Source of the DNA: Dasania marina DSM 21967
Lineage (GTDB): Bacteria; Pseudomonadota; Gammaproteobacteria; Pseudomonadales; Dasaniaceae
Direction of reading: 5' to 3'
Length of the DNA: 64,000 nt
NCBI RefSeq assembly: GCF_000373485.1
Contig: NZ_KB891575.1
Location: 232,528-296,527, forward strand
Shown here piece by piece: positions 1-64,000 of this stretch. Below the pieces are notes generated by a model. The model saw nothing but the letters and a program-made list of their open reading frames with translations, was not told the origin of the DNA and did no database searches. Both the position numbers and the translations under genes were made by a program. The stretch's first letter is position 1; every line of letters starts with the position of its first letter.

Positions 1-712
1 GACCCATTAAGGCCTTTATCGTGCCATCTCTGTGCATAGCCTGTAACGCTACCGAAATTTTATTAATAAATCGCCTACCTTCTGGCGTATTCCTTGCCGT
101 CATCATGTCGTAACCTACTCGCACAGGAAAACTGGCAGCGTAATTTAATTGTTTAATATGGGGCAACCAGTCCGGTAAAAAACCCACGATAACATCTGCA
201 TCGTGGGCTATAAATTGTTTCATTTGGCTAAGCTCATTGGAGACATAGCTAAGCGCTACGCCCCGTGCTACTAGCTCACTATAATAGACCTCATAACCTA
301 ACACCCCGACTACCTGCTTACTCGCCAACTGCTGATAGCCGCTAATAGCCGGTTCCCCTTTACGAGTAAATAGGTGCAGCTTATACAGACCCAAAGGGTA
401 GCTGGTAATAATATTGTCTTGGCCCAACTGAGCAATTAGCGTGTCTGTCATGCCGTAAATAGCCAGTGATTTTTTATTAACCAGGTCAGCCACAGCATTT
501 TTTAGGGGCGCTACATTTTCATTTATAGTGATGCCAGCACGGCTGGCTGCCTCTTGTAAAATCAGCTGGTAAGGCCCATCCCCCCGCGGACTAACAACCC
601 CCATAAAAATGCCCGCCGACACCACTACTGGTTGAGCAGGGGTAGATGCCCACGCAGGGAGCACAGCGAACTGCCACAAACAAACTATCAATAAACAGCG
701 CAAGCGCAACAT
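1..712 (-). CDS. periplasmic solute-binding-like protein, partial (C-terminus beyond window)
   Basis: An open frame starts at the ATG at 712 and runs off the left edge with no stop, giving about 237 codons. The first ~22 residues are a signal peptide (Leu/Val-rich, ending near AWAS). The rest reads like a family-3 type solute-binding protein, with alternating hydrophobic strands and a conserved-looking GVLGYEVYY stretch. It probably binds a small ligand in the periplasm, but the ligand cannot be read from the sequence. It follows the 799-1518 gene by 86 bases on the same strand, so it may be the last gene of the iron-uptake-like cluster. No ABC permease or ATPase is visible beside it. Confidence 0.6.
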   Translation of the reverse strand, partial: MLRLRCLLIVCLWQFAVLPAWASTPAQPVVVSAGIFMGVVSPRGDGPYQLILQEAASRAGITINENVAPLKNAVADLVNKKSLAIYGMTDTLIAQLGQDNIITSYPLGLYKLHLFTRKGEPAISGYQQLASKQVVGVLGYEVYYSELVARGVALSYVSNELSQMKQFIAHDADVIVGFLPDWLPHIKQLNYAASFPVRVGYDMMTARNTPEGRRFINKISVALQAMHRDGTIKALMG

Positions 713-798
713 AAAAATAAAAACCTATAGCCATAGACGTGCGCTAAGTATAGGTCAAAACCACCGTACCGCCTTTATTTAGTGTTGCAACACTAAGG

Positions 799-1518
799 TT
801 AAAATTCATACTCCATAAGTAACCTAAGTGTGGCATCAGGGGTTTTAGCATCTAGACCCATGATAAGCCCAGCTTCCCATTTTATTTGCTGACGCCCCGC
901 CAAATGCAATTGGCCCAAAAATGCCGGCCCTATGCCCTTGGTATCTTGGCTCATGTACAACTCCAGCGCGGGCTCCAAAGACGCGCTATAGCGGTAACGG
1001 GCTTGCAGGTTTAACTTAGTTTCCAGCTCATTATCTATATCGTCGCCCCATTCAGAAATCACAAACGCATTGGCTGTACCGCTCCACCTGCCCCATTCTT
1101 TCTCAACAATAAGCGCCGTGGCAAACTCCCATATATCTATATCTTGTCGCTGCTCCAGCTCAAACAGCAGCGCAAAATCGGCACTGTATTCGCCCTGCTC
1201 GGTAAGCTGCCATTTAGCTTCCAGCTCATAAGCCGCTAATTCTATTTGCCCGCCGCCCAACTTCTCGGCTACCACATAAATTTCTGCAAACCAGCGATCA
1301 TTAATCGACTGGCCATAAGCTAATAAATACTGCTGTACACTTTTAGACTCGCCTTCAGGGTCGGCAGTAATAAAACGCAATTCTATTTCTTTTTCTAAGG
1401 GCTGCACATAAGGGTGATAAATCTTATCCACACCTAAACCATCTGCCCAACTCCCTTGCGTAAAACCACCGAACCATACGGACAATACAATAAACTGATA
1501 AGCTAAGAATCTATTCAT
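799..1518 (-). CDS. outer-membrane-like protein of unknown function
   Basis: The product is about 239 residues and I do not recognise a named family. A signal peptide (residues ~1-25, ending GSWA) is followed by alternating aromatic/polar segments. The last residues, LLMEYEF, end in Phe, as many outer-membrane beta-barrels do. The ATG at 1518 is preferred over the upstream GTG at 1524 because it gives the ATGA overlap with the stop of the FTR1 gene, a sign of translational coupling. By context it may be a small barrel that helps metal uptake or senses the envelope. That role is inferred from position only. Confidence 0.55.
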   Translation of the reverse strand: MNRFLAYQFIVLSVWFGGFTQGSWADGLGVDKIYHPYVQPLEKEIELRFITADPEGESKSVQQYLLAYGQSINDRWFAEIYVVAEKLGGGQIELAAYELEAKWQLTEQGEYSADFALLFELEQRQDIDIWEFATALIVEKEWGRWSGTANAFVISEWGDDIDNELETKLNLQARYRYSASLEPALELYMSQDTKGIGPAFLGQLHLAGRQQIKWEAGLIMGLDAKTPDATLRLLMEYEF

Positions 1519-2300
1519 AAACACACCATTCCCTGTGCCCGACGCCTAGCAAGCATAGTTATTAAAAAGACACTGAGCATACCGCTGGCATAGGCCACAA
1601 TTTGCAAGCCACTAGGGGTAGCTTCATAGCCTATTAATGAATATAAAATATGGCCCGTAATAGAATGCTCAGCAACCCAGTATGAGCTATCCCACATCGG
1701 ATGGGCCGCGGGTAACCAATCGGCCTGTGTTAATTGTAGCGTGGCCTGCGACAACATATTGCCACTGAAAATCGCCAGCAAAACCCCGTAAACTCGCGAC
1801 CTATAATGTGCAGACACATTAATAAGGCCGTAGTACAGCAACACCCCTACACTAATACCTATACCAAAGCCCAAGCCACTGCCTATCATCACCGCGGGAT
1901 AAGCCTCATGATTACTAGAAAATCCTTTTAGATATAAAATAATTTCCGCGCCCTCTCTACAAATAGAAAACACCACAGCGCTAGCGCAGCACACCATTAA
2001 AGCGCCCGGGTTTATCGCGGTGGCGGCCGAATACAGTTGCCAAGACAACAGCATTAACAACAGGGCAATCATAGCCTGTAAAAAAGCATTCAACACTTCT
2101 TGGCCAGCATAATTAAACCACTCTGAAATATCCGCCATAGCGCGGGCATAGCAATAGGCAACAAAAAATCCCAATAAAAAACTATAGAGCAACCACGCTT
2201 TAGATTTTAGCCATGGCCCGGTCATGGCCAACAGCATACTAATTAGCAAGGCCGCCTCTAAGGTTTCTTCTAGGATTAATGCAACAGAGTTAATAAGCAT
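1515..2300 (-). CDS. FTR1-family iron permease
   Basis: This 261-residue polytopic protein has about seven membrane segments and resembles FTR1/EfeU high-affinity iron permeases (usually ~270-280 residues). These carry two glutamate-rich REGxE motifs for iron passage. The second is intact here (REGAE, near residue 115). The first reads EETLE near residues 11-15, so its leading Arg is replaced. The gene lies 26 bases after a cupredoxin-like gene and overlaps the next gene by ATGA. FTR1 plus a cupredoxin-like partner recalls the EfeU/EfeO arrangement. No EfeB peroxidase is present nearby. Confidence 0.85.
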   Translation of the reverse strand: MLINSVALILEETLEAALLISMLLAMTGPWLKSKAWLLYSFLLGFFVAYCYARAMADISEWFNYAGQEVLNAFLQAMIALLLMLLSWQLYSAATAINPGALMVCCASAVVFSICREGAEIILYLKGFSSNHEAYPAVMIGSGLGFGIGISVGVLLYYGLINVSAHYRSRVYGVLLAIFSGNMLSQATLQLTQADWLPAAHPMWDSSYWVAEHSITGHILYSLIGYEATPSGLQIVAYASGMLSVFLITMLARRRAQGMVCL

Positions 2301-2326
2301 TTGCTTGGCCTTTGATTAAGCTGATC

Positions 2327-2656
2327 TTACTTAACACGAATAATTCCCTGTGCGGTTTTAGGATAAAACTCACCAAAAAACGGATAGTCGCCAGGCGGCA
2401 AAGGACCTATAAAAATAACCGCTTTACGCCCCCCCTCTATCACTTTCTCACGGTTTAGCTCATAACTTTCAAACTCTTCAGCACTAGTGTCTTGGTTGTG
2501 CAGTAATAGCTTCACCTTAGTATTAGCTGGCACCTCGAAATCTGAGGGGAAAAATAAATGATCTTTAATCACCAAATGAAAAATCGGAGTCTCTGCATAC
2601 GCAACTGTTAGCGGCAGCAATAATAAAATAGCAAAAACGATATTTTTACTCTGCAT
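2327..2656 (-). CDS. periplasmic cupredoxin-like protein
   Basis: This 109-residue protein has an N-terminal signal peptide (residues ~1-21, ending AYA) and a single cupredoxin-like domain similar to the N-terminal domain of EfeO-type iron-uptake proteins. It has no Cys or Met-rich type-1 copper site. Instead it carries acidic residues (SAEEFESYE, about residues 58-66), as in iron-binding members of this fold. The ATG directly abuts the stop of the kinase gene (TAA then ATG), so the two are co-translated. Likely role: delivering or oxidising iron for the FTR1 permease downstream. The role is inferred from family and context. Confidence 0.75.
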   Translation of the reverse strand: MQSKNIVFAILLLLPLTVAYAETPIFHLVIKDHLFFPSDFEVPANTKVKLLLHNQDTSAEEFESYELNREKVIEGGRKAVIFIGPLPPGDYPFFGEFYPKTAQGIIRVK

Positions 2657-3979
2657 TTAAACCTCGTTCAAACTATCAATATTAGGAAAGTAAATATAAA
2701 AATCCGTCCCGGCTCCTAAACTTGAATCGGCCAGTTCTATATAGGACTTATGTGACTCAGCAATATTTTTAACAATGGCCAGCCCTAAGCCACAACCGGC
2801 CTCACCAGAACTATGACGGTCGCCGCCGACTCTGTAGAAGCGTTCAAACACCCTACTGCGCATAGACGGAGCGATACCAACCCCTGAATCTGCAACGCAT
2901 AGCTGGACATTCTTAGCCTGCCGCTTAACACTGACATGAATAACCCCCTGCACAGGGGTGTATTTGTGGGCATTACTTAACACATTTTGCAGCAGCGTTT
3001 TGACTGCAAACTCATCGCCCCGTATGTAGGCCACCTCACCTGAGAAAGATAATTTCTGCTGCTTTTTGTCAAACTGATCACTTTCATCAGCGAGCACCTG
3101 CTGCACCAGTGAATAAAGATTAATTTTTTTCATTTTGGCGTTGTATTGATCTGGGGATATACGGTGTAAATTAAGAATTTGATCAACTATATGCACCAGC
3201 CGCTCTACCGTAATATTGATATTAGCCAACTCATCTTGGTGCTTAGGCAGCAACTCAGCAATATTATATAGCTGCACTTTTAAGGTGCTAATAGGCGTGC
3301 GCAACTCATGCGCGGCATCAGAGGAAAACTGTCGCTCACGCAAAAGGGAAGTTTCTAAACGCCCCAGCAGGCCATTTAAAGAGCTCACAATTTGCACCAA
3401 CTCTGTACGCGAGCTTTGAAAACGCAAGCTACTTAAATCATCGGGCTGTTTATCCGCCAGCTCTGTAGCCAACTCCCGCAGTGGGCTTAAGCCTTTAGTA
3501 ACAATAAACCATATCAGCAAGGCCAATACCGGCAAACCTATCACTATAGGCATTATCGACTGCAAAATAACATTTTCGGCCAAGATAAACCGCGCATCGG
3601 TACGCTCTGCCGCCATCACCCAAATGTTTTTTTCAGGCTGATAATAAGCTGCTGTACGCCAGCGGTAGCCGTTAAAATTACTATAATTAAAGCCCTGTTC
3701 CCGTGCCTGTATGGCCGTAGTGGGCGCATTCGTAGCGGCGGCTAGCAACTGCTGGTCGCGCCACACCTGAAAGGTAAAATCATTATCGACTGTCACTGCG
3801 GCTAAGGCCTGCTGGCTTTGTATGCCGCCCATAAGCTTAGCGGTATCCAACAACTGCTTATCAAATAGTTTGTCGGCCGCCACCATACTAGATTGATAGC
3901 CGCGCAGTGCCGCCACAAAACTGAATAGCATCACCAAGGCTAAAATAATGCTCACTAAAAATACGCGTATCGATCTCAC
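2657..3979 (-). CDS. sensor histidine kinase
   Basis: This 440-residue sensor kinase has TM1 at ~5-26, a periplasmic sensor domain at ~30-135, TM2 at ~138-161, a HisKA domain with the phospho-acceptor His224 (DAAHELRTP), and a HATPase_c domain with N box (NVLSNAHKY), G1 (DSGVGI) and G2 (GCGLGLA). The architecture matches QseC/PmrB-like OmpR-partner kinases. It starts with GTG overlapping the regulator's TGA (GTGA). It is followed without a gap by the cupredoxin gene, so the sensor is physically part of the iron-permease operon and probably senses metal or a linked envelope signal. The ligand is not known. Confidence 0.92.
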   Translation of the reverse strand: MRSIRVFLVSIILALVMLFSFVAALRGYQSSMVAADKLFDKQLLDTAKLMGGIQSQQALAAVTVDNDFTFQVWRDQQLLAAATNAPTTAIQAREQGFNYSNFNGYRWRTAAYYQPEKNIWVMAAERTDARFILAENVILQSIMPIVIGLPVLALLIWFIVTKGLSPLRELATELADKQPDDLSSLRFQSSRTELVQIVSSLNGLLGRLETSLLRERQFSSDAAHELRTPISTLKVQLYNIAELLPKHQDELANINITVERLVHIVDQILNLHRISPDQYNAKMKKINLYSLVQQVLADESDQFDKKQQKLSFSGEVAYIRGDEFAVKTLLQNVLSNAHKYTPVQGVIHVSVKRQAKNVQLCVADSGVGIAPSMRSRVFERFYRVGGDRHSSGEAGCGLGLAIVKNIAESHKSYIELADSSLGAGTDFYIYFPNIDSLNEV

Positions 3980-4635
3980 GAAAGATTAACCTTGTAACCC
4001 ACACCGCGCATCGTCTTGATGAAATCTGCACCAAACTTTTTACGCAAGTGATGTATATGTACTTCCAAGGCATTACTGGCCACCTCCTCACCCCAACTAT
4101 ATAAGCGGGCCTCTAAGGTGTCGCGCGTCTGTACCCTGCCGGCATTTTCCATTAGGCTTTTTAACAGCATATATTCGCGCCTAGACAATTCAATTTCAGC
4201 GGCGTGAAAGTTAACGGTCTTTTTTTGTATATCTAGGCTTACGTCGCCGACGGTGATTACCGAGGTTTTATGGGTAGTCAAACGGCGCTCTAATACTCTC
4301 AGCCTAGCGAATAGCTCGCTCATATCAAAGGGCTTCGCTAAATAATCATCAGCACCACTATCTAGGCCATGGATTTTATCATCCATCTCATTTCTAGCGG
4401 TGAGTATTAATACCGGTAAATCAGCTTGTTTTTTACGTAGCCGCTTTAGCACACTGATACCGTCCATGTCGGGCAGACCCAAGTCCAAAATCACAATATC
4501 AGGTGGCTCGGTGCTCACCACATGCAAGGCCGCCTCACCGGTAGCTACGGCATTAACCGTATGACCCTGCTTAGCCAACGCCTGCTGCAAACCTTTAGCC
4601 AGTAAGTGATCATCCTCAACCAACAACAGCTGCAT
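3976..4635 (-). CDS. OmpR-family response regulator
   Basis: This 219-residue regulator has a receiver domain (acidic pocket E7-D8-D9, phospho-acceptor Asp51 in DLGLPDMDG, conserved Lys in LAKPF) and a C-terminal winged-helix DNA-binding domain ending in MRGVGYKV. It pairs with the adjacent kinase and heads the operon. An AAAGGA ribosome site precedes the ATG. The spacer to the upstream SDR stop is only 66 bases. That spacer contains an imperfect dyad with 6-bp arms (GTGTAT...ATACAC, 4676-4700 on the plus strand) that could be an operator. It is most like PmrA/QseB regulators. Confidence 0.93.
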   Translation of the reverse strand: MQLLLVEDDHLLAKGLQQALAKQGHTVNAVATGEAALHVVSTEPPDIVILDLGLPDMDGISVLKRLRKKQADLPVLILTARNEMDDKIHGLDSGADDYLAKPFDMSELFARLRVLERRLTTHKTSVITVGDVSLDIQKKTVNFHAAEIELSRREYMLLKSLMENAGRVQTRDTLEARLYSWGEEVASNALEVHIHHLRKKFGADFIKTMRGVGYKVNLS

Positions 4636-4701
4636 GCTAATCCTTTTACGCTATAACGCGTGCCGCATAAATAAGTGTATAAACGGCGTTATCATACACC
4701 G

Positions 4702-5493
4702 CTATTCGCTATTTTTATTGGCATAGCGAAAAATAATAGGCAGTTTTTTTACTAGCGCCCCATGCACTAGATTAGGACATAAGCCATTTAAGCGCACAAA
4801 TAGTTTTTCTGGCCAGCCCATAAATTGCTGACGCCTATTGCCCTTTAAGGCCGATATCACTGCTAGTGCAACGTGCTCTGGGCTATCACTGCTATTGCCC
4901 AAAGCTTCATTAAGCTGATTAACCGCGCTGGAATTTAAATCAGTACGGGTTGCCCTAGGTGCCAAATACAACACCTGCACCCCAGTACTGGCCAACTCAC
5001 GCTGTAAGGCCTCGGTAAAGCCCCGCAAACCAAATTTACTGGCACAATACACGGCAAATCCGGGATGGCCTATGCTGCCAAAAGTAGAACCTATATTGAC
5101 AATAGCGGCGCTGCTTTTTTGGGTTAATAAGGGCAGCAGTAATTGGCATAACAACATCGGTGATAACAAATTGGTATTGATCATCTGCTGCAGCCGGTCA
5201 CTATCTTGCTGGGAAAAAAGCTGAAAATCCATCACCCCTGCCGCATTAATATAGATGTCTATAGCTTGCCGCTGACACTGCTCAACAATCTGCTGCCTAC
5301 CCTCTACACTGTTGATATCCGCCTGTATCAAGCTATGCTGGTGCTGCAAACTGGCGCCTAGCGCATGCAGTGCCTGCTCACTGCGCCCCACTAATAATAC
5401 GTAGGCATTACGTTGGTCTAATTGCTTAGCAATAGCGGCGCCTATGCCTCCCGTGGCACCTACCAACAAAACTGTTTTATTGCTTACATCCAT
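4702..5493 (-). CDS. short-chain dehydrogenase/reductase
   Basis: This is a classical 263-residue SDR. The NAD(P) glycine motif GATGGIG is at residues 12-18 and the catalytic triad is Ser136, Tyr149 and Lys153 (YCASK). The C-terminal tail is basic. It is the last gene of the four-gene hemolysin-family/ligase/diiron cluster, 24 bases after the haem-oxygenase-like gene. In that setting it likely reduces or oxidises a carbonyl or alcohol on the acyl product. Its substrate is unknown, and this is inference from position. Confidence 0.85.
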   Translation of the reverse strand: MDVSNKTVLLVGATGGIGAAIAKQLDQRNAYVLLVGRSEQALHALGASLQHQHSLIQADINSVEGRQQIVEQCQRQAIDIYINAAGVMDFQLFSQQDSDRLQQMINTNLLSPMLLCQLLLPLLTQKSSAAIVNIGSTFGSIGHPGFAVYCASKFGLRGFTEALQRELASTGVQVLYLAPRATRTDLNSSAVNQLNEALGNSSDSPEHVALAVISALKGNRRQQFMGWPEKLFVRLNGLCPNLVHGALVKKLPIIFRYANKNSE

Positions 5494-5517
5494 CTTGCTC
5501 TCCAGCGGGTTAAAATA

Positions 5518-6189
5518 TTAGGCGGCTAATGCTAAACCATGCTGCGCTGTTAGCGTGCGAAAAATATTGCCATACAATTGGTAGAATACTTTTGCAGAGT
5601 GAATAATTTCTTCCTGCTCTTGCGGGCAGGTAATTTTGTTCATTAAGTCCTCAAAAAACTTTACATGCTCTATATCCAAAGAACCGTGGGAGTAAAGATA
5701 GGAAAAAGCTTTTTTAGGCAGTGACAAATTGTTGCGTATCGTATCGGCAGCGTTATCGGCGGTGCTAATACTGGTGCCCTCCAACACATGTACCATGCCA
5801 AAAAAGCCTAGCGGATTGACCCGCTGAATTTTGTCGTAGGCATAACTCACCATCAGCTCGGTGGCAATATTGGGCCGGCTATTTCTTGCGGTTTCCTTGT
5901 CATAACCACAGGCCGCTATATCATTGAGTATCCACTCTTGATGACCCAGCTCCTCCTCTATATATTCAGCCACCGCATTACGCAACCACTCTTTGCTTTC
6001 CGGCAAGCGCGCACCTACTGCCATTAATAAGGGCACGGTATGTTTTACATGGTGATAGGCTTGGGTTAAAAATGCCACGTACTCATCTAAACTCATGCCG
6101 CCGGCTAACGCGTTCATGATTATGGGCGCCTGTAATAGTTGCTCGCGCTCACCCTGGGTTTGCAATTGTAAGCTCTCAAAAAAGTTCAT
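5518..6189 (-). CDS. iron-containing redox enzyme, haem-oxygenase-like (HDO/TenA-like) fold
   Basis: This 223-residue all-helical protein belongs to the TenA/PqqC/haem-oxygenase-like superfamily, often annotated as iron-containing redox enzyme. Candidate diiron ligands can be seen at the expected spacing: E80-x-x-H83 (EEELGHQEW), E137 (HVLEG), H168, and D172-x-x-H175 (DIEHVKFFED). Members of this superfamily such as UndA and BesC oxidise fatty acids or amino acids. Its ATG overlaps the ligase stop by four bases (ATGA), which suggests it acts on the product of the acyl ligase. A thiamine-salvage TenA role is less likely because the context is an acyl-activation cluster. Confidence 0.75.
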   Translation of the reverse strand: MNFFESLQLQTQGEREQLLQAPIIMNALAGGMSLDEYVAFLTQAYHHVKHTVPLLMAVGARLPESKEWLRNAVAEYIEEELGHQEWILNDIAACGYDKETARNSRPNIATELMVSYAYDKIQRVNPLGFFGMVHVLEGTSISTADNAADTIRNNLSLPKKAFSYLYSHGSLDIEHVKFFEDLMNKITCPQEQEEIIHSAKVFYQLYGNIFRTLTAQHGLALAA

Positions 6190-7682
6190 AAGACACAGTC
6201 CTCTACAACGGGTTGGTATAAGGATTCAATAAGCTCGGCATAATGATTGGCTATAGCGTCGCGTTTAGGGCGGCCATTTGCCGTGATTAAATCCGGGCAA
6301 TGGGATAAGGGTTGCGGTAATAACTGCCATGCCTGCAGGCGCGCATAATCAGGTAACTGCTGATTAAGCTTATCAATACACTGTTGAATGGCGGCCTCAG
6401 ATGTTGCTGCCATACGCGGCGTAATTAAGGCTACGCAATAAGGCTGGGCATCGCCAAACACCACACACTCGGCGATGCTGGTGTTAGCTAACAATTCGCT
6501 CTCTACCCACTCAGGGTTAATATTGCGACCATAGCTAGATATTAATAGGTTTTTTTTGCGACCATGAATATGTAAAAAACCTTCTGCATCAATACTGCCT
6601 AAATCACCTGTATATATTTTTTGGGGGTACCAACTAGTCGGCTCATTGGCATAGCCCAGCATACAGTTACCTGCCACCACTACCTCGCCCTGCTCTATAC
6701 TCAGCTGCAGCTGCGCCAAAGGCTGGCCGACGCTGGCAGGCTGATGCTGCTGCGACGTATTTAAGCTAACTACCGAAGCACACTCCGACAAGCCATAGCC
6801 CTCAAAAACGGGTATACCCAAAGCTAGCGCTTTGTTTAATAAAGGCTGCGCCACTTTACCCCCACCTACCGCAACAAATTGTAATGAGCTGGGCGGTTGC
6901 CAATTTTTTTCAGCAGCCAGCAATAACAACTGTAATAACTGTGGGGTAACAATCAAGCTATGCACTTGATAGCGACTAATAAGGCCGCACAGCTTTTCAA
7001 TATTGATGGACGAACTACCTTCAAAGCCCAACTCTTTTAAACTGGGCACTATAAGTTCGCCACCCGCCAATAAGGTGGTATAAACCCCCGCCACATTTTC
7101 TAACAGCGTGCTTAACGGCAAGACACAAAGATGCTTGTGCTGGCTGAGTCCGGTGCGCTGATTTAGCACTTTAGCCTGAGTCATTAATTGCTCATGGCTT
7201 AAACACACCCCTTTAGGGTTACCGGTAGAGCCAGAAGTAAACGTCACCTTACCCGTATTATTGGGGTAACGAATTAACGCCGGCGGCTTACGGCTATTGG
7301 TTAATATGATTAAGGCCAAATCACCATAGGTTTGTGGTTTGACGCTGGCAGGCATAGCCAACGCAGATAATACAGCCATAAAAAAATCACTGCGTTCACA
7401 GGCTATGGCATCAATATTATTGCTCTGCACTATATGGCTAAGTTGAGACTGCGAAAAAAACGTAGGCAGTGGAATAATACAGATACCCGCGAGTTGGCAG
7501 GCTAAATCCATCAGCACCCAGGCTATGCTGTTATCGCAACACAAGGCCAGCACTTGAATATTTTGCGCCTGCAACTGCGCAGCATAAGCATGACACTGGT
7601 CGCTTAACTGCTTGCTGTTAAGCGAGCGTGTTGTGCTGCTTAGTACCGCATTAGCATTAAGCAGCGTCAGTATAGTTTGCAT
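6186..7682 (-). CDS. AMP-dependent acyl-CoA synthetase/ligase
   Basis: This ~498-residue member of the ANL superfamily has the phosphate-binding motif TSGSTGNPKG at ~149-158, the adenine motif GYGLSE near 287, YTGDLG near 358, the hinge region HGRKKN, and the C-terminal catalytic Lys in NGRPKRD. It should activate a carboxylic acid, probably fatty, as an acyl-adenylate and perhaps transfer it to CoA or an amine. The ATG at 7682 is chosen over an upstream GTG at 7691 because AGGAG lies eight bases before it. The gene overlaps the end of the hemolysin-family gene by 26 bases and the next gene by four. Confidence 0.85.
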   Translation of the reverse strand: MQTILTLLNANAVLSSTTRSLNSKQLSDQCHAYAAQLQAQNIQVLALCCDNSIAWVLMDLACQLAGICIIPLPTFFSQSQLSHIVQSNNIDAIACERSDFFMAVLSALAMPASVKPQTYGDLALIILTNSRKPPALIRYPNNTGKVTFTSGSTGNPKGVCLSHEQLMTQAKVLNQRTGLSQHKHLCVLPLSTLLENVAGVYTTLLAGGELIVPSLKELGFEGSSSINIEKLCGLISRYQVHSLIVTPQLLQLLLLAAEKNWQPPSSLQFVAVGGGKVAQPLLNKALALGIPVFEGYGLSECASVVSLNTSQQHQPASVGQPLAQLQLSIEQGEVVVAGNCMLGYANEPTSWYPQKIYTGDLGSIDAEGFLHIHGRKKNLLISSYGRNINPEWVESELLANTSIAECVVFGDAQPYCVALITPRMAATSEAAIQQCIDKLNQQLPDYARLQAWQLLPQPLSHCPDLITANGRPKRDAIANHYAELIESLYQPVVEDCVL

Positions 7683-8427
7683 GCTGAGCACTCCTGACTA
7701 CACGGGGTGGTAAATCATCCGCGACTAACTGTTTAGCGCAAGCCTGTATAGACGATTGATAGCTATAAAAGTAATTGGCTAATAGTTCATTGCTCTCTAT
7801 CGCAGCTAAGGCCTGGCGTATATTTACCGCGGCAATATTAGGCTGCCCGGCATAGTAACTACCCCAACCAGCAACACCGTTAGTGAGCTTCTCTGGTTGC
7901 GCTGCGCCAATAATATGTAAGTCGAAACCACATCGCGCCATTATCGTCTGTACTTGTTTGGTGGCCGTAAAAACCACCCACTGCAAAGGGCTTAGACTTA
8001 ACACCAAAGTGAGATATAAAAAAATAAGCTGGCTGGAGCCTCTATGTGTGGCGGCTAAATTACCAATTTCGGCCACTGTGCCGCGGCTAACACCTTTATT
8101 GATTGTCTCGGCTAGCTGCTGCTCTATCGGCCGGTCTAGATATTGCTCTAAAAACAATTCGCGGCTAGCGGCTATACGTATACCCACTACAGAGCTCACA
8201 TTATCTTCACAACATAGGGTTAGTAGCTGCGGCATAAACTCGCTGATAGTCGCGCCATAAACCGTAGTAAATTGCTGTGCGATATACGCCTCTACTTGCT
8301 GGCGACTGTTTGAACTTTGACAAACTAGAGCCAGCTCAGGCCTCAGCCTTAATAAACGCTGTAACAAGGCCGCCTTGCGGGAGCTGTCATGACAGGAGGG
8401 TTGCTGCAGGGTAACGTTGGTATTCAT
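7657..8427 (-). CDS. thermostable hemolysin family protein (putative acyltransferase-like)
   Basis: The product is about 256 residues and resembles the Vibrio thermostable hemolysin (delta-VPH) family, which from memory groups with GNAT-like acyltransferases. A recognisable core is EIGNLAATHRGSSQ followed by a hydrophobic strand, then a segment with GWGSYY. The ATG at 8427 is preferred over the TTG at 8475, which would add 16 residues and lies next to promoter-like sequence. It is the first gene of the cluster. In this setting an amine- or amino-acid-acylating role would make more sense than a dedicated toxin, but that is inference. Confidence 0.7.
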   Translation of the reverse strand: MNTNVTLQQPSCHDSSRKAALLQRLLRLRPELALVCQSSNSRQQVEAYIAQQFTTVYGATISEFMPQLLTLCCEDNVSSVVGIRIAASRELFLEQYLDRPIEQQLAETINKGVSRGTVAEIGNLAATHRGSSQLIFLYLTLVLSLSPLQWVVFTATKQVQTIMARCGFDLHIIGAAQPEKLTNGVAGWGSYYAGQPNIAAVNIRQALAAIESNELLANYFYSYQSSIQACAKQLVADDLPPRVVRSAQHANYTDAA

Positions 8428-8475
8428 AGCCCAAATCCCATAATAGTATGACTTGGGCTTAGAATAAGGTATCAA

Positions 8476-8483
8476 CCTTAAGG
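8476..8483. promoter_or_regulatory. CCTTAAGG palindrome upstream of the hemolysin-family cluster
   Basis: An 8-bp perfect palindrome lies 49 bases upstream of the 8427 start, within AT-rich promoter-like sequence. The same octamer occurs upstream of the neighbouring sulfatase gene at 10512-10519. A shared regulator site is possible. The function is not shown. Confidence 0.25.
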
Positions 8484-8553
8484 GAGTATTAAGTCTATAA
8501 AATAATTAACCTTAACGCATCCCACAACAATTCGAGGATATTAATCAGCCGGG

Positions 8554-10458
8554 CTATTGGGTTGACAGGGCTATTTTGTTAACCGAACGATTAAACTGCG
8601 ACAATTGATCGGCACTATTTTCATGCTCTTTTGAGCCCTTATAAAATCTCGGCAGCTCAGCAACAAAATCGGTTAACAAACGCTTATCATTGGCCGTTAA
8701 ACCACTACCCTCTAGAGGCCCATCATTTAAGGTTGATAGCGTAGTGCTATTAAGCGAACTTTTTAAAGATAAAATAAATTTGGCATGGGGTGTTATTAAC
8801 GCATTGCCGTGCCAATCGCCCACCACGGTATAATCACGCTGATAGTCGTCAGCAAACAAATTCTGACCAAAACTATAGGTACTCGCTGGCTGCTCATAGC
8901 CTAAAGCCGTTAACAAGGTTGCAGGCACATCTAAATGGCTAGTCATGTAATCAACTACTTGCGCTGCTTTCCCAGGCATATGTATAACCATGGGGACTCG
9001 TATTTGCTCTTGCACAAAAGTAGAGTTATGCCCCCAGCGCCCCTTCTCCATAAACTCTTCACCATGATCGCCGGTAACAATCACTATAGTAGTCTCATAT
9101 AAACCCTGCTCTTTTAAGGCATCGAATACCAGCCCCAAACGACTATCTAAATAATGGCTAGAATTAATATAACGGTTTTTTATTTGCGTGATATTCTTGG
9201 CGATATTCACCGATAAATAATCAAAATCATCGAGATAATCTTTTTCGACAATATCTTGATCGGGGAAATAATAATTGGCATGAGCTGACTCAAAAAACAT
9301 AAAGGCAAAAAATGGCTTATTTTTGGCATTCGACTGCTTGATATAGTGAATCAGATCTGTGGTATTTTTCTTATCCCGCTGCCAACCAAAGCCAGGGCTA
9401 TAATGCTCTTGTAATTGCTCGGGCTTAAAGCGCGTAAATATCGTTTTATCAAACTCGGGGTAAGTAAACCGCGCACTGGTAAATGCTTTTAAGCGATAGT
9501 TATTATTGATCAACACATCCAATAATAAGGGTGATTGTCGCCCATGCAAAATATCAAACCAATAAGAGCCATACAAACCATAAAACTGGCTAAACATGCC
9601 TAAACGCGTGCCATTACCGCCGCTATAATGTGAAATGAAATTGCTATTATGTGCAGCAAAAGCATAAGTATTGGGCATAACCCGGCTATCCAGCATATCG
9701 GAACGTAAAGACTCAGCAGTTAACCACACGATATTCATAGGGTTTTTAACCGGCCCTAACTCTTCTGCCACCAAGCCTGGATAATCAACACTGCCAGCAT
9801 AATCGGCTTTTACCCCTAGCTGATCGTTGCGTCGGCTAAAGCCTAAACGCTCTAACAAATGCCTAGAAGTCACCGGAATATGCCAAGCAACACGTGAAGC
9901 AACCGCCAAATATTCAGCGCCAGAAGCAAATGCCGCCCAAGCATAAACTGACGCTTCAACGGCAAAAATAGCCGTCACCATAACGGCTAACAAGCCCTTC
10001 CTAGAAAGTATTGACTTAAGCCTCTCCACAGGTAAAAATCGCACAGCAACGATATAAAAAACCATTAAGAAAACAAACAGTAAGCATGCTGATCGATAAA
10101 AAGATGCCGACAACCCTAGCGCATCTATACCGCCAGGGGTGGTTAATAAGTTAATCACAAAGCCACCTATGTAAAAATTATACATGGCATGTAACTTATA
10201 ATTTGAAATTAACAGCATGATTATTAACAGCGCTGTCACATGAAGCATATAGGCTATACTTACAGATCGGTAGCGCATATAAGCATACCGCAGTAACAAT
10301 AACGGCAGTATAAAAACCACCGCCTGCCAACAGGCAGCAACTAACATGTACAGCATCGGGCCTAAGCCACTCACTGCCCCTACGGCATAACTTACAATAA
10401 ATAGAAAAGACACTACCCAGACTAAAGCAATAGAACGGCCTACATATGTTTCATGCAT
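8554..10458 (-). CDS. YejM/LtaS-like membrane sulfatase-fold protein
   Basis: This 634-residue protein has about five N-terminal membrane helices (residues ~10-190) followed by a periplasmic alkaline-phosphatase/sulfatase-fold domain. The domain resembles YejM (PbgA): the motif SGGNGTRLGMF, the FYGLYGSYW stretch, and a late TGDHGEEF metal motif. The Thr in GGNGTR, near residue 280, is at the nucleophile position of LtaS enzymes, and early Glu (LTAES) and late Asp-His ligands are present. It therefore looks catalytically competent, unlike E. coli YejM. Likely role: transfer or removal of a phospho- or sulfo-group on an envelope lipid or glycan, or LPS homeostasis. The substrate is unknown. Confidence 0.75.
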   Translation of the reverse strand: MHETYVGRSIALVWVVSFLFIVSYAVGAVSGLGPMLYMLVAACWQAVVFILPLLLLRYAYMRYRSVSIAYMLHVTALLIIMLLISNYKLHAMYNFYIGGFVINLLTTPGGIDALGLSASFYRSACLLFVFLMVFYIVAVRFLPVERLKSILSRKGLLAVMVTAIFAVEASVYAWAAFASGAEYLAVASRVAWHIPVTSRHLLERLGFSRRNDQLGVKADYAGSVDYPGLVAEELGPVKNPMNIVWLTAESLRSDMLDSRVMPNTYAFAAHNSNFISHYSGGNGTRLGMFSQFYGLYGSYWFDILHGRQSPLLLDVLINNNYRLKAFTSARFTYPEFDKTIFTRFKPEQLQEHYSPGFGWQRDKKNTTDLIHYIKQSNAKNKPFFAFMFFESAHANYYFPDQDIVEKDYLDDFDYLSVNIAKNITQIKNRYINSSHYLDSRLGLVFDALKEQGLYETTIVIVTGDHGEEFMEKGRWGHNSTFVQEQIRVPMVIHMPGKAAQVVDYMTSHLDVPATLLTALGYEQPASTYSFGQNLFADDYQRDYTVVGDWHGNALITPHAKFILSLKSSLNSTTLSTLNDGPLEGSGLTANDKRLLTDFVAELPRFYKGSKEHENSADQLSQFNRSVNKIALSTQ

Positions 10459-10509
10459 AAATCATATCACCCAACACTGATAGTAAATGTAGTACCAGTA
10501 TGGGCTAGC

Positions 10510-10532
10510 AGCCTTAAGGAAAACTTAAGGCT
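10510..10532. promoter_or_regulatory. inverted repeat AGCCTTAAG-N5-CTTAAGGCT upstream of the sulfatase gene
   Basis: A perfect 9-bp inverted repeat with a 5-base loop lies about 50 bases upstream of the ATG at 10458. No T-run follows on either strand, so it is more likely an operator or an mRNA leader hairpin than a terminator. It contains the CCTTAAGG octamer also seen at 8476. Confidence 0.35.
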
Positions 10533-10606
10533 GTGGATAATCTTTAATTACCTCACTCTAATAAACAACGCGCTAAGTTTGACATTGGCTATATCGCTTT
10601 AAAACA

Positions 10607-11221
10607 CTACTTTTCTAGCTTTAACGCTAGCAATGCACCACTAATCACCCGGTAAGCCGACTTGAGTAACATCAACGCCAATAAAACTGCGATTATGCTA
10701 TCAGGATAACCGGAATCAAAAAACCACACCGCCGCTGCTGCAAACAGCACTGATAAATTAGAGGCTATGTCATTGCGCGAGCATTCAAATACCGAGCTCA
10801 TATTGATATCTTCATGACGGTGCCGCCACAGTAAGAACAGGCAGAAACCATTAGCCAGTAAACCGGCCACACTAAATAAACCCATCACCTCATAAGAGGG
10901 CAGTACCGGGTTAAAGGTTTTATACACCACTTGGGCCAGCACAAAACAGGCCGCGAGAAAAATTAACCCCCCTTTAAACAAAGCCGCTTTCGCCTTGGCC
11001 TTGGTGCCACGGCTAATCACATAAAGACTAATGCCGTAAGTGAGAGCATCACCAAAGCTATCTAAGCTGTCGGACAGCAAAGCCGTAGACTGGCCATAAA
11101 ATGCAGCAGCGACTATAGCGACAAACATTAAGGCGTTTATCCACAACACTTTGACTAAAGTGCCGCGCTGCTGCGCCAGTAAGCCTTCGGCTACGCAGCT
11201 ATTTTCGCAACATGAACCCAT
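10607..11221 (-). CDS. cation diffusion facilitator-like transporter
   Basis: This 204-residue protein has about six membrane helices and resembles the transmembrane part of CDF (cation efflux) proteins. The helix-2 metal site region reads LLSDSLDSFGDAL, with Asp residues at CDF-like spacing, and the helix-5 site reads SRNDIASN. It lacks the cytoplasmic C-terminal domain of full CDF proteins (~300 residues). The N-terminus is Cys-rich (GSCCENSC, residues 2-9) and could bind a soft metal. It lies 148 bases upstream of the sulfatase gene on the same strand. The transported ion is not determined. Confidence 0.75.
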   Translation of the reverse strand: MGSCCENSCVAEGLLAQQRGTLVKVLWINALMFVAIVAAAFYGQSTALLSDSLDSFGDALTYGISLYVISRGTKAKAKAALFKGGLIFLAACFVLAQVVYKTFNPVLPSYEVMGLFSVAGLLANGFCLFLLWRHRHEDINMSSVFECSRNDIASNLSVLFAAAAVWFFDSGYPDSIIAVLLALMLLKSAYRVISGALLALKLEK

Positions 11222-11314
11222 TACCTACTCCTAGCCGCCAAGGCCAATTAAAACGTAATTTATAAACGCGTCTTTATAAACACACGATAGAGGCCATATT
11301 TATAATCTGCAAAC

Positions 11315-11332
11315 GGCTAGTATATGCTAGCC
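11315..11332 (-). terminator. hairpin over the thiamine operon stop codon (weak terminator candidate)
   Basis: The six-base stem GGCTAG/CTAGCC with loop TATATG overlaps the TAG stop of the phosphotransferase gene. It ends the operon but has no following U-tract, so a canonical intrinsic terminator is doubtful. Confidence 0.3.
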
Positions 11333-12184
11333 AGCGAACTCTATGGACGACATTAATTTTTGTAATAATGTATTTACAAACTCTTGTTTGGCTTGTTTTT
11401 GTAACAACCACCACAGCCATTCCATATAACGAACCTGTTGCTTTGCTTGCTGTAACTTCTGTTCGTTAATGTTGCCACTATAACTATGGAGAAACCACTG
11501 CTCATCTTGCTGGCTAAGCTGCTGGTTAAGTATTACCGTTGCCAAGTCAAAATAGGGATCACCTAAAGCTGAATACTCCCAATCAATTAAATGCAGGCCG
11601 CTGTCGCTCAATAGTACATTCTCTGCCACCAAATCATTATGGCAAAGCACTGGCACCGTTATTGAGGGTAATTGTCTAAAGTAGTCTTGCAAGCACTGCT
11701 GATGGCTTAGCAAGTCATTAGATACCGCTAACTGCTCTGCCGACTGCCAATAGCGCTCGGCCTTATCGGCAACAATCAAGCTGGGCAGATCTCCAGTTAC
11801 AGAAATAGCGTGCAACGTTTGTAAGTTCTGCGCTAATTGCTGTAATTTATCGGCTCGAGACTTTGTCGAATAGTAAAATAAATCCGCTTCCACATAGTGC
11901 GTTATAGAATAATTTTTATCGGGGCATAAATAAACCGGTGCTGGCGATAGCCCGTGCTGAGCCGCTAGGCAGGCAATGGTATATTCTGCCTCACGATTAA
12001 TATTGAGCTGTTGAGTTTGCGCCGAGAACAACCTCAATACATAGCGCTGGCCAGCTAGCTCCAGCAGAAAGGATTGATTGGTTAAACCGCCCTCTAACTG
12101 ACGCAGCAACTGCGGCTTAGCCGATGTAGCCAAACCCCAGTTGCGGTATTGTTGTAATAGATGATTTATGCAGTTGCTGGGCAC
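11327..12184 (-). CDS. aminoglycoside/choline-kinase-like phosphotransferase, probable thiamine kinase
   Basis: This 285-residue kinase of the APH/choline kinase fold has the catalytic loop CHNDLVAENVLL and the metal-binding DWEY motif (LIDWEYSALGDPYFD) at about residues 185-215. It is the last gene of a TPP-riboswitch operon and overlaps the PnuC-like transporter by 19 bases. PnuT transporters trap thiamine by phosphorylation inside the cell, so this is very likely a ThiK-like thiamine kinase. A choline or ethanolamine substrate is the alternative. The assignment rests on context plus fold, not on a substrate-specific motif. Confidence 0.7.
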   Translation of the reverse strand: MPSNCINHLLQQYRNWGLATSAKPQLLRQLEGGLTNQSFLLELAGQRYVLRLFSAQTQQLNINREAEYTIACLAAQHGLSPAPVYLCPDKNYSITHYVEADLFYYSTKSRADKLQQLAQNLQTLHAISVTGDLPSLIVADKAERYWQSAEQLAVSNDLLSHQQCLQDYFRQLPSITVPVLCHNDLVAENVLLSDSGLHLIDWEYSALGDPYFDLATVILNQQLSQQDEQWFLHSYSGNINEQKLQQAKQQVRYMEWLWWLLQKQAKQEFVNTLLQKLMSSIEFAG

Positions 12185-12792
12185 AGGTCTTGCTCATCGC
12201 GGTATATGGCCCGCCATTGTACATAACCTATTACCACTATCACCACATAGATTGCCATTAATAAAGCGGTAAGGTAGAGACCCCTATCCACATATAAATA
12301 GGCAGCGACACTGTCTATGACTATCCAATACAACCAGTTTTCCAATACTTTTTTTGCCACCATATAGGTGGTAACGACGGCACCCCAGGTGGTAAAAGAG
12401 TCTAAGAAAGGCCAGGCCGCATCGGTATTCTCTTGCAATAACCAACCCGACATAACAGATAACCACACCGTGCTAGCAATCACCGCACTATGGGTTTGCC
12501 AGCTCCAGCAACTGATAGGTAACTCAGCCTTACCGCTTCCCGTTTTGCGCTGCCACTGATACCAACCATATACTGCCATGGCCATATAATAGACTTGCAG
12601 TGCCGAATCCATCAGCAGGCTAACATCCCAAAACAGCACGGTGTAAATCGCCGTGCTGCCTAGAGCGGCATACCAACAACTGATTTTTTCTTTCATCGCC
12701 AACAACAAATAGGCCACGCCCAGCAACACCCCCGCCAACTCCCATAGCGACATAGCCTGCCAGGCAGCTAATATTGCATCACTAAAGTCCAT
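12166..12792 (-). CDS. pnuT: PnuC-family vitamin transporter, probable thiamine transporter PnuT
   Basis: This 208-residue membrane protein has about seven helices and PnuC-family signatures: the YMAMAVYGWYQW segment near residue 70-80 and the WLYWIVIDSVAAYLY segment in the second half. PnuC homologues import nicotinamide riboside, riboflavin or thiamine by facilitated diffusion. The TPP riboswitch, the thiamine-binding-like gene upstream and the kinase downstream point to thiamine. The start codon overlaps the preceding stop (TAATG), which indicates coupled translation. Confidence 0.8.
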   Translation of the reverse strand: MDFSDAILAAWQAMSLWELAGVLLGVAYLLLAMKEKISCWYAALGSTAIYTVLFWDVSLLMDSALQVYYMAMAVYGWYQWQRKTGSGKAELPISCWSWQTHSAVIASTVWLSVMSGWLLQENTDAAWPFLDSFTTWGAVVTTYMVAKKVLENWLYWIVIDSVAAYLYVDRGLYLTALLMAIYVVIVVIGYVQWRAIYRDEQDLCPATA

Positions 12793-13046
12793 TACAAGGC
12801 CTCATAGCCAGGAATAAATTTAGCGACAAACACCCCCATGCCAAACTCCTCACGGTGGGCCTTCATAACGACCTTTAAAATATCCATCACTCTGTCGTAC
12901 TCGCCCATCACTATGGTCGCAGTGGGAAAGGTTTGCACCTGCACGTCACCGTGTTGATTGAGGCGGGCGATAAAACTATCGATGGGAGGAATAAAATTTT
13001 CGTTGTTGGGGTAAAGACTAATTTCTGCTGTAAGCATCATGGACAT
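12792..13046 (-). CDS. thiamine-binding/YkoF-like domain protein
   Basis: This small protein (about 84 residues from the ATG at 13046) reads AEISLYPNN at its start and VMGEYDRVMDILK in the middle, like the MTH1187/YkoF thiamine-binding domain family. That family has ferredoxin-like domains that bind HMP or thiamine. An AAGG lies just upstream of the clustered ATGs at 13046, 13040 and 13037; the exact start is uncertain among these. It sits between the TonB receptor and PnuT in the thiamine operon. Likely role: cytoplasmic thiamine or precursor binding. It is probably not secreted, since no signal peptide is seen. Confidence 0.7.
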   Translation of the reverse strand: MSMMLTAEISLYPNNENFIPPIDSFIARLNQHGDVQVQTFPTATIVMGEYDRVMDILKVVMKAHREEFGMGVFVAKFIPGYEAL

Positions 13047-13061
13047 GTACCTTAGTAGTGA

Positions 13062-13085
13062 GTCATGCCGGCCTAAAGCCGGCAT
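13062..13085. repeat. REP-like palindrome GTCATGCCGGC...GCCGGCAT
   Basis: An intercistronic perfect 8-bp stem (ATGCCGGC/GCCGGCAT, loop of five) lies between the TonB receptor stop and the YkoF-like gene. The same element in inverse orientation occurs at 34079-34100, so it is a dispersed repeat. In the mRNA it could act as a processing or stabilising hairpin. Confidence 0.5.
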
Positions 13086-13112
13086 CTATTTAAAAAATAA
13101 AGTAATCAGTGA

Positions 13113-15176
13113 TTAAAAGTTATAGCGACCAGAAACGCCTATTATTCTGGGTTCGCTTAATTGCGTATAGGTATCGCTAGCATAGAAATTTTGCGGATCG
13201 TTACCAAAGCCACTAAAGCCGCGAACAGCGTAATCTTCATCGGTTAAATTACGCGCCCACAACGAAAGACTCCAACTATCTACAGCGTAGTTAAGCCTGG
13301 CATTAATCAAATCGTAATTACCTGAACGGGCATTATGGCTATCAGAAAAATAAAAGGCATCTTTACCCTCGGCTTCAACTCGAATACTTAACGCATTAGT
13401 GATCTCATACTGAGCCGCCACTGAATACTGGTAGTTAGGCGCATGGGCCTGATCTCGCCCAGAAACAGACAAAGTATCGTCCTCAATATTCGTTTCCAAC
13501 CAGCCCAGCGCCGTTGATAACTGTAACTGCTCTGTAGCCTGGTAAACCGCCTCGAACTCCAATCCGTAGTTATTACCCTCACCGGCATTCGCTATAAAGT
13601 CGGTAAACTCTGTGCTGCCATCGTTGCGAGGCGCTGAAAATGAGGCTTTGACTTGTTGGTCTTTACGCTCGGTGTAAAATAAGGCCAGCCGAGTTTGCAA
13701 ACGATTATTCAATAACGAGTGCTTGGCACCCAGCTCATAAGCCCATTGATACTCGGTATCAAAATCTCTATCTTGGGCGGTTAGCGTGCCATCAGTATTC
13801 ACACCACCCGCCTTATAACCTCTGGCTATGCTGGCGTAAACCATGGCGTTATCACTATAGGCATAATCCATAACCACCCTACCGCCATATAAGGTTTCAT
13901 CACTATCAATATCTAAAGCATAGACATCTTTATACTCAGCCTGCCAATCTTCAACACGCAAACCGACAGTTAACGTTAACTGTTGTGTTAGCGCTGTAGC
14001 TGTTTCTGCAAAAATAGCCTGGCTAGTGGTATCAAAGTCGCTGGTAAAGTTACTGCTTAAATAGGTGTAAGCTCTATCCAGCGTTTCACTTTGATCTCGT
14101 ACATAAACCCCTAGCAACCACTCGGTACTGTTATTAAAAATTTTGCCGGTCTCGCCAGACAATAAACGAAACTCTAGGCTACCCGAGTCACGATCACGCA
14201 GGTAATTATCAAATGAGGAGTATTCCCAGCCAGCGCAGGGCGTGCCATCACATAAACCTACATAGCTCCAGTCTTCGTCATAGCCATATTCTATATCGCT
14301 GTTTGAATAACTAGCGATAATTTCTGACTTTAACGCGCTAGAAATAACCCAGTCAGCATTGATAGCGATAGCGTTAGTTTCCTGCTTATCGTGACCAGGC
14401 TGATCGGCAATACTGTTGCGAGAATTATCAAAGGTAAATACATCGTAGCCATTATCGATATCGGCCCTGAACAAGCTCACATCTATACTGAGATCACTAC
14501 TGGCTATCCAACGCAACTTGGCTCTGGCGGTTAACTCATCAAAATTATTAGTGTCTTTTTTATTTAAATACACATTATCCATGTAACCATCGGATTGATG
14601 TTGTTGCACCGCCACACGATATAACAGCTCATCGCTGATAGGGCCACCAACGGCAGCACCTAGTGAGTAAGTATCGTACTCCGCCACGGTTGCTTCTATG
14701 TAGCCGTTTAATGTTTCACTGGGAGCTTGCGACTGAATAGCAATCATGCCAGCCAAGGCATTAGCGCCATAGCGTGTACCCTGTGGGCCGCGCAAAATTT
14801 CTACCTGCTCAACATCAAACAGGGTGCCGACAGTACCTATACCCGTAAAATCGACACCGTCGATAATAACGCCCACCGATGGATTGATAGGCTCGATAAA
14901 TTGCGAGCGCTCACCGATACCACGTATTTGAAAATAACGCGCACGCGAGCTACCGCTAGCAAAATTAACATTGGGAGCCATAGCCAACAATTGTTCTAAG
15001 TGCTGAGCATGGCGCTGCTGTATAAGCTCTGCCGAAAAAACACTGGCGCTTACAGGCGCTTGTTGCAGAGTGGTGTCGCGAAAATCCGAGCTAACAACCA
15101 CGGTTTCTATTGACGTATTAGCGTGAGCGGTAGCACTGATAGACAGCGCCAATAAAGATTTACAAAGAGTTTTCAT
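13113..15176 (-). CDS. TonB-dependent outer membrane receptor, probable thiamine receptor
   Basis: This 687-residue TonB-dependent receptor has a signal peptide (~1-19), a plug domain (~25-150, with the QIRGIGER and VEILRGPQGTRYG motifs) and a 22-strand type beta-barrel ending in YNF. It is the first gene after a TPP riboswitch, so its expected ligand is thiamine or a phosphorylated or precursor form, taken up across the outer membrane with TonB energy. The protein family alone does not give the ligand. Downstream genes supply the inner-membrane transporter and kinase. Confidence 0.88.
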   Translation of the reverse strand: MKTLCKSLLALSISATAHANTSIETVVVSSDFRDTTLQQAPVSASVFSAELIQQRHAQHLEQLLAMAPNVNFASGSSRARYFQIRGIGERSQFIEPINPSVGVIIDGVDFTGIGTVGTLFDVEQVEILRGPQGTRYGANALAGMIAIQSQAPSETLNGYIEATVAEYDTYSLGAAVGGPISDELLYRVAVQQHQSDGYMDNVYLNKKDTNNFDELTARAKLRWIASSDLSIDVSLFRADIDNGYDVFTFDNSRNSIADQPGHDKQETNAIAINADWVISSALKSEIIASYSNSDIEYGYDEDWSYVGLCDGTPCAGWEYSSFDNYLRDRDSGSLEFRLLSGETGKIFNNSTEWLLGVYVRDQSETLDRAYTYLSSNFTSDFDTTSQAIFAETATALTQQLTLTVGLRVEDWQAEYKDVYALDIDSDETLYGGRVVMDYAYSDNAMVYASIARGYKAGGVNTDGTLTAQDRDFDTEYQWAYELGAKHSLLNNRLQTRLALFYTERKDQQVKASFSAPRNDGSTEFTDFIANAGEGNNYGLEFEAVYQATEQLQLSTALGWLETNIEDDTLSVSGRDQAHAPNYQYSVAAQYEITNALSIRVEAEGKDAFYFSDSHNARSGNYDLINARLNYAVDSWSLSLWARNLTDEDYAVRGFSGFGNDPQNFYASDTYTQLSEPRIIGVSGRYNF

Positions 15177-15180
15177 AATT

Positions 15181-15205
15181 GGTCTCTAAAAAAACATAAG
15201 AGACC
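15181..15205 (-). promoter_or_regulatory. hairpin at the ribosome-binding region of the riboswitch-controlled receptor gene
   Basis: On the minus strand GGTCTCT and AGAGACC (7-bp perfect stem, loop of 11 including seven T) end five bases before the ATG at 15176. The 3' arm contains AGAG, the only Shine-Dalgarno-like sequence. It may be the expression platform that hides the ribosome site when TPP is bound. Confidence 0.5.
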
Positions 15206-15261
15206 CGGAAACGGACGTGCAGAAGGGTAACGTGTGCAAACAATGGCCATAGCCACTGCTT

Positions 15262-15366
15262 ACTTCCCATCCCTACGCCGGTATTAACCGGATCAGGTTC
15301 AAGGGGTTCGTAAACGTCTCAGGCCAACTTTTAACTCGTGATCAAAAAAGGCCACCCCCAGGGTGT
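15262..15366 (-). ncRNA. TPP riboswitch (THI element)
   Basis: The minus strand carries the hallmark TPP aptamer pieces in order: CCCTGGGGGT, GGCC, a variable P3 arm, GGCCTGAGA, ACCCCTTGAACCTGATC, CGGTTAATACCG and GCGTAGGGA. P1 (CCCT/AGGG), P2 (GGGGGT/ACCCC) and P3 (GGCC/GGCC) can all pair. It is 86 bases upstream of a TonB receptor start in a thiamine uptake operon, fitting its role of turning expression off when TPP is plentiful. The boundaries are approximate. Confidence 0.95.
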
Positions 15367-15409
15367 AGTGCTGAGCAAGTAACAGTTGGTACCAGCCGCA
15401 GCGCGAGCT

Positions 15410-15436
15410 ATTATAGCCTAATAGTTTTAAAAGCAA
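15410..15436 (-). promoter_or_regulatory. sigma70-like promoter for the TPP riboswitch operon
   Basis: On the minus strand TTGCTT (15431-15436) and TATAAT (15410-15415) are separated by 15 bases, or 16 if TTTGCT is taken as the -35. This would start transcription near 15402, shortly before the aptamer. The short spacer lowers certainty. Confidence 0.5.
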
Positions 15437-15494
15437 AGATTTACCGCTGCTTGCCGATACATAATTCACCCCCTTGCACCTACGGAGATACAGA

Positions 15495-16697
15495 TTGTCT
15501 GTTAGACCCAGCCAAATACAACGCTTAAATGTACGCGATTTACAAATGGGCATGAGCGTCGTGGAGCTAGACCGGCCTTGGCTAGAGTCGCCCTTTACCG
15601 TACACGGTTTTAAAATCAAAACCCAACGCGAGCTCAGCCAACTGCAAGCGCTGTGTCGCTACGTTTATGTGGTCAATAAAAAGCCTAGGCCTATAGATCC
15701 GGTAGGCAAGCAGCTGGTACGCCATAAATACCGTAACACCCTCACCTTTGAACACGCCCTGCCCCAAGCCAAAAGCGCGCACCGGCAAGCCAAAAGTATT
15801 ATTAAAGGGTTTTTTAAAAATATGCGCGCGGGCCGCAGCTTTGACGCCACCGTCGCCAAAAAAGCGGTGCAGCAATGTGTGGCTGCGGTTATTGCCAACC
15901 AAGAGGCCATGATTTGGCTGGGGCTATTAAAAGAGGTGGATGAATACACCGCCGAGCACAGCCTCAATGTCGCCGTATACGCCATTACCCTAGGCAGGGC
16001 CGAAGGCTTATCACCTGCCGATTTAGAAATATTGGGGCTGTGCGGCATGCTGCACGATATAGGCAAGGCCAAGGTGCCACTGGATGTATTAAATAAAGAG
16101 GGCGCACTTAGCGACACCGAATTTGCCCTACTCAAAAAACACACCAGCCATGGCCATGACATGTTAATGAGCAAACATGACATACCGGAAATTGCCGCCG
16201 AGGTTGCCCACAGCCATCACGAGCGCCTCAACGGCCGCGGCTACCCACGGCAGCTGCACGGCGATAAAATCTCCTATTTCAGCCGCATCGTCGCTATCGC
16301 CGACGCCTACGATGCCATTACCAGCAAACGCATATACAGCCCCGCCAAAACCGCCCTAGAGGGCCTGCGCATATTATTAGGCGCACAGGGCAGTCATTTT
16401 GATGCCAACTTAGTCAACAAATTTATCGCCACTCTGGGCATATACCCCGCCGGCAGCGTAGCTGAACTCAGCACTGGCGAAGCCGCCTTGGTCATGCCCA
16501 CACCTCAAGCCAACAATGACAAACCACGCGTATTAGTGATACGCGACAGCGACAAGCAACCCTGCCCCAAGCGCCAGCTAGACCTAAGCCAAAACCCCAA
16601 AGACGATAACGGCGAGGTCATTACCATTAGGCACCTACTCTCCAACGGCTCATTTGGCATAGACTTGGCGCATTATCACGACAAGATTACGGAATAA
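15495..16697 (+). CDS. HD-GYP domain cyclic-di-GMP phosphodiesterase with DUF3391 N-terminus
   Basis: The product is about 400 residues. The N-terminal ~130 residues match the DUF3391 type (DLQMGMSVVELDRPWL), followed by an HD-GYP domain with His155, His187-Asp188 (MLHDIGK) and HHERLNGRGYP at 241-251. These are the metal and signature residues, so it should hydrolyse cyclic-di-GMP. The start is TTG at 15495, because GGAG lies seven bases before it. An earlier TTG at 15474 has no ribosome site and adds seven residues. It is divergent from the thiamine operon and probably monocistronic. Confidence 0.9.
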   Translation: MSVRPSQIQRLNVRDLQMGMSVVELDRPWLESPFTVHGFKIKTQRELSQLQALCRYVYVVNKKPRPIDPVGKQLVRHKYRNTLTFEHALPQAKSAHRQAKSIIKGFFKNMRAGRSFDATVAKKAVQQCVAAVIANQEAMIWLGLLKEVDEYTAEHSLNVAVYAITLGRAEGLSPADLEILGLCGMLHDIGKAKVPLDVLNKEGALSDTEFALLKKHTSHGHDMLMSKHDIPEIAAEVAHSHHERLNGRGYPRQLHGDKISYFSRIVAIADAYDAITSKRIYSPAKTALEGLRILLGAQGSHFDANLVNKFIATLGIYPAGSVAELSTGEAALVMPTPQANNDKPRVLVIRDSDKQPCPKRQLDLSQNPKDDNGEVITIRHLLSNGSFGIDLAHYHDKITE

Positions 16698-16712
16698 GCT
16701 GACCTTGTCAGC

Positions 16713-16786
16713 AGCTACAAGCAGCAAGCCTCAAGCTATAAGCCAACCCTCTTGAAGCTTGAAGCTTGCAGCTTGCCACTTATAGC
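16713..16786. repeat. 7-base periodic repeat array, AGCNNCA family, inverted pair
   Basis: Five heptads (16713-16747: AGCTACA, AGCAGCA, AGCCTCA, AGCTATA, AGCCAAC) are followed after four bases by five heptads of the complementary type (16752-16786: TTGAAGC twice, TTGCAGC, TTGCCAC, TTATAGC). The two arms can pair as an imperfect hairpin. It lies between the HD-GYP gene end and tex, and is part of the window-wide heptad family. Confidence 0.75.
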
Positions 16787-16899
16787 TGCCCCTTCCCCCT
16801 AGCACTTTTTTTTTACCGCAACAAGCTGCCCAGCGCCCTATGAATTCTGCATAATGCGCCTTTATTCTCCATGCCTAATAACAGAGCGTCAGTATCCTC

Positions 16900-19245
16900 A
16901 TGAGCAGTATTTTTCAACGTATCTCTGCAGAACTATCCATACAGCCCCAGCAAGTTAGCGCCGCCGTAGGCCTGTTAGATGAAGGTGCCACGGTGCCTTT
17001 TATCTCCCGTTACCGTAAAGAAGTTACCGGAGGCCTAGATGATAGCCAAATGCGTAACCTGGAAGAGCGCCTGCGCTACCTGCGCGAAATGGAAGACCGG
17101 CGCGCAGCCATATTGAAAAGCATAGAGGAACAGGGCAAGCTCAGCCCTGAGTTAGCCAGCGACATTCATGCTGCCGACACCAAAAACCGCTTAGAAGATT
17201 TATACCTACCCTATAAAAAGAAGCGCCGCACCAAAGGCCAAATCGCCATAGAGTCGGGCCTAGAGCCGCTAGCCGAGGCACTGCTAGCCAATCCCACCCT
17301 AGCTCCCGAAGTGGAAGCCGCTAACTATATAGACGCCGATAAAGGCGTAGCCGATATTAAATCCGCTTTAGATGGCGCCAAGTACATATTAATGGAACGC
17401 TTCAGCGAAGACGCCAACCTCATCAGCCAATTGCGTAGCTACCTGTGGGAATTCGGCACCATGAGCAGCCGCATGAACGAAGGTAAGGAGCAGGAAGGCG
17501 AGAAATTCCGCGATTACTTTGAGCACGACGAGCCCATCAAACAAGTACCCTCGCATCGCGCCCTAGCTATGTTCCGCGGCCGCAATGAAGGCATGCTGAA
17601 TTTAAACATCGTGGTGGGCGACCCTAAAGAGGCCGCTAATGCAAAAACCGCCACCCACCCCTGTGAAGTCATGGTCGCCAAACACTGGACCATAGAAGAT
17701 CACGATCGCGCCGCCGACAAATGGCTGCGCGAAGTGGTGCGCTGGACGTGGCGCATTAAGCTCTACACCCATTTAGAAACCGATTTAATGGGGCAGGTTC
17801 GTGAGAGTGCCGAAGAAGAGGCCATCAAAGTATTTGCCAACAACCTAAAAGACTTATTACTGGCAGCACCGGCTGGCGCTAAAGCCACTATAGGCCTAGA
17901 CCCTGGCCTGCGCACCGGCGTTAAGGTGGCCGTAGTCGACGCCACCGGCAAAGTGCTAGACCACACCGCCATCTACCCCACCCCGCCACAAAATAAAATT
18001 GCCGCATCCGCCGCCGTGCTGATTAAATTTGCCGAAAAGTACAACGTGGAATTAATCGCCATAGGCAACGGCACCGCCAGCCGCGAAACCGATGCCTTTG
18101 TCGGTGATATTATTAAAGCGCGCCCCGATTTGGGCCTGAAAAAAGTCATCGTCAATGAAGCGGGTGCCTCCATTTATTCCGCCTCTGAATTTGCCTCTAA
18201 AGAATTCCCCGACCTAGACGTGACCATACGCGGCGCCATTTCTATTGCTAGACGCCTACAAGACCCTCTAGCCGAATTGGTAAAAATCGAGCCTAAAGCC
18301 ATAGGTGTAGGCCAATACCAACACGATGTTTCACAAACCCAACTGGCCCGCTCACTGGACGTGGTAATAGAAGATTGTGTAAACGCGGTAGGGGTAGATA
18401 TTAACACCGCCTCCAGCCCACTGCTAAGCAGAGTATCCGGCTTAAGCAGTAGCCAGGCCAATAAAATAGTTGATTACCGCGACGCCCACGGCGCGTTTAC
18501 CAAGCGGGAAGATTTAAAAAATATTAAAGGCTTTGGTGACAAGGCCTTTGAACAAGCCGCCGGGTTTTTACGTATTATGAACGGCGACAACCCACTAGAT
18601 GCCTCAGCGGTACACCCCGAGTCATACAGCGTGGTTGAAAAAATTGTGTCGCAACATAATATGCCCGTTAAAAACATTATGGGTGACAACCAATTCTTAA
18701 AAAGCCTAGATCCAAGCCAATTTACCGACGAAACATTTGGCCTACCCACAGTCACCGATATTATCAGCGAGTTAGCTAAGCCCGGTCGCGACCCGCGCCC
18801 TGAATTTAAAACCGCCGAACTCAAAGCCGGCATAGAAAAAATCTCTGACCTCAAGCCCGATATGATTTTGGAAGGCACCATCACCAACGTCACCAACTTT
18901 GGCGCCTTTGTGGATGTAGGCGTACACCAAGATGGCCTAGTGCATATTTCGGCACTGTCTGACACCTTTATTAAAGACCCGCGCGAAGTGGTGAAAGCCG
19001 GCGACATAGTTAAAGTAAAAGTGATGGAAGTGGACGTACAGCGCAAACGCATAGCCATGAGCATGCGCCTAACCGACAAGGCCGGTGAAGATAACCGCGC
19101 CGATAGAGGTAGCCAGCAAGATCGCAGCGGCGCCAACGTGAAAGCCCAGCGCCAGCAGCAACAAAAACAACAGCAAGCCCCCAGCAACAGCACCTTGGCC
19201 GACCTATTTAAAAACGCCAAAGTGAAACAGGGCAAGCGTTTATAA
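16900..19245 (+). CDS. tex: Tex family RNA-binding transcription accessory protein
   Basis: This 781-residue protein is near the usual Tex length (~785). It has an N-terminal helical Tex region ([17 protein letters not shown] near residue 32), a YqgF-like RNase H domain (~330-450, starting [10 protein letters not shown]), helix-hairpin-helix motifs (~495-560, [14 protein letters not shown]) and a C-terminal S1 RNA-binding domain (~650-720, [16 protein letters not shown]). The tail is rich in Gln. It acts in the cytoplasm on RNA and transcription and is conserved across bacteria. It is followed by an intrinsic terminator. Confidence 0.96.
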
Positions 19246-19293
19246 TATAATCGTCAAAAACTGCAGCAACAAACTGGATAGCTTAACGATGAT

Positions 19294-19324
19294 CAAGCTC
19301 TTACTTAGGTAAGGGCTTTTTTAT
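19294..19324 (+). terminator. intrinsic terminator after tex
   Basis: An AGCTCTTAC / GTAAGGGCT stem with loop TTAG is followed by a run of T (19317-19322). It is 50 bases past the tex stop. Confidence 0.8.
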
Positions 19325-19373
19325 TGCCTAAGAAATTTGGTTTGAACTTTACAGTTTACTTGCATCGATGACT

Positions 19374-19790
19374 GAGCCGGATACCGCCGCTACATGGTCT
19401 GGCCCCTCCCCCCTTTACCTAAAAAACGCCCGCGTCCGCTACTGAGCCTTAAGGCGCTGCGCTGTCTCATCCGCTACCACGGCCAGCCCTTTTATATTCC
19501 GCGACAGCATCCGACCCACCCCTCTAGCATCGTGCGTGTTTTATTTTCACACAAAGAATATGCACCGTGATGTCACTGCGATAGGCAGGTAATGACGCAA
19601 GGTTATTGCGGAATATAAAAGATGAGCGCTGAAGGAACGAATGAGACCGGCAGCTTTCCCCGCAGGGGTGCCGGGCTCAGGCGAGAGTGAAGGCAGCCCG
19701 GAGGGCCGCCATCATGCAGCAATGACCTTGGGCCATTACCGGGTTAAAAAACCATACCCAGACCAACAGATAACCTCTTGTTTTCGGTTT
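19374..19790. repeat. large palindromic repeat element, copy 1
   Basis: This is the first of two direct copies spaced 471-473 bases apart. The core is a perfect 14-bp inverted repeat, CTTTTATATTCCGC at 19489-19502 and GCGGAATATAAAAG at 19608-19621, around a ~105-base centre. Flanks on both sides remain partly complementary for over 100 bases (for example GTCTCAT on the left, ATGAGAC on the right). No convincing protein is encoded: the short frame inside it at 19641-19925 looks incidental. Confidence 0.8.
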
Positions 19791-19844
19791 TTAACGACGA
19801 GGGACGACTTGGGCCAATACAATGGTTTACTAACACCGAGGGCC

Positions 19845-20240
19845 GAGCCGGATACTGCCGCTACATGGTCTGGCCCCTCCCCCCCTTTACCTAAAAAGAC
19901 GCCCGCGTCCGCTACTGAGCCTTAAACCGCTGCGCTGTCTCATCCGCTACCACGGCCAGCCCTTTTATATTCCGCGACAGCATCCGACCCACCCCTCTAG
20001 CATCGTGCGTGTTTTATTTTCACACAAAGAATATGCACTGTGACGCCACTGCGATAGGCAGGTAATGGCGCAAGGTTATTGCGGAATATAAAAGATGAGC
20101 GCTGAGGGAACGCCTGAGACCGCCTTGCTTTCCCCGCAGGGGAAGACTGGCTTAGGCGAGAGTGAAGGCAGCCCTCCCCCCCCTGCAGGACAGCGCCGCC
20201 ATCATGAAGTAATAGCCTTGCGCCATTACCGAGTAAAAAC
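19845..20240. repeat. large palindromic repeat element, copy 2
   Basis: This second copy of the element has its 14-bp arms at 19962-19975 and 20081-20094. It is nearly identical to copy 1 across the left flank and centre, with scattered substitutions and small indels in the right flank. The two copies fill the spacer between tex and the convergent yajG gene. Confidence 0.8.
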
Positions 20241-20262
20241 TTTTAACTTAAAAACAAACCAT

Positions 20263-20311
20263 CTAGCGACTAGCGACTAGCGACTTCCAACTAGCGACTG
20301 TTAGCTGTTAC
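20263..20311. repeat. 7-base periodic repeat array, CTAGNNN family, entering yajG
   Basis: Heptads in perfect phase: CTAGCGA three times, CTTCCAA, CTAGCGA, CTGTTAG, CTGTTAC. The last two lie inside the end of yajG and encode its final residues and stop codon. Confidence 0.75.
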
Positions 20312-20879
20312 TCAAAAACGCCTTCACTTTAGGGTCATTCAAGGCACGTTGCAACGTTTGCGACAACACCTTATTAATTAATTTTTCATTAGTCGCCGCG
20401 GTAGGCTTAATCACTAACTGTTGGCTAATCGCGCTTTTATAAACACCGCTATGGTTTTTTTCAGCTACGTTAATTTCAACACGTAACACCGCTAATAAAT
20501 TCACTTTTGCAGTCACAGTATCTTTATCGTTTTCATACGTTAGCGTATCAACGATAACCTTAACTGTGGCCGCTGGCGGCTGATCACTATCCACCGAAAA
20601 ACCTTGCTGGCGCAAACCCGCTTTCGCCGCCTTTACCATCGCTTCGCCAACATCATTAGCCGGGGTAATTAAACTAGTACCGGGGTAAGCACCACCACGA
20701 CTACCTATAGCTTTATTGCTACGCTGATCTTCAGCCAACACTGCCACAATGCGACCCTGGCCATAAATATCATCAGCCACCTCTAGCTCAGGCTGTATCA
20801 TTACTTGTTGTGGGCTATAAGCACAAGCTGCCATAGCGGCTGCAGCGATGACTAGTAGTAATTTTTTTACACTTAACAT
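20301..20879 (-). CDS. yajG: YajG family lipoprotein
   Basis: This 192-residue protein has a lipoprotein signal peptide (lipobox AAAC near residues 16-19, then AYSPQQVMIQPEL) and a YajG-like domain. The function of the family is not established; it is an envelope lipoprotein. The gene is followed on the minus strand by heptad repeats that form its last codons. Its start lies 11 bases after the stop of the DUF2333 gene, so they are probably one operon. Confidence 0.85.
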   Translation of the reverse strand: MLSVKKLLLVIAAAAMAACAYSPQQVMIQPELEVADDIYGQGRIVAVLAEDQRSNKAIGSRGGAYPGTSLITPANDVGEAMVKAAKAGLRQQGFSVDSDQPPAATVKVIVDTLTYENDKDTVTAKVNLLAVLRVEINVAEKNHSGVYKSAISQQLVIKPTAATNEKLINKVLSQTLQRALNDPKVKAFLSNS

Positions 20880-20890
20880 TGTTATACCTT

Positions 20891-21913
20891 TTAACCGTTG
20901 GTTAATAATTCACGCAATTCAATAATAGAAGCATTGGCCCGTGAAATATACGAGGCCATTACCAAGGAGTGGTTGGCTAATAAACCAAAGCCATCACCAT
21001 TTAATATCATGGGGCTATACACAGCGTCTTGGGTACTCTCTAGCTCGCGTATAATTTGCTGCAAGCTCACTCGTGCATTCTTCTTCGCTAACACATCAGC
21101 AAAATCTATTTCTACCGCTTTTAAAAATTGAATTAATGCCCAGCTGGTACCACGCGCCTCGTAAAACACATCATCAATTTTTAGCCAAGGGGTTTTAATT
21201 TCCATCTCTTCTGGGCCAACGAGATATTGCTTAGCATCTGTGGAACCCGCCAAATCGGTATTTAACCGGCGCTTGCCGACACTGGCACTTAAGCGCTGCG
21301 ACAAACTACCCAAACGTGACTCTACGGTTTGCAGCCAATAATTCAAGTTATCAGTGCGGGCATAAAACTTTGCCGCGGACTGACTTTGGCTTTGTAAACT
21401 GGCCAAATATTTTTCTAACTGTTTGATGCCGTTGCGATACTCGGATTCCGAAGCGGGCACCGCCCAACTATTATTGGAGAAATTCAAACTGGGCTCAGCC
21501 TTAGCCAAAGACCTATTTTCAGTCGACTGGGTTTGCGAACGACTGAAACTTTCACGCATAGCCTTGGCTAAATCGCGCACCTGTATCAACACCCCATATT
21601 CCCAGTTGGGAATATTATCCAACCATACACCAGGCGGCAGAATGTCATTAGAAATAAAGCCACCGGGCTTAGACAGCAAGGTATCAGCAACACGAATTAA
21701 ACTTTCGGTAGTGGCCGTACCCACTACGGCACTGGCCGCTCTCTGGCTAGGTAAACCCTCAGGCTCTGATGACCAAAAAAAGCCCATCACTAGCGCAGCC
21801 AATAAATAAAGCGCCAACAGTAGCGGCGCAAAACGCCACAGGCCTTCGCCCATACCCTCCAGCGCCCGCTCTTTTTGTTCTTGATAATACTCTTTAACAC
21901 CCTGCCAATTCAT
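20891..21913 (-). CDS. DUF2333 family membrane-anchored protein
   Basis: This 340-residue protein has one N-terminal membrane helix (~residues 27-49, after NWQGVKEYYQEQKERALEG) and a long helical periplasmic region. The whole length fits the DUF2333 family found in Pseudomonas and relatives; its function is unknown. It sits between the PCu(A)C gene (13 bases upstream) and yajG (11 bases downstream), so it is likely co-transcribed with both. Confidence 0.8.
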   Translation of the reverse strand: MNWQGVKEYYQEQKERALEGMGEGLWRFAPLLLALYLLAALVMGFFWSSEPEGLPSQRAASAVVGTATTESLIRVADTLLSKPGGFISNDILPPGVWLDNIPNWEYGVLIQVRDLAKAMRESFSRSQTQSTENRSLAKAEPSLNFSNNSWAVPASESEYRNGIKQLEKYLASLQSQSQSAAKFYARTDNLNYWLQTVESRLGSLSQRLSASVGKRRLNTDLAGSTDAKQYLVGPEEMEIKTPWLKIDDVFYEARGTSWALIQFLKAVEIDFADVLAKKNARVSLQQIIRELESTQDAVYSPMILNGDGFGLLANHSLVMASYISRANASIIELRELLTNG

Positions 21914-21926
21914 AATTTACCCTAAC

Positions 21927-22388
21927 TTAATGGTGATGCTGATGCGTTTGTTCCGGCTCATTGAGCACACTGCGCACACTGAGTGTGGCGGTAGCTTGCG
22001 TGCCGTCACTGAGACTAAAGCGCAAGGCCACAGACTCGCCCTCAGGCAACGGCCGGCGCAAACCTAATAACATTAGATGATGGCCACCGGGCTGCAGTTG
22101 TACACGCTCTGCCGCGGCTATAGGCAAACGTTCTAGTTGCTCCATGTGCACCATGCCGTTGTGCTGGCGACTGGTATGTAGCTCTACTTTATCGGCGGCT
22201 TCTGAGCTAATCGCTACAATGGTTAGCGGCAACCTACCGGTATTGTGTAAGGTCATAAACGCTGCGGTATTAGGCTGGCCGGGAGGCAAACCGCGCACAT
22301 AGCCTTGCTCTATGATTAATTCCGCCTGCGCCCAAGTCGTCAACAAACACAGGCAGGCACTCATTATTATGCGCATATTACATTCCAT
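21927..22388 (-). CDS. copper chaperone PCu(A)C family protein
   Basis: This 153-residue periplasmic protein has a signal peptide (~1-22) and a PCu(A)C domain. The expected copper ligands are visible as the H-(x)n-M ... H-x-M pattern: ELHTSRQHNGMVHMEQL at ~72-88 and GGHHLMLLGL at ~103-112. It ends with a His-rich tail (HQHHH), which may add metal affinity. The family delivers Cu(I) to cytochrome oxidase. The gene lies four bases after the TPR gene. Confidence 0.9.
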   Translation of the reverse strand: MECNMRIIMSACLCLLTTWAQAELIIEQGYVRGLPPGQPNTAAFMTLHNTGRLPLTIVAISSEAADKVELHTSRQHNGMVHMEQLERLPIAAAERVQLQPGGHHLMLLGLRRPLPEGESVALRFSLSDGTQATATLSVRSVLNEPEQTHQHHH

Positions 22389-22391
22389 AGT

Positions 22392-23117
22392 TTAACCATC
22401 AGCCGCCGCCGATAACGTCATATCAATCAGCACAATTTTAGGCACGCTGCCCAACTGAATATTGCCCCGCAAGCGGTAACCGGCTACCGACTCGCGCATG
22501 TGTTTATAAATCCAGCGCCCTTCCCTATCGGACCTAGCTACAATCAATAAGCGCGAAGACAGTTTTTTTGCGCGTAAGGCCAATTCCGTTAGCTGCGCCT
22601 TCACCTGGGTATTTTGTTGCGATAGATCATGCGGCGACAGGGTAAATTCATTCTTCGCCGCCTTAGGGGCAGGGTAACGCTGCTTAATCGCTGCCGCCTC
22701 TGCCGGCGATACCGACACCTGCTGCGCCCGCTCCAGCATTAACTCCGCCTTCGCCCTATCCCCTTCTATATAAGCCTCTTGCGCCAAGGCCACATAAGCC
22801 TGGCCAATTTGCCGCATACCTTGATGCGCTTGCGGGTGCTGACTATCTAAAGCCAACGCCTGCTGAAACCACTGATAGGCGTTATCATCCTTAGGCCATA
22901 ATAAACGCTGGGCAGCTACGGCCTGCTGGCCCTGCAATAAATAGTAGCGCAAGCGTCGCTGGTCCGACTCAGGTAATGCGCTGGTGGCTGAGGATTGCGC
23001 GACTGCCTTGTTTGGAAATCCAGCCGCCACGACTAACAGCTGAGCAAGCATAAGTACGACTAGCGCACTGTTTTTGGCCTGCCGGGGTGAAACTTTGAGC
23101 ACGATAGCCTGCCTCAA
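22392..23117 (-). CDS. TPR-containing exported protein of unknown function
   Basis: This 241-residue protein has an N-terminal membrane helix or signal peptide (~18-40) and TPR-like helices at ~50-130 (AYQWFQQALALDSQHPQAH). The C-terminal domain has an LLIVARSDREGRWIYKHMRE segment and a strand pattern like an OmpA-type or periplasmic-binding half-domain; I cannot name it. It heads the minus-strand group with the PCu(A)C gene and is divergent from dsbD. Confidence 0.6.
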   Translation of the reverse strand: MRQAIVLKVSPRQAKNSALVVLMLAQLLVVAAGFPNKAVAQSSATSALPESDQRRLRYYLLQGQQAVAAQRLLWPKDDNAYQWFQQALALDSQHPQAHQGMRQIGQAYVALAQEAYIEGDRAKAELMLERAQQVSVSPAEAAAIKQRYPAPKAAKNEFTLSPHDLSQQNTQVKAQLTELALRAKKLSSRLLIVARSDREGRWIYKHMRESVAGYRLRGNIQLGSVPKIVLIDMTLSAAADG

Positions 23118-23207
23118 TAAAAATTACTATACAATAAACCCTTAATAGATAAGGCTTGTCACCATAACGGGTAAGCCACCATCATAAAACAGCGCAGCGG
23201 GTGTTTC

Positions 23208-24953
23208 ATGCTTTTTAAACTTTTCTTTGCCTTTAGCCTTAGTCTTTTCGGCTTAATCAGCCAGTGCTTTAGCCAATTCGATGAAGCTCCCACCTTCCTA
23301 CCGGTAGAAGAAGCCTACCAGCTCAGTGGCTTTTTTAATCAAGATCACAGCTTGGAGCTACACTGGCAAATTGCGCCCAACTACTACCTTTATAAGCACA
23401 GCTTTACATTCACCTTAAACGCAAGCCCGTTAACTAAAGAGGGCAGCCAAAACACACTCCCCATTAAAGCCGATATAGAGGCTGGCCTAGCCAAACAGGA
23501 CGAGTATTTTGGTGACGTAGAGGTGTACTACCATAGCAGCGCGGTCACACTTACCGATATACCCAAAACGGGCGAGTACCAACTCACCGTCACCAGCCAA
23601 GGTTGCGCCGATGCCGGCCTATGCTACCCACCGCGCAAACAACTGTTTGCCATTAATGCCGACCAACAAAGCCTGACTGAAATAATTGCGGCAGATATCA
23701 GCAGCGCCGCTAACAGTGCCACCAGCAACAACAACGTTGCCGACGGTAATAATCCTGCACCCAGCTCGCTGCTTTACGCCTTGCTGCTAGCCATAATGGG
23801 CGGCGCCATTTTGAACTTAATGCCCTGCGTCTTTCCGGTGCTGAGCTTGAAAATTTTGAGCTTTACCCAAGATAAAGATCACAATCACTCTCTGCACGGC
23901 ATTAGCTACAGCGTCGGGGTGGTGGTCAGCTTCGTCGCTGTCGCCGCTACATTAATTGGCCTGCAAGCCGCCGGCCAGGCCATAGGCTGGGGCTTTCAAT
24001 TACAAAGTCCCTGGTTTGTCGCCGCCCTGGCCTATCTATTTTTTGTCATGGGCCTAAGCCTTTCGGGCGCCATAGAGCTGGGCCAAAGCTGGATGGGCCT
24101 AGGCAACAAACTGGCGGCTAAGCAAGGTTATAGCGGCAGCTTTTTTACCGGCGTACTGGCCACCGTGGTCGCCAGCCCCTGCACCGCCCCTTTTATGGGC
24201 ACCGCACTGGGTTACGCCATCACCCAAGATGCCGCAACGGCTCTACTGGTGTTTGCCGCCCTAGGCCTAGGCATGGCACTGCCGGTACTCATTATGGCCC
24301 ACAGCCCACGGCTGCTTAACAAACTACCCAAACCCGGCCCTTGGATGGAACAGCTAAAGCAGTTTTTAGCCTTCCCACTATATGCGACTACCCTGTGGCT
24401 ATGCTGGGTAATAGGCAAACAAACCGGCGTTAATGGCATGCTGCTGATTTTAATCGGCTGCCTACTTATCGCCCTAGCTTTGTGGCTATGGCAACAGCAC
24501 TGGCTACGCAAAACACTGAGCCTAGCCTGCTTGGCCACCGCCCTATGGTTAATTAGCAATCCGCTACTAACCCCCAGCAGCGAACAAACCAGCGATAAAG
24601 CGTGGCAAGCTTACAGCCCCGAGCTGCTGAGCACACTGCGCCAACAACAGCAGCTGATTTTCGTCAACCTCACCGCCGACTGGTGCATTACCTGCCTAGC
24701 CAACGAGAAGATCACCCTAGACACCGACGAAGTAAAAGCAGGCTTTCTCGCCCATAAGGTGCGCTACCTCAAAGGCGACTGGACCAACCACGACCCCGCC
24801 ATCAGCGCACTGCTACAACAGCACGGCCGCACGGGGATACCGCTGTATTTGCTGTACCCAGCCACGGCTGATAGCTCGGCCATTGTTCTGCCGCAAATAT
24901 TGAGCAAGTCGATGCTACTGGAAAAAATCGCCCAATTTAGTAACAAAAACTAA
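23208..24953 (+). CDS. dsbD: thiol:disulfide interchange protein DsbD
   Basis: This 581-residue DsbD has a signal peptide (~1-22), an N-terminal periplasmic domain with the Cys133/Cys139 pair (GCADAGLC), an eight-helix membrane domain (~190-450) with Cys in MPCVFP and SPCTAP, and a C-terminal thioredoxin-like domain with Cys493-x-x-Cys496 (DWCITC). It carries electrons from cytoplasmic thioredoxin to the periplasm for disulfide isomerisation and cytochrome c maturation. All redox cysteines are present. It is monocistronic and divergent from the TPR gene. Confidence 0.96.
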   Translation: MLFKLFFAFSLSLFGLISQCFSQFDEAPTFLPVEEAYQLSGFFNQDHSLELHWQIAPNYYLYKHSFTFTLNASPLTKEGSQNTLPIKADIEAGLAKQDEYFGDVEVYYHSSAVTLTDIPKTGEYQLTVTSQGCADAGLCYPPRKQLFAINADQQSLTEIIAADISSAANSATSNNNVADGNNPAPSSLLYALLLAIMGGAILNLMPCVFPVLSLKILSFTQDKDHNHSLHGISYSVGVVVSFVAVAATLIGLQAAGQAIGWGFQLQSPWFVAALAYLFFVMGLSLSGAIELGQSWMGLGNKLAAKQGYSGSFFTGVLATVVASPCTAPFMGTALGYAITQDAATALLVFAALGLGMALPVLIMAHSPRLLNKLPKPGPWMEQLKQFLAFPLYATTLWLCWVIGKQTGVNGMLLILIGCLLIALALWLWQQHWLRKTLSLACLATALWLISNPLLTPSSEQTSDKAWQAYSPELLSTLRQQQQLIFVNLTADWCITCLANEKITLDTDEVKAGFLAHKVRYLKGDWTNHDPAISALLQQHGRTGIPLYLLYPATADSSAIVLPQILSKSMLLEKIAQFSNKN

Positions 24954-25307
24954 CCAATACACGAAAAAAACAAAAGTTCCTGCAAGTTAGCGTCACTTTT
25001 CTAGATTATAGCAACAAAGTTCGCGAAATAGCCTGATATCCCATTAATGACCCGTTATTGTGACGACATTTGCCGCGAACGTGTCCAGAAAAAATAAGGC
25101 CAAAAGGCCAAAAATAGTCGATCTTGCAGTTAAAATCTGCAAAATTGTCGCTAAATGCATTGAAGTTAACAAATGTTGGACTACATTATTCTTTTAAGGC
25201 AGAATCCCCACTGTCTTAAATTTAAGCACTCTTAACATTTAAGCCCCGCTTGCCCAAAGCCGGCCCAGACCCGCTCAGCAAGCACAGAGAAAAATATCGA
25301 GAACCGT
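24954..25307 (+). other. intergenic region with candidate aroQ-acc promoter
   Basis: No gene is seen. It is AT-rich, with a candidate promoter TTGAAG (25160-25165) and TACATT (25182-25187) at 16-base spacing, about 120 bases before aroQ. A small TTGCAG/CTGCAA dyad lies at 25124-25142. The long leader could be regulatory for the aroQ-accB-accC operon, but no known RNA motif is recognised. Confidence 0.4.
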
Positions 25308-25742
25308 ATGGCATCACTATTAGTTTTACACGGCCCCAATCTTAATCTGCTAGGCAGCCGCGAGCCCGAGGTTTATGGCTCAGCCACGCTAGACGACATC
25401 AACCGCGAACTCACGGATGCGGCACTGGCTAGCGGCCATCACCTGCTAGCCATGCAGAGCAATGCCGAATACGAACTCATTGATCGCATACATACCGCCA
25501 AGCAAGAAGGGATTAACTTCATTATTTTTAACCCCGGCGCCTTCACCCATACCAGCGTAGCCCTGCGCGACGCTTTACTGGCTGTGGATATCCCGTTTAT
25601 TGAAGTACATCTCTCCAATATTTATAAGCGTGAGGCTTTTAGGCATCACTCGTATTTTTCAGATATAGCCGAGGGCGTGATTTGCGGCCTAGGCACACAT
25701 AGCTATTTACTGGCCTTCCAGGCGGCACTGAGCAAACTGTAA
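25308..25742 (+). CDS. aroQ: 3-dehydroquinate dehydratase, type II
   Basis: This 144-residue type II dehydroquinase has a normal length. Its motifs are [18 protein letters not shown] (active-site Asn and Tyr), [16 protein letters not shown] and EVHLSN. It catalyses the third step of the shikimate pathway and forms dodecamers in the cytoplasm. Its place directly before accB-accC is the usual gammaproteobacterial arrangement. Confidence 0.97.
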
Positions 25743-25798
25743 CGCTCACGTCACCTTAAGCCCTCCACACTAACAACACAGCGAATAGAGAGCCCCCC

Positions 25799-26251
25799 AT
25801 GGATATACGCAAAGTTAAGAAACTGATCGAATTATTAGAAGAATCCAATATCGATGAAATAGAAATAAAAGAAGGCGAAGAGTCGGTACGTATCAGCCGC
25901 AATGGCGCCGCGTCTGCACCTATGGCGTACGCTCACGCCCCCATGCCAGCCCCAGTTGCCCCGGCACCCGTAGCGGCAGCCCCCATCGCTGAACCCGCCG
26001 CCGCGCCAGCACCCGCAGGCCACTTGGTAAAATCACCTATGGTAGGCACGTTTTACGCCGCCGCCTCACCCGGCTCACCTAACTTTGTGGAAGTAGGTAA
26101 GTCAGTGAAAGTGGGCGATGTCATATGCATTATCGAAGCAATGAAGATGATGAACCAAATCGAAGCCGATAAGGCCGGTATTATTGAAGCCGTTCTGGTT
26201 GAAGACGGTCAGCCCGTTGAGTTTGATCAACCGCTGGTTACCATCGTCTAG
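25799..26251 (+). CDS. accB: biotin carboxyl carrier protein of acetyl-CoA carboxylase
   Basis: This 150-residue protein has an N-terminal helical part ([16 protein letters not shown]), a Pro/Ala-rich linker (~40-75) and a C-terminal biotinyl domain with the biotinylation site Lys116 in EAMKMM. It carries carboxybiotin between AccC and the AccAD transferase in fatty acid synthesis. It is followed after 38 bases by accC. Confidence 0.97.
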
Positions 26252-26289
26252 CCACCATGCAACCGCTTCAACTAAATTAGGTACATCCC

Positions 26290-27633
26290 ATGTTTGAAAA
26301 AATAGTCATCGCCAACCGCGGCGAAATTGCGCTACGCATATTGCGCGCCTGTAAAGAGATGGGTATTAAAACCGTCGCTGTACACTCACAGGCCGACAAA
26401 GATTTAAAACACGTACGCCTAGCCGATGAGTCTGTCTGCATAGGCCCGGCACCGTCGGCATTAAGCTACTTAAACATACCGGCTATCATCAGCGCCGCCG
26501 AAGTCACTGACGCCAACGCCATACACCCCGGCTATGGGTTTTTAGCTGAAAACGCTGATTTTGCCGAACAAGTTCAAAAAAGTGGCTTCACTTTTATCGG
26601 TCCAGATCCCGATGTCATACGCGAGATGGGCGATAAAGTCGCCGCTATCAAAGCCATGCAAAAAGCCGGTGTACCCACCGTGCCAGGCTCTAACGGTCCT
26701 CTACCCCAGGACGACAGCGAGCGCTGCATGGCCATAGCCCGTGACATCGGCTACCCCATTATCATTAAAGCTGCCGCCGGTGGTGGTGGCCGCGGTATGC
26801 GCGTAGTGCATACCGAAGCCGCTTTAATGAATTCCATACACGTAACCCGCTCAGAAGCTGGCGCGGCCTTTGGCGACGCCACGGTTTACATGGAGAAGTT
26901 TTTACAAAACCCTCGCCACGTAGAAGTACAAATACTCTCTGACGGCCAAGGCAACGCCATACACTTATATGATCGCGACTGCTCTTTACAGCGTCGCCAT
27001 CAAAAAGTGCTAGAAGAAGCTCCCGCCCCCGGCATTAATGAAGAGGCCAGACAAGCCACTTATGCAGCTTGTATCAAAGCCTGTATAGACATTAAATATC
27101 GCGGCGCCGGCACCTTCGAGTTTTTATATGAAGATGGCCGCTTCTACTTTATAGAAATGAACACCCGCATACAGGTTGAGCACCCCGTATCAGAAATGAT
27201 TACCGGCATAGACTTAATCAAAGAGCAAATCAAAGTTTGCGCAGGCATCCCTTTAGCTATTAAGCAAGCGGATGTGCCCCTACGCGGCCACTCCTTTGAA
27301 TGCCGCATCAACGCTGAAGACCCGAAAACCTTTATGCCCTGCCCTGGCACCGTCACCATGTACCACCCACCTGGCGGCCTAGGCGTAAGAGTAGACTCAC
27401 ACTTGTACTCTGGCTACACAGTCCCCCCCACCTATGACTCTATGATCGCCAAGGTGATTACCTGGGGGGAAGATAGGGAAGCAGCCCTTGCTCGCATGCG
27501 CAGCGCGCTGGATGAAATGGTGATTGAAGGCATACGTACCAACATTGCCTTGCAACAAGATTTAGTGCGGGACTCGGCCTTTATCAAAGGTGGTGTTAAT
27601 ATCCACTATTTAGAGAAGAAGCTAGGCCTCTAA
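26290..27633 (+). CDS. accC: biotin carboxylase subunit of acetyl-CoA carboxylase
   Basis: This 447-residue protein matches AccC in length. Its features are the N-terminal [20 protein letters not shown], the ATP-grasp glycine loop [11 protein letters not shown] (~162-172), the active-site [16 protein letters not shown] segment (here [12 protein letters not shown]) and [12 protein letters not shown]. It carboxylates the biotin on AccB using ATP and bicarbonate. It ends in front of an intrinsic terminator. Confidence 0.97.
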
Positions 27634-27651
27634 CGACCAGCTCTTGTTTAA

Positions 27652-27676
27652 AAACGCCTCTATTGAGGCGTTTTTT
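27652..27676 (+). terminator. intrinsic terminator after accC
   Basis: An AACGCCTC / GAGGCGTT stem with loop TATT is followed by a T-run. It closes the aroQ-accB-accC operon 18 bases after the accC stop. Confidence 0.85.
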
Positions 27677-27786
27677 ATGTTCAGGATGAACGGTATGCCA
27701 CGGTCGCATGGCGACCCAAAGCACTCGTTTCACTCATGGCGCCAGCTTTGCAAAGAGCGGCGAACCCACCGTATTAAGGAACGCTC

Positions 27787-28671
27787 ATGTCTTGGCTACA
27801 AATTCGCGTACAGTGCCAACGCTCACAGGCCGAAAAGATAGAAGACGCTATACTGGCAGCCGGTGCCGCCTCGGTCACTATGGAAGACGATGCCGACCAA
27901 CCTATACTAGAGCCCGGCGTAGGCGAGACCCCATTGTGGGATAACATCAAAGTCACCGGGCTATTTAGCGCCGACACCGACACCACCCAAGCCACACTGA
28001 TTGCCACCGCCGCGCTGGGTAACTCGCTACCGCCTTACCGCTGGGAAATTCTGGAAGACAAAGACTGGGAACGCGCCTGGATGGATACCTACCACCCCAT
28101 GCGCTTTGGCGAAAACCTGTGGATATGCCCCAGCTGGCTAGAACCCCCTGAGCCCGAAGCCACCAATATTATGCTAGACCCAGGACTAGCCTTTGGCACC
28201 GGCACCCACCCCACCACCGCCCTGTGCCTAGAATGGCTAGATAGCGCCGACGTCAAAGACAAGGTGATTATAGATTACGGCTGCGGCTCTGGCATATTAG
28301 GCATAGCTGCCCTATTACTAGGCGCTAAAAAAGTCATCGCTGTGGATAACGATCCGCAGGCCTTGATCGCCACCCTGGACAATGCCCAGAACAACCACAT
28401 CAAACCCAAGCGCATAAGCACTTACTTACCCGAAGACACCCCCAATATCAAAGCCGACATAGTACTAGCCAATATCTTAGCCGGCCCCTTAACCGAACTG
28501 GCGGCAACCCTCAGCCAACACTGCCTAGCCGGTGGCGACATCGTGCTGTCGGGCTTATTGGATGTACAAGCCGAGGACCTCAGCCAGCACTACCAGCAAT
28601 GGTTCGTCATGCAACCGGCCGTCAACCAAGAAGGCTGGATGCGACTAAGCGGCAAACGCAAAGCCACATAA
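27787..28671 (+). CDS. prmA: ribosomal protein L11 methyltransferase
   Basis: This 294-residue PrmA has an N-terminal substrate-binding domain (~1-60), a GTGTHPTT motif near residue 138 and a SAM-binding motif DYGCGSGILGIAA (~160-172), followed by the NILAGPL catalytic loop (~225-231). It trimethylates L11. Its position after accC is conserved in gammaproteobacteria. A terminator separates it from accC, so it probably has its own promoter. Confidence 0.96.
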   Translation: MSWLQIRVQCQRSQAEKIEDAILAAGAASVTMEDDADQPILEPGVGETPLWDNIKVTGLFSADTDTTQATLIATAALGNSLPPYRWEILEDKDWERAWMDTYHPMRFGENLWICPSWLEPPEPEATNIMLDPGLAFGTGTHPTTALCLEWLDSADVKDKVIIDYGCGSGILGIAALLLGAKKVIAVDNDPQALIATLDNAQNNHIKPKRISTYLPEDTPNIKADIVLANILAGPLTELAATLSQHCLAGGDIVLSGLLDVQAEDLSQHYQQWFVMQPAVNQEGWMRLSGKRKAT

Positions 28672-28759
28672 GCTTGGATTCACTTCACAAACACAGCATA
28701 AGTCCTCGTTTTTTCTGAAAAAACAGATACACTTATTGGCAGTTATTAACCATAATCCT

Positions 28760-28789
28760 ACGGCTGTTATTGGCTACAATAACAGCCGT
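28760..28789. promoter_or_regulatory. 13-bp perfect palindrome upstream of the DUF3426 gene
   Basis: ACGGCTGTTATTG (28760-28772) and its exact complement (28777-28789) are separated by GCTA. No T-run follows, so it is an operator or leader hairpin candidate rather than a terminator. It lies 58 bases before the 28847 start. Confidence 0.45.
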
Positions 28790-28846
28790 AAACCCAAGGT
28801 GCTGGCCAACCAGCCCCCCTAGCCAAGCCATAGTAAGGAAGCCCAT

Positions 28847-30205
28847 ATGTCCAGTAGGGTTACACAATGCCCTAAATGTCAGACCTCGTTTCGAGTGACT
28901 GACGCCCAACTCGACATTGCCAACGGCGCCGTGCGCTGTGGCTCCTGCTTACATATTTTTAATGCCCCTGATCATTGGCTGGGCGAAACCAGCGCCCCGC
29001 TAGCTGCAAGCTACCAACACAGCCCACAGGAACCACCACCCTCACCCGACGATAGCTTTGACGACCTAGACGACGATGATGATTTTTTAATTGGCGACGA
29101 CCTAGACACAGACCAACTCTTCGCCGATGACGACGAGGCAGAAAACCTAGCTGAAGCAGCCGAAGCTAAAGAAGAGGATGACGGCGACGAACTTATCTTT
29201 GACGACACCAGCCAACAAAACCTGCTGGAAACCAACGATGACGAGCTTTTTAGCGAACAAACTTTTGACCTAGAGACCAACCTCAGTGACAGCTTTCTCG
29301 ACATGGATAGCTGGGAGTCCAGCCCCTCCGCGGTTTTTAAAGATCTAAATGATGGCGATGAAGACGAAGACGATGGCGACGACTGGGCCGAAAAACTACT
29401 AGAAGAGGCTGAAAACGAGCCCGCCCCAGAACCCAAGCCCGCCTTTGACCTACACCCCGATATGCTAGAAGAAAGCATCGCATCAGTGGATGGCCCAGAA
29501 CTAGATCCCGATCTAGTAGCCCTGCTTAATGAGGCGCCAGAAAACGACTACGACCTACACTCGCAGTCACTCACTGGCGAACACAGCGCCATCAGCCAAC
29601 AAGTTTTAGCCTCCGAGCATGACTTTAACGCCGGTGACCGCATAGGCACAGCCAATGCCTACAACAAGCCCTTACTATCCAACATAGAGCCCGAGCCAGT
29701 AGAAATGGCTGGCGGCACTACCAGCAAAAGTGGTTACCGCTGGCTATGGCGAGCGGCCATACTGCTGGCCGCACTGGGCTTACCCGCACAATATATACAC
29801 TACAACTTTGACAGCCTGTCACGCGACAGCCAATACCGACCCTTGTTTAAATCCCTGTGCCAGCTCAGCGGATGCAAACTACCCACGCTGTATGACATAG
29901 GACTAATACGCTCCAGCAATCTGATGGTACGCAGTCATCCCAGCGCTGAAAACGCCTTAGTGGTAGACGCCATGATGACCAACTTGGCCAACTTTCAGCA
30001 ACCCTTCCCCCTGTTAGAGCTACAGTTTACCGACATAGACGGCCAGATTATTGCCGGCCGCCGCTTTACCCCCAGCGACTACCTCGCCGGCGAGCTTACC
30101 GGCAGCACCCGCATGCCCGCCAAGCAACCCATACACATCTCTTTGGCGATTATCGACCCCGGCTCGGCTGCGGTGAACTACCAATTACGCTTTTTACCGC
30201 AATAA
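28847..30205 (+). CDS. zinc-ribbon and DUF3426 domain protein
   Basis: This 452-residue protein starts with an MJ0042-type zinc ribbon (CPKC at ~8-11 and CGSC at ~32-35). A very acidic Asp/Glu-rich stretch follows (~60-230), then one membrane helix (~300-317, WRAAILLAALGLPAQYI) and a C-terminal DUF3426 domain (~330-450). This layout is typical of the uncharacterised gene between prmA and dusB in Pseudomonas relatives. It is probably a membrane-anchored regulator or scaffold; its function is unknown. The acidic region creates a long spurious Ser-rich frame on the other strand. Confidence 0.85.
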   Translation: MSSRVTQCPKCQTSFRVTDAQLDIANGAVRCGSCLHIFNAPDHWLGETSAPLAASYQHSPQEPPPSPDDSFDDLDDDDDFLIGDDLDTDQLFADDDEAENLAEAAEAKEEDDGDELIFDDTSQQNLLETNDDELFSEQTFDLETNLSDSFLDMDSWESSPSAVFKDLNDGDEDEDDGDDWAEKLLEEAENEPAPEPKPAFDLHPDMLEESIASVDGPELDPDLVALLNEAPENDYDLHSQSLTGEHSAISQQVLASEHDFNAGDRIGTANAYNKPLLSNIEPEPVEMAGGTTSKSGYRWLWRAAILLAALGLPAQYIHYNFDSLSRDSQYRPLFKSLCQLSGCKLPTLYDIGLIRSSNLMVRSHPSAENALVVDAMMTNLANFQQPFPLLELQFTDIDGQIIAGRRFTPSDYLAGELTGSTRMPAKQPIHISLAIIDPGSAAVNYQLRFLPQ

Positions 30206-30212
30206 GCCCTCC

Positions 30213-30234
30213 GCCCAATACCATACTATTGGGC
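30213..30234. other. hairpin after the DUF3426 gene
   Basis: GCCCAATA and TATTGGGC form a perfect 8-bp stem with a 6-base loop, eight bases after the stop. No U-tract follows, so it is at best a weak terminator. Confidence 0.35.
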
Positions 30235-30423
30235 AAATTACCGCAAAAAAATTGTATAAAAGTTGCACTATAAAGCTTTAACCTCACGCTGCTTAGCATT
30301 ATCATAGCGCCCTCTTTTTGGCAGGCCCTAACCGGCCGCAAATGATTAGCGCGACGCGACTCTGGCCCCTAACAACGCCACAATACAGCGCCGCAACACT
30401 AGCTCGGAACAGCCCCTAAACCC

Positions 30424-31425
30424 ATGTTGCAAATCGGCCACTATCAATTGGACAGCCGCGTTGTGTTAGCCCCTATGGCTGGCGTAACCGACAGACCCTT
30501 TCGCCAAATGTGTAAGCAGTATGGCGTGGGTTTGGCCGTGTCCGAGATGGTTACCAGTGATAGCTCGCTATGGCATAGCCGCAAATCACAACATCGGCTC
30601 AACCACGAAGGCGAGCAAGGGTTACGTTCAATACAAATAGCCGGTGGCGATGCCGCCATGATGGCACAGGCAGCCAAACTCAATGCCGCCATGGGCGCCC
30701 AGATCATAGACATCAATATGGGCTGCCCCGCTAAAAAAGTCTGCAAAAAAGCCGCGGGCTCGGCATTGATGAAAGACGAGGCCCTGGTTAGTGAGATTTT
30801 ACAGGCCGTGGTCGCCGCCGTAGATATACCGGTGACCCTAAAAATACGCACAGGCTGGTCGCCAGAACAACGCAATGGCGTCAGTATCGCCCGCATAGCC
30901 GAAGATCACGGCATTGCGGCCCTAGCCGTGCACGGCCGCACCCGCGCCTGCGCCTTTAACGGCGAAGCCGAGTACGACACCATCGCGGCTATTAAAGCGG
31001 CGGTAAATATACCGATTATTGCTAATGGCGACATAGATACGCCCGCCAAGGCCAAGCAAGTCATAGCACACACCGGCGCAGATGCCGTTATGGTAGGCCG
31101 CGCAGCCCAAGGAAGGCCGTGGATTTGTCATCAGATAGATCAATATTTGTGCAACGATGTTATAGTAGCCGCTCCCAACCAGCAGCAAGTGCGACTAACT
31201 CTACTACAACATATGGACGCGCTATACGCCTTTTACGGCGAATTTATGGGAGTTAAAATAGCCCGCAAACATGTGGGCTGGTACTTAAAAGAACACACCA
31301 ATAACGGCAGTTTCAAAAAGCTCTTCAATCAGTTAGACAGCGCCCATGACCAGCGTCTGGCTATTACTGACTTGCTAAGTAGCGATTTGATAGTGTCGTT
31401 GAACACAAAGGAAAAAGCAGCATGA
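30424..31425 (+). CDS. dusB: tRNA-dihydrouridine synthase B
   Basis: This 333-residue flavoprotein has the Dus motifs [12 protein letters not shown] near the start, [19 protein letters not shown] with the catalytic Cys (~residues 98-116), and VHGRTR plus [16 protein letters not shown] for FMN binding. It reduces uridine in tRNA. It overlaps fis by four bases (ATGA), the classic dusB-fis pair. Confidence 0.96.
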
Positions 31426-31760
31426 ACCCAAGTGACTCAACTTTCGGCAACATTACTCCAGCACCTGCGGCCGAGGCAGTCTCAAGCATAGATCAACAAA
31501 AGCAACACTTGACCCACGCACCTGTTGCGCAGGCTCAAACGTTACGCGACAGCGTAGCCATTGCTTTAAATAATTATTTTTCACATCTAGATGGCCAAGA
31601 CGTTACCGACGTATACGACATGGTACTGTCAGAAGTTGAAGCCCCATTATTAGAAGAAGTAATGAAGTACACCCGCAACAACCAAACCAAAACATCACAA
31701 TTGTTAGGTTTAAACCGCGGCACTTTACGCAAAAAGTTAAAGCAGTACGGCTTACTATAA
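31422..31760 (+). CDS. fis: DNA-binding protein Fis
   Basis: At 112 residues it is slightly longer than E. coli Fis (98), with a variable N-terminus. The conserved C-terminal half contains the dimer helices ([15 protein letters not shown]) and the HTH ([21 protein letters not shown]). It is a nucleoid protein that activates rRNA and other promoters. It is translationally coupled to dusB and followed by an intrinsic terminator. Confidence 0.96.
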
Positions 31761-31773
31761 GCCCTGCTAATCA

Positions 31774-31812
31774 AGGCCAGAGCTTATCGGTCATATGCTC
31801 TGGCCTTTTTTA
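31774..31812 (+). terminator. intrinsic terminator after fis
   Basis: AGGCCAGAGC pairs with GCTCTGGCCT across a 12-base loop and is followed by a T-run. It closes dusB-fis 14 bases after the stop. Confidence 0.85.
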
Positions 31813-31872
31813 TTGCAGCCCCTTAGTTCTACACGCCCTAACCTTTAACCTCTAAGAGTTTTGACTAGCGAT

Positions 31873-33450
31873 ATGAGCAACGAGCAAACATTACTTCCGA
31901 TCAAACGCGCTTTAATTAGCGTCTCCGATAAGTCAGGCATCGTAGAATTTGCCCAATCCTTAAGCCAGCAAGGCGTAGAGATTTTATCCACCGGCGGCAC
32001 CTACAAATTACTATGCGCCAATAATATCCCGGCAATAGAAGTTTCTGATTACACCGGCTTCCCCGAAATGATGGATGGCCGCGTAAAAACCCTACATCCA
32101 AAAGTCCACGGTGGCATCTTAGGCCGTAGAGGCCAAGACGACAGCGTCATGGCCGAGCACGGTATTAACGCCATCGATATGGTCATCGTTAACCTCTACC
32201 CTTTCGAGCAAACCGTTGCCAATCCTGATTGTTCTTTAGAAGACGCCATAGAAAACATCGATATAGGCGGCCCCACCATGGTGCGTGCGGCAGCTAAAAA
32301 TAATGCTTTTGTAAACATCGTCGTTAACGCCGGTGATTACGCCAGCATTATTACCGAGATGGAAGCCAACAACGGCTGCACCTCGCAAGCTACTCGCTTC
32401 GACTTGGCCATTAAAGCCTACGAGCACACCGCTGCTTACGACGGCGCTATCGCCAACTACTTTGGCCGCTTGGTTCCCGGTGGCAGCAAAGACTTCCCGC
32501 GCACTTACAACAGCCAGTTCAACAAAGTACAAGACTTGCGCTACGGTGAAAACTCGCATCAAAAATCCGCTTTTTATGTAGAGAAGAATCCACAAGCTGG
32601 ATGCATTGCTACCGCTACCCAATTGCAAGGTAAAGAGCTGTCCTACAACAACATCGCCGACACCGATGCCGCACTTGAGTGTGTTAAACAATTTGACCAG
32701 CCCGCCTGCGTTATTGTTAAACACGCTAACCCCTGTGGTGTTGCCGTAGCCGACGACATTTTATCCGCCTACGACTTAGCTTTTGCTACCGATACCGAAT
32801 CGGCTTTTGGCGGCATCATCGCCTTCAACCGCGAGTTAGATGCAGCCACCGCCACCGCTATTTGCGAGCGTCAATTTGTAGAAGTGATTATCGCCCCTAG
32901 CATTAGCGCCGAAGCTGAAGCCGCTGTTGCCGAAAAGAAAAACGTACGCCTATTAGCCTGCGGTGAGTGGTCAGCACCGGTAGCCGACCTAGACTACAAA
33001 CGCGTGAATGGTGGTTTATTAATTCAAGATCGCGACCTAGGTGCTATTACCGAAGGCGACTTAAAAGTAGTGAGCAAGCGCCAGCCTAGCAAAGAAGAAA
33101 TCCGCGACCTATTATTCGCCTGGAAAGTGGCCAAGTTTGTTAAATCCAACGCCATCATCTACGGCAGCGGCGGCCGCACCATAGGTGTAGGCGCAGGCCA
33201 AATGAGCCGCATTAACTCCGCACGCATTGCCGGCATCAAAGCCGAACACGCAGGCTTAACCGTTAAAGGTTCAGTTATGGCCAGCGACGCCTTCTTCCCC
33301 TTCCGCGACGGCATAGACAACGCCGCTGCAGCAGGAATAGCGGCAGTAATACAGCCCGGCGGCTCTATGCGTGATGACGAAGTGATAGCGGCGGCTGACG
33401 AAGCCGGCATGGCCATGGTGTTTACCGGTATGCGCCATTTCCGCCACTGA
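31873..33450 (+). CDS. purH: bifunctional AICAR transformylase/IMP cyclohydrolase
   Basis: About 525 residues, the normal PurH length. The N-terminal IMP cyclohydrolase domain ([37 protein letters not shown]) is followed by the AICAR transformylase domain with [17 protein letters not shown] and the C-terminal [11 protein letters not shown] and QPGGSMRD. It performs the last two steps of IMP synthesis. The ATG at 31873 is chosen because it best matches the family N-terminus. A TTG at 31861 in the same frame would add four residues; neither has an ideal ribosome site. Confidence 0.96.
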
Positions 33451-33662
33451 TTAATACGACAAGCTATTGCGCTCGGCAGGGCGTCGTTAAAAATCAGCTT
33501 AAGATCCTCATTTGCAAAAGCAAACTCCGGTCTTGCGCTAATTTTTGCCTAGCCCCGCCTTCGCTCATTACGCTTGTCGCATCAATCAGACATTTAAATT
33601 TTTTAAAATAAAGCCCCAATTTTGGCAAAGCTTTACTTTAACTGGGCACCCAACCAAGCTAT

Positions 33663-33796
33663 CGACGGAGCACCCAAACTCCCCTTGGGAGTCGCCGAGC
33701 AACGGAGATTTTTAACGGGACGAAGTAGTGACGGATGTCTGAGTATTTTTTGATTAAGTATCAAAAAATGCGAGTTCCGGAACGACCGTTAAAAAT
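33663..33796. repeat. nested palindromic repeat in the purH-purD spacer
   Basis: An outer 11-bp inverted repeat (ATTTTTAACGG at 33708-33718, CCGTTAAAAAT at 33786-33796) encloses an inner 9-bp hairpin (ATTTTTTGA at 33745-33753, TCAAAAAAT at 33761-33769). The sequence on its left has the look of a dispersed repeat. No protein is encoded. Confidence 0.55.
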
Positions 33797-33830
33797 TGAG
33801 TAGCACAGGGCATCGGCGTAGCCGACGACG

Positions 33831-34000
33831 GACTAGGGGTGCCCTTTCTTTTGGTTCTGCTTTCTTTGGGCAAGACACAAATTGCAAAGCAATTTGGACG
33901 CCTGCTTTGCAAAGGCGCCCGAAGGGTGAAAAAATGCGAAGAGCATTTTTGAATCAAAGAAAATGAACTCGCCCAAAAGGGCGAAACCTTTACTAAAGTA
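33831..34000. repeat. dispersed intergenic repeat of the CCCTTTCTTTTGGTT type
   Basis: GGGGTGCCCTTTCTTTTGG, then CTTTCTTTGGGCAA, and at the other end AAGAAAATGAACTCGCCC form an imperfect long inverted repeat. Similar sequences recur between genes in many gammaproteobacteria and are often mis-annotated as small proteins. Here a frame on the minus strand over 33833-34174 is such an artefact. Confidence 0.5.
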
Positions 34001-34042
34001 TTTACACATTAATAGTAAAGAACACAAAAAATTAAGCATGCT

Positions 34043-34149
34043 ATTCCCGCCTGCGTGAGAATGACAGCAAAGTATAGCTACCGGCTTACACCGGCATGAC
34101 AAGAACATACCCGTTACCATACACTGGGCTCCCGCCCGGCGGGAATGAC
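34043..34149. repeat. REP-like palindromic cluster before purD
   Basis: ATTCCCGCCTGCGTGAGAATGAC (34043-34065) and GCTCCCGCCCGGCGGGAATGAC (34128-34149) are REP-type GC-rich palindromes. Between them, 34079-34100 is the inverse of the element at 13062-13085. Confidence 0.6.
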
Positions 34150-34177
34150 AAAAGACATACAACAGTAGAGACAAAAC

Positions 34178-35458
34178 ATGAATGTGTTAATCATTGGTTC
34201 CGGCGGCCGCGAGCACGCCCTAGCGTGGAAAGCAGCCCAATCAGCAGACGTAAAAACTGTATACGTAGCACCCGGCAATGCCGGTACCGCCACCGAAGCC
34301 AAATGCGCTAACATCGCTATAGACACCATGGACTTTGCTGGCCTAGCTACCTTTGCCGAACAAAACAAGGTCGGCTTAACCATAGTCGGCCCAGAAGCGC
34401 CATTAGTAGAAGGCGTGGTGAATTATTTTCAAGATCGCGGCTTACGCTGTTTTGGCCCTTCCAAAGGTGCGGCGCAATTAGAAGGTTCTAAAGCCTTCAC
34501 TAAAGATTTTTTAGCGCGCCACAACATCCCCACCGGTTACTACCAAACCTTTACCGATATCGATGAGGCGCTAGCCTACATCAACAAAAACGGCGCCCCC
34601 ATAGTCATCAAAGCCGACGGCCTAGCCGCAGGTAAAGGCGTTATCGTCGCCATGACTACAGACGAAGCCGAAGAAGCTGTACGCGATATGTTAGCGGGCA
34701 ACGCCTTTGGCGAAGCTGGCCACCGCGTGGTGATTGAAGAGTTTCTCGAAGGCGAAGAGGCTAGCTTTATCGTGATAGTAGATGGTAAAAATGTATTAGC
34801 CATGGCCACTAGCCAAGATCACAAGCGGGTAGGTAATGGCGACACCGGGCCTAACACTGGCGGCATGGGTGCTTATTCACCAGCACCGGTGGTTACACCA
34901 GAGATACACAACCGCATCATGAAAGAAGTGATAGAACCTACCGTCGCCGGCATGGCCGCCGAAGGTAACGACTACACGGGCTTTTTATATGCAGGCTTAA
35001 TGATAGCCGCCGATGGCACACCCAAAGTGATTGAATACAACTGCCGCTTTGGCGACCCAGAAACGCAACCCATTATGCTGCGCCTACAAAGCGACTTAGT
35101 AGCACTGTGTAACGCTGCCCTAGATAAGCAATTGGATAACACCACCGCCGAGTGGGATAACCGCGCTGCGGTGGGTGTGGTGCTAGCCGCTGGCGGCTAC
35201 CCCGCCGACTACCAAAAAGGCAAAGCCATTAGCGGCATACCTGCAGGCAACAACAGCGAAAAAGTTTTTCACGCAGGCACCAAGTTAGACAACGGCCAAG
35301 TCGTTACCAGCGGCGGCCGCGTACTTTGCGCTACAGCTTTGGGCAATACGGTTACCGAAGCACAGGCTGCCGCCTATGCTCAAGTTAAACAAATCCAATG
35401 GGATGGTGTTTTTTACCGCGACGATATAGCCTACCGAGCTATTGCTCGTGAAAAATAG
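34178..35458 (+). CDS. purD: phosphoribosylamine-glycine ligase
   Basis: This 426-residue GAR synthetase of normal length has the N-terminal NVLIIGSGGREHALAWK, IVGPEAPLVEGVV, the ATP-grasp segment IVIKADGLAAGKGVIVA, MATSQDHKRVGNGDTGPNTGGMGAYSP and EYNCRFGDPE. It joins glycine to phosphoribosylamine in purine synthesis. purD is separated from purH by about 727 bases of repeats, although the two genes are normally adjacent, so insertion or expansion of repeats in that spacer is likely. Confidence 0.97.
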   Translation: MNVLIIGSGGREHALAWKAAQSADVKTVYVAPGNAGTATEAKCANIAIDTMDFAGLATFAEQNKVGLTIVGPEAPLVEGVVNYFQDRGLRCFGPSKGAAQLEGSKAFTKDFLARHNIPTGYYQTFTDIDEALAYINKNGAPIVIKADGLAAGKGVIVAMTTDEAEEAVRDMLAGNAFGEAGHRVVIEEFLEGEEASFIVIVDGKNVLAMATSQDHKRVGNGDTGPNTGGMGAYSPAPVVTPEIHNRIMKEVIEPTVAGMAAEGNDYTGFLYAGLMIAADGTPKVIEYNCRFGDPETQPIMLRLQSDLVALCNAALDKQLDNTTAEWDNRAAVGVVLAAGGYPADYQKGKAISGIPAGNNSEKVFHAGTKLDNGQVVTSGGRVLCATALGNTVTEAQAAAYAQVKQIQWDGVFYRDDIAYRAIAREK

Positions 35459-35497
35459 CCCGCGAAAATAGCTAAACCATAACAACAAGGAAATAAT

Positions 35498-36139
35498 ATG
35501 CAGCGCCTTTTATCGCCCCTAGATAAATTGATTGTTAACGCCGATCAGGCGCTGCGTACGCTAATCCCTACGGCGGCAACCGCCACACGCAAAAATCCCG
35601 CAGACAAATGCGAACCTAATTCTTTTGATGCCAGCACCCGCAAACATATTGCCGGGCTAATGCGCATCAATCATACCGGCGAAGTATGCGCGCAAGCGCT
35701 ATACCAAGGCCAAGCACTAACCGCCAAGCTAGAACACGTGCGGGCCGAAATGGAACACGCCGCTGAAGAAGAAATAGACCACTTGGTGTGGTGCGAGCAG
35801 CGTTTGCAACAACTAGGCAGCCATACCAGCTTGTTAAACCCTGCATTTTACGCCATCTCTTTTAGCCTAGGCGCATTAGCCGGTTTAGCGGGGGATAAGT
35901 GGAGCCTAGGGTTTGTCGCCGCCACCGAAGAACGGGTATGCCATCACTTAGAAAGCCATTTACAGCTACTGCCTGACGACGACAAAGCCAGCCGCGCTAT
36001 TTTAGAGGCCATGCTAATCGACGAAAGGCTGCACGGCAGTAATGCGCTAGCCGCCGGCGGTGTGGATTTTAGCGATACCCTAAAAAACCTTATGTCGGCC
36101 ACCTCATCACTGATGACTAAAACGACTTATTATATCTAA
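35498..36139 (+). CDS. coq7: demethoxyubiquinone hydroxylase Coq7
   Basis: This 213-residue diiron monooxygenase has ferritin-like helices with the ligands E-x6-Y ([16 protein letters not shown] near 58-72), [12 protein letters not shown], and later [13 protein letters not shown] and IDERLHGS. It hydroxylates demethoxyubiquinone at the inner membrane in ubiquinone synthesis. The end of the gene overlaps a perfect 11-bp stem. coq7 near vfr-trpC is the Pseudomonas arrangement. Confidence 0.95.
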
Positions 36140-36159
36140 ACGGGTTTGCCCGTTTAGAT
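36134..36159 (+). terminator. stop-codon-overlapping hairpin after coq7
   Basis: ATCTAAACGGG (36134-36144) and CCCGTTTAGAT (36149-36159) form an 11-bp perfect stem with loop TTTG that includes the coq7 TAA. No T-run follows; a heptad array begins immediately after it. It resembles the folM hairpin at 59442-59470. Confidence 0.5.
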
Positions 36160-36187
36160 AGCGGCAAGCTGCAAGTTATAAGCGCGA
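36160..36187. repeat. 7-base periodic repeat array, AGCNNCA family
   Basis: Four heptads in phase: AGCGGCA, AGCTGCA, AGTTATA, AGCGCGA, directly after the coq7 hairpin. Confidence 0.65.
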
Positions 36188-36230
36188 TCAATAACTAAAA
36201 GTTAAAAAGCAAAAGCGAATAGATAAGACT

Positions 36231-36584
36231 ATGGAAATATATTGTTTAATAGATAGCCATGATTTTGCTGAGGAAATAGCCCCCCAGCTAGCGGCAATAG
36301 AAACGGCTATCACTGAATGGCTAACAGAGAGTCGCAGCAGTGCAACCGTTTATAAAGATATAGAGGGCGAACAGCCTTTTATAGGTTTGCGCATAAACAC
36401 TAATCGCAAGCTCACCCTAAAAAAGCCCATAGACTTTCTCTACAGCCTAAGCCAAGAACATAAGTTTGAATGCGTAGTAGGCCTAATAGAAAACGAGCAA
36501 CATGAAGACGTATGCTATTTCGGCAGCGAAGAAGGCGCGCCAGATATAGGCGAAATCGCCAGCTATCTAGGGCTAGAGAAGTAG
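36231..36584 (+). CDS. hypothetical protein
   Basis: This 117-residue acidic protein has no signal peptide or membrane helix and I do not recognise a family. The sequence alternates helices and strands (IYCLIDSHDFAEEIAPQLAAIETAI; later FECVVGLIENEQHEDVCYF). It lies between coq7 and the convergent OsmC-like gene and is flanked on both sides by heptad arrays, one of which starts directly after its stop. It uses a normal ATG; a good ribosome site is not obvious. It could be a small cytoplasmic lineage-specific protein. Confidence 0.6.
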   Translation: MEIYCLIDSHDFAEEIAPQLAAIETAITEWLTESRSSATVYKDIEGEQPFIGLRINTNRKLTLKKPIDFLYSLSQEHKFECVVGLIENEQHEDVCYFGSEEGAPDIGEIASYLGLEK

Positions 36585-36688
36585 CTAGTCTCTAGTCTCT
36601 AGTCTCTAGTCTCTAGTCTCTAGTCTCTAGTCTCTAGTCTCTAGTCTCTAAAAGTTTTTCCTAGCGACTAGCGACTGTCAACTAGGAA
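36585..36688. repeat. 7-base periodic repeat array: CTAGTCT x9, then CTAGNNN units reaching the OsmC-like gene
   Basis: Nine perfect copies of CTAGTCT occupy 36585-36647. After 13 bases the phase-locked heptads CTAGCGA, CTAGCGA, CTGTCAA and CTAGGAA occupy 36661-36688. The last one holds the stop codon of the OsmC-like gene (36682-36684). The array fills the whole spacer between two convergent genes. Confidence 0.9.
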
Positions 36689-37104
36689 CTTTCTTTAACT
36701 TCATAGCTGTGGGTCACTTCCACCCCAGCCGCTTCCATCATAATAGAGGCCGAGCAGTATTTTTCTGCCGATAGCGATACCGCCCGTTTGATCTGGGCTT
36801 CTTTTAAATTGTGGCCCGTCACTACAAAATTCATATGAATTTTGGTGAATACCGCAGGCACGGCATCGGCCCTCTCGGCCTCCAACTCAGCCACGCAGCT
36901 CTGCACGTCTTGCCGCGATTTCTTAAGCATACTGAGCACATCAAAAGAGGCGCAGCCGCCCATGCCCATAATCAGCATTTCCATGGGCCTTGGACCTTTG
37001 TTTTGGCCGCCTAAATCTGGCGGGCCATCCATAGTGACCTTATGGCCAGTCCCAGACTCGGCGATAAAGCTAACGCCCTCATCCCAGCTCACTGTTGCTT
37101 TCAT
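36682..37104 (-). CDS. OsmC family protein
   Basis: About 140 residues, with the OsmC/YhfA-like architecture: GTGHKVTMDGPPDLGGQNKGPRPMEML, the conserved peroxidatic Cys in MGMGGCASFDVL, and the second conserved Cys in KYCSAS. OsmC proteins reduce organic hydroperoxides with two cysteines. The YhfA branch is less well defined. The start is the ATG at 37104 (MKATVSW); a longer frame to 37200 is not supported by the family. Confidence 0.88.
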   Translation of the reverse strand: MKATVSWDEGVSFIAESGTGHKVTMDGPPDLGGQNKGPRPMEMLIMGMGGCASFDVLSMLKKSRQDVQSCVAELEAERADAVPAVFTKIHMNFVVTGHNLKEAQIKRAVSLSAEKYCSASIMMEAAGVEVTHSYEVKESS

Positions 37105-37289
37105 AGTATTTACACAACCTGATTCATCAAATTCGAAAAATGGCGAGTTTAGCACAGCATATTCTTGCATTCTTATAAAAAATAGCCCGTAGCCAGCCAC
37201 ATTTTGCCTTAGACTGTAGCGATTCTAGCCATTTACGGCCATACTTAGGCCCACAATAATGTCACTACAGCAAGAAAGAAGGTGCCCCC

Positions 37290-37925
37290 GTGGTCAGCGT
37301 TGCCCTAACTCCTCATATTGAAAATGTTGATTTTTTTCTCAACCATTGCCATAAACGCCGCTACCCCGCTAAAAGCACAATTATCTATGCGGGCGATTCT
37401 AGCGATTCGCTTTACTATATTATCGATGGCTCCGTTACCGTCTTAATTGAAGATGACGAAGGCAAAGAGATGATAGTCGCCTACCTCAACAAGGGTGACT
37501 TCTTTGGTGAGATGGGCCTGTTTGATAACCAAGAATCACGCAGTGCTTGGGTAAGAGCCAAAACCGAATGTGAAGTAGGGGAAATCAGCTACGCCAAGTT
37601 TCACGAACTCAGCGAGCAAAACCCTGAATTTTTATTGGCGGTAGGCACGCAGATGGCCAAGCGCCTGCGGGAAACCACCCGTAAGGTCGGCGACCTAGCC
37701 TTTTTAGATGTTACCGGCCGCGTAGCGCGCACCCTGCTAGACCTATGCAAACAACCCGACGCCATGACCCACCCCGACGGCATGCAAATTAAAATCACCC
37801 GCCAAGAGATAGGTCGCATCGTAGGCTGCTCACGGGAAATGGTTGGCCGAGTATTAAAAACGCTGGAAGAGCAGGGTTTGGTTAATGTGAAGGGCAAGAC
37901 TATGGTAGTGTTTGGGACGCGTTAA
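37290..37925 (+). CDS. vfr: CRP/Vfr family cyclic-AMP receptor transcription factor
   Basis: This 211-residue protein is very close to Pseudomonas Vfr (214 residues). The cyclic-nucleotide-binding domain (~15-120, with [10 protein letters not shown] and [12 protein letters not shown]) precedes a long dimer helix and a C-terminal HTH ([20 protein letters not shown]), ending KTMVVFGTR. It starts with GTG after AAGAAGG. It is a global cAMP-dependent regulator. It is convergent with trpC, with a strong shared terminator between them. Confidence 0.93.
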
Positions 37926-37930
37926 AAACC

Positions 37931-37979
37931 AAGCTGTAAGCTGTAAGCTGTAAGCTGTAAGCTGTAAGCTGTAAGCTGT
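37931..37979. repeat. 7-base tandem repeat AAGCTGT x7
   Basis: Seven perfect copies begin five bases after the vfr stop. The inverse-type array at 38047-38081 lies on the other side of the terminator, so the two arms flank it. Confidence 0.9.
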
Positions 37980-38003
37980 AAGAAATTTTGAATATATAAA
38001 ACA

Positions 38004-38040
38004 AAAAAGGCCAGCGTTTAGTGAAACGCTGGCCTTTTTT
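38004..38040. terminator. bidirectional intrinsic terminator between vfr and trpC
   Basis: GGCCAGCGTTT / AAACGCTGGCC (11-bp stem, loop AGTG) is flanked by an A-run on the left and a T-run on the right. It serves as a terminator for both convergent genes. Confidence 0.95.
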
Positions 38041-38046
38041 GTTTGC

Positions 38047-38081
38047 TTGCAGCTTATAGCTTGCCGCTTTCCGCTTCGAAG
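38047..38081. repeat. 7-base periodic repeat array overlapping the end of trpC
   Basis: Heptads TTGCAGC, TTATAGC, TTGCCGC, TTTCCGC and TTCGAAG in one phase, the complementary type of the 37931 array. They encode the trpC stop (38054-38056) and the residues just before it (EAESGKL). Confidence 0.7.
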
Positions 38082-38881
38082 AATAGCTCTTTTAGTTTCG
38101 CGCCGGGGTCATCCGCCCGCATAAAGGCCTCCCCCACTAAAAACGCATTCACCTTATGCTCGCGCATGGCTGCTACATCGGCAGCGGTGTGTATGCTGCT
38201 TTCGGTTATCACTATGCGATCATCGGGGATATGCGGCAGCATGTTGAAGGTGGTATCTAGAGTCGTTTCAAAAGTATTTAAATCGCGGTTGTTAATACCC
38301 ACTAAGGTATTGCCTACGGGTAGTGTGCGATCTAGCTCTGCACGATTATGCACCTCGATTAATACATCCATACCCAGCTCTAGGGCTGCGGCATTAAGCT
38401 CGGCAATTTGTATATCGTCTAAGCAGGCGGCGATTAATAAAATGCAATCGGCACCTATGGCGCGCGCCTCCACCACTTGGTAGGGATCGACAATAAAGTC
38501 TTTGCGTATTACTGGCAGGCTACAAGCGGCTCGTGCCTGCATTAAGTATTCTTCACTACCTTGGAAAAAATCGGCATCGGTTAATACCGACAGACAAGCC
38601 GCGCCGCCATGCTCGTAGCTCTTAGCTATCGCCGCAGGGTCAAAGTTTGGCCGTATCACGCCTTTACTAGGCGAGGCTTTTTTAGCCTCGGCGATCACCC
38701 CCGATAAACCTGCATCCAACTTGGCAGCGATAGCCTTCACAAAGCCGCGGCAAGGTGCTTGCCCGGCAGCTAAGGCCTGCAACTGCGCCATGGTAGTCTT
38801 AGGCGAACGCTCAGCAATTTCTTCGCGTTTGCGGGCAACAATTTTTCTTAAGATGGTTGGAGTATTTATCCCTGTACTCAT
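38054..38881 (-). CDS. trpC: indole-3-glycerol phosphate synthase
   Basis: This 275-residue single-domain IGPS has the catalytic motifs [13 protein letters not shown] (Lys), [23 protein letters not shown] (Lys), [13 protein letters not shown] and FLVGEAFM. It converts CdRP to indoleglycerol phosphate in tryptophan synthesis. It is the last gene of trpGDC, seven bases after trpD. Its C-terminal residues are contributed by the heptad array. Confidence 0.96.
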
Positions 38882-38888
38882 AATATAA

Positions 38889-39917
38889 TTACTCGCCTTC
38901 TTTCATGGCGCGAGTTAGAGCCACGAGTTCATGTAATTTCTCTAAACCTTTACCGCTACTTAAAACATCTTGTGCGGCTTTTATTCCCTGCGCCAAGTTG
39001 TCTGCCACATTGGCCGCATACAAGGCGGCACCGGCATTTAAGGCAACTATGTCGGCAGCAGCACTTTGCTCACCGGCCAACAAGGCATTTACTATCACTA
39101 GGCTTTCTGCCGAGCCGCTTACTTTTAAGCTATCTAAACTGGCGCGGGTTATGCCAAATTGCTCAGGGGTAATGATGTATTCGGTAATTTCGCCATCGCG
39201 TAACTCTGCCACATAGGTTTCATCGGCGATGCTAATTTCATCCAAGCCATCAGCCGAGTGGACGACCAACACATGCTGGCTGCCCAGATTTTTTAATACC
39301 TCAGCCATGGGGCGTACCCAATCCTTGCTATACACGCCTAATAATTGATTGGGGACACCGGCGGGGTTAGTCACCGGCCCCAGTAAATTAAATACCGTAC
39401 GCAAGGCCAATTCTTTGCGTGGGCCTACCGCGTATTTCATCGCTGCATGGTGATTAACCGCAAACATAAAACCTATGCTGGCACGGGCAACACATTCAGC
39501 TACTTGCTCAGCATTTAAATCTAGTCGCACGCCAGCCGCCTCTAACAAATCGGCTGCACCGCTTTTAGAGCTTACCGAGCGGCTGCCGTGTTTGGCCACT
39601 CGACCACCGGCTGCCGCCACCACAAAGCTGCTGGCGGTAGAGACATTAAATAGGCTGGAACCGTCGCCACCGGTGCCGACGATATCCACCAAGTAATCAC
39701 CGCTAACACTCACCGGCGTAGCCAGCTCGCGCATAACCTGAGCGGCGCCACAAATTTCTTCAACGGTTTCGCCCTTCACCCGTAAGCTCACCAGTAAAGC
39801 GGCTATCTGCGCATCGGTGGCCTGGCCAGTCATGATTTGGCGCATGACTGTGGTCATTTGCTCGGTGGTTAATGAACGGCCTTCTATCACTTCGCCTATA
39901 GCAGCCTTGATATCCAT
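38889..39917 (-). CDS. trpD: anthranilate phosphoribosyltransferase
   Basis: This 342-residue protein has the PRPP-binding motifs [17 protein letters not shown] and [19 protein letters not shown], the usual TrpD length and the N-terminal helical domain. It transfers phosphoribosyl to anthranilate. It lies 58 bases after trpG and seven before trpC. Confidence 0.97.
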
Positions 39918-39975
39918 TGTTATTTCCTGTTAATCAATCGGTATTGGTTTTCTAGAAAGCCGACTTTCTAAAAAG

Positions 39976-40554
39976 TTAACCTGCTAAAAAATTAGCTAAT
40001 AAATGATGGCCGTGTTCCGTCAATATAGACTCGGGGTGAAATTGCACCCCCTGCACCGCCAAGGTTTTATGCCTAAGCCCCATAATTTCAGCGAGGCTGC
40101 CATCGGCATGTTGCGTCCAAGCGGTGACCTCTAAGCAATCGGGCAGGCTATTTTTATCCAGCACTAGGGAGTGATAGCGCGTCGCCTGAAAGGGATTACT
40201 CAAGCCGGCAAACACGCCCTTATCATTGTGATAAATAGCAGAAGTCTTGCCATGCATTAACTCAGCGGCCGGCACCACATTACCACCAAACACTTGGCCT
40301 ATAGCCTGATGCCCTAGGCAAATACCCATCAGCGGGATTTTACCTGCAAAGGCCTCTATCACCGCCAGCGATACACCTGCCTCGTTAGGGGTGCAGGGGC
40401 CGGGGGATATCACTATTTTTTCTGGCTGCAGCGCGGCTATCTCGGCCACCGTAATCTGGTCGTTATGCACCACATACACTTCAGCCTTTAACTCGGCCAA
40501 GTACTGCACCACGTTATAAGTGAAGGAGTCATAGTTATCAATCATTAACAACAT
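39976..40554 (-). CDS. trpG: anthranilate/aminodeoxychorismate synthase glutaminase subunit
   Basis: About 192 residues: a class I glutamine amidotransferase with catalytic Cys ([10 protein letters not shown], near residue 79) and His (VQFHPES). It starts [13 protein letters not shown], so the ATG at 40554 is preferred over a GTG 24 bases upstream. In Pseudomonas relatives this trpG serves both TrpE and PabB. Here the minus-strand trpE that usually precedes it is absent, so it may mainly serve PabB. A second trpG is at 42380. Confidence 0.9.
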
Positions 40555-40665
40555 GAACGATTTACCATCTGCTGGCACCTATAGCCTTACGTTAGTGGGT
40601 AGGCCTGCAACCATAGCGTTAATCAAAGGTAGACGGCTATTGATCTTTCAGGCATTTGTGGTATT

Positions 40666-40675
40666 GTACTAGTAC
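40666..40675. promoter_or_regulatory. candidate TrpR operator GTACTAGTAC
   Basis: This 10-bp palindrome ends one base before the trpR-like ATG at 40676. It contains the CTAG core and GTAC arms found in E. coli trp operators. Its place fits autoregulation. It is shorter than a full tandem operator. Confidence 0.45.
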
Positions 40676-40918
40676 ATGGATACAGAATGCAACTACACAG
40701 AAGAACTAATCGCTCACCTGCTAACCGCGGACGACAGCCCGCGCATGGAACAAATCCTGCGCAGCCTTCTCACCCCCTCGGAACTCAGTGAAATCAGCAA
40801 ACGCTTGCAAATTTTCAAGCTGCTGGAGCAAGGTATGCCACAGCGGCAAATCGCCGAGAAACTAGGCGTGGGCATAGCCACTGTCACCCGAGGCTCTCGC
40901 GCCCTTAAAGGCGATTAA
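40676..40918 (+). CDS. trpR: TrpR-family tryptophan repressor
   Basis: This 80-residue protein matches the DNA-binding core of TrpR (E. coli TrpR is 108 residues). MEQILRSLLTPSELSEISKRLQIFKLLEQGMPQRQIAEKLGVGIATVTRGSRALKG aligns with the family, including the GIATVTRGS recognition helix. It lacks the long N- and C-terminal arms. It is divergent from trpG and lies 49 bases before trpE, so it likely controls one or both by tryptophan. A YerC-like regulator is the alternative. Confidence 0.85.
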   Translation: MDTECNYTEELIAHLLTADDSPRMEQILRSLLTPSELSEISKRLQIFKLLEQGMPQRQIAEKLGVGIATVTRGSRALKGD

Positions 40919-40967
40919 GCACTAGCACCGTATCCACCGACACCATTATAGATTTAGAGTTAGGATT

Positions 40968-42380
40968 ATGGCCAACAAGCCCAACAGCATCACACTGCCC
41001 AGAAAGCCCCGCTATATCACCATTACCGCGGACTGTGATTTTTTTGCCCTATTCAAAAAAATAGAGCGCCGCTATCAACACTGTTTTTACTTAGAGTCAC
41101 TGGGTGAAGACAGCCACATGGCGCGCCACTCTATTATAGGCTTCGACCCCGAGCAGCTCATTTATGCCAACGGCAACACCCTAAGCATAGAGCAGCGCGA
41201 CGGCAGCAGTGAGCACTACCAAAGCGACAACCCCTACCAATTGCTGCGCGATATCGTGCCGCAAAATATTTTATCCCGTAAATATGCCGGCGGCCTTACT
41301 GGTTACCTCAGCTACCACTGCATGAATTATTTTGAGCCCAGCCTGCAACTTCAAGACAGCGAACTGTTTGACGCCTTCCGCTTTGGCGTATTTAAAGACG
41401 GCCTCATCTTAGACAAAATGACCGGCGAGCTGATTTACTTTTATTACCAAGGCAGTGATACCGGCAACCGCGAAGCGCTGGTTAAATCCTTAATCGCCGA
41501 GCCTGATGTTATTAATGGTGAATTAAAAATCACCGCCTTAGACGAGACCATGAGCCAGGAGCAGCACAAGGCCGCGGTATTAAAAGTTAAGCAAGATATA
41601 GTCGACGGTAAAATATTTCAAACCGAAGTGGGCTTTAAAAAACGCTTTCGCCTAGAAGGCGACACCATCAACATTTACGAGCAACTGCGCGAAGAAAACC
41701 CCTCACCGCAAATGTACTATGTAAAATTTGGCGAGCAAAAATTAATCGGCGCCAGCCCAGAGCTATTATTCCGCCTACGTCAGGGTGAGATGGAAACCTT
41801 CCCTTTGGCTGGCACCACCACCCGCGGCGCCACCGAAAAAGAAGATACCGCCTTAGCCCGCGCCATGCTCAACGACCCCAAAGAAATCGCCGAGCACAAT
41901 ATGATAGTGGACTTGCACCGCAACGATATAGGCAAGGTCGCCCAGTTCGGTACGGTCAAAGTACGCAGCCTCATGGACATCAAACGCTTTAGCCACGTGC
42001 AGCATATCTCCAGCGAAATCGTTGGCATTATTGCCGAAGGCGAAGACATGTTTTCCGCACTGGCTAGCAACTTCCCCGCGGGCACCTTAACCGGCGCACC
42101 CAAAATTGAAGCCATGAAAATCATTAACGACCTAGAAAACGAAGGGCGCGGCCCCTACGGTGGTGCGGTGGGTCACTTCTCCTTTAACGGCGACTGCACC
42201 TTTGCCATACCCATACGCACCGTGTTTGCCAACGGCGAGCAAGCCTATGTGCAAACCTGCGGCGGCAATGTATACGATTCTAACCCCGAAGATGAATACG
42301 AAGAAATACGCCGCAAGTTCGCTGGCACCAAAAAAGTATTAGATAAATTTATTGCCACGCCGCAAAAGGAGGCCAAATAA
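40968..42380 (+). CDS. trpE: anthranilate synthase component I
   Basis: This 470-residue chorismate-binding enzyme has the N-terminal regulatory motif FYLES (near residue 41, equivalent to the LLES feedback site), GASPELLFRL, PLAGTTTRG, DLHRNDIGKVA, FPAGTLTGAPKIEAM and CGGNVYDSNPEDEY. It lies downstream of trpR and directly abuts its own glutaminase gene (stop and ATG share bases at 42380). It differs in length and arrangement from the usual Pseudomonas trpE, and is on the opposite strand from trpGDC. Confidence 0.88.
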   Translation: MANKPNSITLPRKPRYITITADCDFFALFKKIERRYQHCFYLESLGEDSHMARHSIIGFDPEQLIYANGNTLSIEQRDGSSEHYQSDNPYQLLRDIVPQNILSRKYAGGLTGYLSYHCMNYFEPSLQLQDSELFDAFRFGVFKDGLILDKMTGELIYFYYQGSDTGNREALVKSLIAEPDVINGELKITALDETMSQEQHKAAVLKVKQDIVDGKIFQTEVGFKKRFRLEGDTINIYEQLREENPSPQMYYVKFGEQKLIGASPELLFRLRQGEMETFPLAGTTTRGATEKEDTALARAMLNDPKEIAEHNMIVDLHRNDIGKVAQFGTVKVRSLMDIKRFSHVQHISSEIVGIIAEGEDMFSALASNFPAGTLTGAPKIEAMKIINDLENEGRGPYGGAVGHFSFNGDCTFAIPIRTVFANGEQAYVQTCGGNVYDSNPEDEYEEIRRKFAGTKKVLDKFIATPQKEAK

Positions 42381-43042
42381 TGAAAGTTTTTATACTCGAC
42401 AATTATGACTCCTTTACTTACAACCTCTATCAATACATAGGCGAGATACTCAGCTCCGAAAAAAATCGCGGCCACATCGACGACTTTGAAATTATAGTTA
42501 AGCGTAACGATCAAATTAGCTTAGAAGAAATACGCAAAATCAACCCCGACCGCATTATTATTTCACCGGGGCCAGGCTCGCCAGACGACGAGGCCTACTT
42601 TGGCATTTGCGCACAGGTTATTACCGAACTGGGGCAACACACCCCATTATTAGGTGTATGCCTAGGCATGCAGGGGATTACCCACGTATTCGGCGGTAAA
42701 GTGGTAAAAGCGCATGTGCCTATGCACGGTAAAATTAGCCCCATCACCCACAACGGTAAAGGCATGTTTTACAATATACCTGACCAGTTAGAAGTGATGC
42801 GTTACCACTCACTAATGGCCGAAGCCGAAAGCATCCCCGACTGCCTACAAATTACCGCTGTAGTCGGCAACGTAGCCGCCAATGAATTTGAAAACCGGAC
42901 ATTAATACACGCCGGTGGTGATTTTGAGATCATGGGCATACAGCATCGCGAACACCCCATCTACGGCATACAGTTTCACCCCGAGTCCTTTGCTACCGAA
43001 GGCGGTAAAGAACTGATTAAAAACTTTTTGTTTTGCCGTTAA
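42380..43042 (+). CDS. trpG: anthranilate synthase glutaminase subunit, second copy
   Basis: This 220-residue class I amidotransferase has the catalytic Cys in GVCLGMQGI and His in IQFHPES. It is longer than the minus-strand trpG at 39976, with an insert near residues 25-35 (SSEKNRGHIDDFE) and another near 150-170. It is fused in frame context with trpE (one-base overlap) and so is the likely dedicated partner. Both glutaminase genes appear intact. Confidence 0.88.
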   Translation: MKVFILDNYDSFTYNLYQYIGEILSSEKNRGHIDDFEIIVKRNDQISLEEIRKINPDRIIISPGPGSPDDEAYFGICAQVITELGQHTPLLGVCLGMQGITHVFGGKVVKAHVPMHGKISPITHNGKGMFYNIPDQLEVMRYHSLMAEAESIPDCLQITAVVGNVAANEFENRTLIHAGGDFEIMGIQHREHPIYGIQFHPESFATEGGKELIKNFLFCR

Positions 43043-43098
43043 CAAGAGATTATGGTTAATCAAAAGTAGAGAGCTGAGCATAAAAGCTGACGCACGAG

Positions 43099-43785
43099 CT
43101 AGCCACACAACGCCAACAAAGAGTCCACCACTATATCAGGGTTAGCAGCACTTATAGGCTGGCCCTGATTATAGCCATAGCTAACACCAGCCACCGGCAT
43201 AGCCGCAGCTCTGGCAGCAGCCACATCAACAGATGAATCCCCTATCATTACACAACGCGACGCGGCTAAGCCTAGCGCTTCGCAGGCATGGAGTAAGGGA
43301 GCGGGATGAGGTTTGCGTTGCGCTAAACTATCGCCGCCTACGCAGCTGCTAAAAAATTCTTGTAGTTGAAACTGCTGTAGTAAATGGGGAATAAATTCAG
43401 CCGGCTTATTGGTGACTACCGCCATGGCTATGCCTTGACGTTGCCAGTATTGTAAAGCGGCTAATACATCTGGGTATAAAGCGCTGTGCTGGCCGCTGCA
43501 CTGGCGGTAGAAACGCAAAAACTGTTGTTGATAATGCAGTAATTCAGCTTCAGCTAACACATCCGTGTTGTGGGCATAGGCCAGCGCTTTTTGTACTAAC
43601 ACTTTCGCGCCATTGCCCACCCATGTGCGTACTCGCTGCTCACCAGCTAGCGGTAAAGCGGCTGCCGCTAACATAGCATCTACCGCCACCGATAAGTCGG
43701 GCACGCTATCTAACAACGTGCCGTCTAAATCAAACAGCAAACCTTGCAGCGGCTGCTCTAATAATGCGCTGAGTTTTTGAGTCAT
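43099..43785 (-). CDS. gph: phosphoglycolate phosphatase
   Basis: This 228-residue HAD hydrolase has DLDGTLLDS (nucleophile Asp near residue 20), the second motif VVTNKP, Lys in KPHP and the acidic MIGDSSVD motif. It removes phosphoglycolate. It is six bases downstream of rpe on the minus strand, as in Pseudomonas. There gph is usually followed by trpE on the same strand. Confidence 0.93.
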   Translation of the reverse strand: MTQKLSALLEQPLQGLLFDLDGTLLDSVPDLSVAVDAMLAAAALPLAGEQRVRTWVGNGAKVLVQKALAYAHNTDVLAEAELLHYQQQFLRFYRQCSGQHSALYPDVLAALQYWQRQGIAMAVVTNKPAEFIPHLLQQFQLQEFFSSCVGGDSLAQRKPHPAPLLHACEALGLAASRCVMIGDSSVDVAAARAAAMPVAGVSYGYNQGQPISAANPDIVVDSLLALCG

Positions 43786-43791
43786 AACGCG

Positions 43792-44460
43792 CTACACAGT
43801 GGCTAACTGGGCGCGCATCTCGTCTATGACTTTTTTATAATCGGGCTGATTAAAAATGGCTGAGCCGGCCACAAAAGTGTCGGCACCGGCGGCGGCGATT
43901 TCAGCGATGTTGCTGGCAGAAATTCCACCGTCGACTTCTAAGCGTATATCAAAACCACTGGCATCAATTAAGGCGCGCACTTCTCGCACTTTATCGATAG
44001 TGGAGGGGATAAACTTCTGGCCGCCAAAACCGGGGTTCACCGACATCAGCAAAATCATATCCAGTTTATCCATCACATATTTAAGTGGCTCTAAACCCAT
44101 AGCTGGGTTTAATACCAAACCTGCCTTGCAACCGGCTTCGCGTATCATTTGCAAAGAGCGATCTACATGGGTGGAGGCATCGGGGTGAAAGGTAATATAG
44201 CTGGCACCGGCCTTGGCAAAGCTGGCGATTAAGCTATCCACTGGGCTTACCATTAAATGTACGTCTATAGGTGCGGTAACGCCGTGTTTGCGCAGAGCCT
44301 CGCACACCATGGGGCCTATGGTGAGATTGGGTACGTAGTGGTTATCCATCACGTCAAAATGTACGATATCGGCTCCAGCGGCAATAACGTTGTCGACCTC
44401 TTCCCCTAGGCGGGCAAAGTCTGCGGCAAGAATAGAGGGTGCTATTTGATAATCTCTCAT
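43792..44460 (-). CDS. rpe: ribulose-phosphate 3-epimerase
   Basis: This 222-residue TIM-barrel epimerase has [16 protein letters not shown] at its start, [17 protein letters not shown], the metal ligand His in [14 protein letters not shown] and EVDGGI. It interconverts ribulose-5-phosphate and xylulose-5-phosphate. It forms an operon with gph. Confidence 0.97.
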
Positions 44461-44566
44461 AATACAATCCGAACTCTAGGTTTAGGCACTTTGGCCGCTA
44501 TCTTACTGAAATACTAGCTGCGATTCAGCAGGCTAGGCTGAATTCAACAAAATAAATGCCCCATAG

Positions 44567-45439
44567 ATGACGCAACGAAGCACCACATCGATAGTACTTG
44601 CCCTGAGCCTATGGCTGCTCAGCGGCGCGGCCTATAGCCAAGATGAGCCAGCCGCCACAGAAGACGATAGCGAAACAGGACAGTCTCAAACGCAGACTCA
44701 GCCAAAGGCACAATTTAGCAGCCACAATAATCCCAGCTTACTAGCCAAAGACTTACCCCCCGAGCAGGTGCTGTGGCTGGAGGTTGCCGGCCAAAAAGTG
44801 CTTAGCCTATACAGCCCAGATTACTCTGGCGAAGCCCGCGGCGGGGTTATTTTATTACCCCGCCACGATCAGGCTATCACCCGCCGTAATCGGCTCTACA
44901 ACCTGCAACAAACCTTGGCTAACAACCGCTGGCACACGCTAATGTTAAGCATGCCACCGCTGCCTGCAGCCGATGATAGTGGTGCAGCGGCGGACACGAC
45001 GGCGCAGCAGCATATTGCCGCCGCCATTAGCTTTTTAAACAGCAAGGGCATATACAATATGGTGCTCTTGGGTGAGGGTAGCAGTGCCAATCGGCTGATT
45101 GCCTACGCCAGCCAAATTAGCGATAAAAATCAATTAAAACAAATACGCGGCTTGGCCTTGGTCAATGCCGAAAACAATATTGCCGGGCAACAAATCAACA
45201 GCCTGCTGGCCAAGCTGACGTTCCCTATATTAGATCTTTATTTCACCGATGGCCGACAGGCGTCAGCCTATGCGCAACAGCGCATGCGCGCCAGCAAGCC
45301 CTTGCCGCGTGGCCAGTATCAACAGGTACGCATGCCCAGAATGGCCTTTAACCGGCAACAAGATGAAAACAAACTCAGTAAGCGCATACGAGGCTGGCTC
45401 AATAAAACCGCAGCGGGATTTTCGGTGGGCGTTAAATAA
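44567..45439 (+). CDS. DUF3530 family exported protein
   Basis: This 290-residue protein has a signal peptide (~1-25, cleavage after AYS), a Gln/Thr-rich linker and an alpha/beta-hydrolase-like domain that matches DUF3530 of Pseudomonas relatives. GVILLPRHDQ and LLGEGSSANRLIAYA recall the oxyanion and nucleophile-elbow regions, but here the elbow reads GEGSS rather than GxSxG. Its function is unknown. It is convergent with murU, 35 bases apart. Confidence 0.75.
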   Translation: MTQRSTTSIVLALSLWLLSGAAYSQDEPAATEDDSETGQSQTQTQPKAQFSSHNNPSLLAKDLPPEQVLWLEVAGQKVLSLYSPDYSGEARGGVILLPRHDQAITRRNRLYNLQQTLANNRWHTLMLSMPPLPAADDSGAAADTTAQQHIAAAISFLNSKGIYNMVLLGEGSSANRLIAYASQISDKNQLKQIRGLALVNAENNIAGQQINSLLAKLTFPILDLYFTDGRQASAYAQQRMRASKPLPRGQYQQVRMPRMAFNRQQDENKLSKRIRGWLNKTAAGFSVGVK

Positions 45440-45474
45440 AAAAGTTAAAGGAAGGACCCGCTAAAGCCACGCTA

Positions 45475-47213
<1,739 letters not shown>

Positions 47214-47442
47214 TCACTCACCACACGCTGCTGATTAATAGAACCTTACTGACGCTAATGGCGTCACTATAACTGAAACCACCGCAAGATAAATCCTCCA
47301 AGCTAATAGAAGCCGGCAGCAAGCAGGCAATTTATAACGGAATGCTTTATTATGCCCACTTCCATCACAGAGCTTGTTATTGCCGAGCTTGTTATTGCCA
47401 ACCCAGCCCGTGCTGTTATCGCCGGTAAATTAAATACACTCT

Positions 47443-49785
47443 ATGGCCGCAGTAAATCCCACAACTACGTCGCTTTTTCGCCCAACCACTTTAGCGACCG
47501 CCCTTACCCTATGCGCCAGCATCAACCCCGCCATGGCTAACGATTATTCAGCCTGGGACTGGCTACCCGAACAAGAGCTCAACGACCAACAACGCTGCCA
47601 GATGGGCACCGGTTGTAAAGGCGCTTACGTAGAGCCTATAGCCGATTGGCCCGATGCCCAGCTACCGCCTGAAGAGGCCTCCTTACACGCGGGCGCCAAC
47701 CAGTCATTGATGACTGACGACTTGGTAGAGCTCAATGGTGAAGTGATAATAAGCAAAGGCCAACGTCGAATTAGCGCCGACAGCGCTACCCTTAATCGTC
47801 TTAGCAACATACTCAACCTCAAAGGCCATGTAGAAGTGCGCGAGCCCGGGGTATTGCTACGCTGTGATGCCGGCCAAATTAATACCAATAACGGCCTAGG
47901 GTCTTTTAGCAACGCCCATATACTCAATCACGATACCGGCTTGCGTATTAGCGCCGACCAAGCCGAGCACCCCAGCGAATTCAGTTTTACCTTTAGCGGC
48001 GCACGCTACACCCAATGCACCCCTGACGATGAAGTGTGGGTGATTAGCGCAGGGCAATTAGAGCTAGATCAGGCCACCGGCTGGGGCAGCGCCGAAGATG
48101 TAGTACTGCGAGTAAAAGATATACCGGTGTTTTACAGCCCCTACCTCAGCTTCCCCATAGATAAGCGCAGAAAAACCGGCTTTTTATGGCCCACCATCGC
48201 CAGCAACAATGGCAGCTTGGATTTATCCCTGCCCTATTATCTCAATATTGCCCCCAACGTTGACGCCACTCTTACCCCGCGTAAGGTAGGCTCACACGGT
48301 AATATGCTGGAAGCTGAAACCCGCTATTTAAATGAATACAGCTTCTGGACCTTAGCCGGGGCACAGCTCAATGACGATGAACTAGACGGCGACAAGCGCT
48401 GGCTGGGTAATATTCAGGAACGCGGCCGCATAGGCGAGTACTGGAGCCACCGCATAGACTACAGCAAGGCCAGCGACAGCGACTATTTACGCGATTTTAG
48501 CTTCGACAGCATTAACACCCAAAGGCAAAACCATTTAGCCCAAACCGGCACCGTCAACTTCCACTCGCAATACTGGCGCGGGCAAGTGCTGGTGCAAGAG
48601 CATCAAAGCTTAGACGCTGTTTATAACGCACCCTATAAGCGCCTGCCGCAAATCAGCCTGAGCAATCAAAGCCAGGGCGTAAACTTCAGCCCCGATTACT
48701 CGCTGTCGCTACAATTCACCGAATTTGATCATGAAGAATCGAAAGAAAAAGGCGGCAGCTTTGACAGCGGCCAGCGCCGTTACGCCGAAGCCGGGGTTAG
48801 CTTCCCTATGCGTTGGGCGCCGGGCTTTATTATCCCCAGCACCAAAATACGACACGTCAGTTACCAACTAGACGGATTGCAAGCTAGCGAAGAGGATAGC
48901 CCCGAAGCCACCGTAGCCTCAGGCTCGCTGGACATGGGCCTGATTTTTGAACGCCCCTTCAGCCTCAGTGATAGCAGCTACAAGCAAACTCTAGAGCCTC
49001 GCCTTTACCATTTATACAGCGACTACGAAGAGCAAAGCCAGCAACCTGACTTTGATAGCAAGGCGCTAAGCTTTAGCTACAACCAATTATTCAGAGACAG
49101 CCGCTTTATCGGCCACGACCGTTTAGACGACGCCAACCAAACCTCAGTGGGCGTCACCAGCCGCTATATCGATCAAAAAAGTGGCTTGGAAACTCTCACC
49201 CTAAGCGTGGGGCAAACCTTTTACTGGCAGGACAGGCGCATACAGGAAGACCTCAGCAACAGCCCCCTCAGCCAAGACAACTCGCAGCTCGCCACCGAGA
49301 TACGTTACCAACCCCACACCAATTTCTGGTTAAATAGCACCAGCCTGTGGGACACACGCCAAGACAAAATGGATGAGTTTGCGGTTAGCAGCCAATACAA
49401 CAATGACAAGACACTATTAAATGTGGGCTACCGTTTTCGCCGCGAAGATCCAGCCACCAGCAGCATAGAAGCACTGGAACAAGCCGACATATCCACAGTC
49501 ATAGCCCTTAACGATAGATGGCAGGCCATGGCTAGATTTCAATACGATGTCGCCGAAGACCGTTCACTAGAGGACCTCATCGGCATAGAATATCAAGACT
49601 GCTGCTGGCTAACCCGCATTGTTTACCAGCGCGCGGTCAAAAAATCCAACGCCAGCAACACTCTGGATACCGACCGCGATCATAAAATAGTTTTACAGTT
49701 TCAATTAAAAGGCTTGGGTGGCATAGGCAACAAGGCCATACGTCTACTACAGGAAAGCATTTTAGGATATGAAGAACGTGAATAA
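47443..49785 (+). CDS. lptD: LPS-assembly protein LptD
   Basis: This 780-residue outer-membrane protein has a signal peptide (~1-32), an N-terminal LptA-like beta-jellyroll (~75-220) and a C-terminal 26-strand barrel. The paired cysteines of LptD are present: Cys52 and Cys58 near the N-terminus and the Cys720-Cys721 pair in QDCCWLTR, which form the long-range disulfides needed for function. It inserts LPS into the outer leaflet with LptE. It overlaps surA by 17 bases. Confidence 0.96.
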   Translation: MAAVNPTTTSLFRPTTLATALTLCASINPAMANDYSAWDWLPEQELNDQQRCQMGTGCKGAYVEPIADWPDAQLPPEEASLHAGANQSLMTDDLVELNGEVIISKGQRRISADSATLNRLSNILNLKGHVEVREPGVLLRCDAGQINTNNGLGSFSNAHILNHDTGLRISADQAEHPSEFSFTFSGARYTQCTPDDEVWVISAGQLELDQATGWGSAEDVVLRVKDIPVFYSPYLSFPIDKRRKTGFLWPTIASNNGSLDLSLPYYLNIAPNVDATLTPRKVGSHGNMLEAETRYLNEYSFWTLAGAQLNDDELDGDKRWLGNIQERGRIGEYWSHRIDYSKASDSDYLRDFSFDSINTQRQNHLAQTGTVNFHSQYWRGQVLVQEHQSLDAVYNAPYKRLPQISLSNQSQGVNFSPDYSLSLQFTEFDHEESKEKGGSFDSGQRRYAEAGVSFPMRWAPGFIIPSTKIRHVSYQLDGLQASEEDSPEATVASGSLDMGLIFERPFSLSDSSYKQTLEPRLYHLYSDYEEQSQQPDFDSKALSFSYNQLFRDSRFIGHDRLDDANQTSVGVTSRYIDQKSGLETLTLSVGQTFYWQDRRIQEDLSNSPLSQDNSQLATEIRYQPHTNFWLNSTSLWDTRQDKMDEFAVSSQYNNDKTLLNVGYRFRREDPATSSIEALEQADISTVIALNDRWQAMARFQYDVAEDRSLEDLIGIEYQDCCWLTRIVYQRAVKKSNASNTLDTDRDHKIVLQFQLKGLGGIGNKAIRLLQESILGYEERE

Positions 49786-51091
49786 AAAAACATTAGCCAG
49801 TACCCTCTTGCGCCCTTTGTTACTAGGCGGTTTATTCAGCCTAGCAAGCCTGAGTTATAGCCAAGGCTCAGAGGCCGTTATCAGCACCCCCATAACATTG
49901 GACCGCATTATCGCCATCGTTGATGACGATGTTATTTTAGCCAGCGAATACCGCGAGCGTTACGAATCGGTCAAGGCTAACTTTGACGGCACCCAGCAAG
50001 CCCTGCCCGACGATAAAGAACTGCAGCGGCAAATACTGGATCAGTTGGTTTTAGAAAGCATACAACTGCAAATGGCCTACCGCGCCGGCGTGCGTATTAG
50101 CGACGAACAACTCAACGAAACACTGGGCCGCATCGCGCAACAAAACCGCGTAACTGTGGCGCAGTTTAAAACCATGCTAGAAAAAGAAGGCCGCTCTTAT
50201 ATCGCGGTGCGAGAACAAATTCGTAAAGATCTATTAATACAACGCGTGCAAAGCGGCAACGTCAGCCGTCGCATCCAAATTAGCGATCAGGAAATCGAAA
50301 ACTACCTAAGCTCAGAAGAAGGCAGAAAACTCACCGCCCCCGAGTACCGCTTTTTACATGCGCTAATTCCACTGGCCAGCGACGCCGGCCAAGCACAAGA
50401 AATTAAAGCCCAAGAATATGCCTATACGCTGACTCAAAAAGTCCGCAAGGGCGCTGAATTTAACAAAGTGGTAGGTGATGGCGGCCCTTACAATATTAAT
50501 AGCAGCGACTTAGGCTGGCGCAAACTGGATGACTTACCCGATTTTTTAACCGAGTCGGCTACCACCTTAGATCAAGGCCAAGTTGCCGACCCCATACGCA
50601 ACGCCAGTGGCTTTCACATCGTGCAACTGCTTAGCAAGCGCGGCGACGGCGAAATTATTCCGCAAACCCAGGCCAGACACATTTTATTAAAACCTTCAGC
50701 CATACGTGACGACAAAGCTACCGAAGCCGAAGTCAAAGCCCTGCGCCAACGCATACTCAACGGTGAAGATTTTGCCGAACTGGCCCGTGAATTTTCTGAA
50801 GACATAGGCTCAGCCAGCGAAGGCGGTGACCTGTCGTGGACCAACCCCGGCCAGTTAGTACCCGAGTTTCAAAAGGCCATGGACAGCACCAAAATTGACG
50901 GTGTCAGCCCCGCTTTTCGCAGCCAATACGGCTGGCATATACTGCAAGTATTAGGGCGTCGCGACAAAGACGTTACCGAGGACATGCGTCGCCGTATTGC
51001 AGGTAACCACTTGCACGATCGTAAATTTAAAGACGAACTACAAATTTGGCTACAACAAATTCGCGACGAAGCCTACGTTGACTACAAGTAA
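49769..51091 (+). CDS. surA: periplasmic chaperone/peptidyl-prolyl isomerase SurA
   Basis: This 440-residue protein has a signal peptide (~1-33), an N-terminal helical SurA domain (~45-170, LDRIIAIVDDDVILASEYRER) and two parvulin domains (~190-290 and ~300-400, the second with ARHILLKPS and GGDLSWTNPGQLVPEFQ). It helps outer-membrane proteins such as LptD fold, which fits its coupling to lptD. Confidence 0.96.
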   Translation: MKNVNKKTLASTLLRPLLLGGLFSLASLSYSQGSEAVISTPITLDRIIAIVDDDVILASEYRERYESVKANFDGTQQALPDDKELQRQILDQLVLESIQLQMAYRAGVRISDEQLNETLGRIAQQNRVTVAQFKTMLEKEGRSYIAVREQIRKDLLIQRVQSGNVSRRIQISDQEIENYLSSEEGRKLTAPEYRFLHALIPLASDAGQAQEIKAQEYAYTLTQKVRKGAEFNKVVGDGGPYNINSSDLGWRKLDDLPDFLTESATTLDQGQVADPIRNASGFHIVQLLSKRGDGEIIPQTQARHILLKPSAIRDDKATEAEVKALRQRILNGEDFAELAREFSEDIGSASEGGDLSWTNPGQLVPEFQKAMDSTKIDGVSPAFRSQYGWHILQVLGRRDKDVTEDMRRRIAGNHLHDRKFKDELQIWLQQIRDEAYVDYK

Positions 51092-51128
51092 GCAAATAAA
51101 CATCTAAACAGATAAACCGCAGCCCACC

Positions 51129-52115
51129 ATGACTCTACGCATAGCATTAACCGCCGGCGAACCTGCCGGCATAGGCCCCGACCTCTGCGTGCAACTCGCA
51201 CAGCAAACGCTAAATATAGAGTTAGTGGTCATTGCCGACCCCGAGCTGCTGCAGCAACGCGCCCAGCAATTACAACTGCCGCTGCGCATACGGCTGTTCG
51301 ATGCCGATGCGCCAGTACAGTGCAGTGTAGCCGGAGAACTGTGTGTTATGCCCATAGCACTGCGCCAGCCCTGTCAGGCGCAGCAACTCAACCCGGCCAA
51401 TGCCAGCTATGTGTTAGACACTTTACAAGCCGCTATCGATGGCTGCGTAAACAAAGACTTTGCCGCTATGGTCACCGCCCCCGTGCATAAGGGCGTGATT
51501 AACGATGCCGGCATCGCCTTTAGCGGCCACACCGAATTTTTAGCCCAGCAGACCAATACACCACAAGTGGTGATGATGCTGGCCACCGAAGGGCTACGAG
51601 TCGCCCTAGTCACCACCCATTTACCGCTCAGCGCCGTACCTGCTGCCATCACCGGCGAGCTAGTGAGCAGCGTTACCCGTATCTTGCACCGCGACTTACA
51701 GCAGCAATTTGGCATCGACCAGCCGCGCATTATCGTGCTGGGGCTTAATCCCCACGCGGGCGAAAGCGGCCACATGGGCCGTGAAGAAATAGACATCATA
51801 GAACCCTGCCTGCAACAGCTGCGCGCAGAGGGCATAAACTTACAGGGGCCACTGCCCGCCGACACCGCCTTTAACGAAAAATACCTGCAGCACTGCGACG
51901 CCGTGCTAGCGATGTATCACGACCAAGGCCTGCCCGTACTTAAATACAAGGGCTTTGGCCAAGCGGTAAATATCACCCTAGGGCTGCCGATAATTCGTAC
52001 CTCGGTAGACCACGGCACCGCCTTAGATTTAGCCGGCACCGGCAAAGCCGATGGCGGCAGCTTACAAACTGCGCTTAACTATGCCATTAGCATGGCCACC
52101 AATGCTAAGCGCTAA
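51129..52115 (+). CDS. pdxA: 4-hydroxythreonine-4-phosphate dehydrogenase
   Basis: This 328-residue protein has the family start [13 protein letters not shown], metal ligands in the GHTEFLAQQ and NPHAGE segments, and [16 protein letters not shown] with the third metal-binding His. It catalyses a step of pyridoxal phosphate synthesis. It lies 37 bases after surA. Confidence 0.97.
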
Positions 52116-52178
52116 GCCTGCGCCATTAAAAGCTAAAGCCTAATACCTTACAACTACACCTAACACTGATACCTTTAT

Positions 52179-52958
52179 ATGACAGAGCATCGCGCCAGAA
52201 AACGCTTCGGCCAAAACTTTTTAACCGACCATGGGATTATTCATCGTATAGCGCGCTCTATTAAAGCTGGACCTAATGATCACCTGGTAGAAATAGGCCC
52301 CGGCCAAGGCGCCTTAACCGACGAGCTATTAGCCGCCGGCGCACCGCTGGATGCCATAGAGCTAGATCGCGACTTAGTGCCCATACTGCAGCAGCGCTTT
52401 GCCGACGAGGCGCACTTCACTCTGCACCAAGGTGACGCACTGGCCTTTGATTTTGCCTCACTGCAAAAAAACGATGAGCAACTGCGCATAGTAGGCAACC
52501 TGCCCTATAATATTTCTACACCGTTAATCTTTCACCTGCTAACTCATCAGCACCTGATTAAAGACATGCATTTTATGCTGCAGCTGGAAGTGGTACAGCG
52601 TATGTCGGCACAACCCAGTACTAAAAACTACGGCCGCCTAGGCATCATGTGCCAATACTATTGCAAGGTAGAAATGCTGTTTGAAGTACCGCCTGAATCC
52701 TTTGACCCCAAGCCCAAGGTGCAGTCGGCGATAGTGCGGCTCACGCCGCACCAAGAACTGCCCCATGTCGCCAAGGACCTAAGCAAACTCGATAGCGTAC
52801 TACGCACCACGTTTAATATGCGACGTAAAACTTTACGCAACTCGCTTAAACAATTGTTTAGCGAGGCCGATATAGAGGCTTTAGGTATAGACCCCAGCGC
52901 CAGGCCTGAAACTCTCAGCCTGGAAGAATTTGTTCGGCTCAGCAACGCAATAAGTTAA
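52179..52958 (+). CDS. rsmA: 16S rRNA (adenine1518-N6/adenine1519-N6) dimethyltransferase
   Basis: This 259-residue KsgA protein has KRFGQNFLTD, the SAM motif EIGPGQGALTDELL, and the catalytic NLPYNIS motif followed by FHLL. It dimethylates two adenines of 16S rRNA. It is followed after four bases by apaG, the usual order. Confidence 0.97.
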   Translation: MTEHRARKRFGQNFLTDHGIIHRIARSIKAGPNDHLVEIGPGQGALTDELLAAGAPLDAIELDRDLVPILQQRFADEAHFTLHQGDALAFDFASLQKNDEQLRIVGNLPYNISTPLIFHLLTHQHLIKDMHFMLQLEVVQRMSAQPSTKNYGRLGIMCQYYCKVEMLFEVPPESFDPKPKVQSAIVRLTPHQELPHVAKDLSKLDSVLRTTFNMRRKTLRNSLKQLFSEADIEALGIDPSARPETLSLEEFVRLSNAIS

Positions 52959-52962
52959 TACT

Positions 52963-53349
52963 ATGACCGCCACCCCCAGTTCACACCCTATTGTTATAGA
53001 CGTAGCCACGGCCTTTTTAGCGGAGCAATCAGCCCCTAAACACCAACGCTATGCCTTCTCTTATACCATCACCATTAAAAATGATGGCGATGAAAACGTA
53101 CAGCTATTAAGCCGCCACTGGTTGATTACCGACAGCGACAACCGCGTGCAGGAAGTGCGCGGCGAAGGCGTAGTCGGGCAACAGCCCACCATCGCCCCCG
53201 GCGAGAGCTACCAGTACACCAGCGGTGCTCTTTTAGAAACCGCAGCCGGCACGATGGAAGGCAGCTACCAAATGATTAGCGCCAGCGGAGAATTATTTGA
53301 GGCCCCTGTCGCCACCTTTTCACTGATACACCCCTCGGCGCTACATTAA
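52963..53349 (+). CDS. apaG: ApaG domain protein
   Basis: This 128-residue Fn3-like protein has the family features: YAFSYTITIKNDGDENVQLLSRHW, GEGVVGQQPTIAPGE and TMEGSYQM. Its function is uncertain; it always accompanies apaH and ksgA. It lies four bases after rsmA and 33 before apaH. Confidence 0.95.
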   Translation: MTATPSSHPIVIDVATAFLAEQSAPKHQRYAFSYTITIKNDGDENVQLLSRHWLITDSDNRVQEVRGEGVVGQQPTIAPGESYQYTSGALLETAAGTMEGSYQMISASGELFEAPVATFSLIHPSALH

Positions 53350-53382
53350 ATAGCCCAAAACTGTAAAACAGATGAGCACACT

Positions 53383-54213
53383 ATGACCCGCTACGCTGTA
53401 GGCGATCTACAAGGCTGTTTAAAACCTCTGCAGTGTTTGCTGCAAAGGGTGGATTTTAAGCCGCAACAGGATCAACTCTGGCTGGTGGGTGACTTAATCA
53501 ACCGCGGCCCCGAATCTTTAGCGACGCTACGTTTTTTAAAATCTTTGGGCGACTGCACCCGCATAGTCTTGGGCAACCACGACTTACATTTTTTAGCCAT
53601 CGCCTATGGTACTTCTACCCCTAGACCTCACGATACTCTGGATGAATTATTACAGGCCCCCGACCGGGATGCGTTAGTGGCTTGGTTAATTCAGCAGCCG
53701 TTAATGCACCGCGACCCCTGCGGCGATTACTGCATGAGCCACGCCGGCATTGCACCGCAGTGGTCTATAGCCGAGGCCGAAGGCTACGCACGCGAAGTAG
53801 AGCAGATTTTACAAAGCGATAAGGCCATCGAATTTTTTAAGCATATGTATGGCAACAACCCAGCGGGCTGGCAACAGGATTTACAGGGCTGGCCGCGCTA
53901 CCGCACCATCACCAATTATTTTACCCGCATGCGCTACTGCGGCCCTCAAGGCGAGTTAGATTTAAACAACAAAAGCAATATCGCCCCGGCAAACTTTCAC
54001 CCGTGGTTTAGCCACCCACTGCGCAGCACTCAGCAACAACAAATCATCTTTGGCCACTGGGCAGCGCTACAAGGAAAAACCAACAGCGATAATATTTTTG
54101 CCCTAGACACCGGCTGCGCCTGGAAAGGGCATATGTCATTAATGAACTTAGAAACACAACAAATAGAAATCTGTGATTGTGGGGAAGACCAGTCTCTAGT
54201 TCCTAGTTCCTAG
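53383..54213 (+). CDS. apaH: diadenosine tetraphosphatase (symmetrical)
   Basis: This 276-residue metallophosphatase has GDLQGCLKPL, GDLINRGPESLATL, GNHDLHF and SHAGIAPQW. It splits Ap4A to two ADP. The last residues (SLVPSS) and the stop codon come from the CTAGTTC repeat array, so the natural C-terminus of this protein has been altered or extended by the repeat. Confidence 0.95.
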   Translation: MTRYAVGDLQGCLKPLQCLLQRVDFKPQQDQLWLVGDLINRGPESLATLRFLKSLGDCTRIVLGNHDLHFLAIAYGTSTPRPHDTLDELLQAPDRDALVAWLIQQPLMHRDPCGDYCMSHAGIAPQWSIAEAEGYAREVEQILQSDKAIEFFKHMYGNNPAGWQQDLQGWPRYRTITNYFTRMRYCGPQGELDLNNKSNIAPANFHPWFSHPLRSTQQQQIIFGHWAALQGKTNSDNIFALDTGCAWKGHMSLMNLETQQIEICDCGEDQSLVPSS

Positions 54214-54339
54214 TTCCTAGTTCCTAGTTCCTAGTTCCTAGTTCCTAAAATCTTTACTAGCGACTAGCCGCTGTCAACTGCTTTCTGCCGTTCATCTAGC
54301 GACTAGAGACTATCAACTAGTGACTTTTCTAACTAGAGA
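54196..54339. repeat. 7-base periodic repeat array: CTAGTTC x7 plus degenerate CTAGNNN units
   Basis: Seven perfect CTAGTTC copies (54196-54244) are followed by CTAGCGA, CTAGCCG, CTGTCAA, CTGCTTT and CTGCCGT (54257-54291), then CTAGCGA, CTAGAGA, CTATCAA, CTAGTGA and CTTTTCT (54296-54330), and CTAGAGA at 54333-54339. It enters both convergent genes: apaH on the left and the LysE-type gene on the right (its TAG stop is 54333-54335). Confidence 0.85.
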
Positions 54340-54947
54340 CTGAAAAAAATCAACCTCAACCCCACCAACACTAACACCGCAGCAAATAAGCGCTGCAGCC
54401 AAACCGTATGCTCAGCAAAACGCTGCTGCATAAACCCTTGGCTTGATAATAACGCCACTAGGCAATACCACAGGCCATCCACTACTGTAACCGTAGCCAC
54501 TAAGATGCCTTTGTGCAGCCAAGTTAAATCAGCATGTAAAAACTGGCTAAATAAGGCGGTAAAAAATATCAGCAGCTTGGGGTTTAAAAAGGCGATAAAA
54601 AAACCTTCCCTAGCGCTACTAACAGTTGCCTGCTGGCGCGGCTGCTCACCGGATTGAGGGCTATTGGCAGCCCGCAACACATTGAAGCCTAGATAGATTA
54701 GATATAAGGCCCCGGCTATTTTAATCAGCCAAAACACCGTAGGCATAGCCAACATCAATACCGCCAGCCCGGTCACCGTCAGCAGCGCATAAACCCCCAC
54801 CCCCAAGGCATGAAATAGCGCCGTCACCGCCCCCTGAGAAAAACCACCGCGCAGCGTGTTTTGCACCACCACCGCCAAGCTGGGACCAGGCATAGCCGCC
54901 CCTAAAGCACACACCAACAGCAAAGATGACCACTGCGTTAACGTCAT
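54333..54947 (-). CDS. LysE family amino-acid exporter
   Basis: This 204-residue membrane protein has about six helices and the LysE/RhtB motif PGPSLAVV (near residues 21-28), followed by GAVTALFHALGVGVY. It exports an amino acid or related compound; the substrate is unknown. Its final residues and stop fall inside the heptad array. It is divergent from the TonB receptor at 55098. Confidence 0.88.
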   Translation of the reverse strand: MTLTQWSSLLLVCALGAAMPGPSLAVVVQNTLRGGFSQGAVTALFHALGVGVYALLTVTGLAVLMLAMPTVFWLIKIAGALYLIYLGFNVLRAANSPQSGEQPRQQATVSSAREGFFIAFLNPKLLIFFTALFSQFLHADLTWLHKGILVATVTVVDGLWYCLVALLSSQGFMQQRFAEHTVWLQRLFAAVLVLVGLRLIFFSL

Positions 54948-55097
54948 TTAGCACCTCTAAATAAATATATGCACACAAACTTGCAGGCTAAGTTAGCCAC
55001 TACTAATCTTAGCTGAGTGATTGCACCACAAAACAACAATAAACACCGCTTTTAGCCATAACAATCATAATAAGCTCTATAGCCCGGAGACAGCATC

Positions 55098-57485
55098 ATG
55101 CGAAAACTCAATATCAACAAAGCACTACTCCCCACCTTAATTGCCACCGCCGTCAGCAGTGTAAGCTATGCGGCACCAGCACTGGAAGAGGTGATGGTCA
55201 CGGCCACTAAGCGCAGCGTGTCCATCCAAGACATACCTTTCTCAATTAACGCGCAATCGCAGGCAGATATACAACGCTCTGGCGCTGGAGGCCTAGAAGA
55301 CTTATCTAGAAATATTGCAGGCCTAAGCATCCAAAATTTAGGCCCCGGCCAAAGCCAAGTGGCGATACGAGGTGTTTCAGCAGGTCAAATCGTTCGTGAC
55401 CAGCCAGGTGTTAAAGAACAGGTAGGCGTCTATCTTGACGAGTCAGTTATATCACTTTCACTGTTCACGCCAGACTTTGACCTATTCGACCTGAATCGAG
55501 TAGAGACACTGCGCGGCCCCCAGGGAACCTTGTTTGGTTCAGGCTCAGTTGGCGGCACACTACGCTACATTACTAACCAGCCAAACTTCGATGACGTAGA
55601 AGGCCTGCTCGAGGCGGACTTACATACGGTAACTGACGGTGAAGAAGGCGGCCATTTAAAAGGCGCCATTAATGTTCCCTTATCAGACACTGTTGCCGTT
55701 CGCGCTGTAGGCTACCACACCGAATACGCGGGTTACATTGACGCCCTAGGTGAAGGTGGCAGCAAAAAAGAAGACGTTAACTCCGGTACGCGTAGCGGTA
55801 CGCGTATCACCGTTAAGTTTCAACCTTCTGAGAAATTAGCGATAACACCTCGGGTTGTTTACCAAGAAATAGAAGCCGACGGCAACAACCGCCAAGAAGT
55901 TTATAACCTCTATGCCAATCCATACACCACAACTCGACCAGCTATTCAGTTAGATGAGCGAGAGCAGTATTTACTCCTAGACGAAAGTTTTTCTGATGAG
56001 ACCCTAGTTACCGATTTAGTCGTTAATTACAGCTTTGAAAACTTCGATCTAACATCCATAACCAGTTATACCGAACGCGACATTTTAGTAAGTCGTGATG
56101 CTAGCGCCTTAACCGGCAGTGTTTCGGCCGATTTTGGCCTGCCAGACGCAGGCATTTTGCTACCATCCAACCTTCGTGACACAACGGATGTAGAGCAAAC
56201 AACCCAAGAGCTGCGCTTGAGCTCTACCAATGATAGCCCGCTACAGTGGGTTGCTGGTGTCTTTTATGCCGACACTGACCGCTCATACACCCAAAGGCTA
56301 CCCACTCCAGGCTATGATGCTTACGGCAGCCTCATCGAGGCAAATCTACCATTACCCACGGGTACTTACTTGGCAGTAGCAAACGGCTTCCCTGCCAACT
56401 CCCCCTATAGTGCCGATCTATCTTACACGCTGGAACAAACCGCAATTTTTGGTGAAGCCTCATACGAGATTAGCGATCAGCTACAACTAACATTGGGCAC
56501 ACGCTTTTATGACTACGAAGAGTCACGTAAACACTCTACTGGCGGCATCTTTTCTAACGCCGACCCTGTAAGCAGTGAAAAAACAGCTTCCGATGGTTTT
56601 ACCTCACGCATAATGGCCAGCTACGACCTTAATGACGACACCACCTTCAACACCCAAATATCTCAAGGCTTCCGCCTTGGCGGTGTCAACGACCCACTTA
56701 ATGAAAGTCTTTGCGAAGGAAACGACTTAGCCACTTTTGGTGGATTCCAAGCCTATGACGATGAAACACTGACCAACTATGAAGTCGGTGTTAAATCTAA
56801 AGTTGGTAGTTCAATGACCTTCAATGCCGCTGCATTTTATGCCGACATTGAAGATCTTCAAGTTACCCTCGATGCAGGATCTTGCTCTTCACGTATTTCA
56901 TTCAACGTACCCGATGCACATACTGTGGGTATAGAGCTTGAATTAAAAGCTCAGCCCATGGAAGGCTTAGAGCTCACGGTCGCTACAAGCTACATTGAAT
57001 CAGAATTCGACTCTACGGTTAAGGATGGTGACGGCAATGTTCTTGGTGGCGTTAAAGACGGTAACAGCTTAGCCTCTGTTCCAGAGTTTCAAATTGCCGC
57101 AACAGCAAGTTATTACTTTGCTGCCGATGCCTTAGTTTCTGGCGCAGAAGCCTTTGTCTCAGCAACGATTCAGCATGTGGGTGAACGCTACACCCAACCT
57201 AGCGATCAAGTCGCTGGTGCAGGTAATTTTACCCACGGCTATACTTTCGGCGGCGCAGTAGGTGATGAAACAACGTCTGTAGATCTAGAGCTTGAATCCT
57301 ACGAACTGCTTAACGTAAGCGCTGGATTAATTAATGGTGAATGGGAAACCGTTGTTTACGTTAATAACGTCGCCGATGAAAATGTAAATCAATCTTTTGA
57401 TAGAGAACGTGGCGGTAAAGCACGTTTAGGCTTCCGTACTAATCAACCCCGCACCGTTGGTGTAACCGTACGTAAGAGCTTCTAA
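55098..57485 (+). CDS. TonB-dependent outer membrane receptor
   Basis: This 795-residue receptor has a signal peptide (~1-26), a TonB-box-like EEVMVTATKR, a plug domain (~30-160, with VAIRGVSAGQ and VETLRGPQGTLFGSGSVGGTLRY) and a barrel ending in VRKSF. It resembles receptors of marine bacteria for plant- or algae-derived or aromatic compounds; the substrate cannot be told from the sequence. No riboswitch was found upstream. It is followed by a strong terminator. Confidence 0.9.
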   Translation: MRKLNINKALLPTLIATAVSSVSYAAPALEEVMVTATKRSVSIQDIPFSINAQSQADIQRSGAGGLEDLSRNIAGLSIQNLGPGQSQVAIRGVSAGQIVRDQPGVKEQVGVYLDESVISLSLFTPDFDLFDLNRVETLRGPQGTLFGSGSVGGTLRYITNQPNFDDVEGLLEADLHTVTDGEEGGHLKGAINVPLSDTVAVRAVGYHTEYAGYIDALGEGGSKKEDVNSGTRSGTRITVKFQPSEKLAITPRVVYQEIEADGNNRQEVYNLYANPYTTTRPAIQLDEREQYLLLDESFSDETLVTDLVVNYSFENFDLTSITSYTERDILVSRDASALTGSVSADFGLPDAGILLPSNLRDTTDVEQTTQELRLSSTNDSPLQWVAGVFYADTDRSYTQRLPTPGYDAYGSLIEANLPLPTGTYLAVANGFPANSPYSADLSYTLEQTAIFGEASYEISDQLQLTLGTRFYDYEESRKHSTGGIFSNADPVSSEKTASDGFTSRIMASYDLNDDTTFNTQISQGFRLGGVNDPLNESLCEGNDLATFGGFQAYDDETLTNYEVGVKSKVGSSMTFNAAAFYADIEDLQVTLDAGSCSSRISFNVPDAHTVGIELELKAQPMEGLELTVATSYIESEFDSTVKDGDGNVLGGVKDGNSLASVPEFQIAATASYYFAADALVSGAEAFVSATIQHVGERYTQPSDQVAGAGNFTHGYTFGGAVGDETTSVDLELESYELLNVSAGLINGEWETVVYVNNVADENVNQSFDRERGGKARLGFRTNQPRTVGVTVRKSF

Positions 57486-57501
57486 ACTTAAAACAGCATT
57501 C

Positions 57502-57527
57502 AAAGGGCGCTACGGCGCCCTTTTTTA
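57502..57527 (+). terminator. intrinsic terminator after the TonB receptor
   Basis: AAGGGCGC / GCGCCCTT stem with a 4-base loop and a following T-run, starting 17 bases after the stop. Confidence 0.9.
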
Positions 57528-57568
57528 TTGCCAGTTTTTTATCCTCAAGGAATAAGCCAAGCATAAAG

Positions 57569-57603
57569 CTAGCGACTATAGACCAGCGACTGTAAACTAT
57601 CCC
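57569..57603. repeat. 7-base periodic repeat array before cca
   Basis: CTAGCGA, CTATAGA, CCAGCGA, CTGTAAA, CTATCCC in phase, ending two bases before the cca ATG at 57606. It therefore occupies the ribosome-binding region. Confidence 0.7.
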
Positions 57604-57605
57604 CC

Positions 57606-58700
57606 ATGAAAATTTACTTAGTCGGCGGCGCCGTACGCGATACTTTATTGGGTTATCCCTTTCACGAACGTGATTGGGTGGTCGTCGGTGGCACCCCACA
57701 ACAACTACTAGCCCAAGGCTACCAACAGGTGGGCAAAGACTTTCCGGTTTTTTTACACCCGAAAACAAAAGAGGAATATGCGCTGGCGCGCACTGAGCGC
57801 AAAAACGGCCAGGGCTATACCGGCTTTGCCTGCTACAGCGCCCCCGATGTTAGCTTGGAAGACGACCTGCTGCGACGCGATCTAAGCATAAATGCCATCG
57901 CTCAAGATGAGCAAGGCAACATCATAGACCCTTACAATGGCCAGCAAGATATAGCCGCTAAAAAACTGCGCCACGTGTCGACCGCCTTTGCCGAAGACCC
58001 TTTGCGCGTTTTACGCACCGCCCGATTTTTAGCGCGCTACTATCACCTAGGTTTTACGGTTGCCGATGAAACCCTGCAACTCATGCAGCAGCTTAGTGAT
58101 AGCGGTGAATTAACCCAGCTTAGCCGCGAACGTATTTGGGTAGAAACCGAGAAAGCCTTGCACGAGCAGTCGCCAGAGCAATATTTTTTATGCCTGCAAC
58201 ACTGCGGTGCCCTGCAGCAACTCTACCCCACTATGCCCGCGCTAACGCCGCAAAGTGTGCAGCGCCTGCAACAGGCACGTAAAACCTGCAATAGCAGCCA
58301 GCTGTTTGCCTTGCTGTTTTATCAAGCTGAAAGCACCAACTTACTCAAGCAACTTAAAAGTATAAAAGTACCTAACGAAGTTTCTGAGCTTTGCCAATTA
58401 CTACAACAACACGCCGACTTAGTACTTGCCGAACAACTCAGCGCCGAGCAAATATTACTGTTACTACAACACTGCGATGGCTATAGACGCGGACAACGCT
58501 TTGCTGATTTTTTACATTGCTGCCAACAAATAAACAGCCATAACCAAGCCTATAAACTCAAGCAGGCTTTAACACTATGCCTATCGGTTGATGCCAAAGC
58601 GCTAGCGGCGCAGGGCCTCAGCGGTAAAGATATAGCCCAAGCTATACAGCAACAACGATTAGCCATAGTTAGCAATATGCTTAGCGAGACAGCGCCATGA
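57606..58700 (+). CDS. cca: tRNA nucleotidyltransferase (CCA-adding enzyme)
   Basis: This 364-residue class II CCA-adding enzyme starts KIYLVGGAVRDTLLG, with catalytic carboxylates in ERDWVVVGG and the RRDLSINAIA and DPLRVLRTARF motifs. It lacks the C-terminal HD domain of the ~410-residue E. coli enzyme, as is common in other gammaproteobacteria. It repairs the tRNA 3' end. It overlaps the next gene by four bases. Confidence 0.94.
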   Translation: MKIYLVGGAVRDTLLGYPFHERDWVVVGGTPQQLLAQGYQQVGKDFPVFLHPKTKEEYALARTERKNGQGYTGFACYSAPDVSLEDDLLRRDLSINAIAQDEQGNIIDPYNGQQDIAAKKLRHVSTAFAEDPLRVLRTARFLARYYHLGFTVADETLQLMQQLSDSGELTQLSRERIWVETEKALHEQSPEQYFLCLQHCGALQQLYPTMPALTPQSVQRLQQARKTCNSSQLFALLFYQAESTNLLKQLKSIKVPNEVSELCQLLQQHADLVLAEQLSAEQILLLLQHCDGYRRGQRFADFLHCCQQINSHNQAYKLKQALTLCLSVDAKALAAQGLSGKDIAQAIQQQRLAIVSNMLSETAP

Positions 58701-59443
58701 ACAACCCTCCCGTAGCCCTTATCACCGGCGGCGCCCAGCGCATAGGCGCAGTAATATGCAAAGCCTTGCACGCACAAGGTTTTAATATTGTTGTTCATTA
58801 CAAAAGCTCAAAACAGCAGGCCACAGACCTTTGTAATGAGTTAAATACAGGCCGCCGTAACTCAGCCATTAGCCTTGCCGCATCTTTAGATAACCACAAC
58901 GCTATTAAAAACGTAATCGAACAGGCCGCCTTACAATGGGGCCGCTTAGACGCACTGGTTAACAATGCCTCTAGTTTTTACCCCACGCCCATAGCCAATG
59001 CTAGTGAGCAACAATGGGATGATTTATTCAACAGTAATGTGAAAGGTGCATTTTTTTTTAGTCAGGCCGCGGCACCGTACCTACAAAAAAATAAAGGCTG
59101 TATCGTCAACATCGTCGACATACACGCACAAAAACCCTTAAAAGAACACAGCCTGTATTGCATGGCAAAAGCAGCGCTGGCCATGATGACGCAAACTCTA
59201 GCCAAAGACCTACCCCCCGTACGCGTCAACGGCGTCGCCCCCGGTGCCATACTCTGGCCAGAGCAACAGGGCGCAAGCGTACTCAGCGATAAAGAAAAAC
59301 AACAAATCACCCAAAAAATCCCCTTGGGCCGCAGCGGCTGCCCAGAAGATATCGCTAATACGGTGTTGTTTTTAATCAAAGACGCGCCCTATATTACCGG
59401 GCAAATTATTAGCGTAGATGGCGGGCGTAGTTTGGGAATGTAG
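58697..59443 (+). CDS. folM: pteridine reductase (FolM-like SDR)
   Basis: This 248-residue SDR carries a pteridine-reductase-type dinucleotide motif TGGAQRIGAVI, NNASSFYPTP, the active-site Tyr-x-x-x-Lys (YCMAK) and VAPGAILWP. It reduces dihydromonapterin or dihydrofolate. It is translationally coupled to cca and convergent with folK and folB, so the region forms a folate/pterin cluster. Confidence 0.85.
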   Translation: MNNPPVALITGGAQRIGAVICKALHAQGFNIVVHYKSSKQQATDLCNELNTGRRNSAISLAASLDNHNAIKNVIEQAALQWGRLDALVNNASSFYPTPIANASEQQWDDLFNSNVKGAFFFSQAAAPYLQKNKGCIVNIVDIHAQKPLKEHSLYCMAKAALAMMTQTLAKDLPPVRVNGVAPGAILWPEQQGASVLSDKEKQQITQKIPLGRSGCPEDIANTVLFLIKDAPYITGQIISVDGGRSLGM

Positions 59444-59470
59444 TTATCAGCGCCTTTGGCGCTGATAACT
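59442..59470 (+). terminator. stop-codon-overlapping hairpin after folM
   Basis: AGTTATCAGCGCC and its exact complement form a 13-bp stem with loop TTT, starting inside the folM TAG. No T-run follows; a heptad array follows immediately, as after coq7. Confidence 0.5.
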
Positions 59471-59473
59471 ACA

Positions 59474-59549
59474 AGAGGTAAGCCGCAAGAGGCAAGCATC
59501 AAGAAAAAACACTCTTATAGCTTGCAGCTTATGGCTTACAGCTTCGTTT
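59474..59549. repeat. 7-base periodic repeat array, AGCNNCA family, inverted pair
   Basis: Left arm 59474-59508 (AGAGGTA, AGCCGCA, AGAGGCA, AGCATCA, AGAAAAA) and right arm 59515-59549 (TTATAGC, TTGCAGC, TTATGGC, TTACAGC, TTCGTTT). The right arm contains the folK stop codon (59536-59538). Confidence 0.7.
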
Positions 59550-60039
59550 CATTCCATTCAAAATCTACCGGCCATAATTTTTGGCTAGCCTGATCATATT
59601 GCTGCCACAGTTGCTGATAGCTTTTATGCGTCGTGGGGTGTAGCTGATTCGGGGCTATGTTGTATAGCGGTAATAGCACAAAGGCATTGTCTAAAATTTC
59701 AGTGCGAGGCAGTAGCACACCATCAACGTCGCCCACCATATCATCGACGGTGAGTATATCGATATCCAGCGTACGCGAGCTAAATTTAGGGCCGCCGCGC
59801 TTGCGGCCATAATCATCTTCTATTTGTTTGAGCAAGGCCTGCAACTCACCCACCGAGTAAACACTTTCAAAACCGACCACTAGGTTGAGAAAATTATCAC
59901 CCTCAAAACCTACCGCTACGCTTTCATACACGGGTGAAATGATCAGCTCACCAAAGTAGTGCTGCAGCGCATCTAACGAAGAAGCTATGTGGTGGTAGCG
60001 ATGAGTGTTGCTGCCTATGCTCACAAATACTTGTGACAT
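59536..60039 (-). CDS. folK: 6-hydroxymethyl-7,8-dihydropterin pyrophosphokinase
   Basis: About 167 residues: the HPPK fold with VFVSIGSNTHRY at the start (ATG 60039), NFLNLVVGFES, and the metal-binding RTLDIDILTVDD plus LPRTEILDNAFVLLPL. It activates hydroxymethyldihydropterin for folate synthesis. It follows folB by one base. Its last residues (ETKL) derive from the heptad array. Confidence 0.93.
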   Translation of the reverse strand: MSQVFVSIGSNTHRYHHIASSLDALQHYFGELIISPVYESVAVGFEGDNFLNLVVGFESVYSVGELQALLKQIEDDYGRKRGGPKFSSRTLDIDILTVDDMVGDVDGVLLPRTEILDNAFVLLPLYNIAPNQLHPTTHKSYQQLWQQYDQASQKLWPVDFEWNETKL

Positions 60040-60040
60040 G

Positions 60041-60394
60041 TTAGCGTTCGCCTCGCTCGATAATGACACCCACATCTCTGGAGCCACGCACCGCGCCGGG
60101 CTTGCTAACCTGCAGCTTAAGCCAAGGCACTTTAAACTCTTCGCGTATAATTTGTGCGCACTGCTCGGCCATGGTTTCTACCAATAAAAATTCGCTGGCC
60201 TCAATAAATGCAATTAAGCGCTTGGCCACTGCCTTGTAGTTTAAGGTGTGCGCAATGTCGTCAGTGGCCGCCGCTTGACGTATGTCGTGGCCCATTTCTA
60301 CATTCAAGCTAACGGTTTGTTTAATTTCACGTTCCCAATCATAAATACCGATGGTGGTTTCTATACATAAGTCGCGTATATAAATGATATCCAT
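60041..60394 (-). CDS. folB: dihydroneopterin aldolase
   Basis: About 117 residues with the FolB signatures DIIYIRDLCIETTIGIYDWE, VSLNVEMGHDI and LLVETMAEQCAQII (the catalytic Glu/Lys region, with KLQVSKPGAV at the end). It converts dihydroneopterin to hydroxymethyldihydropterin. The ATG at 60394 matches the family start. Confidence 0.93.
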   Translation of the reverse strand: MDIIYIRDLCIETTIGIYDWEREIKQTVSLNVEMGHDIRQAAATDDIAHTLNYKAVAKRLIAFIEASEFLLVETMAEQCAQIIREEFKVPWLKLQVSKPGAVRGSRDVGVIIERGER

Positions 60395-60456
60395 ATTGAA
60401 TCCTGTTACTTGCACTGTAGGTTGGTAGTTTAATAAATAGGTAAATAGCTAGGTAA

Positions 60457-61485
60457 TTAAATAGCGCTGAGTTGGTCCATAGGCCAGCGTGGTCGTGTTT
60501 TTACCGCCAAACCATCTTGTTGCCCAGCCACCAAACGCTGGCAACCGGCGTAGGCAATCATGGCGCCGTTATCGGTACAAAACTCTGGCCGCGCATAAAA
60601 CACCTGCGCTTTAATTTTTGCCAGCGCAGTGGCTAAATCGGCACGCAGTTTTTTATTGGCACTGACGCCACCGGCTATCACCAATCGCTTTAAGTCTTCT
60701 TGCTGCAGTGCACGCTTACACTTAATGACCAAGGTGCTGACCACCGCCTGCTGAAAGGCACAGGCGATATCTGCCTGAGTTTGTGCATCCAGCTCGCCCT
60801 GTTCATTTTTATGTTTGTTCACCGTGTTTAGGGTAAATGTTTTTAAGCCACTAAAACTGAAATCCAACCCTGGATGCTTCACCATGGGGCGGGGGAACTC
60901 AAAACGGCTGTTATCACCCTGCTCTGCCAACTTAGCCACCATAGGGCCACCGGGGTAGGTTAAGCCCAACATTTTGGCCGCTTTATCAAAGGCTTCACCG
61001 GCAGCGTCATCGAGAGATTCACCCAATAATTTATATTGGCCGATACCGTCCACCCGCACTAATTGGGTGTGGCCGCCGGACACTAATAAGGCAATAAACG
61101 GGAACTCGGGGGGGTGATCTTCCAACATGGGGGCTAGCAAGTGGCCCTCCATGTGGTGCACGCCTATGGCAGGCACCTGCAAGGCATAGGCTAAGCCTCG
61201 GCCTATCATGGCCCCTACCATTAAAGCGCCCACCAATCCGGGGCCTGAGGTATAAGCCACGGCATCGATGTCGCTACGGCCTAGCCCGGCTTCGACTAAC
61301 ACCTGCTCAATTAACGGTAAGGTTTTGCGTATATGATCACGCGAAGCCAGCTCTGGCACCACGCCACCGTATTCGGCATGTATTTCAATTTGGCTGTACA
61401 AGGCTTCTGCCAACAGGCCCTGCTCGCTGTCGTACAAGGCTATGCCGGTTTCATCACAGGAGGTTTCTATACCCAATACACGCAT
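60457..61485 (-). CDS. tsaD: tRNA N6-threonylcarbamoyladenosine synthase subunit TsaD
   Basis: This 342-residue protein starts [13 protein letters not shown], has the metal-binding HHMEGHL motif near residue 112, [12 protein letters not shown], and [17 protein letters not shown]. It completes the t6A37 modification of tRNA. The start is the ATG at 61485. It is divergent from rpsU, the standard arrangement. Confidence 0.96.
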
Positions 61486-61692
61486 TACAGGCCTCAATAC
61501 CGTGTTTAATATGACGGAATAGCGCCTTAATACGCTAAAACGCTAGTGCCGCGAATGATACTGGCTATACTGCCCCCAAGCCAGCACCTTCAGGGAAAAG
61601 GCTATTTTCCCGGCCCAAATGCCTATTTCCTAGGCCAAAGGCCCTTTTCACTGCCCGCGGCGCCTAGCTCAGCGTTAGTAGATCATTAGGCT
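61486..61692. other. intergenic region between tsaD and rpsU
   Basis: No gene is seen. It holds short inverted repeats, for example GGGAAAA/TTTTCCC near 61593-61611 and TTTGGCC-type repeats at 61613-61650, of unknown role. Confidence 0.35.
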
Positions 61693-61721
61693 TTGCATTT
61701 TATTCACCTTCCGAATATAAT
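61693..61721 (+). promoter_or_regulatory. sigma70 promoter of rpsU
   Basis: TTGCAT (61693-61698), a 17-base spacer, and TATAAT (61716-61721) make a near-ideal promoter 80 bases before the rpsU start. Confidence 0.8.
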
Positions 61722-61730
61722 GCCGCCCCC

Positions 61731-61764
61731 TTGCATTGGGTGGTTAAGCACTAACCGCGTGCAA
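61731..61764 (+). promoter_or_regulatory. structured 5' leader of rpsU
   Basis: TTGCA/TGCAA outer arms and GGTTA/TAACC inner arms (loop AGCAC) can fold in the transcript between promoter and start codon. It is a candidate leader for ribosomal-protein autoregulation; the role is unproven. Confidence 0.4.
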
Positions 61765-61801
61765 TACGAATTTCATATCAACACAGACATAGGTAGGCCA
61801 A

Positions 61802-62017
61802 ATGCCTTCAGTTAAGTTAAAAGAAAACGAGCCATTCGATATCGCTCTACGTCGCTTCAAGCGCTCTTGTGAAAAAGCCGGCGTTTTAGCCGAAGTACGT
61901 CGTCGTGAATTTTACGAGAAGCCTACATCAGTACGTAAGCGTAAAGCTGCCGCTGCTGTTAAGCGTCACGCTAAAAAAGTTTCTCGCGAAAGCAAAAAGC
62001 ACCAGCGTTTATATTAA
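61802..62017 (+). CDS. rpsU: 30S ribosomal protein S21
   Basis: This 71-residue basic protein is a full match to bacterial S21 ([40 protein letters not shown] and a Lys/Arg-rich tail). It binds the 30S platform and helps translation initiation. rpsU precedes yqeY and dnaG, the macromolecular synthesis operon arrangement. Confidence 0.99.
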
Positions 62018-62049
62018 GCAACTGCTTAACTATCGTTGATAGTTGTAAA

Positions 62050-62086
62050 CACCCCTAGGCCACTTGGTTTGGGGTAGGTTTTTTAG
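62050..62086 (+). terminator. intrinsic terminator or attenuator after rpsU
   Basis: ACCCC and GGGGT arms (CCTA/TAGG overlapping) are followed by a T-run at 62079-62084. It may lower read-through into yqeY and dnaG, as in the classical rpsU-dnaG operon. Confidence 0.6.
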
Positions 62087-62125
62087 CACTGTACCGCCCA
62101 CACTTTTAAAAAGGCTGGCCATACG

Positions 62126-62575
62126 ATGACTGAGCAAACGCTTAAAGCTCGTATTAAAGACGAAATGAAAGCGGCCATGAGGGCCAAGGCTAAACAGCGC
62201 CTGACAACTATTCGGTCTATACAGGCCGAGGTCAAACGCATAGAAGTTGATGAGCGCATAGACGTCGACGACGCACGCCTATTGGCCGTGCTAGATAAAA
62301 TGTGCAAGCAACGCCGTGACTCTATACAGCAGTTCACCGATGGTGACCGCATCGATCTCGCAGAGATTGAACAAGCGGAAATGCTGATCATCCAAGAGTT
62401 TCTGCCCGCGCAACTCAGTGAAGACGAGATAAAAATCCTCATCACCGACGCTATTGCCAGCACGGGCGCCGCCGGCATGCAAGACATGGGCAAAGTGATG
62501 GGCGTGCTAAAGCCCAAGCTACAAGGCCGTGCTGATATGGGTGCTGTGAGTAAGCTAATCAAAGCTAGCTTTTAG
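62126..62575 (+). CDS. yqeY: GatB/YqeY domain protein
   Basis: This 149-residue helical protein has the YqeY features: LKARIKDEMKAAMRAKAKQRLTTIRSI, FLPAQLSEDEI and MGKVMGVLKPKLQGRADMGAVSKLIK. Its C-terminal domain resembles the tRNA-binding tail of GatB. Its function is not settled. It is in the conserved slot between rpsU and dnaG. Confidence 0.93.
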   Translation: MTEQTLKARIKDEMKAAMRAKAKQRLTTIRSIQAEVKRIEVDERIDVDDARLLAVLDKMCKQRRDSIQQFTDGDRIDLAEIEQAEMLIIQEFLPAQLSEDEIKILITDAIASTGAAGMQDMGKVMGVLKPKLQGRADMGAVSKLIKASF

Positions 62576-62734
62576 CTAGCAGTCGCTAGTACGTAGTCTC
62601 TAGTCTCTAGAAAAGGCTACCACCCCAAAATAATTTCACATCACGACACCCTGCCCCCTAGAAGCCCGCAATAGAATCTAGAATTCTAGCGACTGACATC
62701 TAGGAACTAGCGACTATCCTCTGTAGACTTCCCC
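62576..62734. repeat. 7-base periodic repeat arrays between yqeY and dnaG
   Basis: A degenerate array at 62576-62610 (CTAG units at 62586, 62600 and 62607) and a phase-perfect one at 62686-62734 (CTAGCGA, CTGACAT, CTAGGAA, CTAGCGA, CTATCCT, CTGTAGA, CTTCCCC), ending four bases before the dnaG ATG. Confidence 0.75.
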
Positions 62735-62738
62735 ACCA

Positions 62739-64000
62739 TGGCCGGACGCATACCCGAAAGTTTTATCGACGATTTACTGGATCGCCTCGACATTGTTGAG
62801 GTGATAGACCGGCGCGTAAAACTGAAAAAAAGCGGCCGCAATTACATGGCCTGCTGCCCCTTCCACGACGAGAAAACCCCCTCGTTTAGCGTCAACCAAG
62901 AAAAGCAGTTTTACCACTGCTTTGGCTGTGGCGCCGGCGGCAACATGATCGGTTTTTTGATGGATTATGAGCGCCTGGAATTTCCGCGCTGCATAGAAAC
63001 CCTAGCCGACATGGCCGGGCTAGAAATCCCCCGCGAAGCCTCGGTATTTCAAGAAGAACCACAACTCAAACGCAATATTTACACCCTGCTGGAAAAAGCC
63101 GCCAGCCATTACCAGCGCCTGCTCAAAGAGCATCCCAACCGCTCCCGCGTAGTGGACTACCTAAAAAGTCGCGGCCTCAGCGGCGAAATAGCCCGCGACT
63201 TTGGCATAGGCTACGCCGCCCCCGGCTGGGACAACCTGCTCACCACCCTAGGCAGCAAAGACGACGACAAACAGCTGCTCATAGACGGCGGCATGCTGAT
63301 AGAAAAACCCGAAGAGAACAAATGCTACGACCGTTTCCGCGACCGCATTATGTTCCCCATACACGACAACCGCGGCCGCGTCATAGCCTTTGGCGGCCGG
63401 GTATTAGGCGACGACAAACCCAAATACCTCAACTCCCCAGAAACCCCCGTATTCCATAAGGGCCGCGAACTCTACGGCCTTTACCAAGCGCGTAAAAACA
63501 ACCGCCAACTACAGCAACTGATAGTCGTTGAAGGCTATATGGATGTGGTGGCACTCGCCCAGCACGGCATAGGCTATGCTGTGGCCACCCTAGGCACCGC
63601 CACCAGCACCGACCACATCAAGCGCATTTTTAGACAGTGCCCGGAAGTGGTGTTTTGCTTTGACGGTGACGAGGCTGGCCGCAAGGCCGCCATCCGCGCC
63701 CTAGAGTCGGCCCTGCCGGTGATGGAAGACGGCCGCCAAGCCAAGTTTTTATTTTTGCCACAGGGCGAAGACCCCGACAGCTTGGTGCGCAAGGTGGGCT
63801 GCAATGAATTTAAGCGCCTTATCGACAAAGCCGACCCACTGGAAAACTACCTGTTCGACCACTTAGCGCAGGATATAGACATCAGCTCACTAGAGGGCCG
63901 CGCCCGCATGAGCAAACTGGCGGCGCCGCTAATCGCGCAACTGCCACAAGGCGTATTCAAAAGCCTAATGATGGGCTCCCTCGCCCAGCGCACAGGCCTG
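62739..64000 (+). CDS. dnaG: DNA primase, partial (C-terminus beyond window)
   Basis: The first ~420 residues of DnaG. The CHC2 zinc-binding domain is at ~38-62 (CCPFHDEKTPSF, FYHCFGCG), then the RNA polymerase core with FRDRIMFPIHD and the Toprim acidic motifs VVEGYMDVVAL and FDGDEAGRKA (~265-320). It makes RNA primers for replication. The frame stays open at the right edge. No clear ribosome site is seen because a heptad array occupies the leader. Confidence 0.96.

Follow-up and report, generated by a model that had tools for sequence, protein, structure and literature searches.

Uniform heptamer arrays at gene ends of Dasania tend to begin a few bases behind the putative -10 box of a sigma70-like promoter that points into them. 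Heptamer repeats are known already, and at hmw1A an array of heptamers is known to overlap a -10 box; the apparently new element is the link of uniform arrays to sigma70-like, promoter-like sequence at their edge. Heptamer arrays have been described from several bacteria, and in the portions used here the accounts cited below do not settle why some tracts grow and others stay short. In Dasania one neighbour, promoter-like sequence at a fixed distance, separates the expanded tracts on average from their unexpanded siblings.

The arrays belong to a dispersed family. In 464 kb of the genome period 7 ranks first among lags 2-30 with 21 segments (1846 bp), followed by lag 12 with 13 segments (618 bp), and among all 256 tetramers tested in 574 kb for recurrence at 7 bases CTAG (26), GCTT (24) and AAGC (21) lead, the median being 1. 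A search of 1.78 Mb from two Dasania-type genomes with a unit profile yielded 231 arms, of which 201 were left once overlaps had been resolved; the same score gave 5 on reversed sequence and 8 at 8-base spacing. That the tracts are not due to chance, as a sequence-only reading had suggested, is borne out by these counts. Because the profile was seeded with CT[AT][GA], conservation at its positions 1-4 is built in, and support for them comes from the tetramer recurrence and from the constraint between species (see below).

The 201 arms share a single consensus, CTWRNNR, and its reverse complement, with two types, CTAGNRA and CTTRYNG. The two unit families distinguished earlier proved to be related as these two types, which swap at the same sites. 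Inverted pairs are matched in type in 46 of 49 cases, and the 48 arrays comprise 18 unit types, none with GGG. The heptads look like dispersed, non-coding gene-end elements of inverted arms, YNNYWAG ... CTWRNNR.

The window, a stretch of 64,000 nucleotides from Dasania marina, had been said to carry nine intergenic regions with an exact 7-base period. All nine were found again by reading the sequence; TRF gave a period-7 or period-14 row in seven of them and missed 36160, 57569 and the arm at 38047. The phase is exact as claimed; the unit is not, since the tracts at 16713, 36160, 57569, 59474 and 62576 are degenerate. Independent gene calls agree that five of the seven convergent junctions of the window hold a tract. 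The features are as follows (C type, CTAG units; A type, AAGC or GCTT units).

16712..16781 (no strand), degenerate A-type pair just past the stop codon of a gene whose end is at 16697; left arm 16712-16743 of AAGC units, right arm 16750-16781 of GCTT units.
20262..20293 (+), C-type arm of CTAGCGA units in a convergent junction; CTAGCGA runs across 20263-20299.
36166..36183 (+), short degenerate A-type left arm in a tandem junction.
36585..36650 (no strand), uniform C-type array CTAGTCT x9.4 (TRF), beginning immediately after the stop codon that ends at 36584.
36653..36681 (-), promoter-like sequence pointing into the CTAGTCT array; -35 TTGACA at 36676-36681, poor -10 either AAAACT at 36653-36658 (17-nt spacer) or AAAAAC at 36654-36659 (16-nt spacer).
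36661..36689 (+), degenerate C-type right arm, which includes the -35 box.
37931..37982 (no strand), uniform A-type array AAGCTGT x7.4 (TRF), 5 bp past the stop codon ending at 37925; the neighbouring promoter-like sequence is weak (score 5.7).
37999..38044 (no strand), intrinsic terminator-like hairpin between the two arms of the 37931 element.
38045..38076 (+), degenerate A-type right arm, which pairs with the AAGCTGT array in one element.
54196..54247 (no strand), uniform C-type array CTAGTTC x7.4 (TRF), overlapping the 3' part of the gene at 53383-54213.
54249..54277 (-), promoter-like sequence pointing into the CTAGTTC array; -35 TTGACA at 54272-54277, -10 either AAGATT at 54249-54254 (17-nt spacer) or AAAGAT at 54250-54255 (16-nt spacer).
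54259..54326 (+), degenerate C-type right arms.
57569..57603 (+), C-type arm of degenerate units, upstream of a gene whose start is at 57606; it aligns in register in Dasania sp. GY-MA-18.
59472..59544 (no strand), degenerate A-type pair, left arm about 59472-59504 and right arm 59513-59544; against Dasania sp. GY-MA-18 the right arm is identical and the left arm changed.
62583..62720 (no strand), degenerate C-type pair whose left arm, 62583-62610, follows a gene with its end at 62575 and whose right arm is 62686-62720.

A strict consensus promoter scan called neither of the two promoter-like sequences of the window (36653..36681 and 54249..54277). The link emerges from a set of 48 distinct arrays, each of at least 4 units, for which the promoter side was predicted in advance from unit orientation. 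The median promoter score is 6.6 on the predicted side and 0.4 on the opposite side (Wilcoxon p 1.6e-8); 18 of the 48 arrays lie at or above the 99th percentile of random intergenic sites on the predicted side, where 0.5 were expected, and 3 on the opposite side. When the gap between -10 and array was free to vary over 0-14 nt, the best -10 fell 0-5 nt short of the array in 40 of 48 cases. Copy number correlates with the score on the predicted side (rho 0.50, p 3e-4) versus 0.007 on the opposite side.

Degenerate arms of the same family served for comparison in the 1.78 Mb, 186 of the 201 arms being used (15 inside ORFs or near a piece end were dropped). The 99th percentile of control scores was reached by 11 of 30 array arms versus none of 156 degenerate arms, the 95th percentile by 16 versus 4. 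This difference is present within each genome (p 2e-10; p 0.039), persists when every TTGAC-bearing arm is excluded (19 versus 155 arms, p 1.7e-4) and persists after removal of AT content (p 7e-9). Across all 186 arms run length correlates with the score more weakly (rho 0.29). Scores are no higher than 5.7 in the lowest ten of the 30 array arms, and 14 of the 30 stay under the 95th percentile, so a promoter is not required for every array.

Many of the TTGAC cores are, by eye, related copies, and the promoter counts are therefore not independent. In L028 9981, L032 and L064 the -35 lies inside a local hairpin (by eye); therefore the promoter link does not come from common descent alone. Of five orthologous pairs with like orientation, 4 combine the longer array with the better promoter, which is not significant (p 0.19); one G000 array of this test is cut by N and, read whole, agrees too. 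A sixth pair, of opposite orientation, is contrary, with 28 units at score 3.7 versus 19 at 11.6.

Among 168 syntenic junction pairs 20 of the 23 occupied junctions are common to both species. Copy number, unit and even type vary at these shared sites (27 versus 8 and 12 versus 6 copies between related genomes), the A and C types replacing each other at fixed sites, in some cases by half. Uniform units together with changes of copy number and unit at shared sites point to slippage, and the earlier proposal of one family with local expansion is supported. With arms selected on one genome only, unit positions 1-2 are constrained between species (mismatch 10/154; 29/172 with the other genome as reference), position 3 is mildly constrained (16/77; 24/86) and positions 4-7 are free (103/308; 135/344), the background in unoccupied syntenic spacers being 0.286. 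The sequence-only reading is on the whole only partly supported: it contained neither the promoter-like edge nor the constraint on positions 1-2 nor the type switch at a fixed site.

Type switches and half-replacements at fixed sites would also be expected if a MITE-like mobile element carrying promoter and minisatellite, comparable to BrickBuilt of Porphyromonas, landed at gene ends and replaced older copies, so that promoter and array travelled together. At one junction (C12 291775) promoter core and right arm are found in G000 and missing from G001, and related-looking promoter cores stand beside arrays of different unit (by eye). We nevertheless consider such an element distinctly unlikely: the sharing of occupied syntenic junctions is unlike free hopping, the 23 include no clean empty site (target duplications were judged by eye only), the RVT_1 reverse transcriptase is absent from G000 and G001, heptad arms at the inspected Y1 transposase genes are absent or hundreds of bases off, and some array promoters sit in local hairpins.

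Several candidate sources were rejected. A 25-nt conserved core, considered as a mobile unit, has 2 copies genome-wide at up to 3 mismatches, and the wider 'core' proved to be the promoter; a promoter-only profile gave 12 matches below E 0.5, all of them training copies, the next one (E 0.9) having no heptads after it. A reverse-transcriptase origin, considered for the tail-like anatomy, was dismissed, heptad-bearing genomes of the family being without RVT_1 (PF00078), which is absent from G000, G001, G007 and G008 and present only in G006 of 10 genomes. For a REP-type transposase the gene is present, but the inspected copies end in TCTGACCCC; GGGGTCGTAACG (by eye), with heptads absent or far. 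This inspection covered L180 and L197-L200; outside it were one incomplete match, on G000 C7, and the majority of those in G007. L197, L198 and L200 contain no heptad arm, L199 has one about 700 bp from the gene, and the nearest in L180 is at about 0.9 kb.

Period-7 arms are enriched according to gene orientation, convergent before tandem before divergent, contrary to the lack of enrichment that had been named as a refutation of the sequence-only reading. Of spacers of at least 60 bp 38% are occupied when convergent, 10% when tandem and 2% when divergent; counted by junction, arms are held by 49/196, 62/1115 and 4/196, respectively. Leaving aside 23 of the 201 arms, which fall outside called junctions, 135 of 178 face a stop codon, the median distance being 6 bp. 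Of the 39 array rows 6 are without orientation; among the other 33, 29 face a stop codon, or 27 of 31 when each array is counted once, since an N cuts two of them.

Arms adjoining stop codons could be RNA hairpins that end or stabilise transcripts, and the inverted pairs do fold more stably than shuffled sequence (median z -3.1 in the 28 degenerate pairs, -4.4 in the 20 with a uniform arm). The variable positions of left and right arms, however, show no covariation (for the A type, with n = 11, p is 0.17 when in register and 0.94 for the best offset); of this test the A-type part alone is used, since palindromic CTAG arrays were counted on both strands. Terminator-like hairpins are equally frequent in occupied and empty junctions (convergent 16/37 versus 27/56; tandem 10/50 versus 82/443), for which reason replacement of terminators by arms was rejected as well. 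A role as RNA hairpins seems scarcely credible to us. No Rfam family was found at the arrays searched (5 sources).

Long identical runs often adjoin promoter-like sequence, and ungrown tracts do not, which suggests that transcription start at these sites drives growth. The explanation that we prefer, tentatively and at somewhat less than even probability, is that the heptads are gene-end elements in which transcription initiation at a sigma70-like promoter makes the arm immediately downstream slip and so grow into a long uniform array. The promoters at the array edge, recognised from their sequence, would be active, and their transcripts would run antisense into the gene that ends, with its stop codon, towards the array. 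Where transcription starts, the opened DNA or a stalled replication fork could let the strands mispair, and mispairing in steps of the inherited 7-base period would expand the array. The conserved CT of the unit may be read by a protein, and the grown array might damp its own promoter, by analogy with hmw1A P2 of Haemophilus (cited excerpt, PMC8262952). We infer promoter activity, antisense firing, mispairing and protein reading of CT, and likewise the causal direction from promoter to array growth.

The arrays might also be selected rather than driven, serving as operators or attenuators to keep an antisense promoter at the gene end silent, with longer arrays retained at stronger promoters through a putative heptad-binding protein of the ribbon-helix-helix sort or through self-damping as at hmw1A. 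The correlation of length with score is equally expected from selection, the constraint on unit positions 1-2 fits it, the heptads of pSM19035 are bound by one dimer per 7 bp and overlap promoters (in the cited part of PMC9499535), and at hmw1A transcription falls with more heptamers (in the cited part of PMC8262952). Operators need no letter-for-letter identity, however, and array units are identical even at positions that are free in degenerate arms; about 27 copies also exceed the 7-10 repeats given for pSM19035 sites (PMC9499535, same part). Selection of this kind appears unlikely to us.

Elsewhere the promoter link recurs in G258, which belongs to another family. At 5 of 15 loci TTGACA-N16-NATNAT stands between two heptamer arrays, with a period-7 identity of 1.00 in front of the promoter-like sequence and 0.97-1.00 behind it; the array behind, outside the predicted transcript, is uniform as well. 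As a set the CTT chains of G258 show no excess over the opposite side (p 0.17). Of 38 arrays in other genera 3 reach the 99th percentile, two of them from G258, and median promoter scores are 4.1 versus 1.6 against a control that there includes coding DNA. None of the 9 chains in family f212 scores above 3.0, in G007/G008 just one of 12 arrays attains 6.6 on the predicted side, against scores of up to 9.8 on the opposite side, and a narrow promoter pattern had one match in three heptamer-rich genomes. Heptamer-bearing genera other than Dasania and G258 mostly show little or no promoter link.

This scarcity would be expected if the arrays arose by ordinary heptamer slippage, tolerated in intergenic DNA, with a replication machinery biased towards 7 bases; promoter likeness would then be a by-product. 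Heptamer arrays are indeed common (of 293 genomes from the order, 97 have CTT recurring six times at 7-base steps, the reversed pattern being frequent too), and the part of PMC4692102 used here cites a proposal that polymerase has a 7-base bias. Yet the degenerate arms, with positions 1-2 retained, are unlike decayed arrays, the promoter link survives both AT correction and the degenerate-arm control, and convergent junctions are favoured over divergent ones. We regard mere slippage as very improbable.

If growth is driven from the promoter, as we tentatively favour, a wider view can be put forward, which we hold to be rather doubtful: transcription initiation would be a motor of tandem-repeat growth, a tract staying degenerate until an edge promoter arises and then being pumped uniform and throttling that antisense promoter, so that dozens of self-tuning gene-end switches would exist, recurring in a second gammaproteobacterial family. 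Transcription-driven repeat expansion becomes testable in a bacterium with 156 degenerate arms as internal control, and on the preferred reading gene ends should carry a set of antisense promoters that vary.

In the literature searched, which left most subscription journals uncovered, the matches listed held nothing on these units, on repeats of Dasania or on promoter-linked heptamer arrays except hmw, and longer repeat strings and the combination of Dasania with tandem repeat gave no match. REP/BIME sequences, with TnpA-REP, are dispersed inverted repeats between genes, and REP palindromes flank the Y1 transposase. The heptads resemble them as dispersed inverted repeats between genes; REP/BIME have no heptad phase, and the inspected Y1 genes here (L180, L197-L200) sit between other ends, heptad arms not flanking them closely.

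The other comparisons rest on excerpts of the papers cited. BrickBuilt, a minisatellite MITE of Porphyromonas gingivalis with a 23-nt unit, 19 copies and small inverted-repeat ends, is likewise an intergenic tandem array with leader, tail and promoter elements (PMC4596501); here the unit is a heptad, inverted arms are present, and the 23 occupied junctions show no clean empty site, duplications being judged by eye. The Omega/ParB heptads of pSM19035 are also consecutive 7-bp repeats (7-10 there) overlapping promoters (PMC9499535), but array units here do not match WATCACW of that plasmid partition site, parS. In marine Beggiatoaceae one fixed unit, TAACTGA, occurs in two to six copies mostly just upstream of start codons (MacGregor 2015, PMC4679880); many intergenic heptamer sets in a gammaproteobacterium are common to both cases, whereas TAACTGA is missing from our unit list and the arms mostly face stop codons.

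The GGGAATC and GGGGAYT heptamers of Xanthomonas and Nostoc are G-quadruplex formers that favour four units, and the excerpt used does not mention a promoter link (Rehm 2015, PMC4692102). They share with the Dasania heptads 7-nt tandem units between genes and near stop codons, at sites shared between species and changing in length; unlike them, the Dasania units have no G-quadruplex G tracts, follow a CTW consensus in two types and reach about 27 copies beside promoter-like sites. The P2 promoter of hmw1A in Haemophilus influenzae has its -10 box overlapped by a heptamer array that forms part of the transcribed 5' leader and varies in copies, more copies giving less transcript (PMC8262952). 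In Dasania, too, heptamer arrays abut or overlap a predicted -10 box, judged from sequence and at the 99th percentile for 18 of 48 arrays, and vary in copy number; unlike hmw1A P2, which is one promoter region of an adhesin gene (PMC8262952), they form a dispersed gene-end family that mostly faces stop codons and carries an opposed degenerate arm.

The D. marina genome comprises 4.10 Mb in 18 contigs, the window being C1:232528-296527. Dasania is placed in the Spongiibacteraceae (Gammaproteobacteria), and the window's lptD has its closest named relative in Dasania sp. GY-MA-18 (best segment 86% identical in amino acids). For comparison a second genome from this genus (G001) was used. The nine intergenic period-7 regions claimed in the sequence-only reading are all present when the sequence is read (TRF reports seven of them); three of them are exact arrays, CTAGTCT x9.4 (36585-36650), AAGCTGT x7.4 (37931-37982) and CTAGTTC x7.4 (54196-54247). 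Its count of tracts in five of the seven convergent junctions was obtained again with uncurated gene calls made by a simple hexamer-score caller. Period 7 is outstanding among lags of 2-30 (464 kb of D. marina), and the tetramers recurring most often at 7 bases are CTAG, GCTT and AAGC (574 kb). RNA elements seen in the window and elsewhere on its contig were:

Window 15253-15369, minus strand: TPP riboswitch scoring 69 bits, upstream of gene 13113-15176 on the same strand
Window 33869-33967, plus strand: Rfam AaHKsRNA22 match scoring 44.8 bits (gathering 39.8), upstream of a gene at 34178 that has phosphoribosylglycinamide synthetase domains
Locus L026 5373-5527, minus strand: cobalamin riboswitch

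Read from the inside of the element outward, the heptad unit has the consensus CTWRNNR, with a C type (CTAGNRA) and an A type (CTTRYNG) from which single units deviate; the profile seeds were picked with CT[AT][GA], and therefore only positions 5-7 of the profile are free. Runs of such units (arms) were surveyed in 1,777,832 bp (1,080,754 bp of D. marina and 697,078 bp of G001), which at the chosen threshold yielded 231 raw arms, against 5 in reversed sequence and 8 with 8-base spacing, and 201 arms once overlaps were resolved. Adjacent inverted arms form 49 left-right pairs, 46 of them matched in type, versus a single right-left pair.

The arms sit at gene ends. Among spacers of at least 60 bp in the sample from both genomes, 46/122 convergent, 58/565 tandem and 4/195 divergent ones are occupied; for junctions of any length the figures are 49/196, 62/1115 and 4/196 (convergent vs tandem, p 5e-15), and for the first D. 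marina sample by itself 20/62, 20/348 and 1/61. A stop codon is faced by 135 arms at a median of 6 bp, a start codon by 43 at a median of 58 bp, and 23 of the 201 arms lie outside called junctions. Single arms in tandem junctions are sense in 27 cases and antisense in 12. Uniform arrays, the expanded arms with identical units, face a stop codon in 29 of 33 oriented rows, corresponding to 27 of 31 distinct arrays.

Arms were found in either Dasania genome at 23 of 168 syntenic junction pairs and in both at 20. Array copy numbers at shared sites are unequal (27 v 8 and 12 v 6), a one-base change runs through a whole array (AGTCGAT in D. marina, AGTCGCT in G001), and orientation and type can switch, as at several junctions (L069 v L043 judged by eye). 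In gap-free aligned units, selected on one genome only, mismatches with D. marina as reference amounted to 6% at each of positions 1 and 2, 21% at position 3 and 23-43% at positions 4-7; with G001 as reference they were 17% and 16%, 28%, and 28-45%. Because aligned syntenic spacers without arms mismatch at 28.6%, these alignments argue that the CT of the unit is under constraint, the W at most mildly so, and that the remaining positions evolve about neutrally or faster.

Single Ns or runs of Ns occur inside long arrays (L028 3083; L031 1958-2002 and 10630; L055 1360) and probably reflect assembly uncertainty or a mixture of lengths; the 28-unit length of the array at L031 1881-2079 counts such a gap. 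A 25-bp sequence, TGATGTGACCCACATAAAACGGACA, probably an insertion-sequence end, adjoins one heptamer array in each Dasania-type genome, both times close to a contig end (L061 1093-1190, L076 80-190), as if favouring heptad tracts. Two REP-type (Y1) transposase genes with unlike inverted ends were also seen:

L198 1171-1869: Y1 transposase gene, ends TCTGACCCC
L180 about 11900-12750: Y1 transposase gene with partially duplicated start, ends GGGGTCGTAACGATTATTTTT

Many arrays are flanked on their inner side by a sequence resembling TTGAC[AT]-N16-18-NANAAT that reads toward the array. For 48 arrays, which take in loci fetched for holding arrays, the -10 ends 0-5 nt from the array in 40 when 0-14 nt is permitted and either side may win, and TTGACA or TTGACT stands in the -35 place in 14. 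In the main test the score was a generic E. coli-like sigma70 one, the distance was limited to 0-5 nt and the side was preset from unit orientation; the median score was 6.6 on the preset side v 0.4 on the other, the 99th percentile of control scores was reached by 18/48 v 3/48, and copy number correlated with score (rho 0.50). As an internal control, at least the 99th percentile was attained by 11/30 array arms v 0/156 degenerate (unexpanded) arms, and at least the 95th by 16/30 v 4/156; over all 186 arms the correlation of run length with promoter score was rho 0.29. The gap between arrays and degenerate arms persists in both genomes taken singly, when TTGAC-bearing arms are excluded, and once AT content is corrected for. 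Against the link count the bottom ten of the 30 array arms, with scores of at most 5.7. In equal-orientation orthologous pairs the longer array has the better promoter in only 4/5, and one opposite-orientation pair is contrary. In the window two arrays have a perfect -35 but a poor -10, neither site being called in a strict promoter scan, and the third array lies beside a weak site only.

Heptamer arrays of many units are widespread, as pattern counts show: four-unit CTAG arrays occur in 4/10 genomes of the family, AAGC arrays likewise in 4/10, four AAGCNNY units in 4/274 genomes of the class (D. marina included each time), and CTT six times at 7 bases in 97/293 genomes of the order, with the reversed control pattern likewise common. 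In the order-wide search G470, G469, G435 and G504 each gave about 100 or more CTT or reversed-CTT period-7 matches, heavy heptamer loads that come from other unit families. Unlike the arrays, the promoter geometry is not widespread; the promoter test gave no clear outcome in G007 and G008, two further heptad-bearing genomes, and the order-wide set yields little. In genomes of family f212, gene-end anatomy can match (L289: stop codon, CTGCAAG x17, spacer, CTTGCAG x4), and promoter scores are at background. The geometry recurs in G258, a genome of another family, where 5/15 loci, chosen for CTT arrays, have TTGACA-N16-NATNAT between two heptamer arrays, with a GTGAAAG-like array behind the promoter and CTTACCG, TTCACTA or TGCTAAC in front; going downstream, the next long open frame is on the promoter's strand at four of the five:

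L217, L218, L273, L278, L284: promoter-like sequence bracketed by heptamer arrays, with a differing unit on each side

We propose that degenerate arms may represent a constrained, functional-looking ground state, with a putative reader protein, and that arrays would be arms that have expanded locally, preferentially at a transcription start. Slippage is suggested because the copies are identical, the sites are shared and the units change by one base. The promoter link points either to initiation as the trigger or to selection of arrays because they damp the promoter, and both explanations are compatible with the correlation with promoter score. We favour initiation as the trigger of expansion, since some of the copied letters stand at positions that are free elsewhere. 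In E. coli and B. subtilis antisense initiation has been reported near terminators (PMC6978322), and such initiation would provide promoters beside gene-end arms. At hmw1A, heptamer repeats do overlap a -10 box, and their copies lower expression (PMC8262952).
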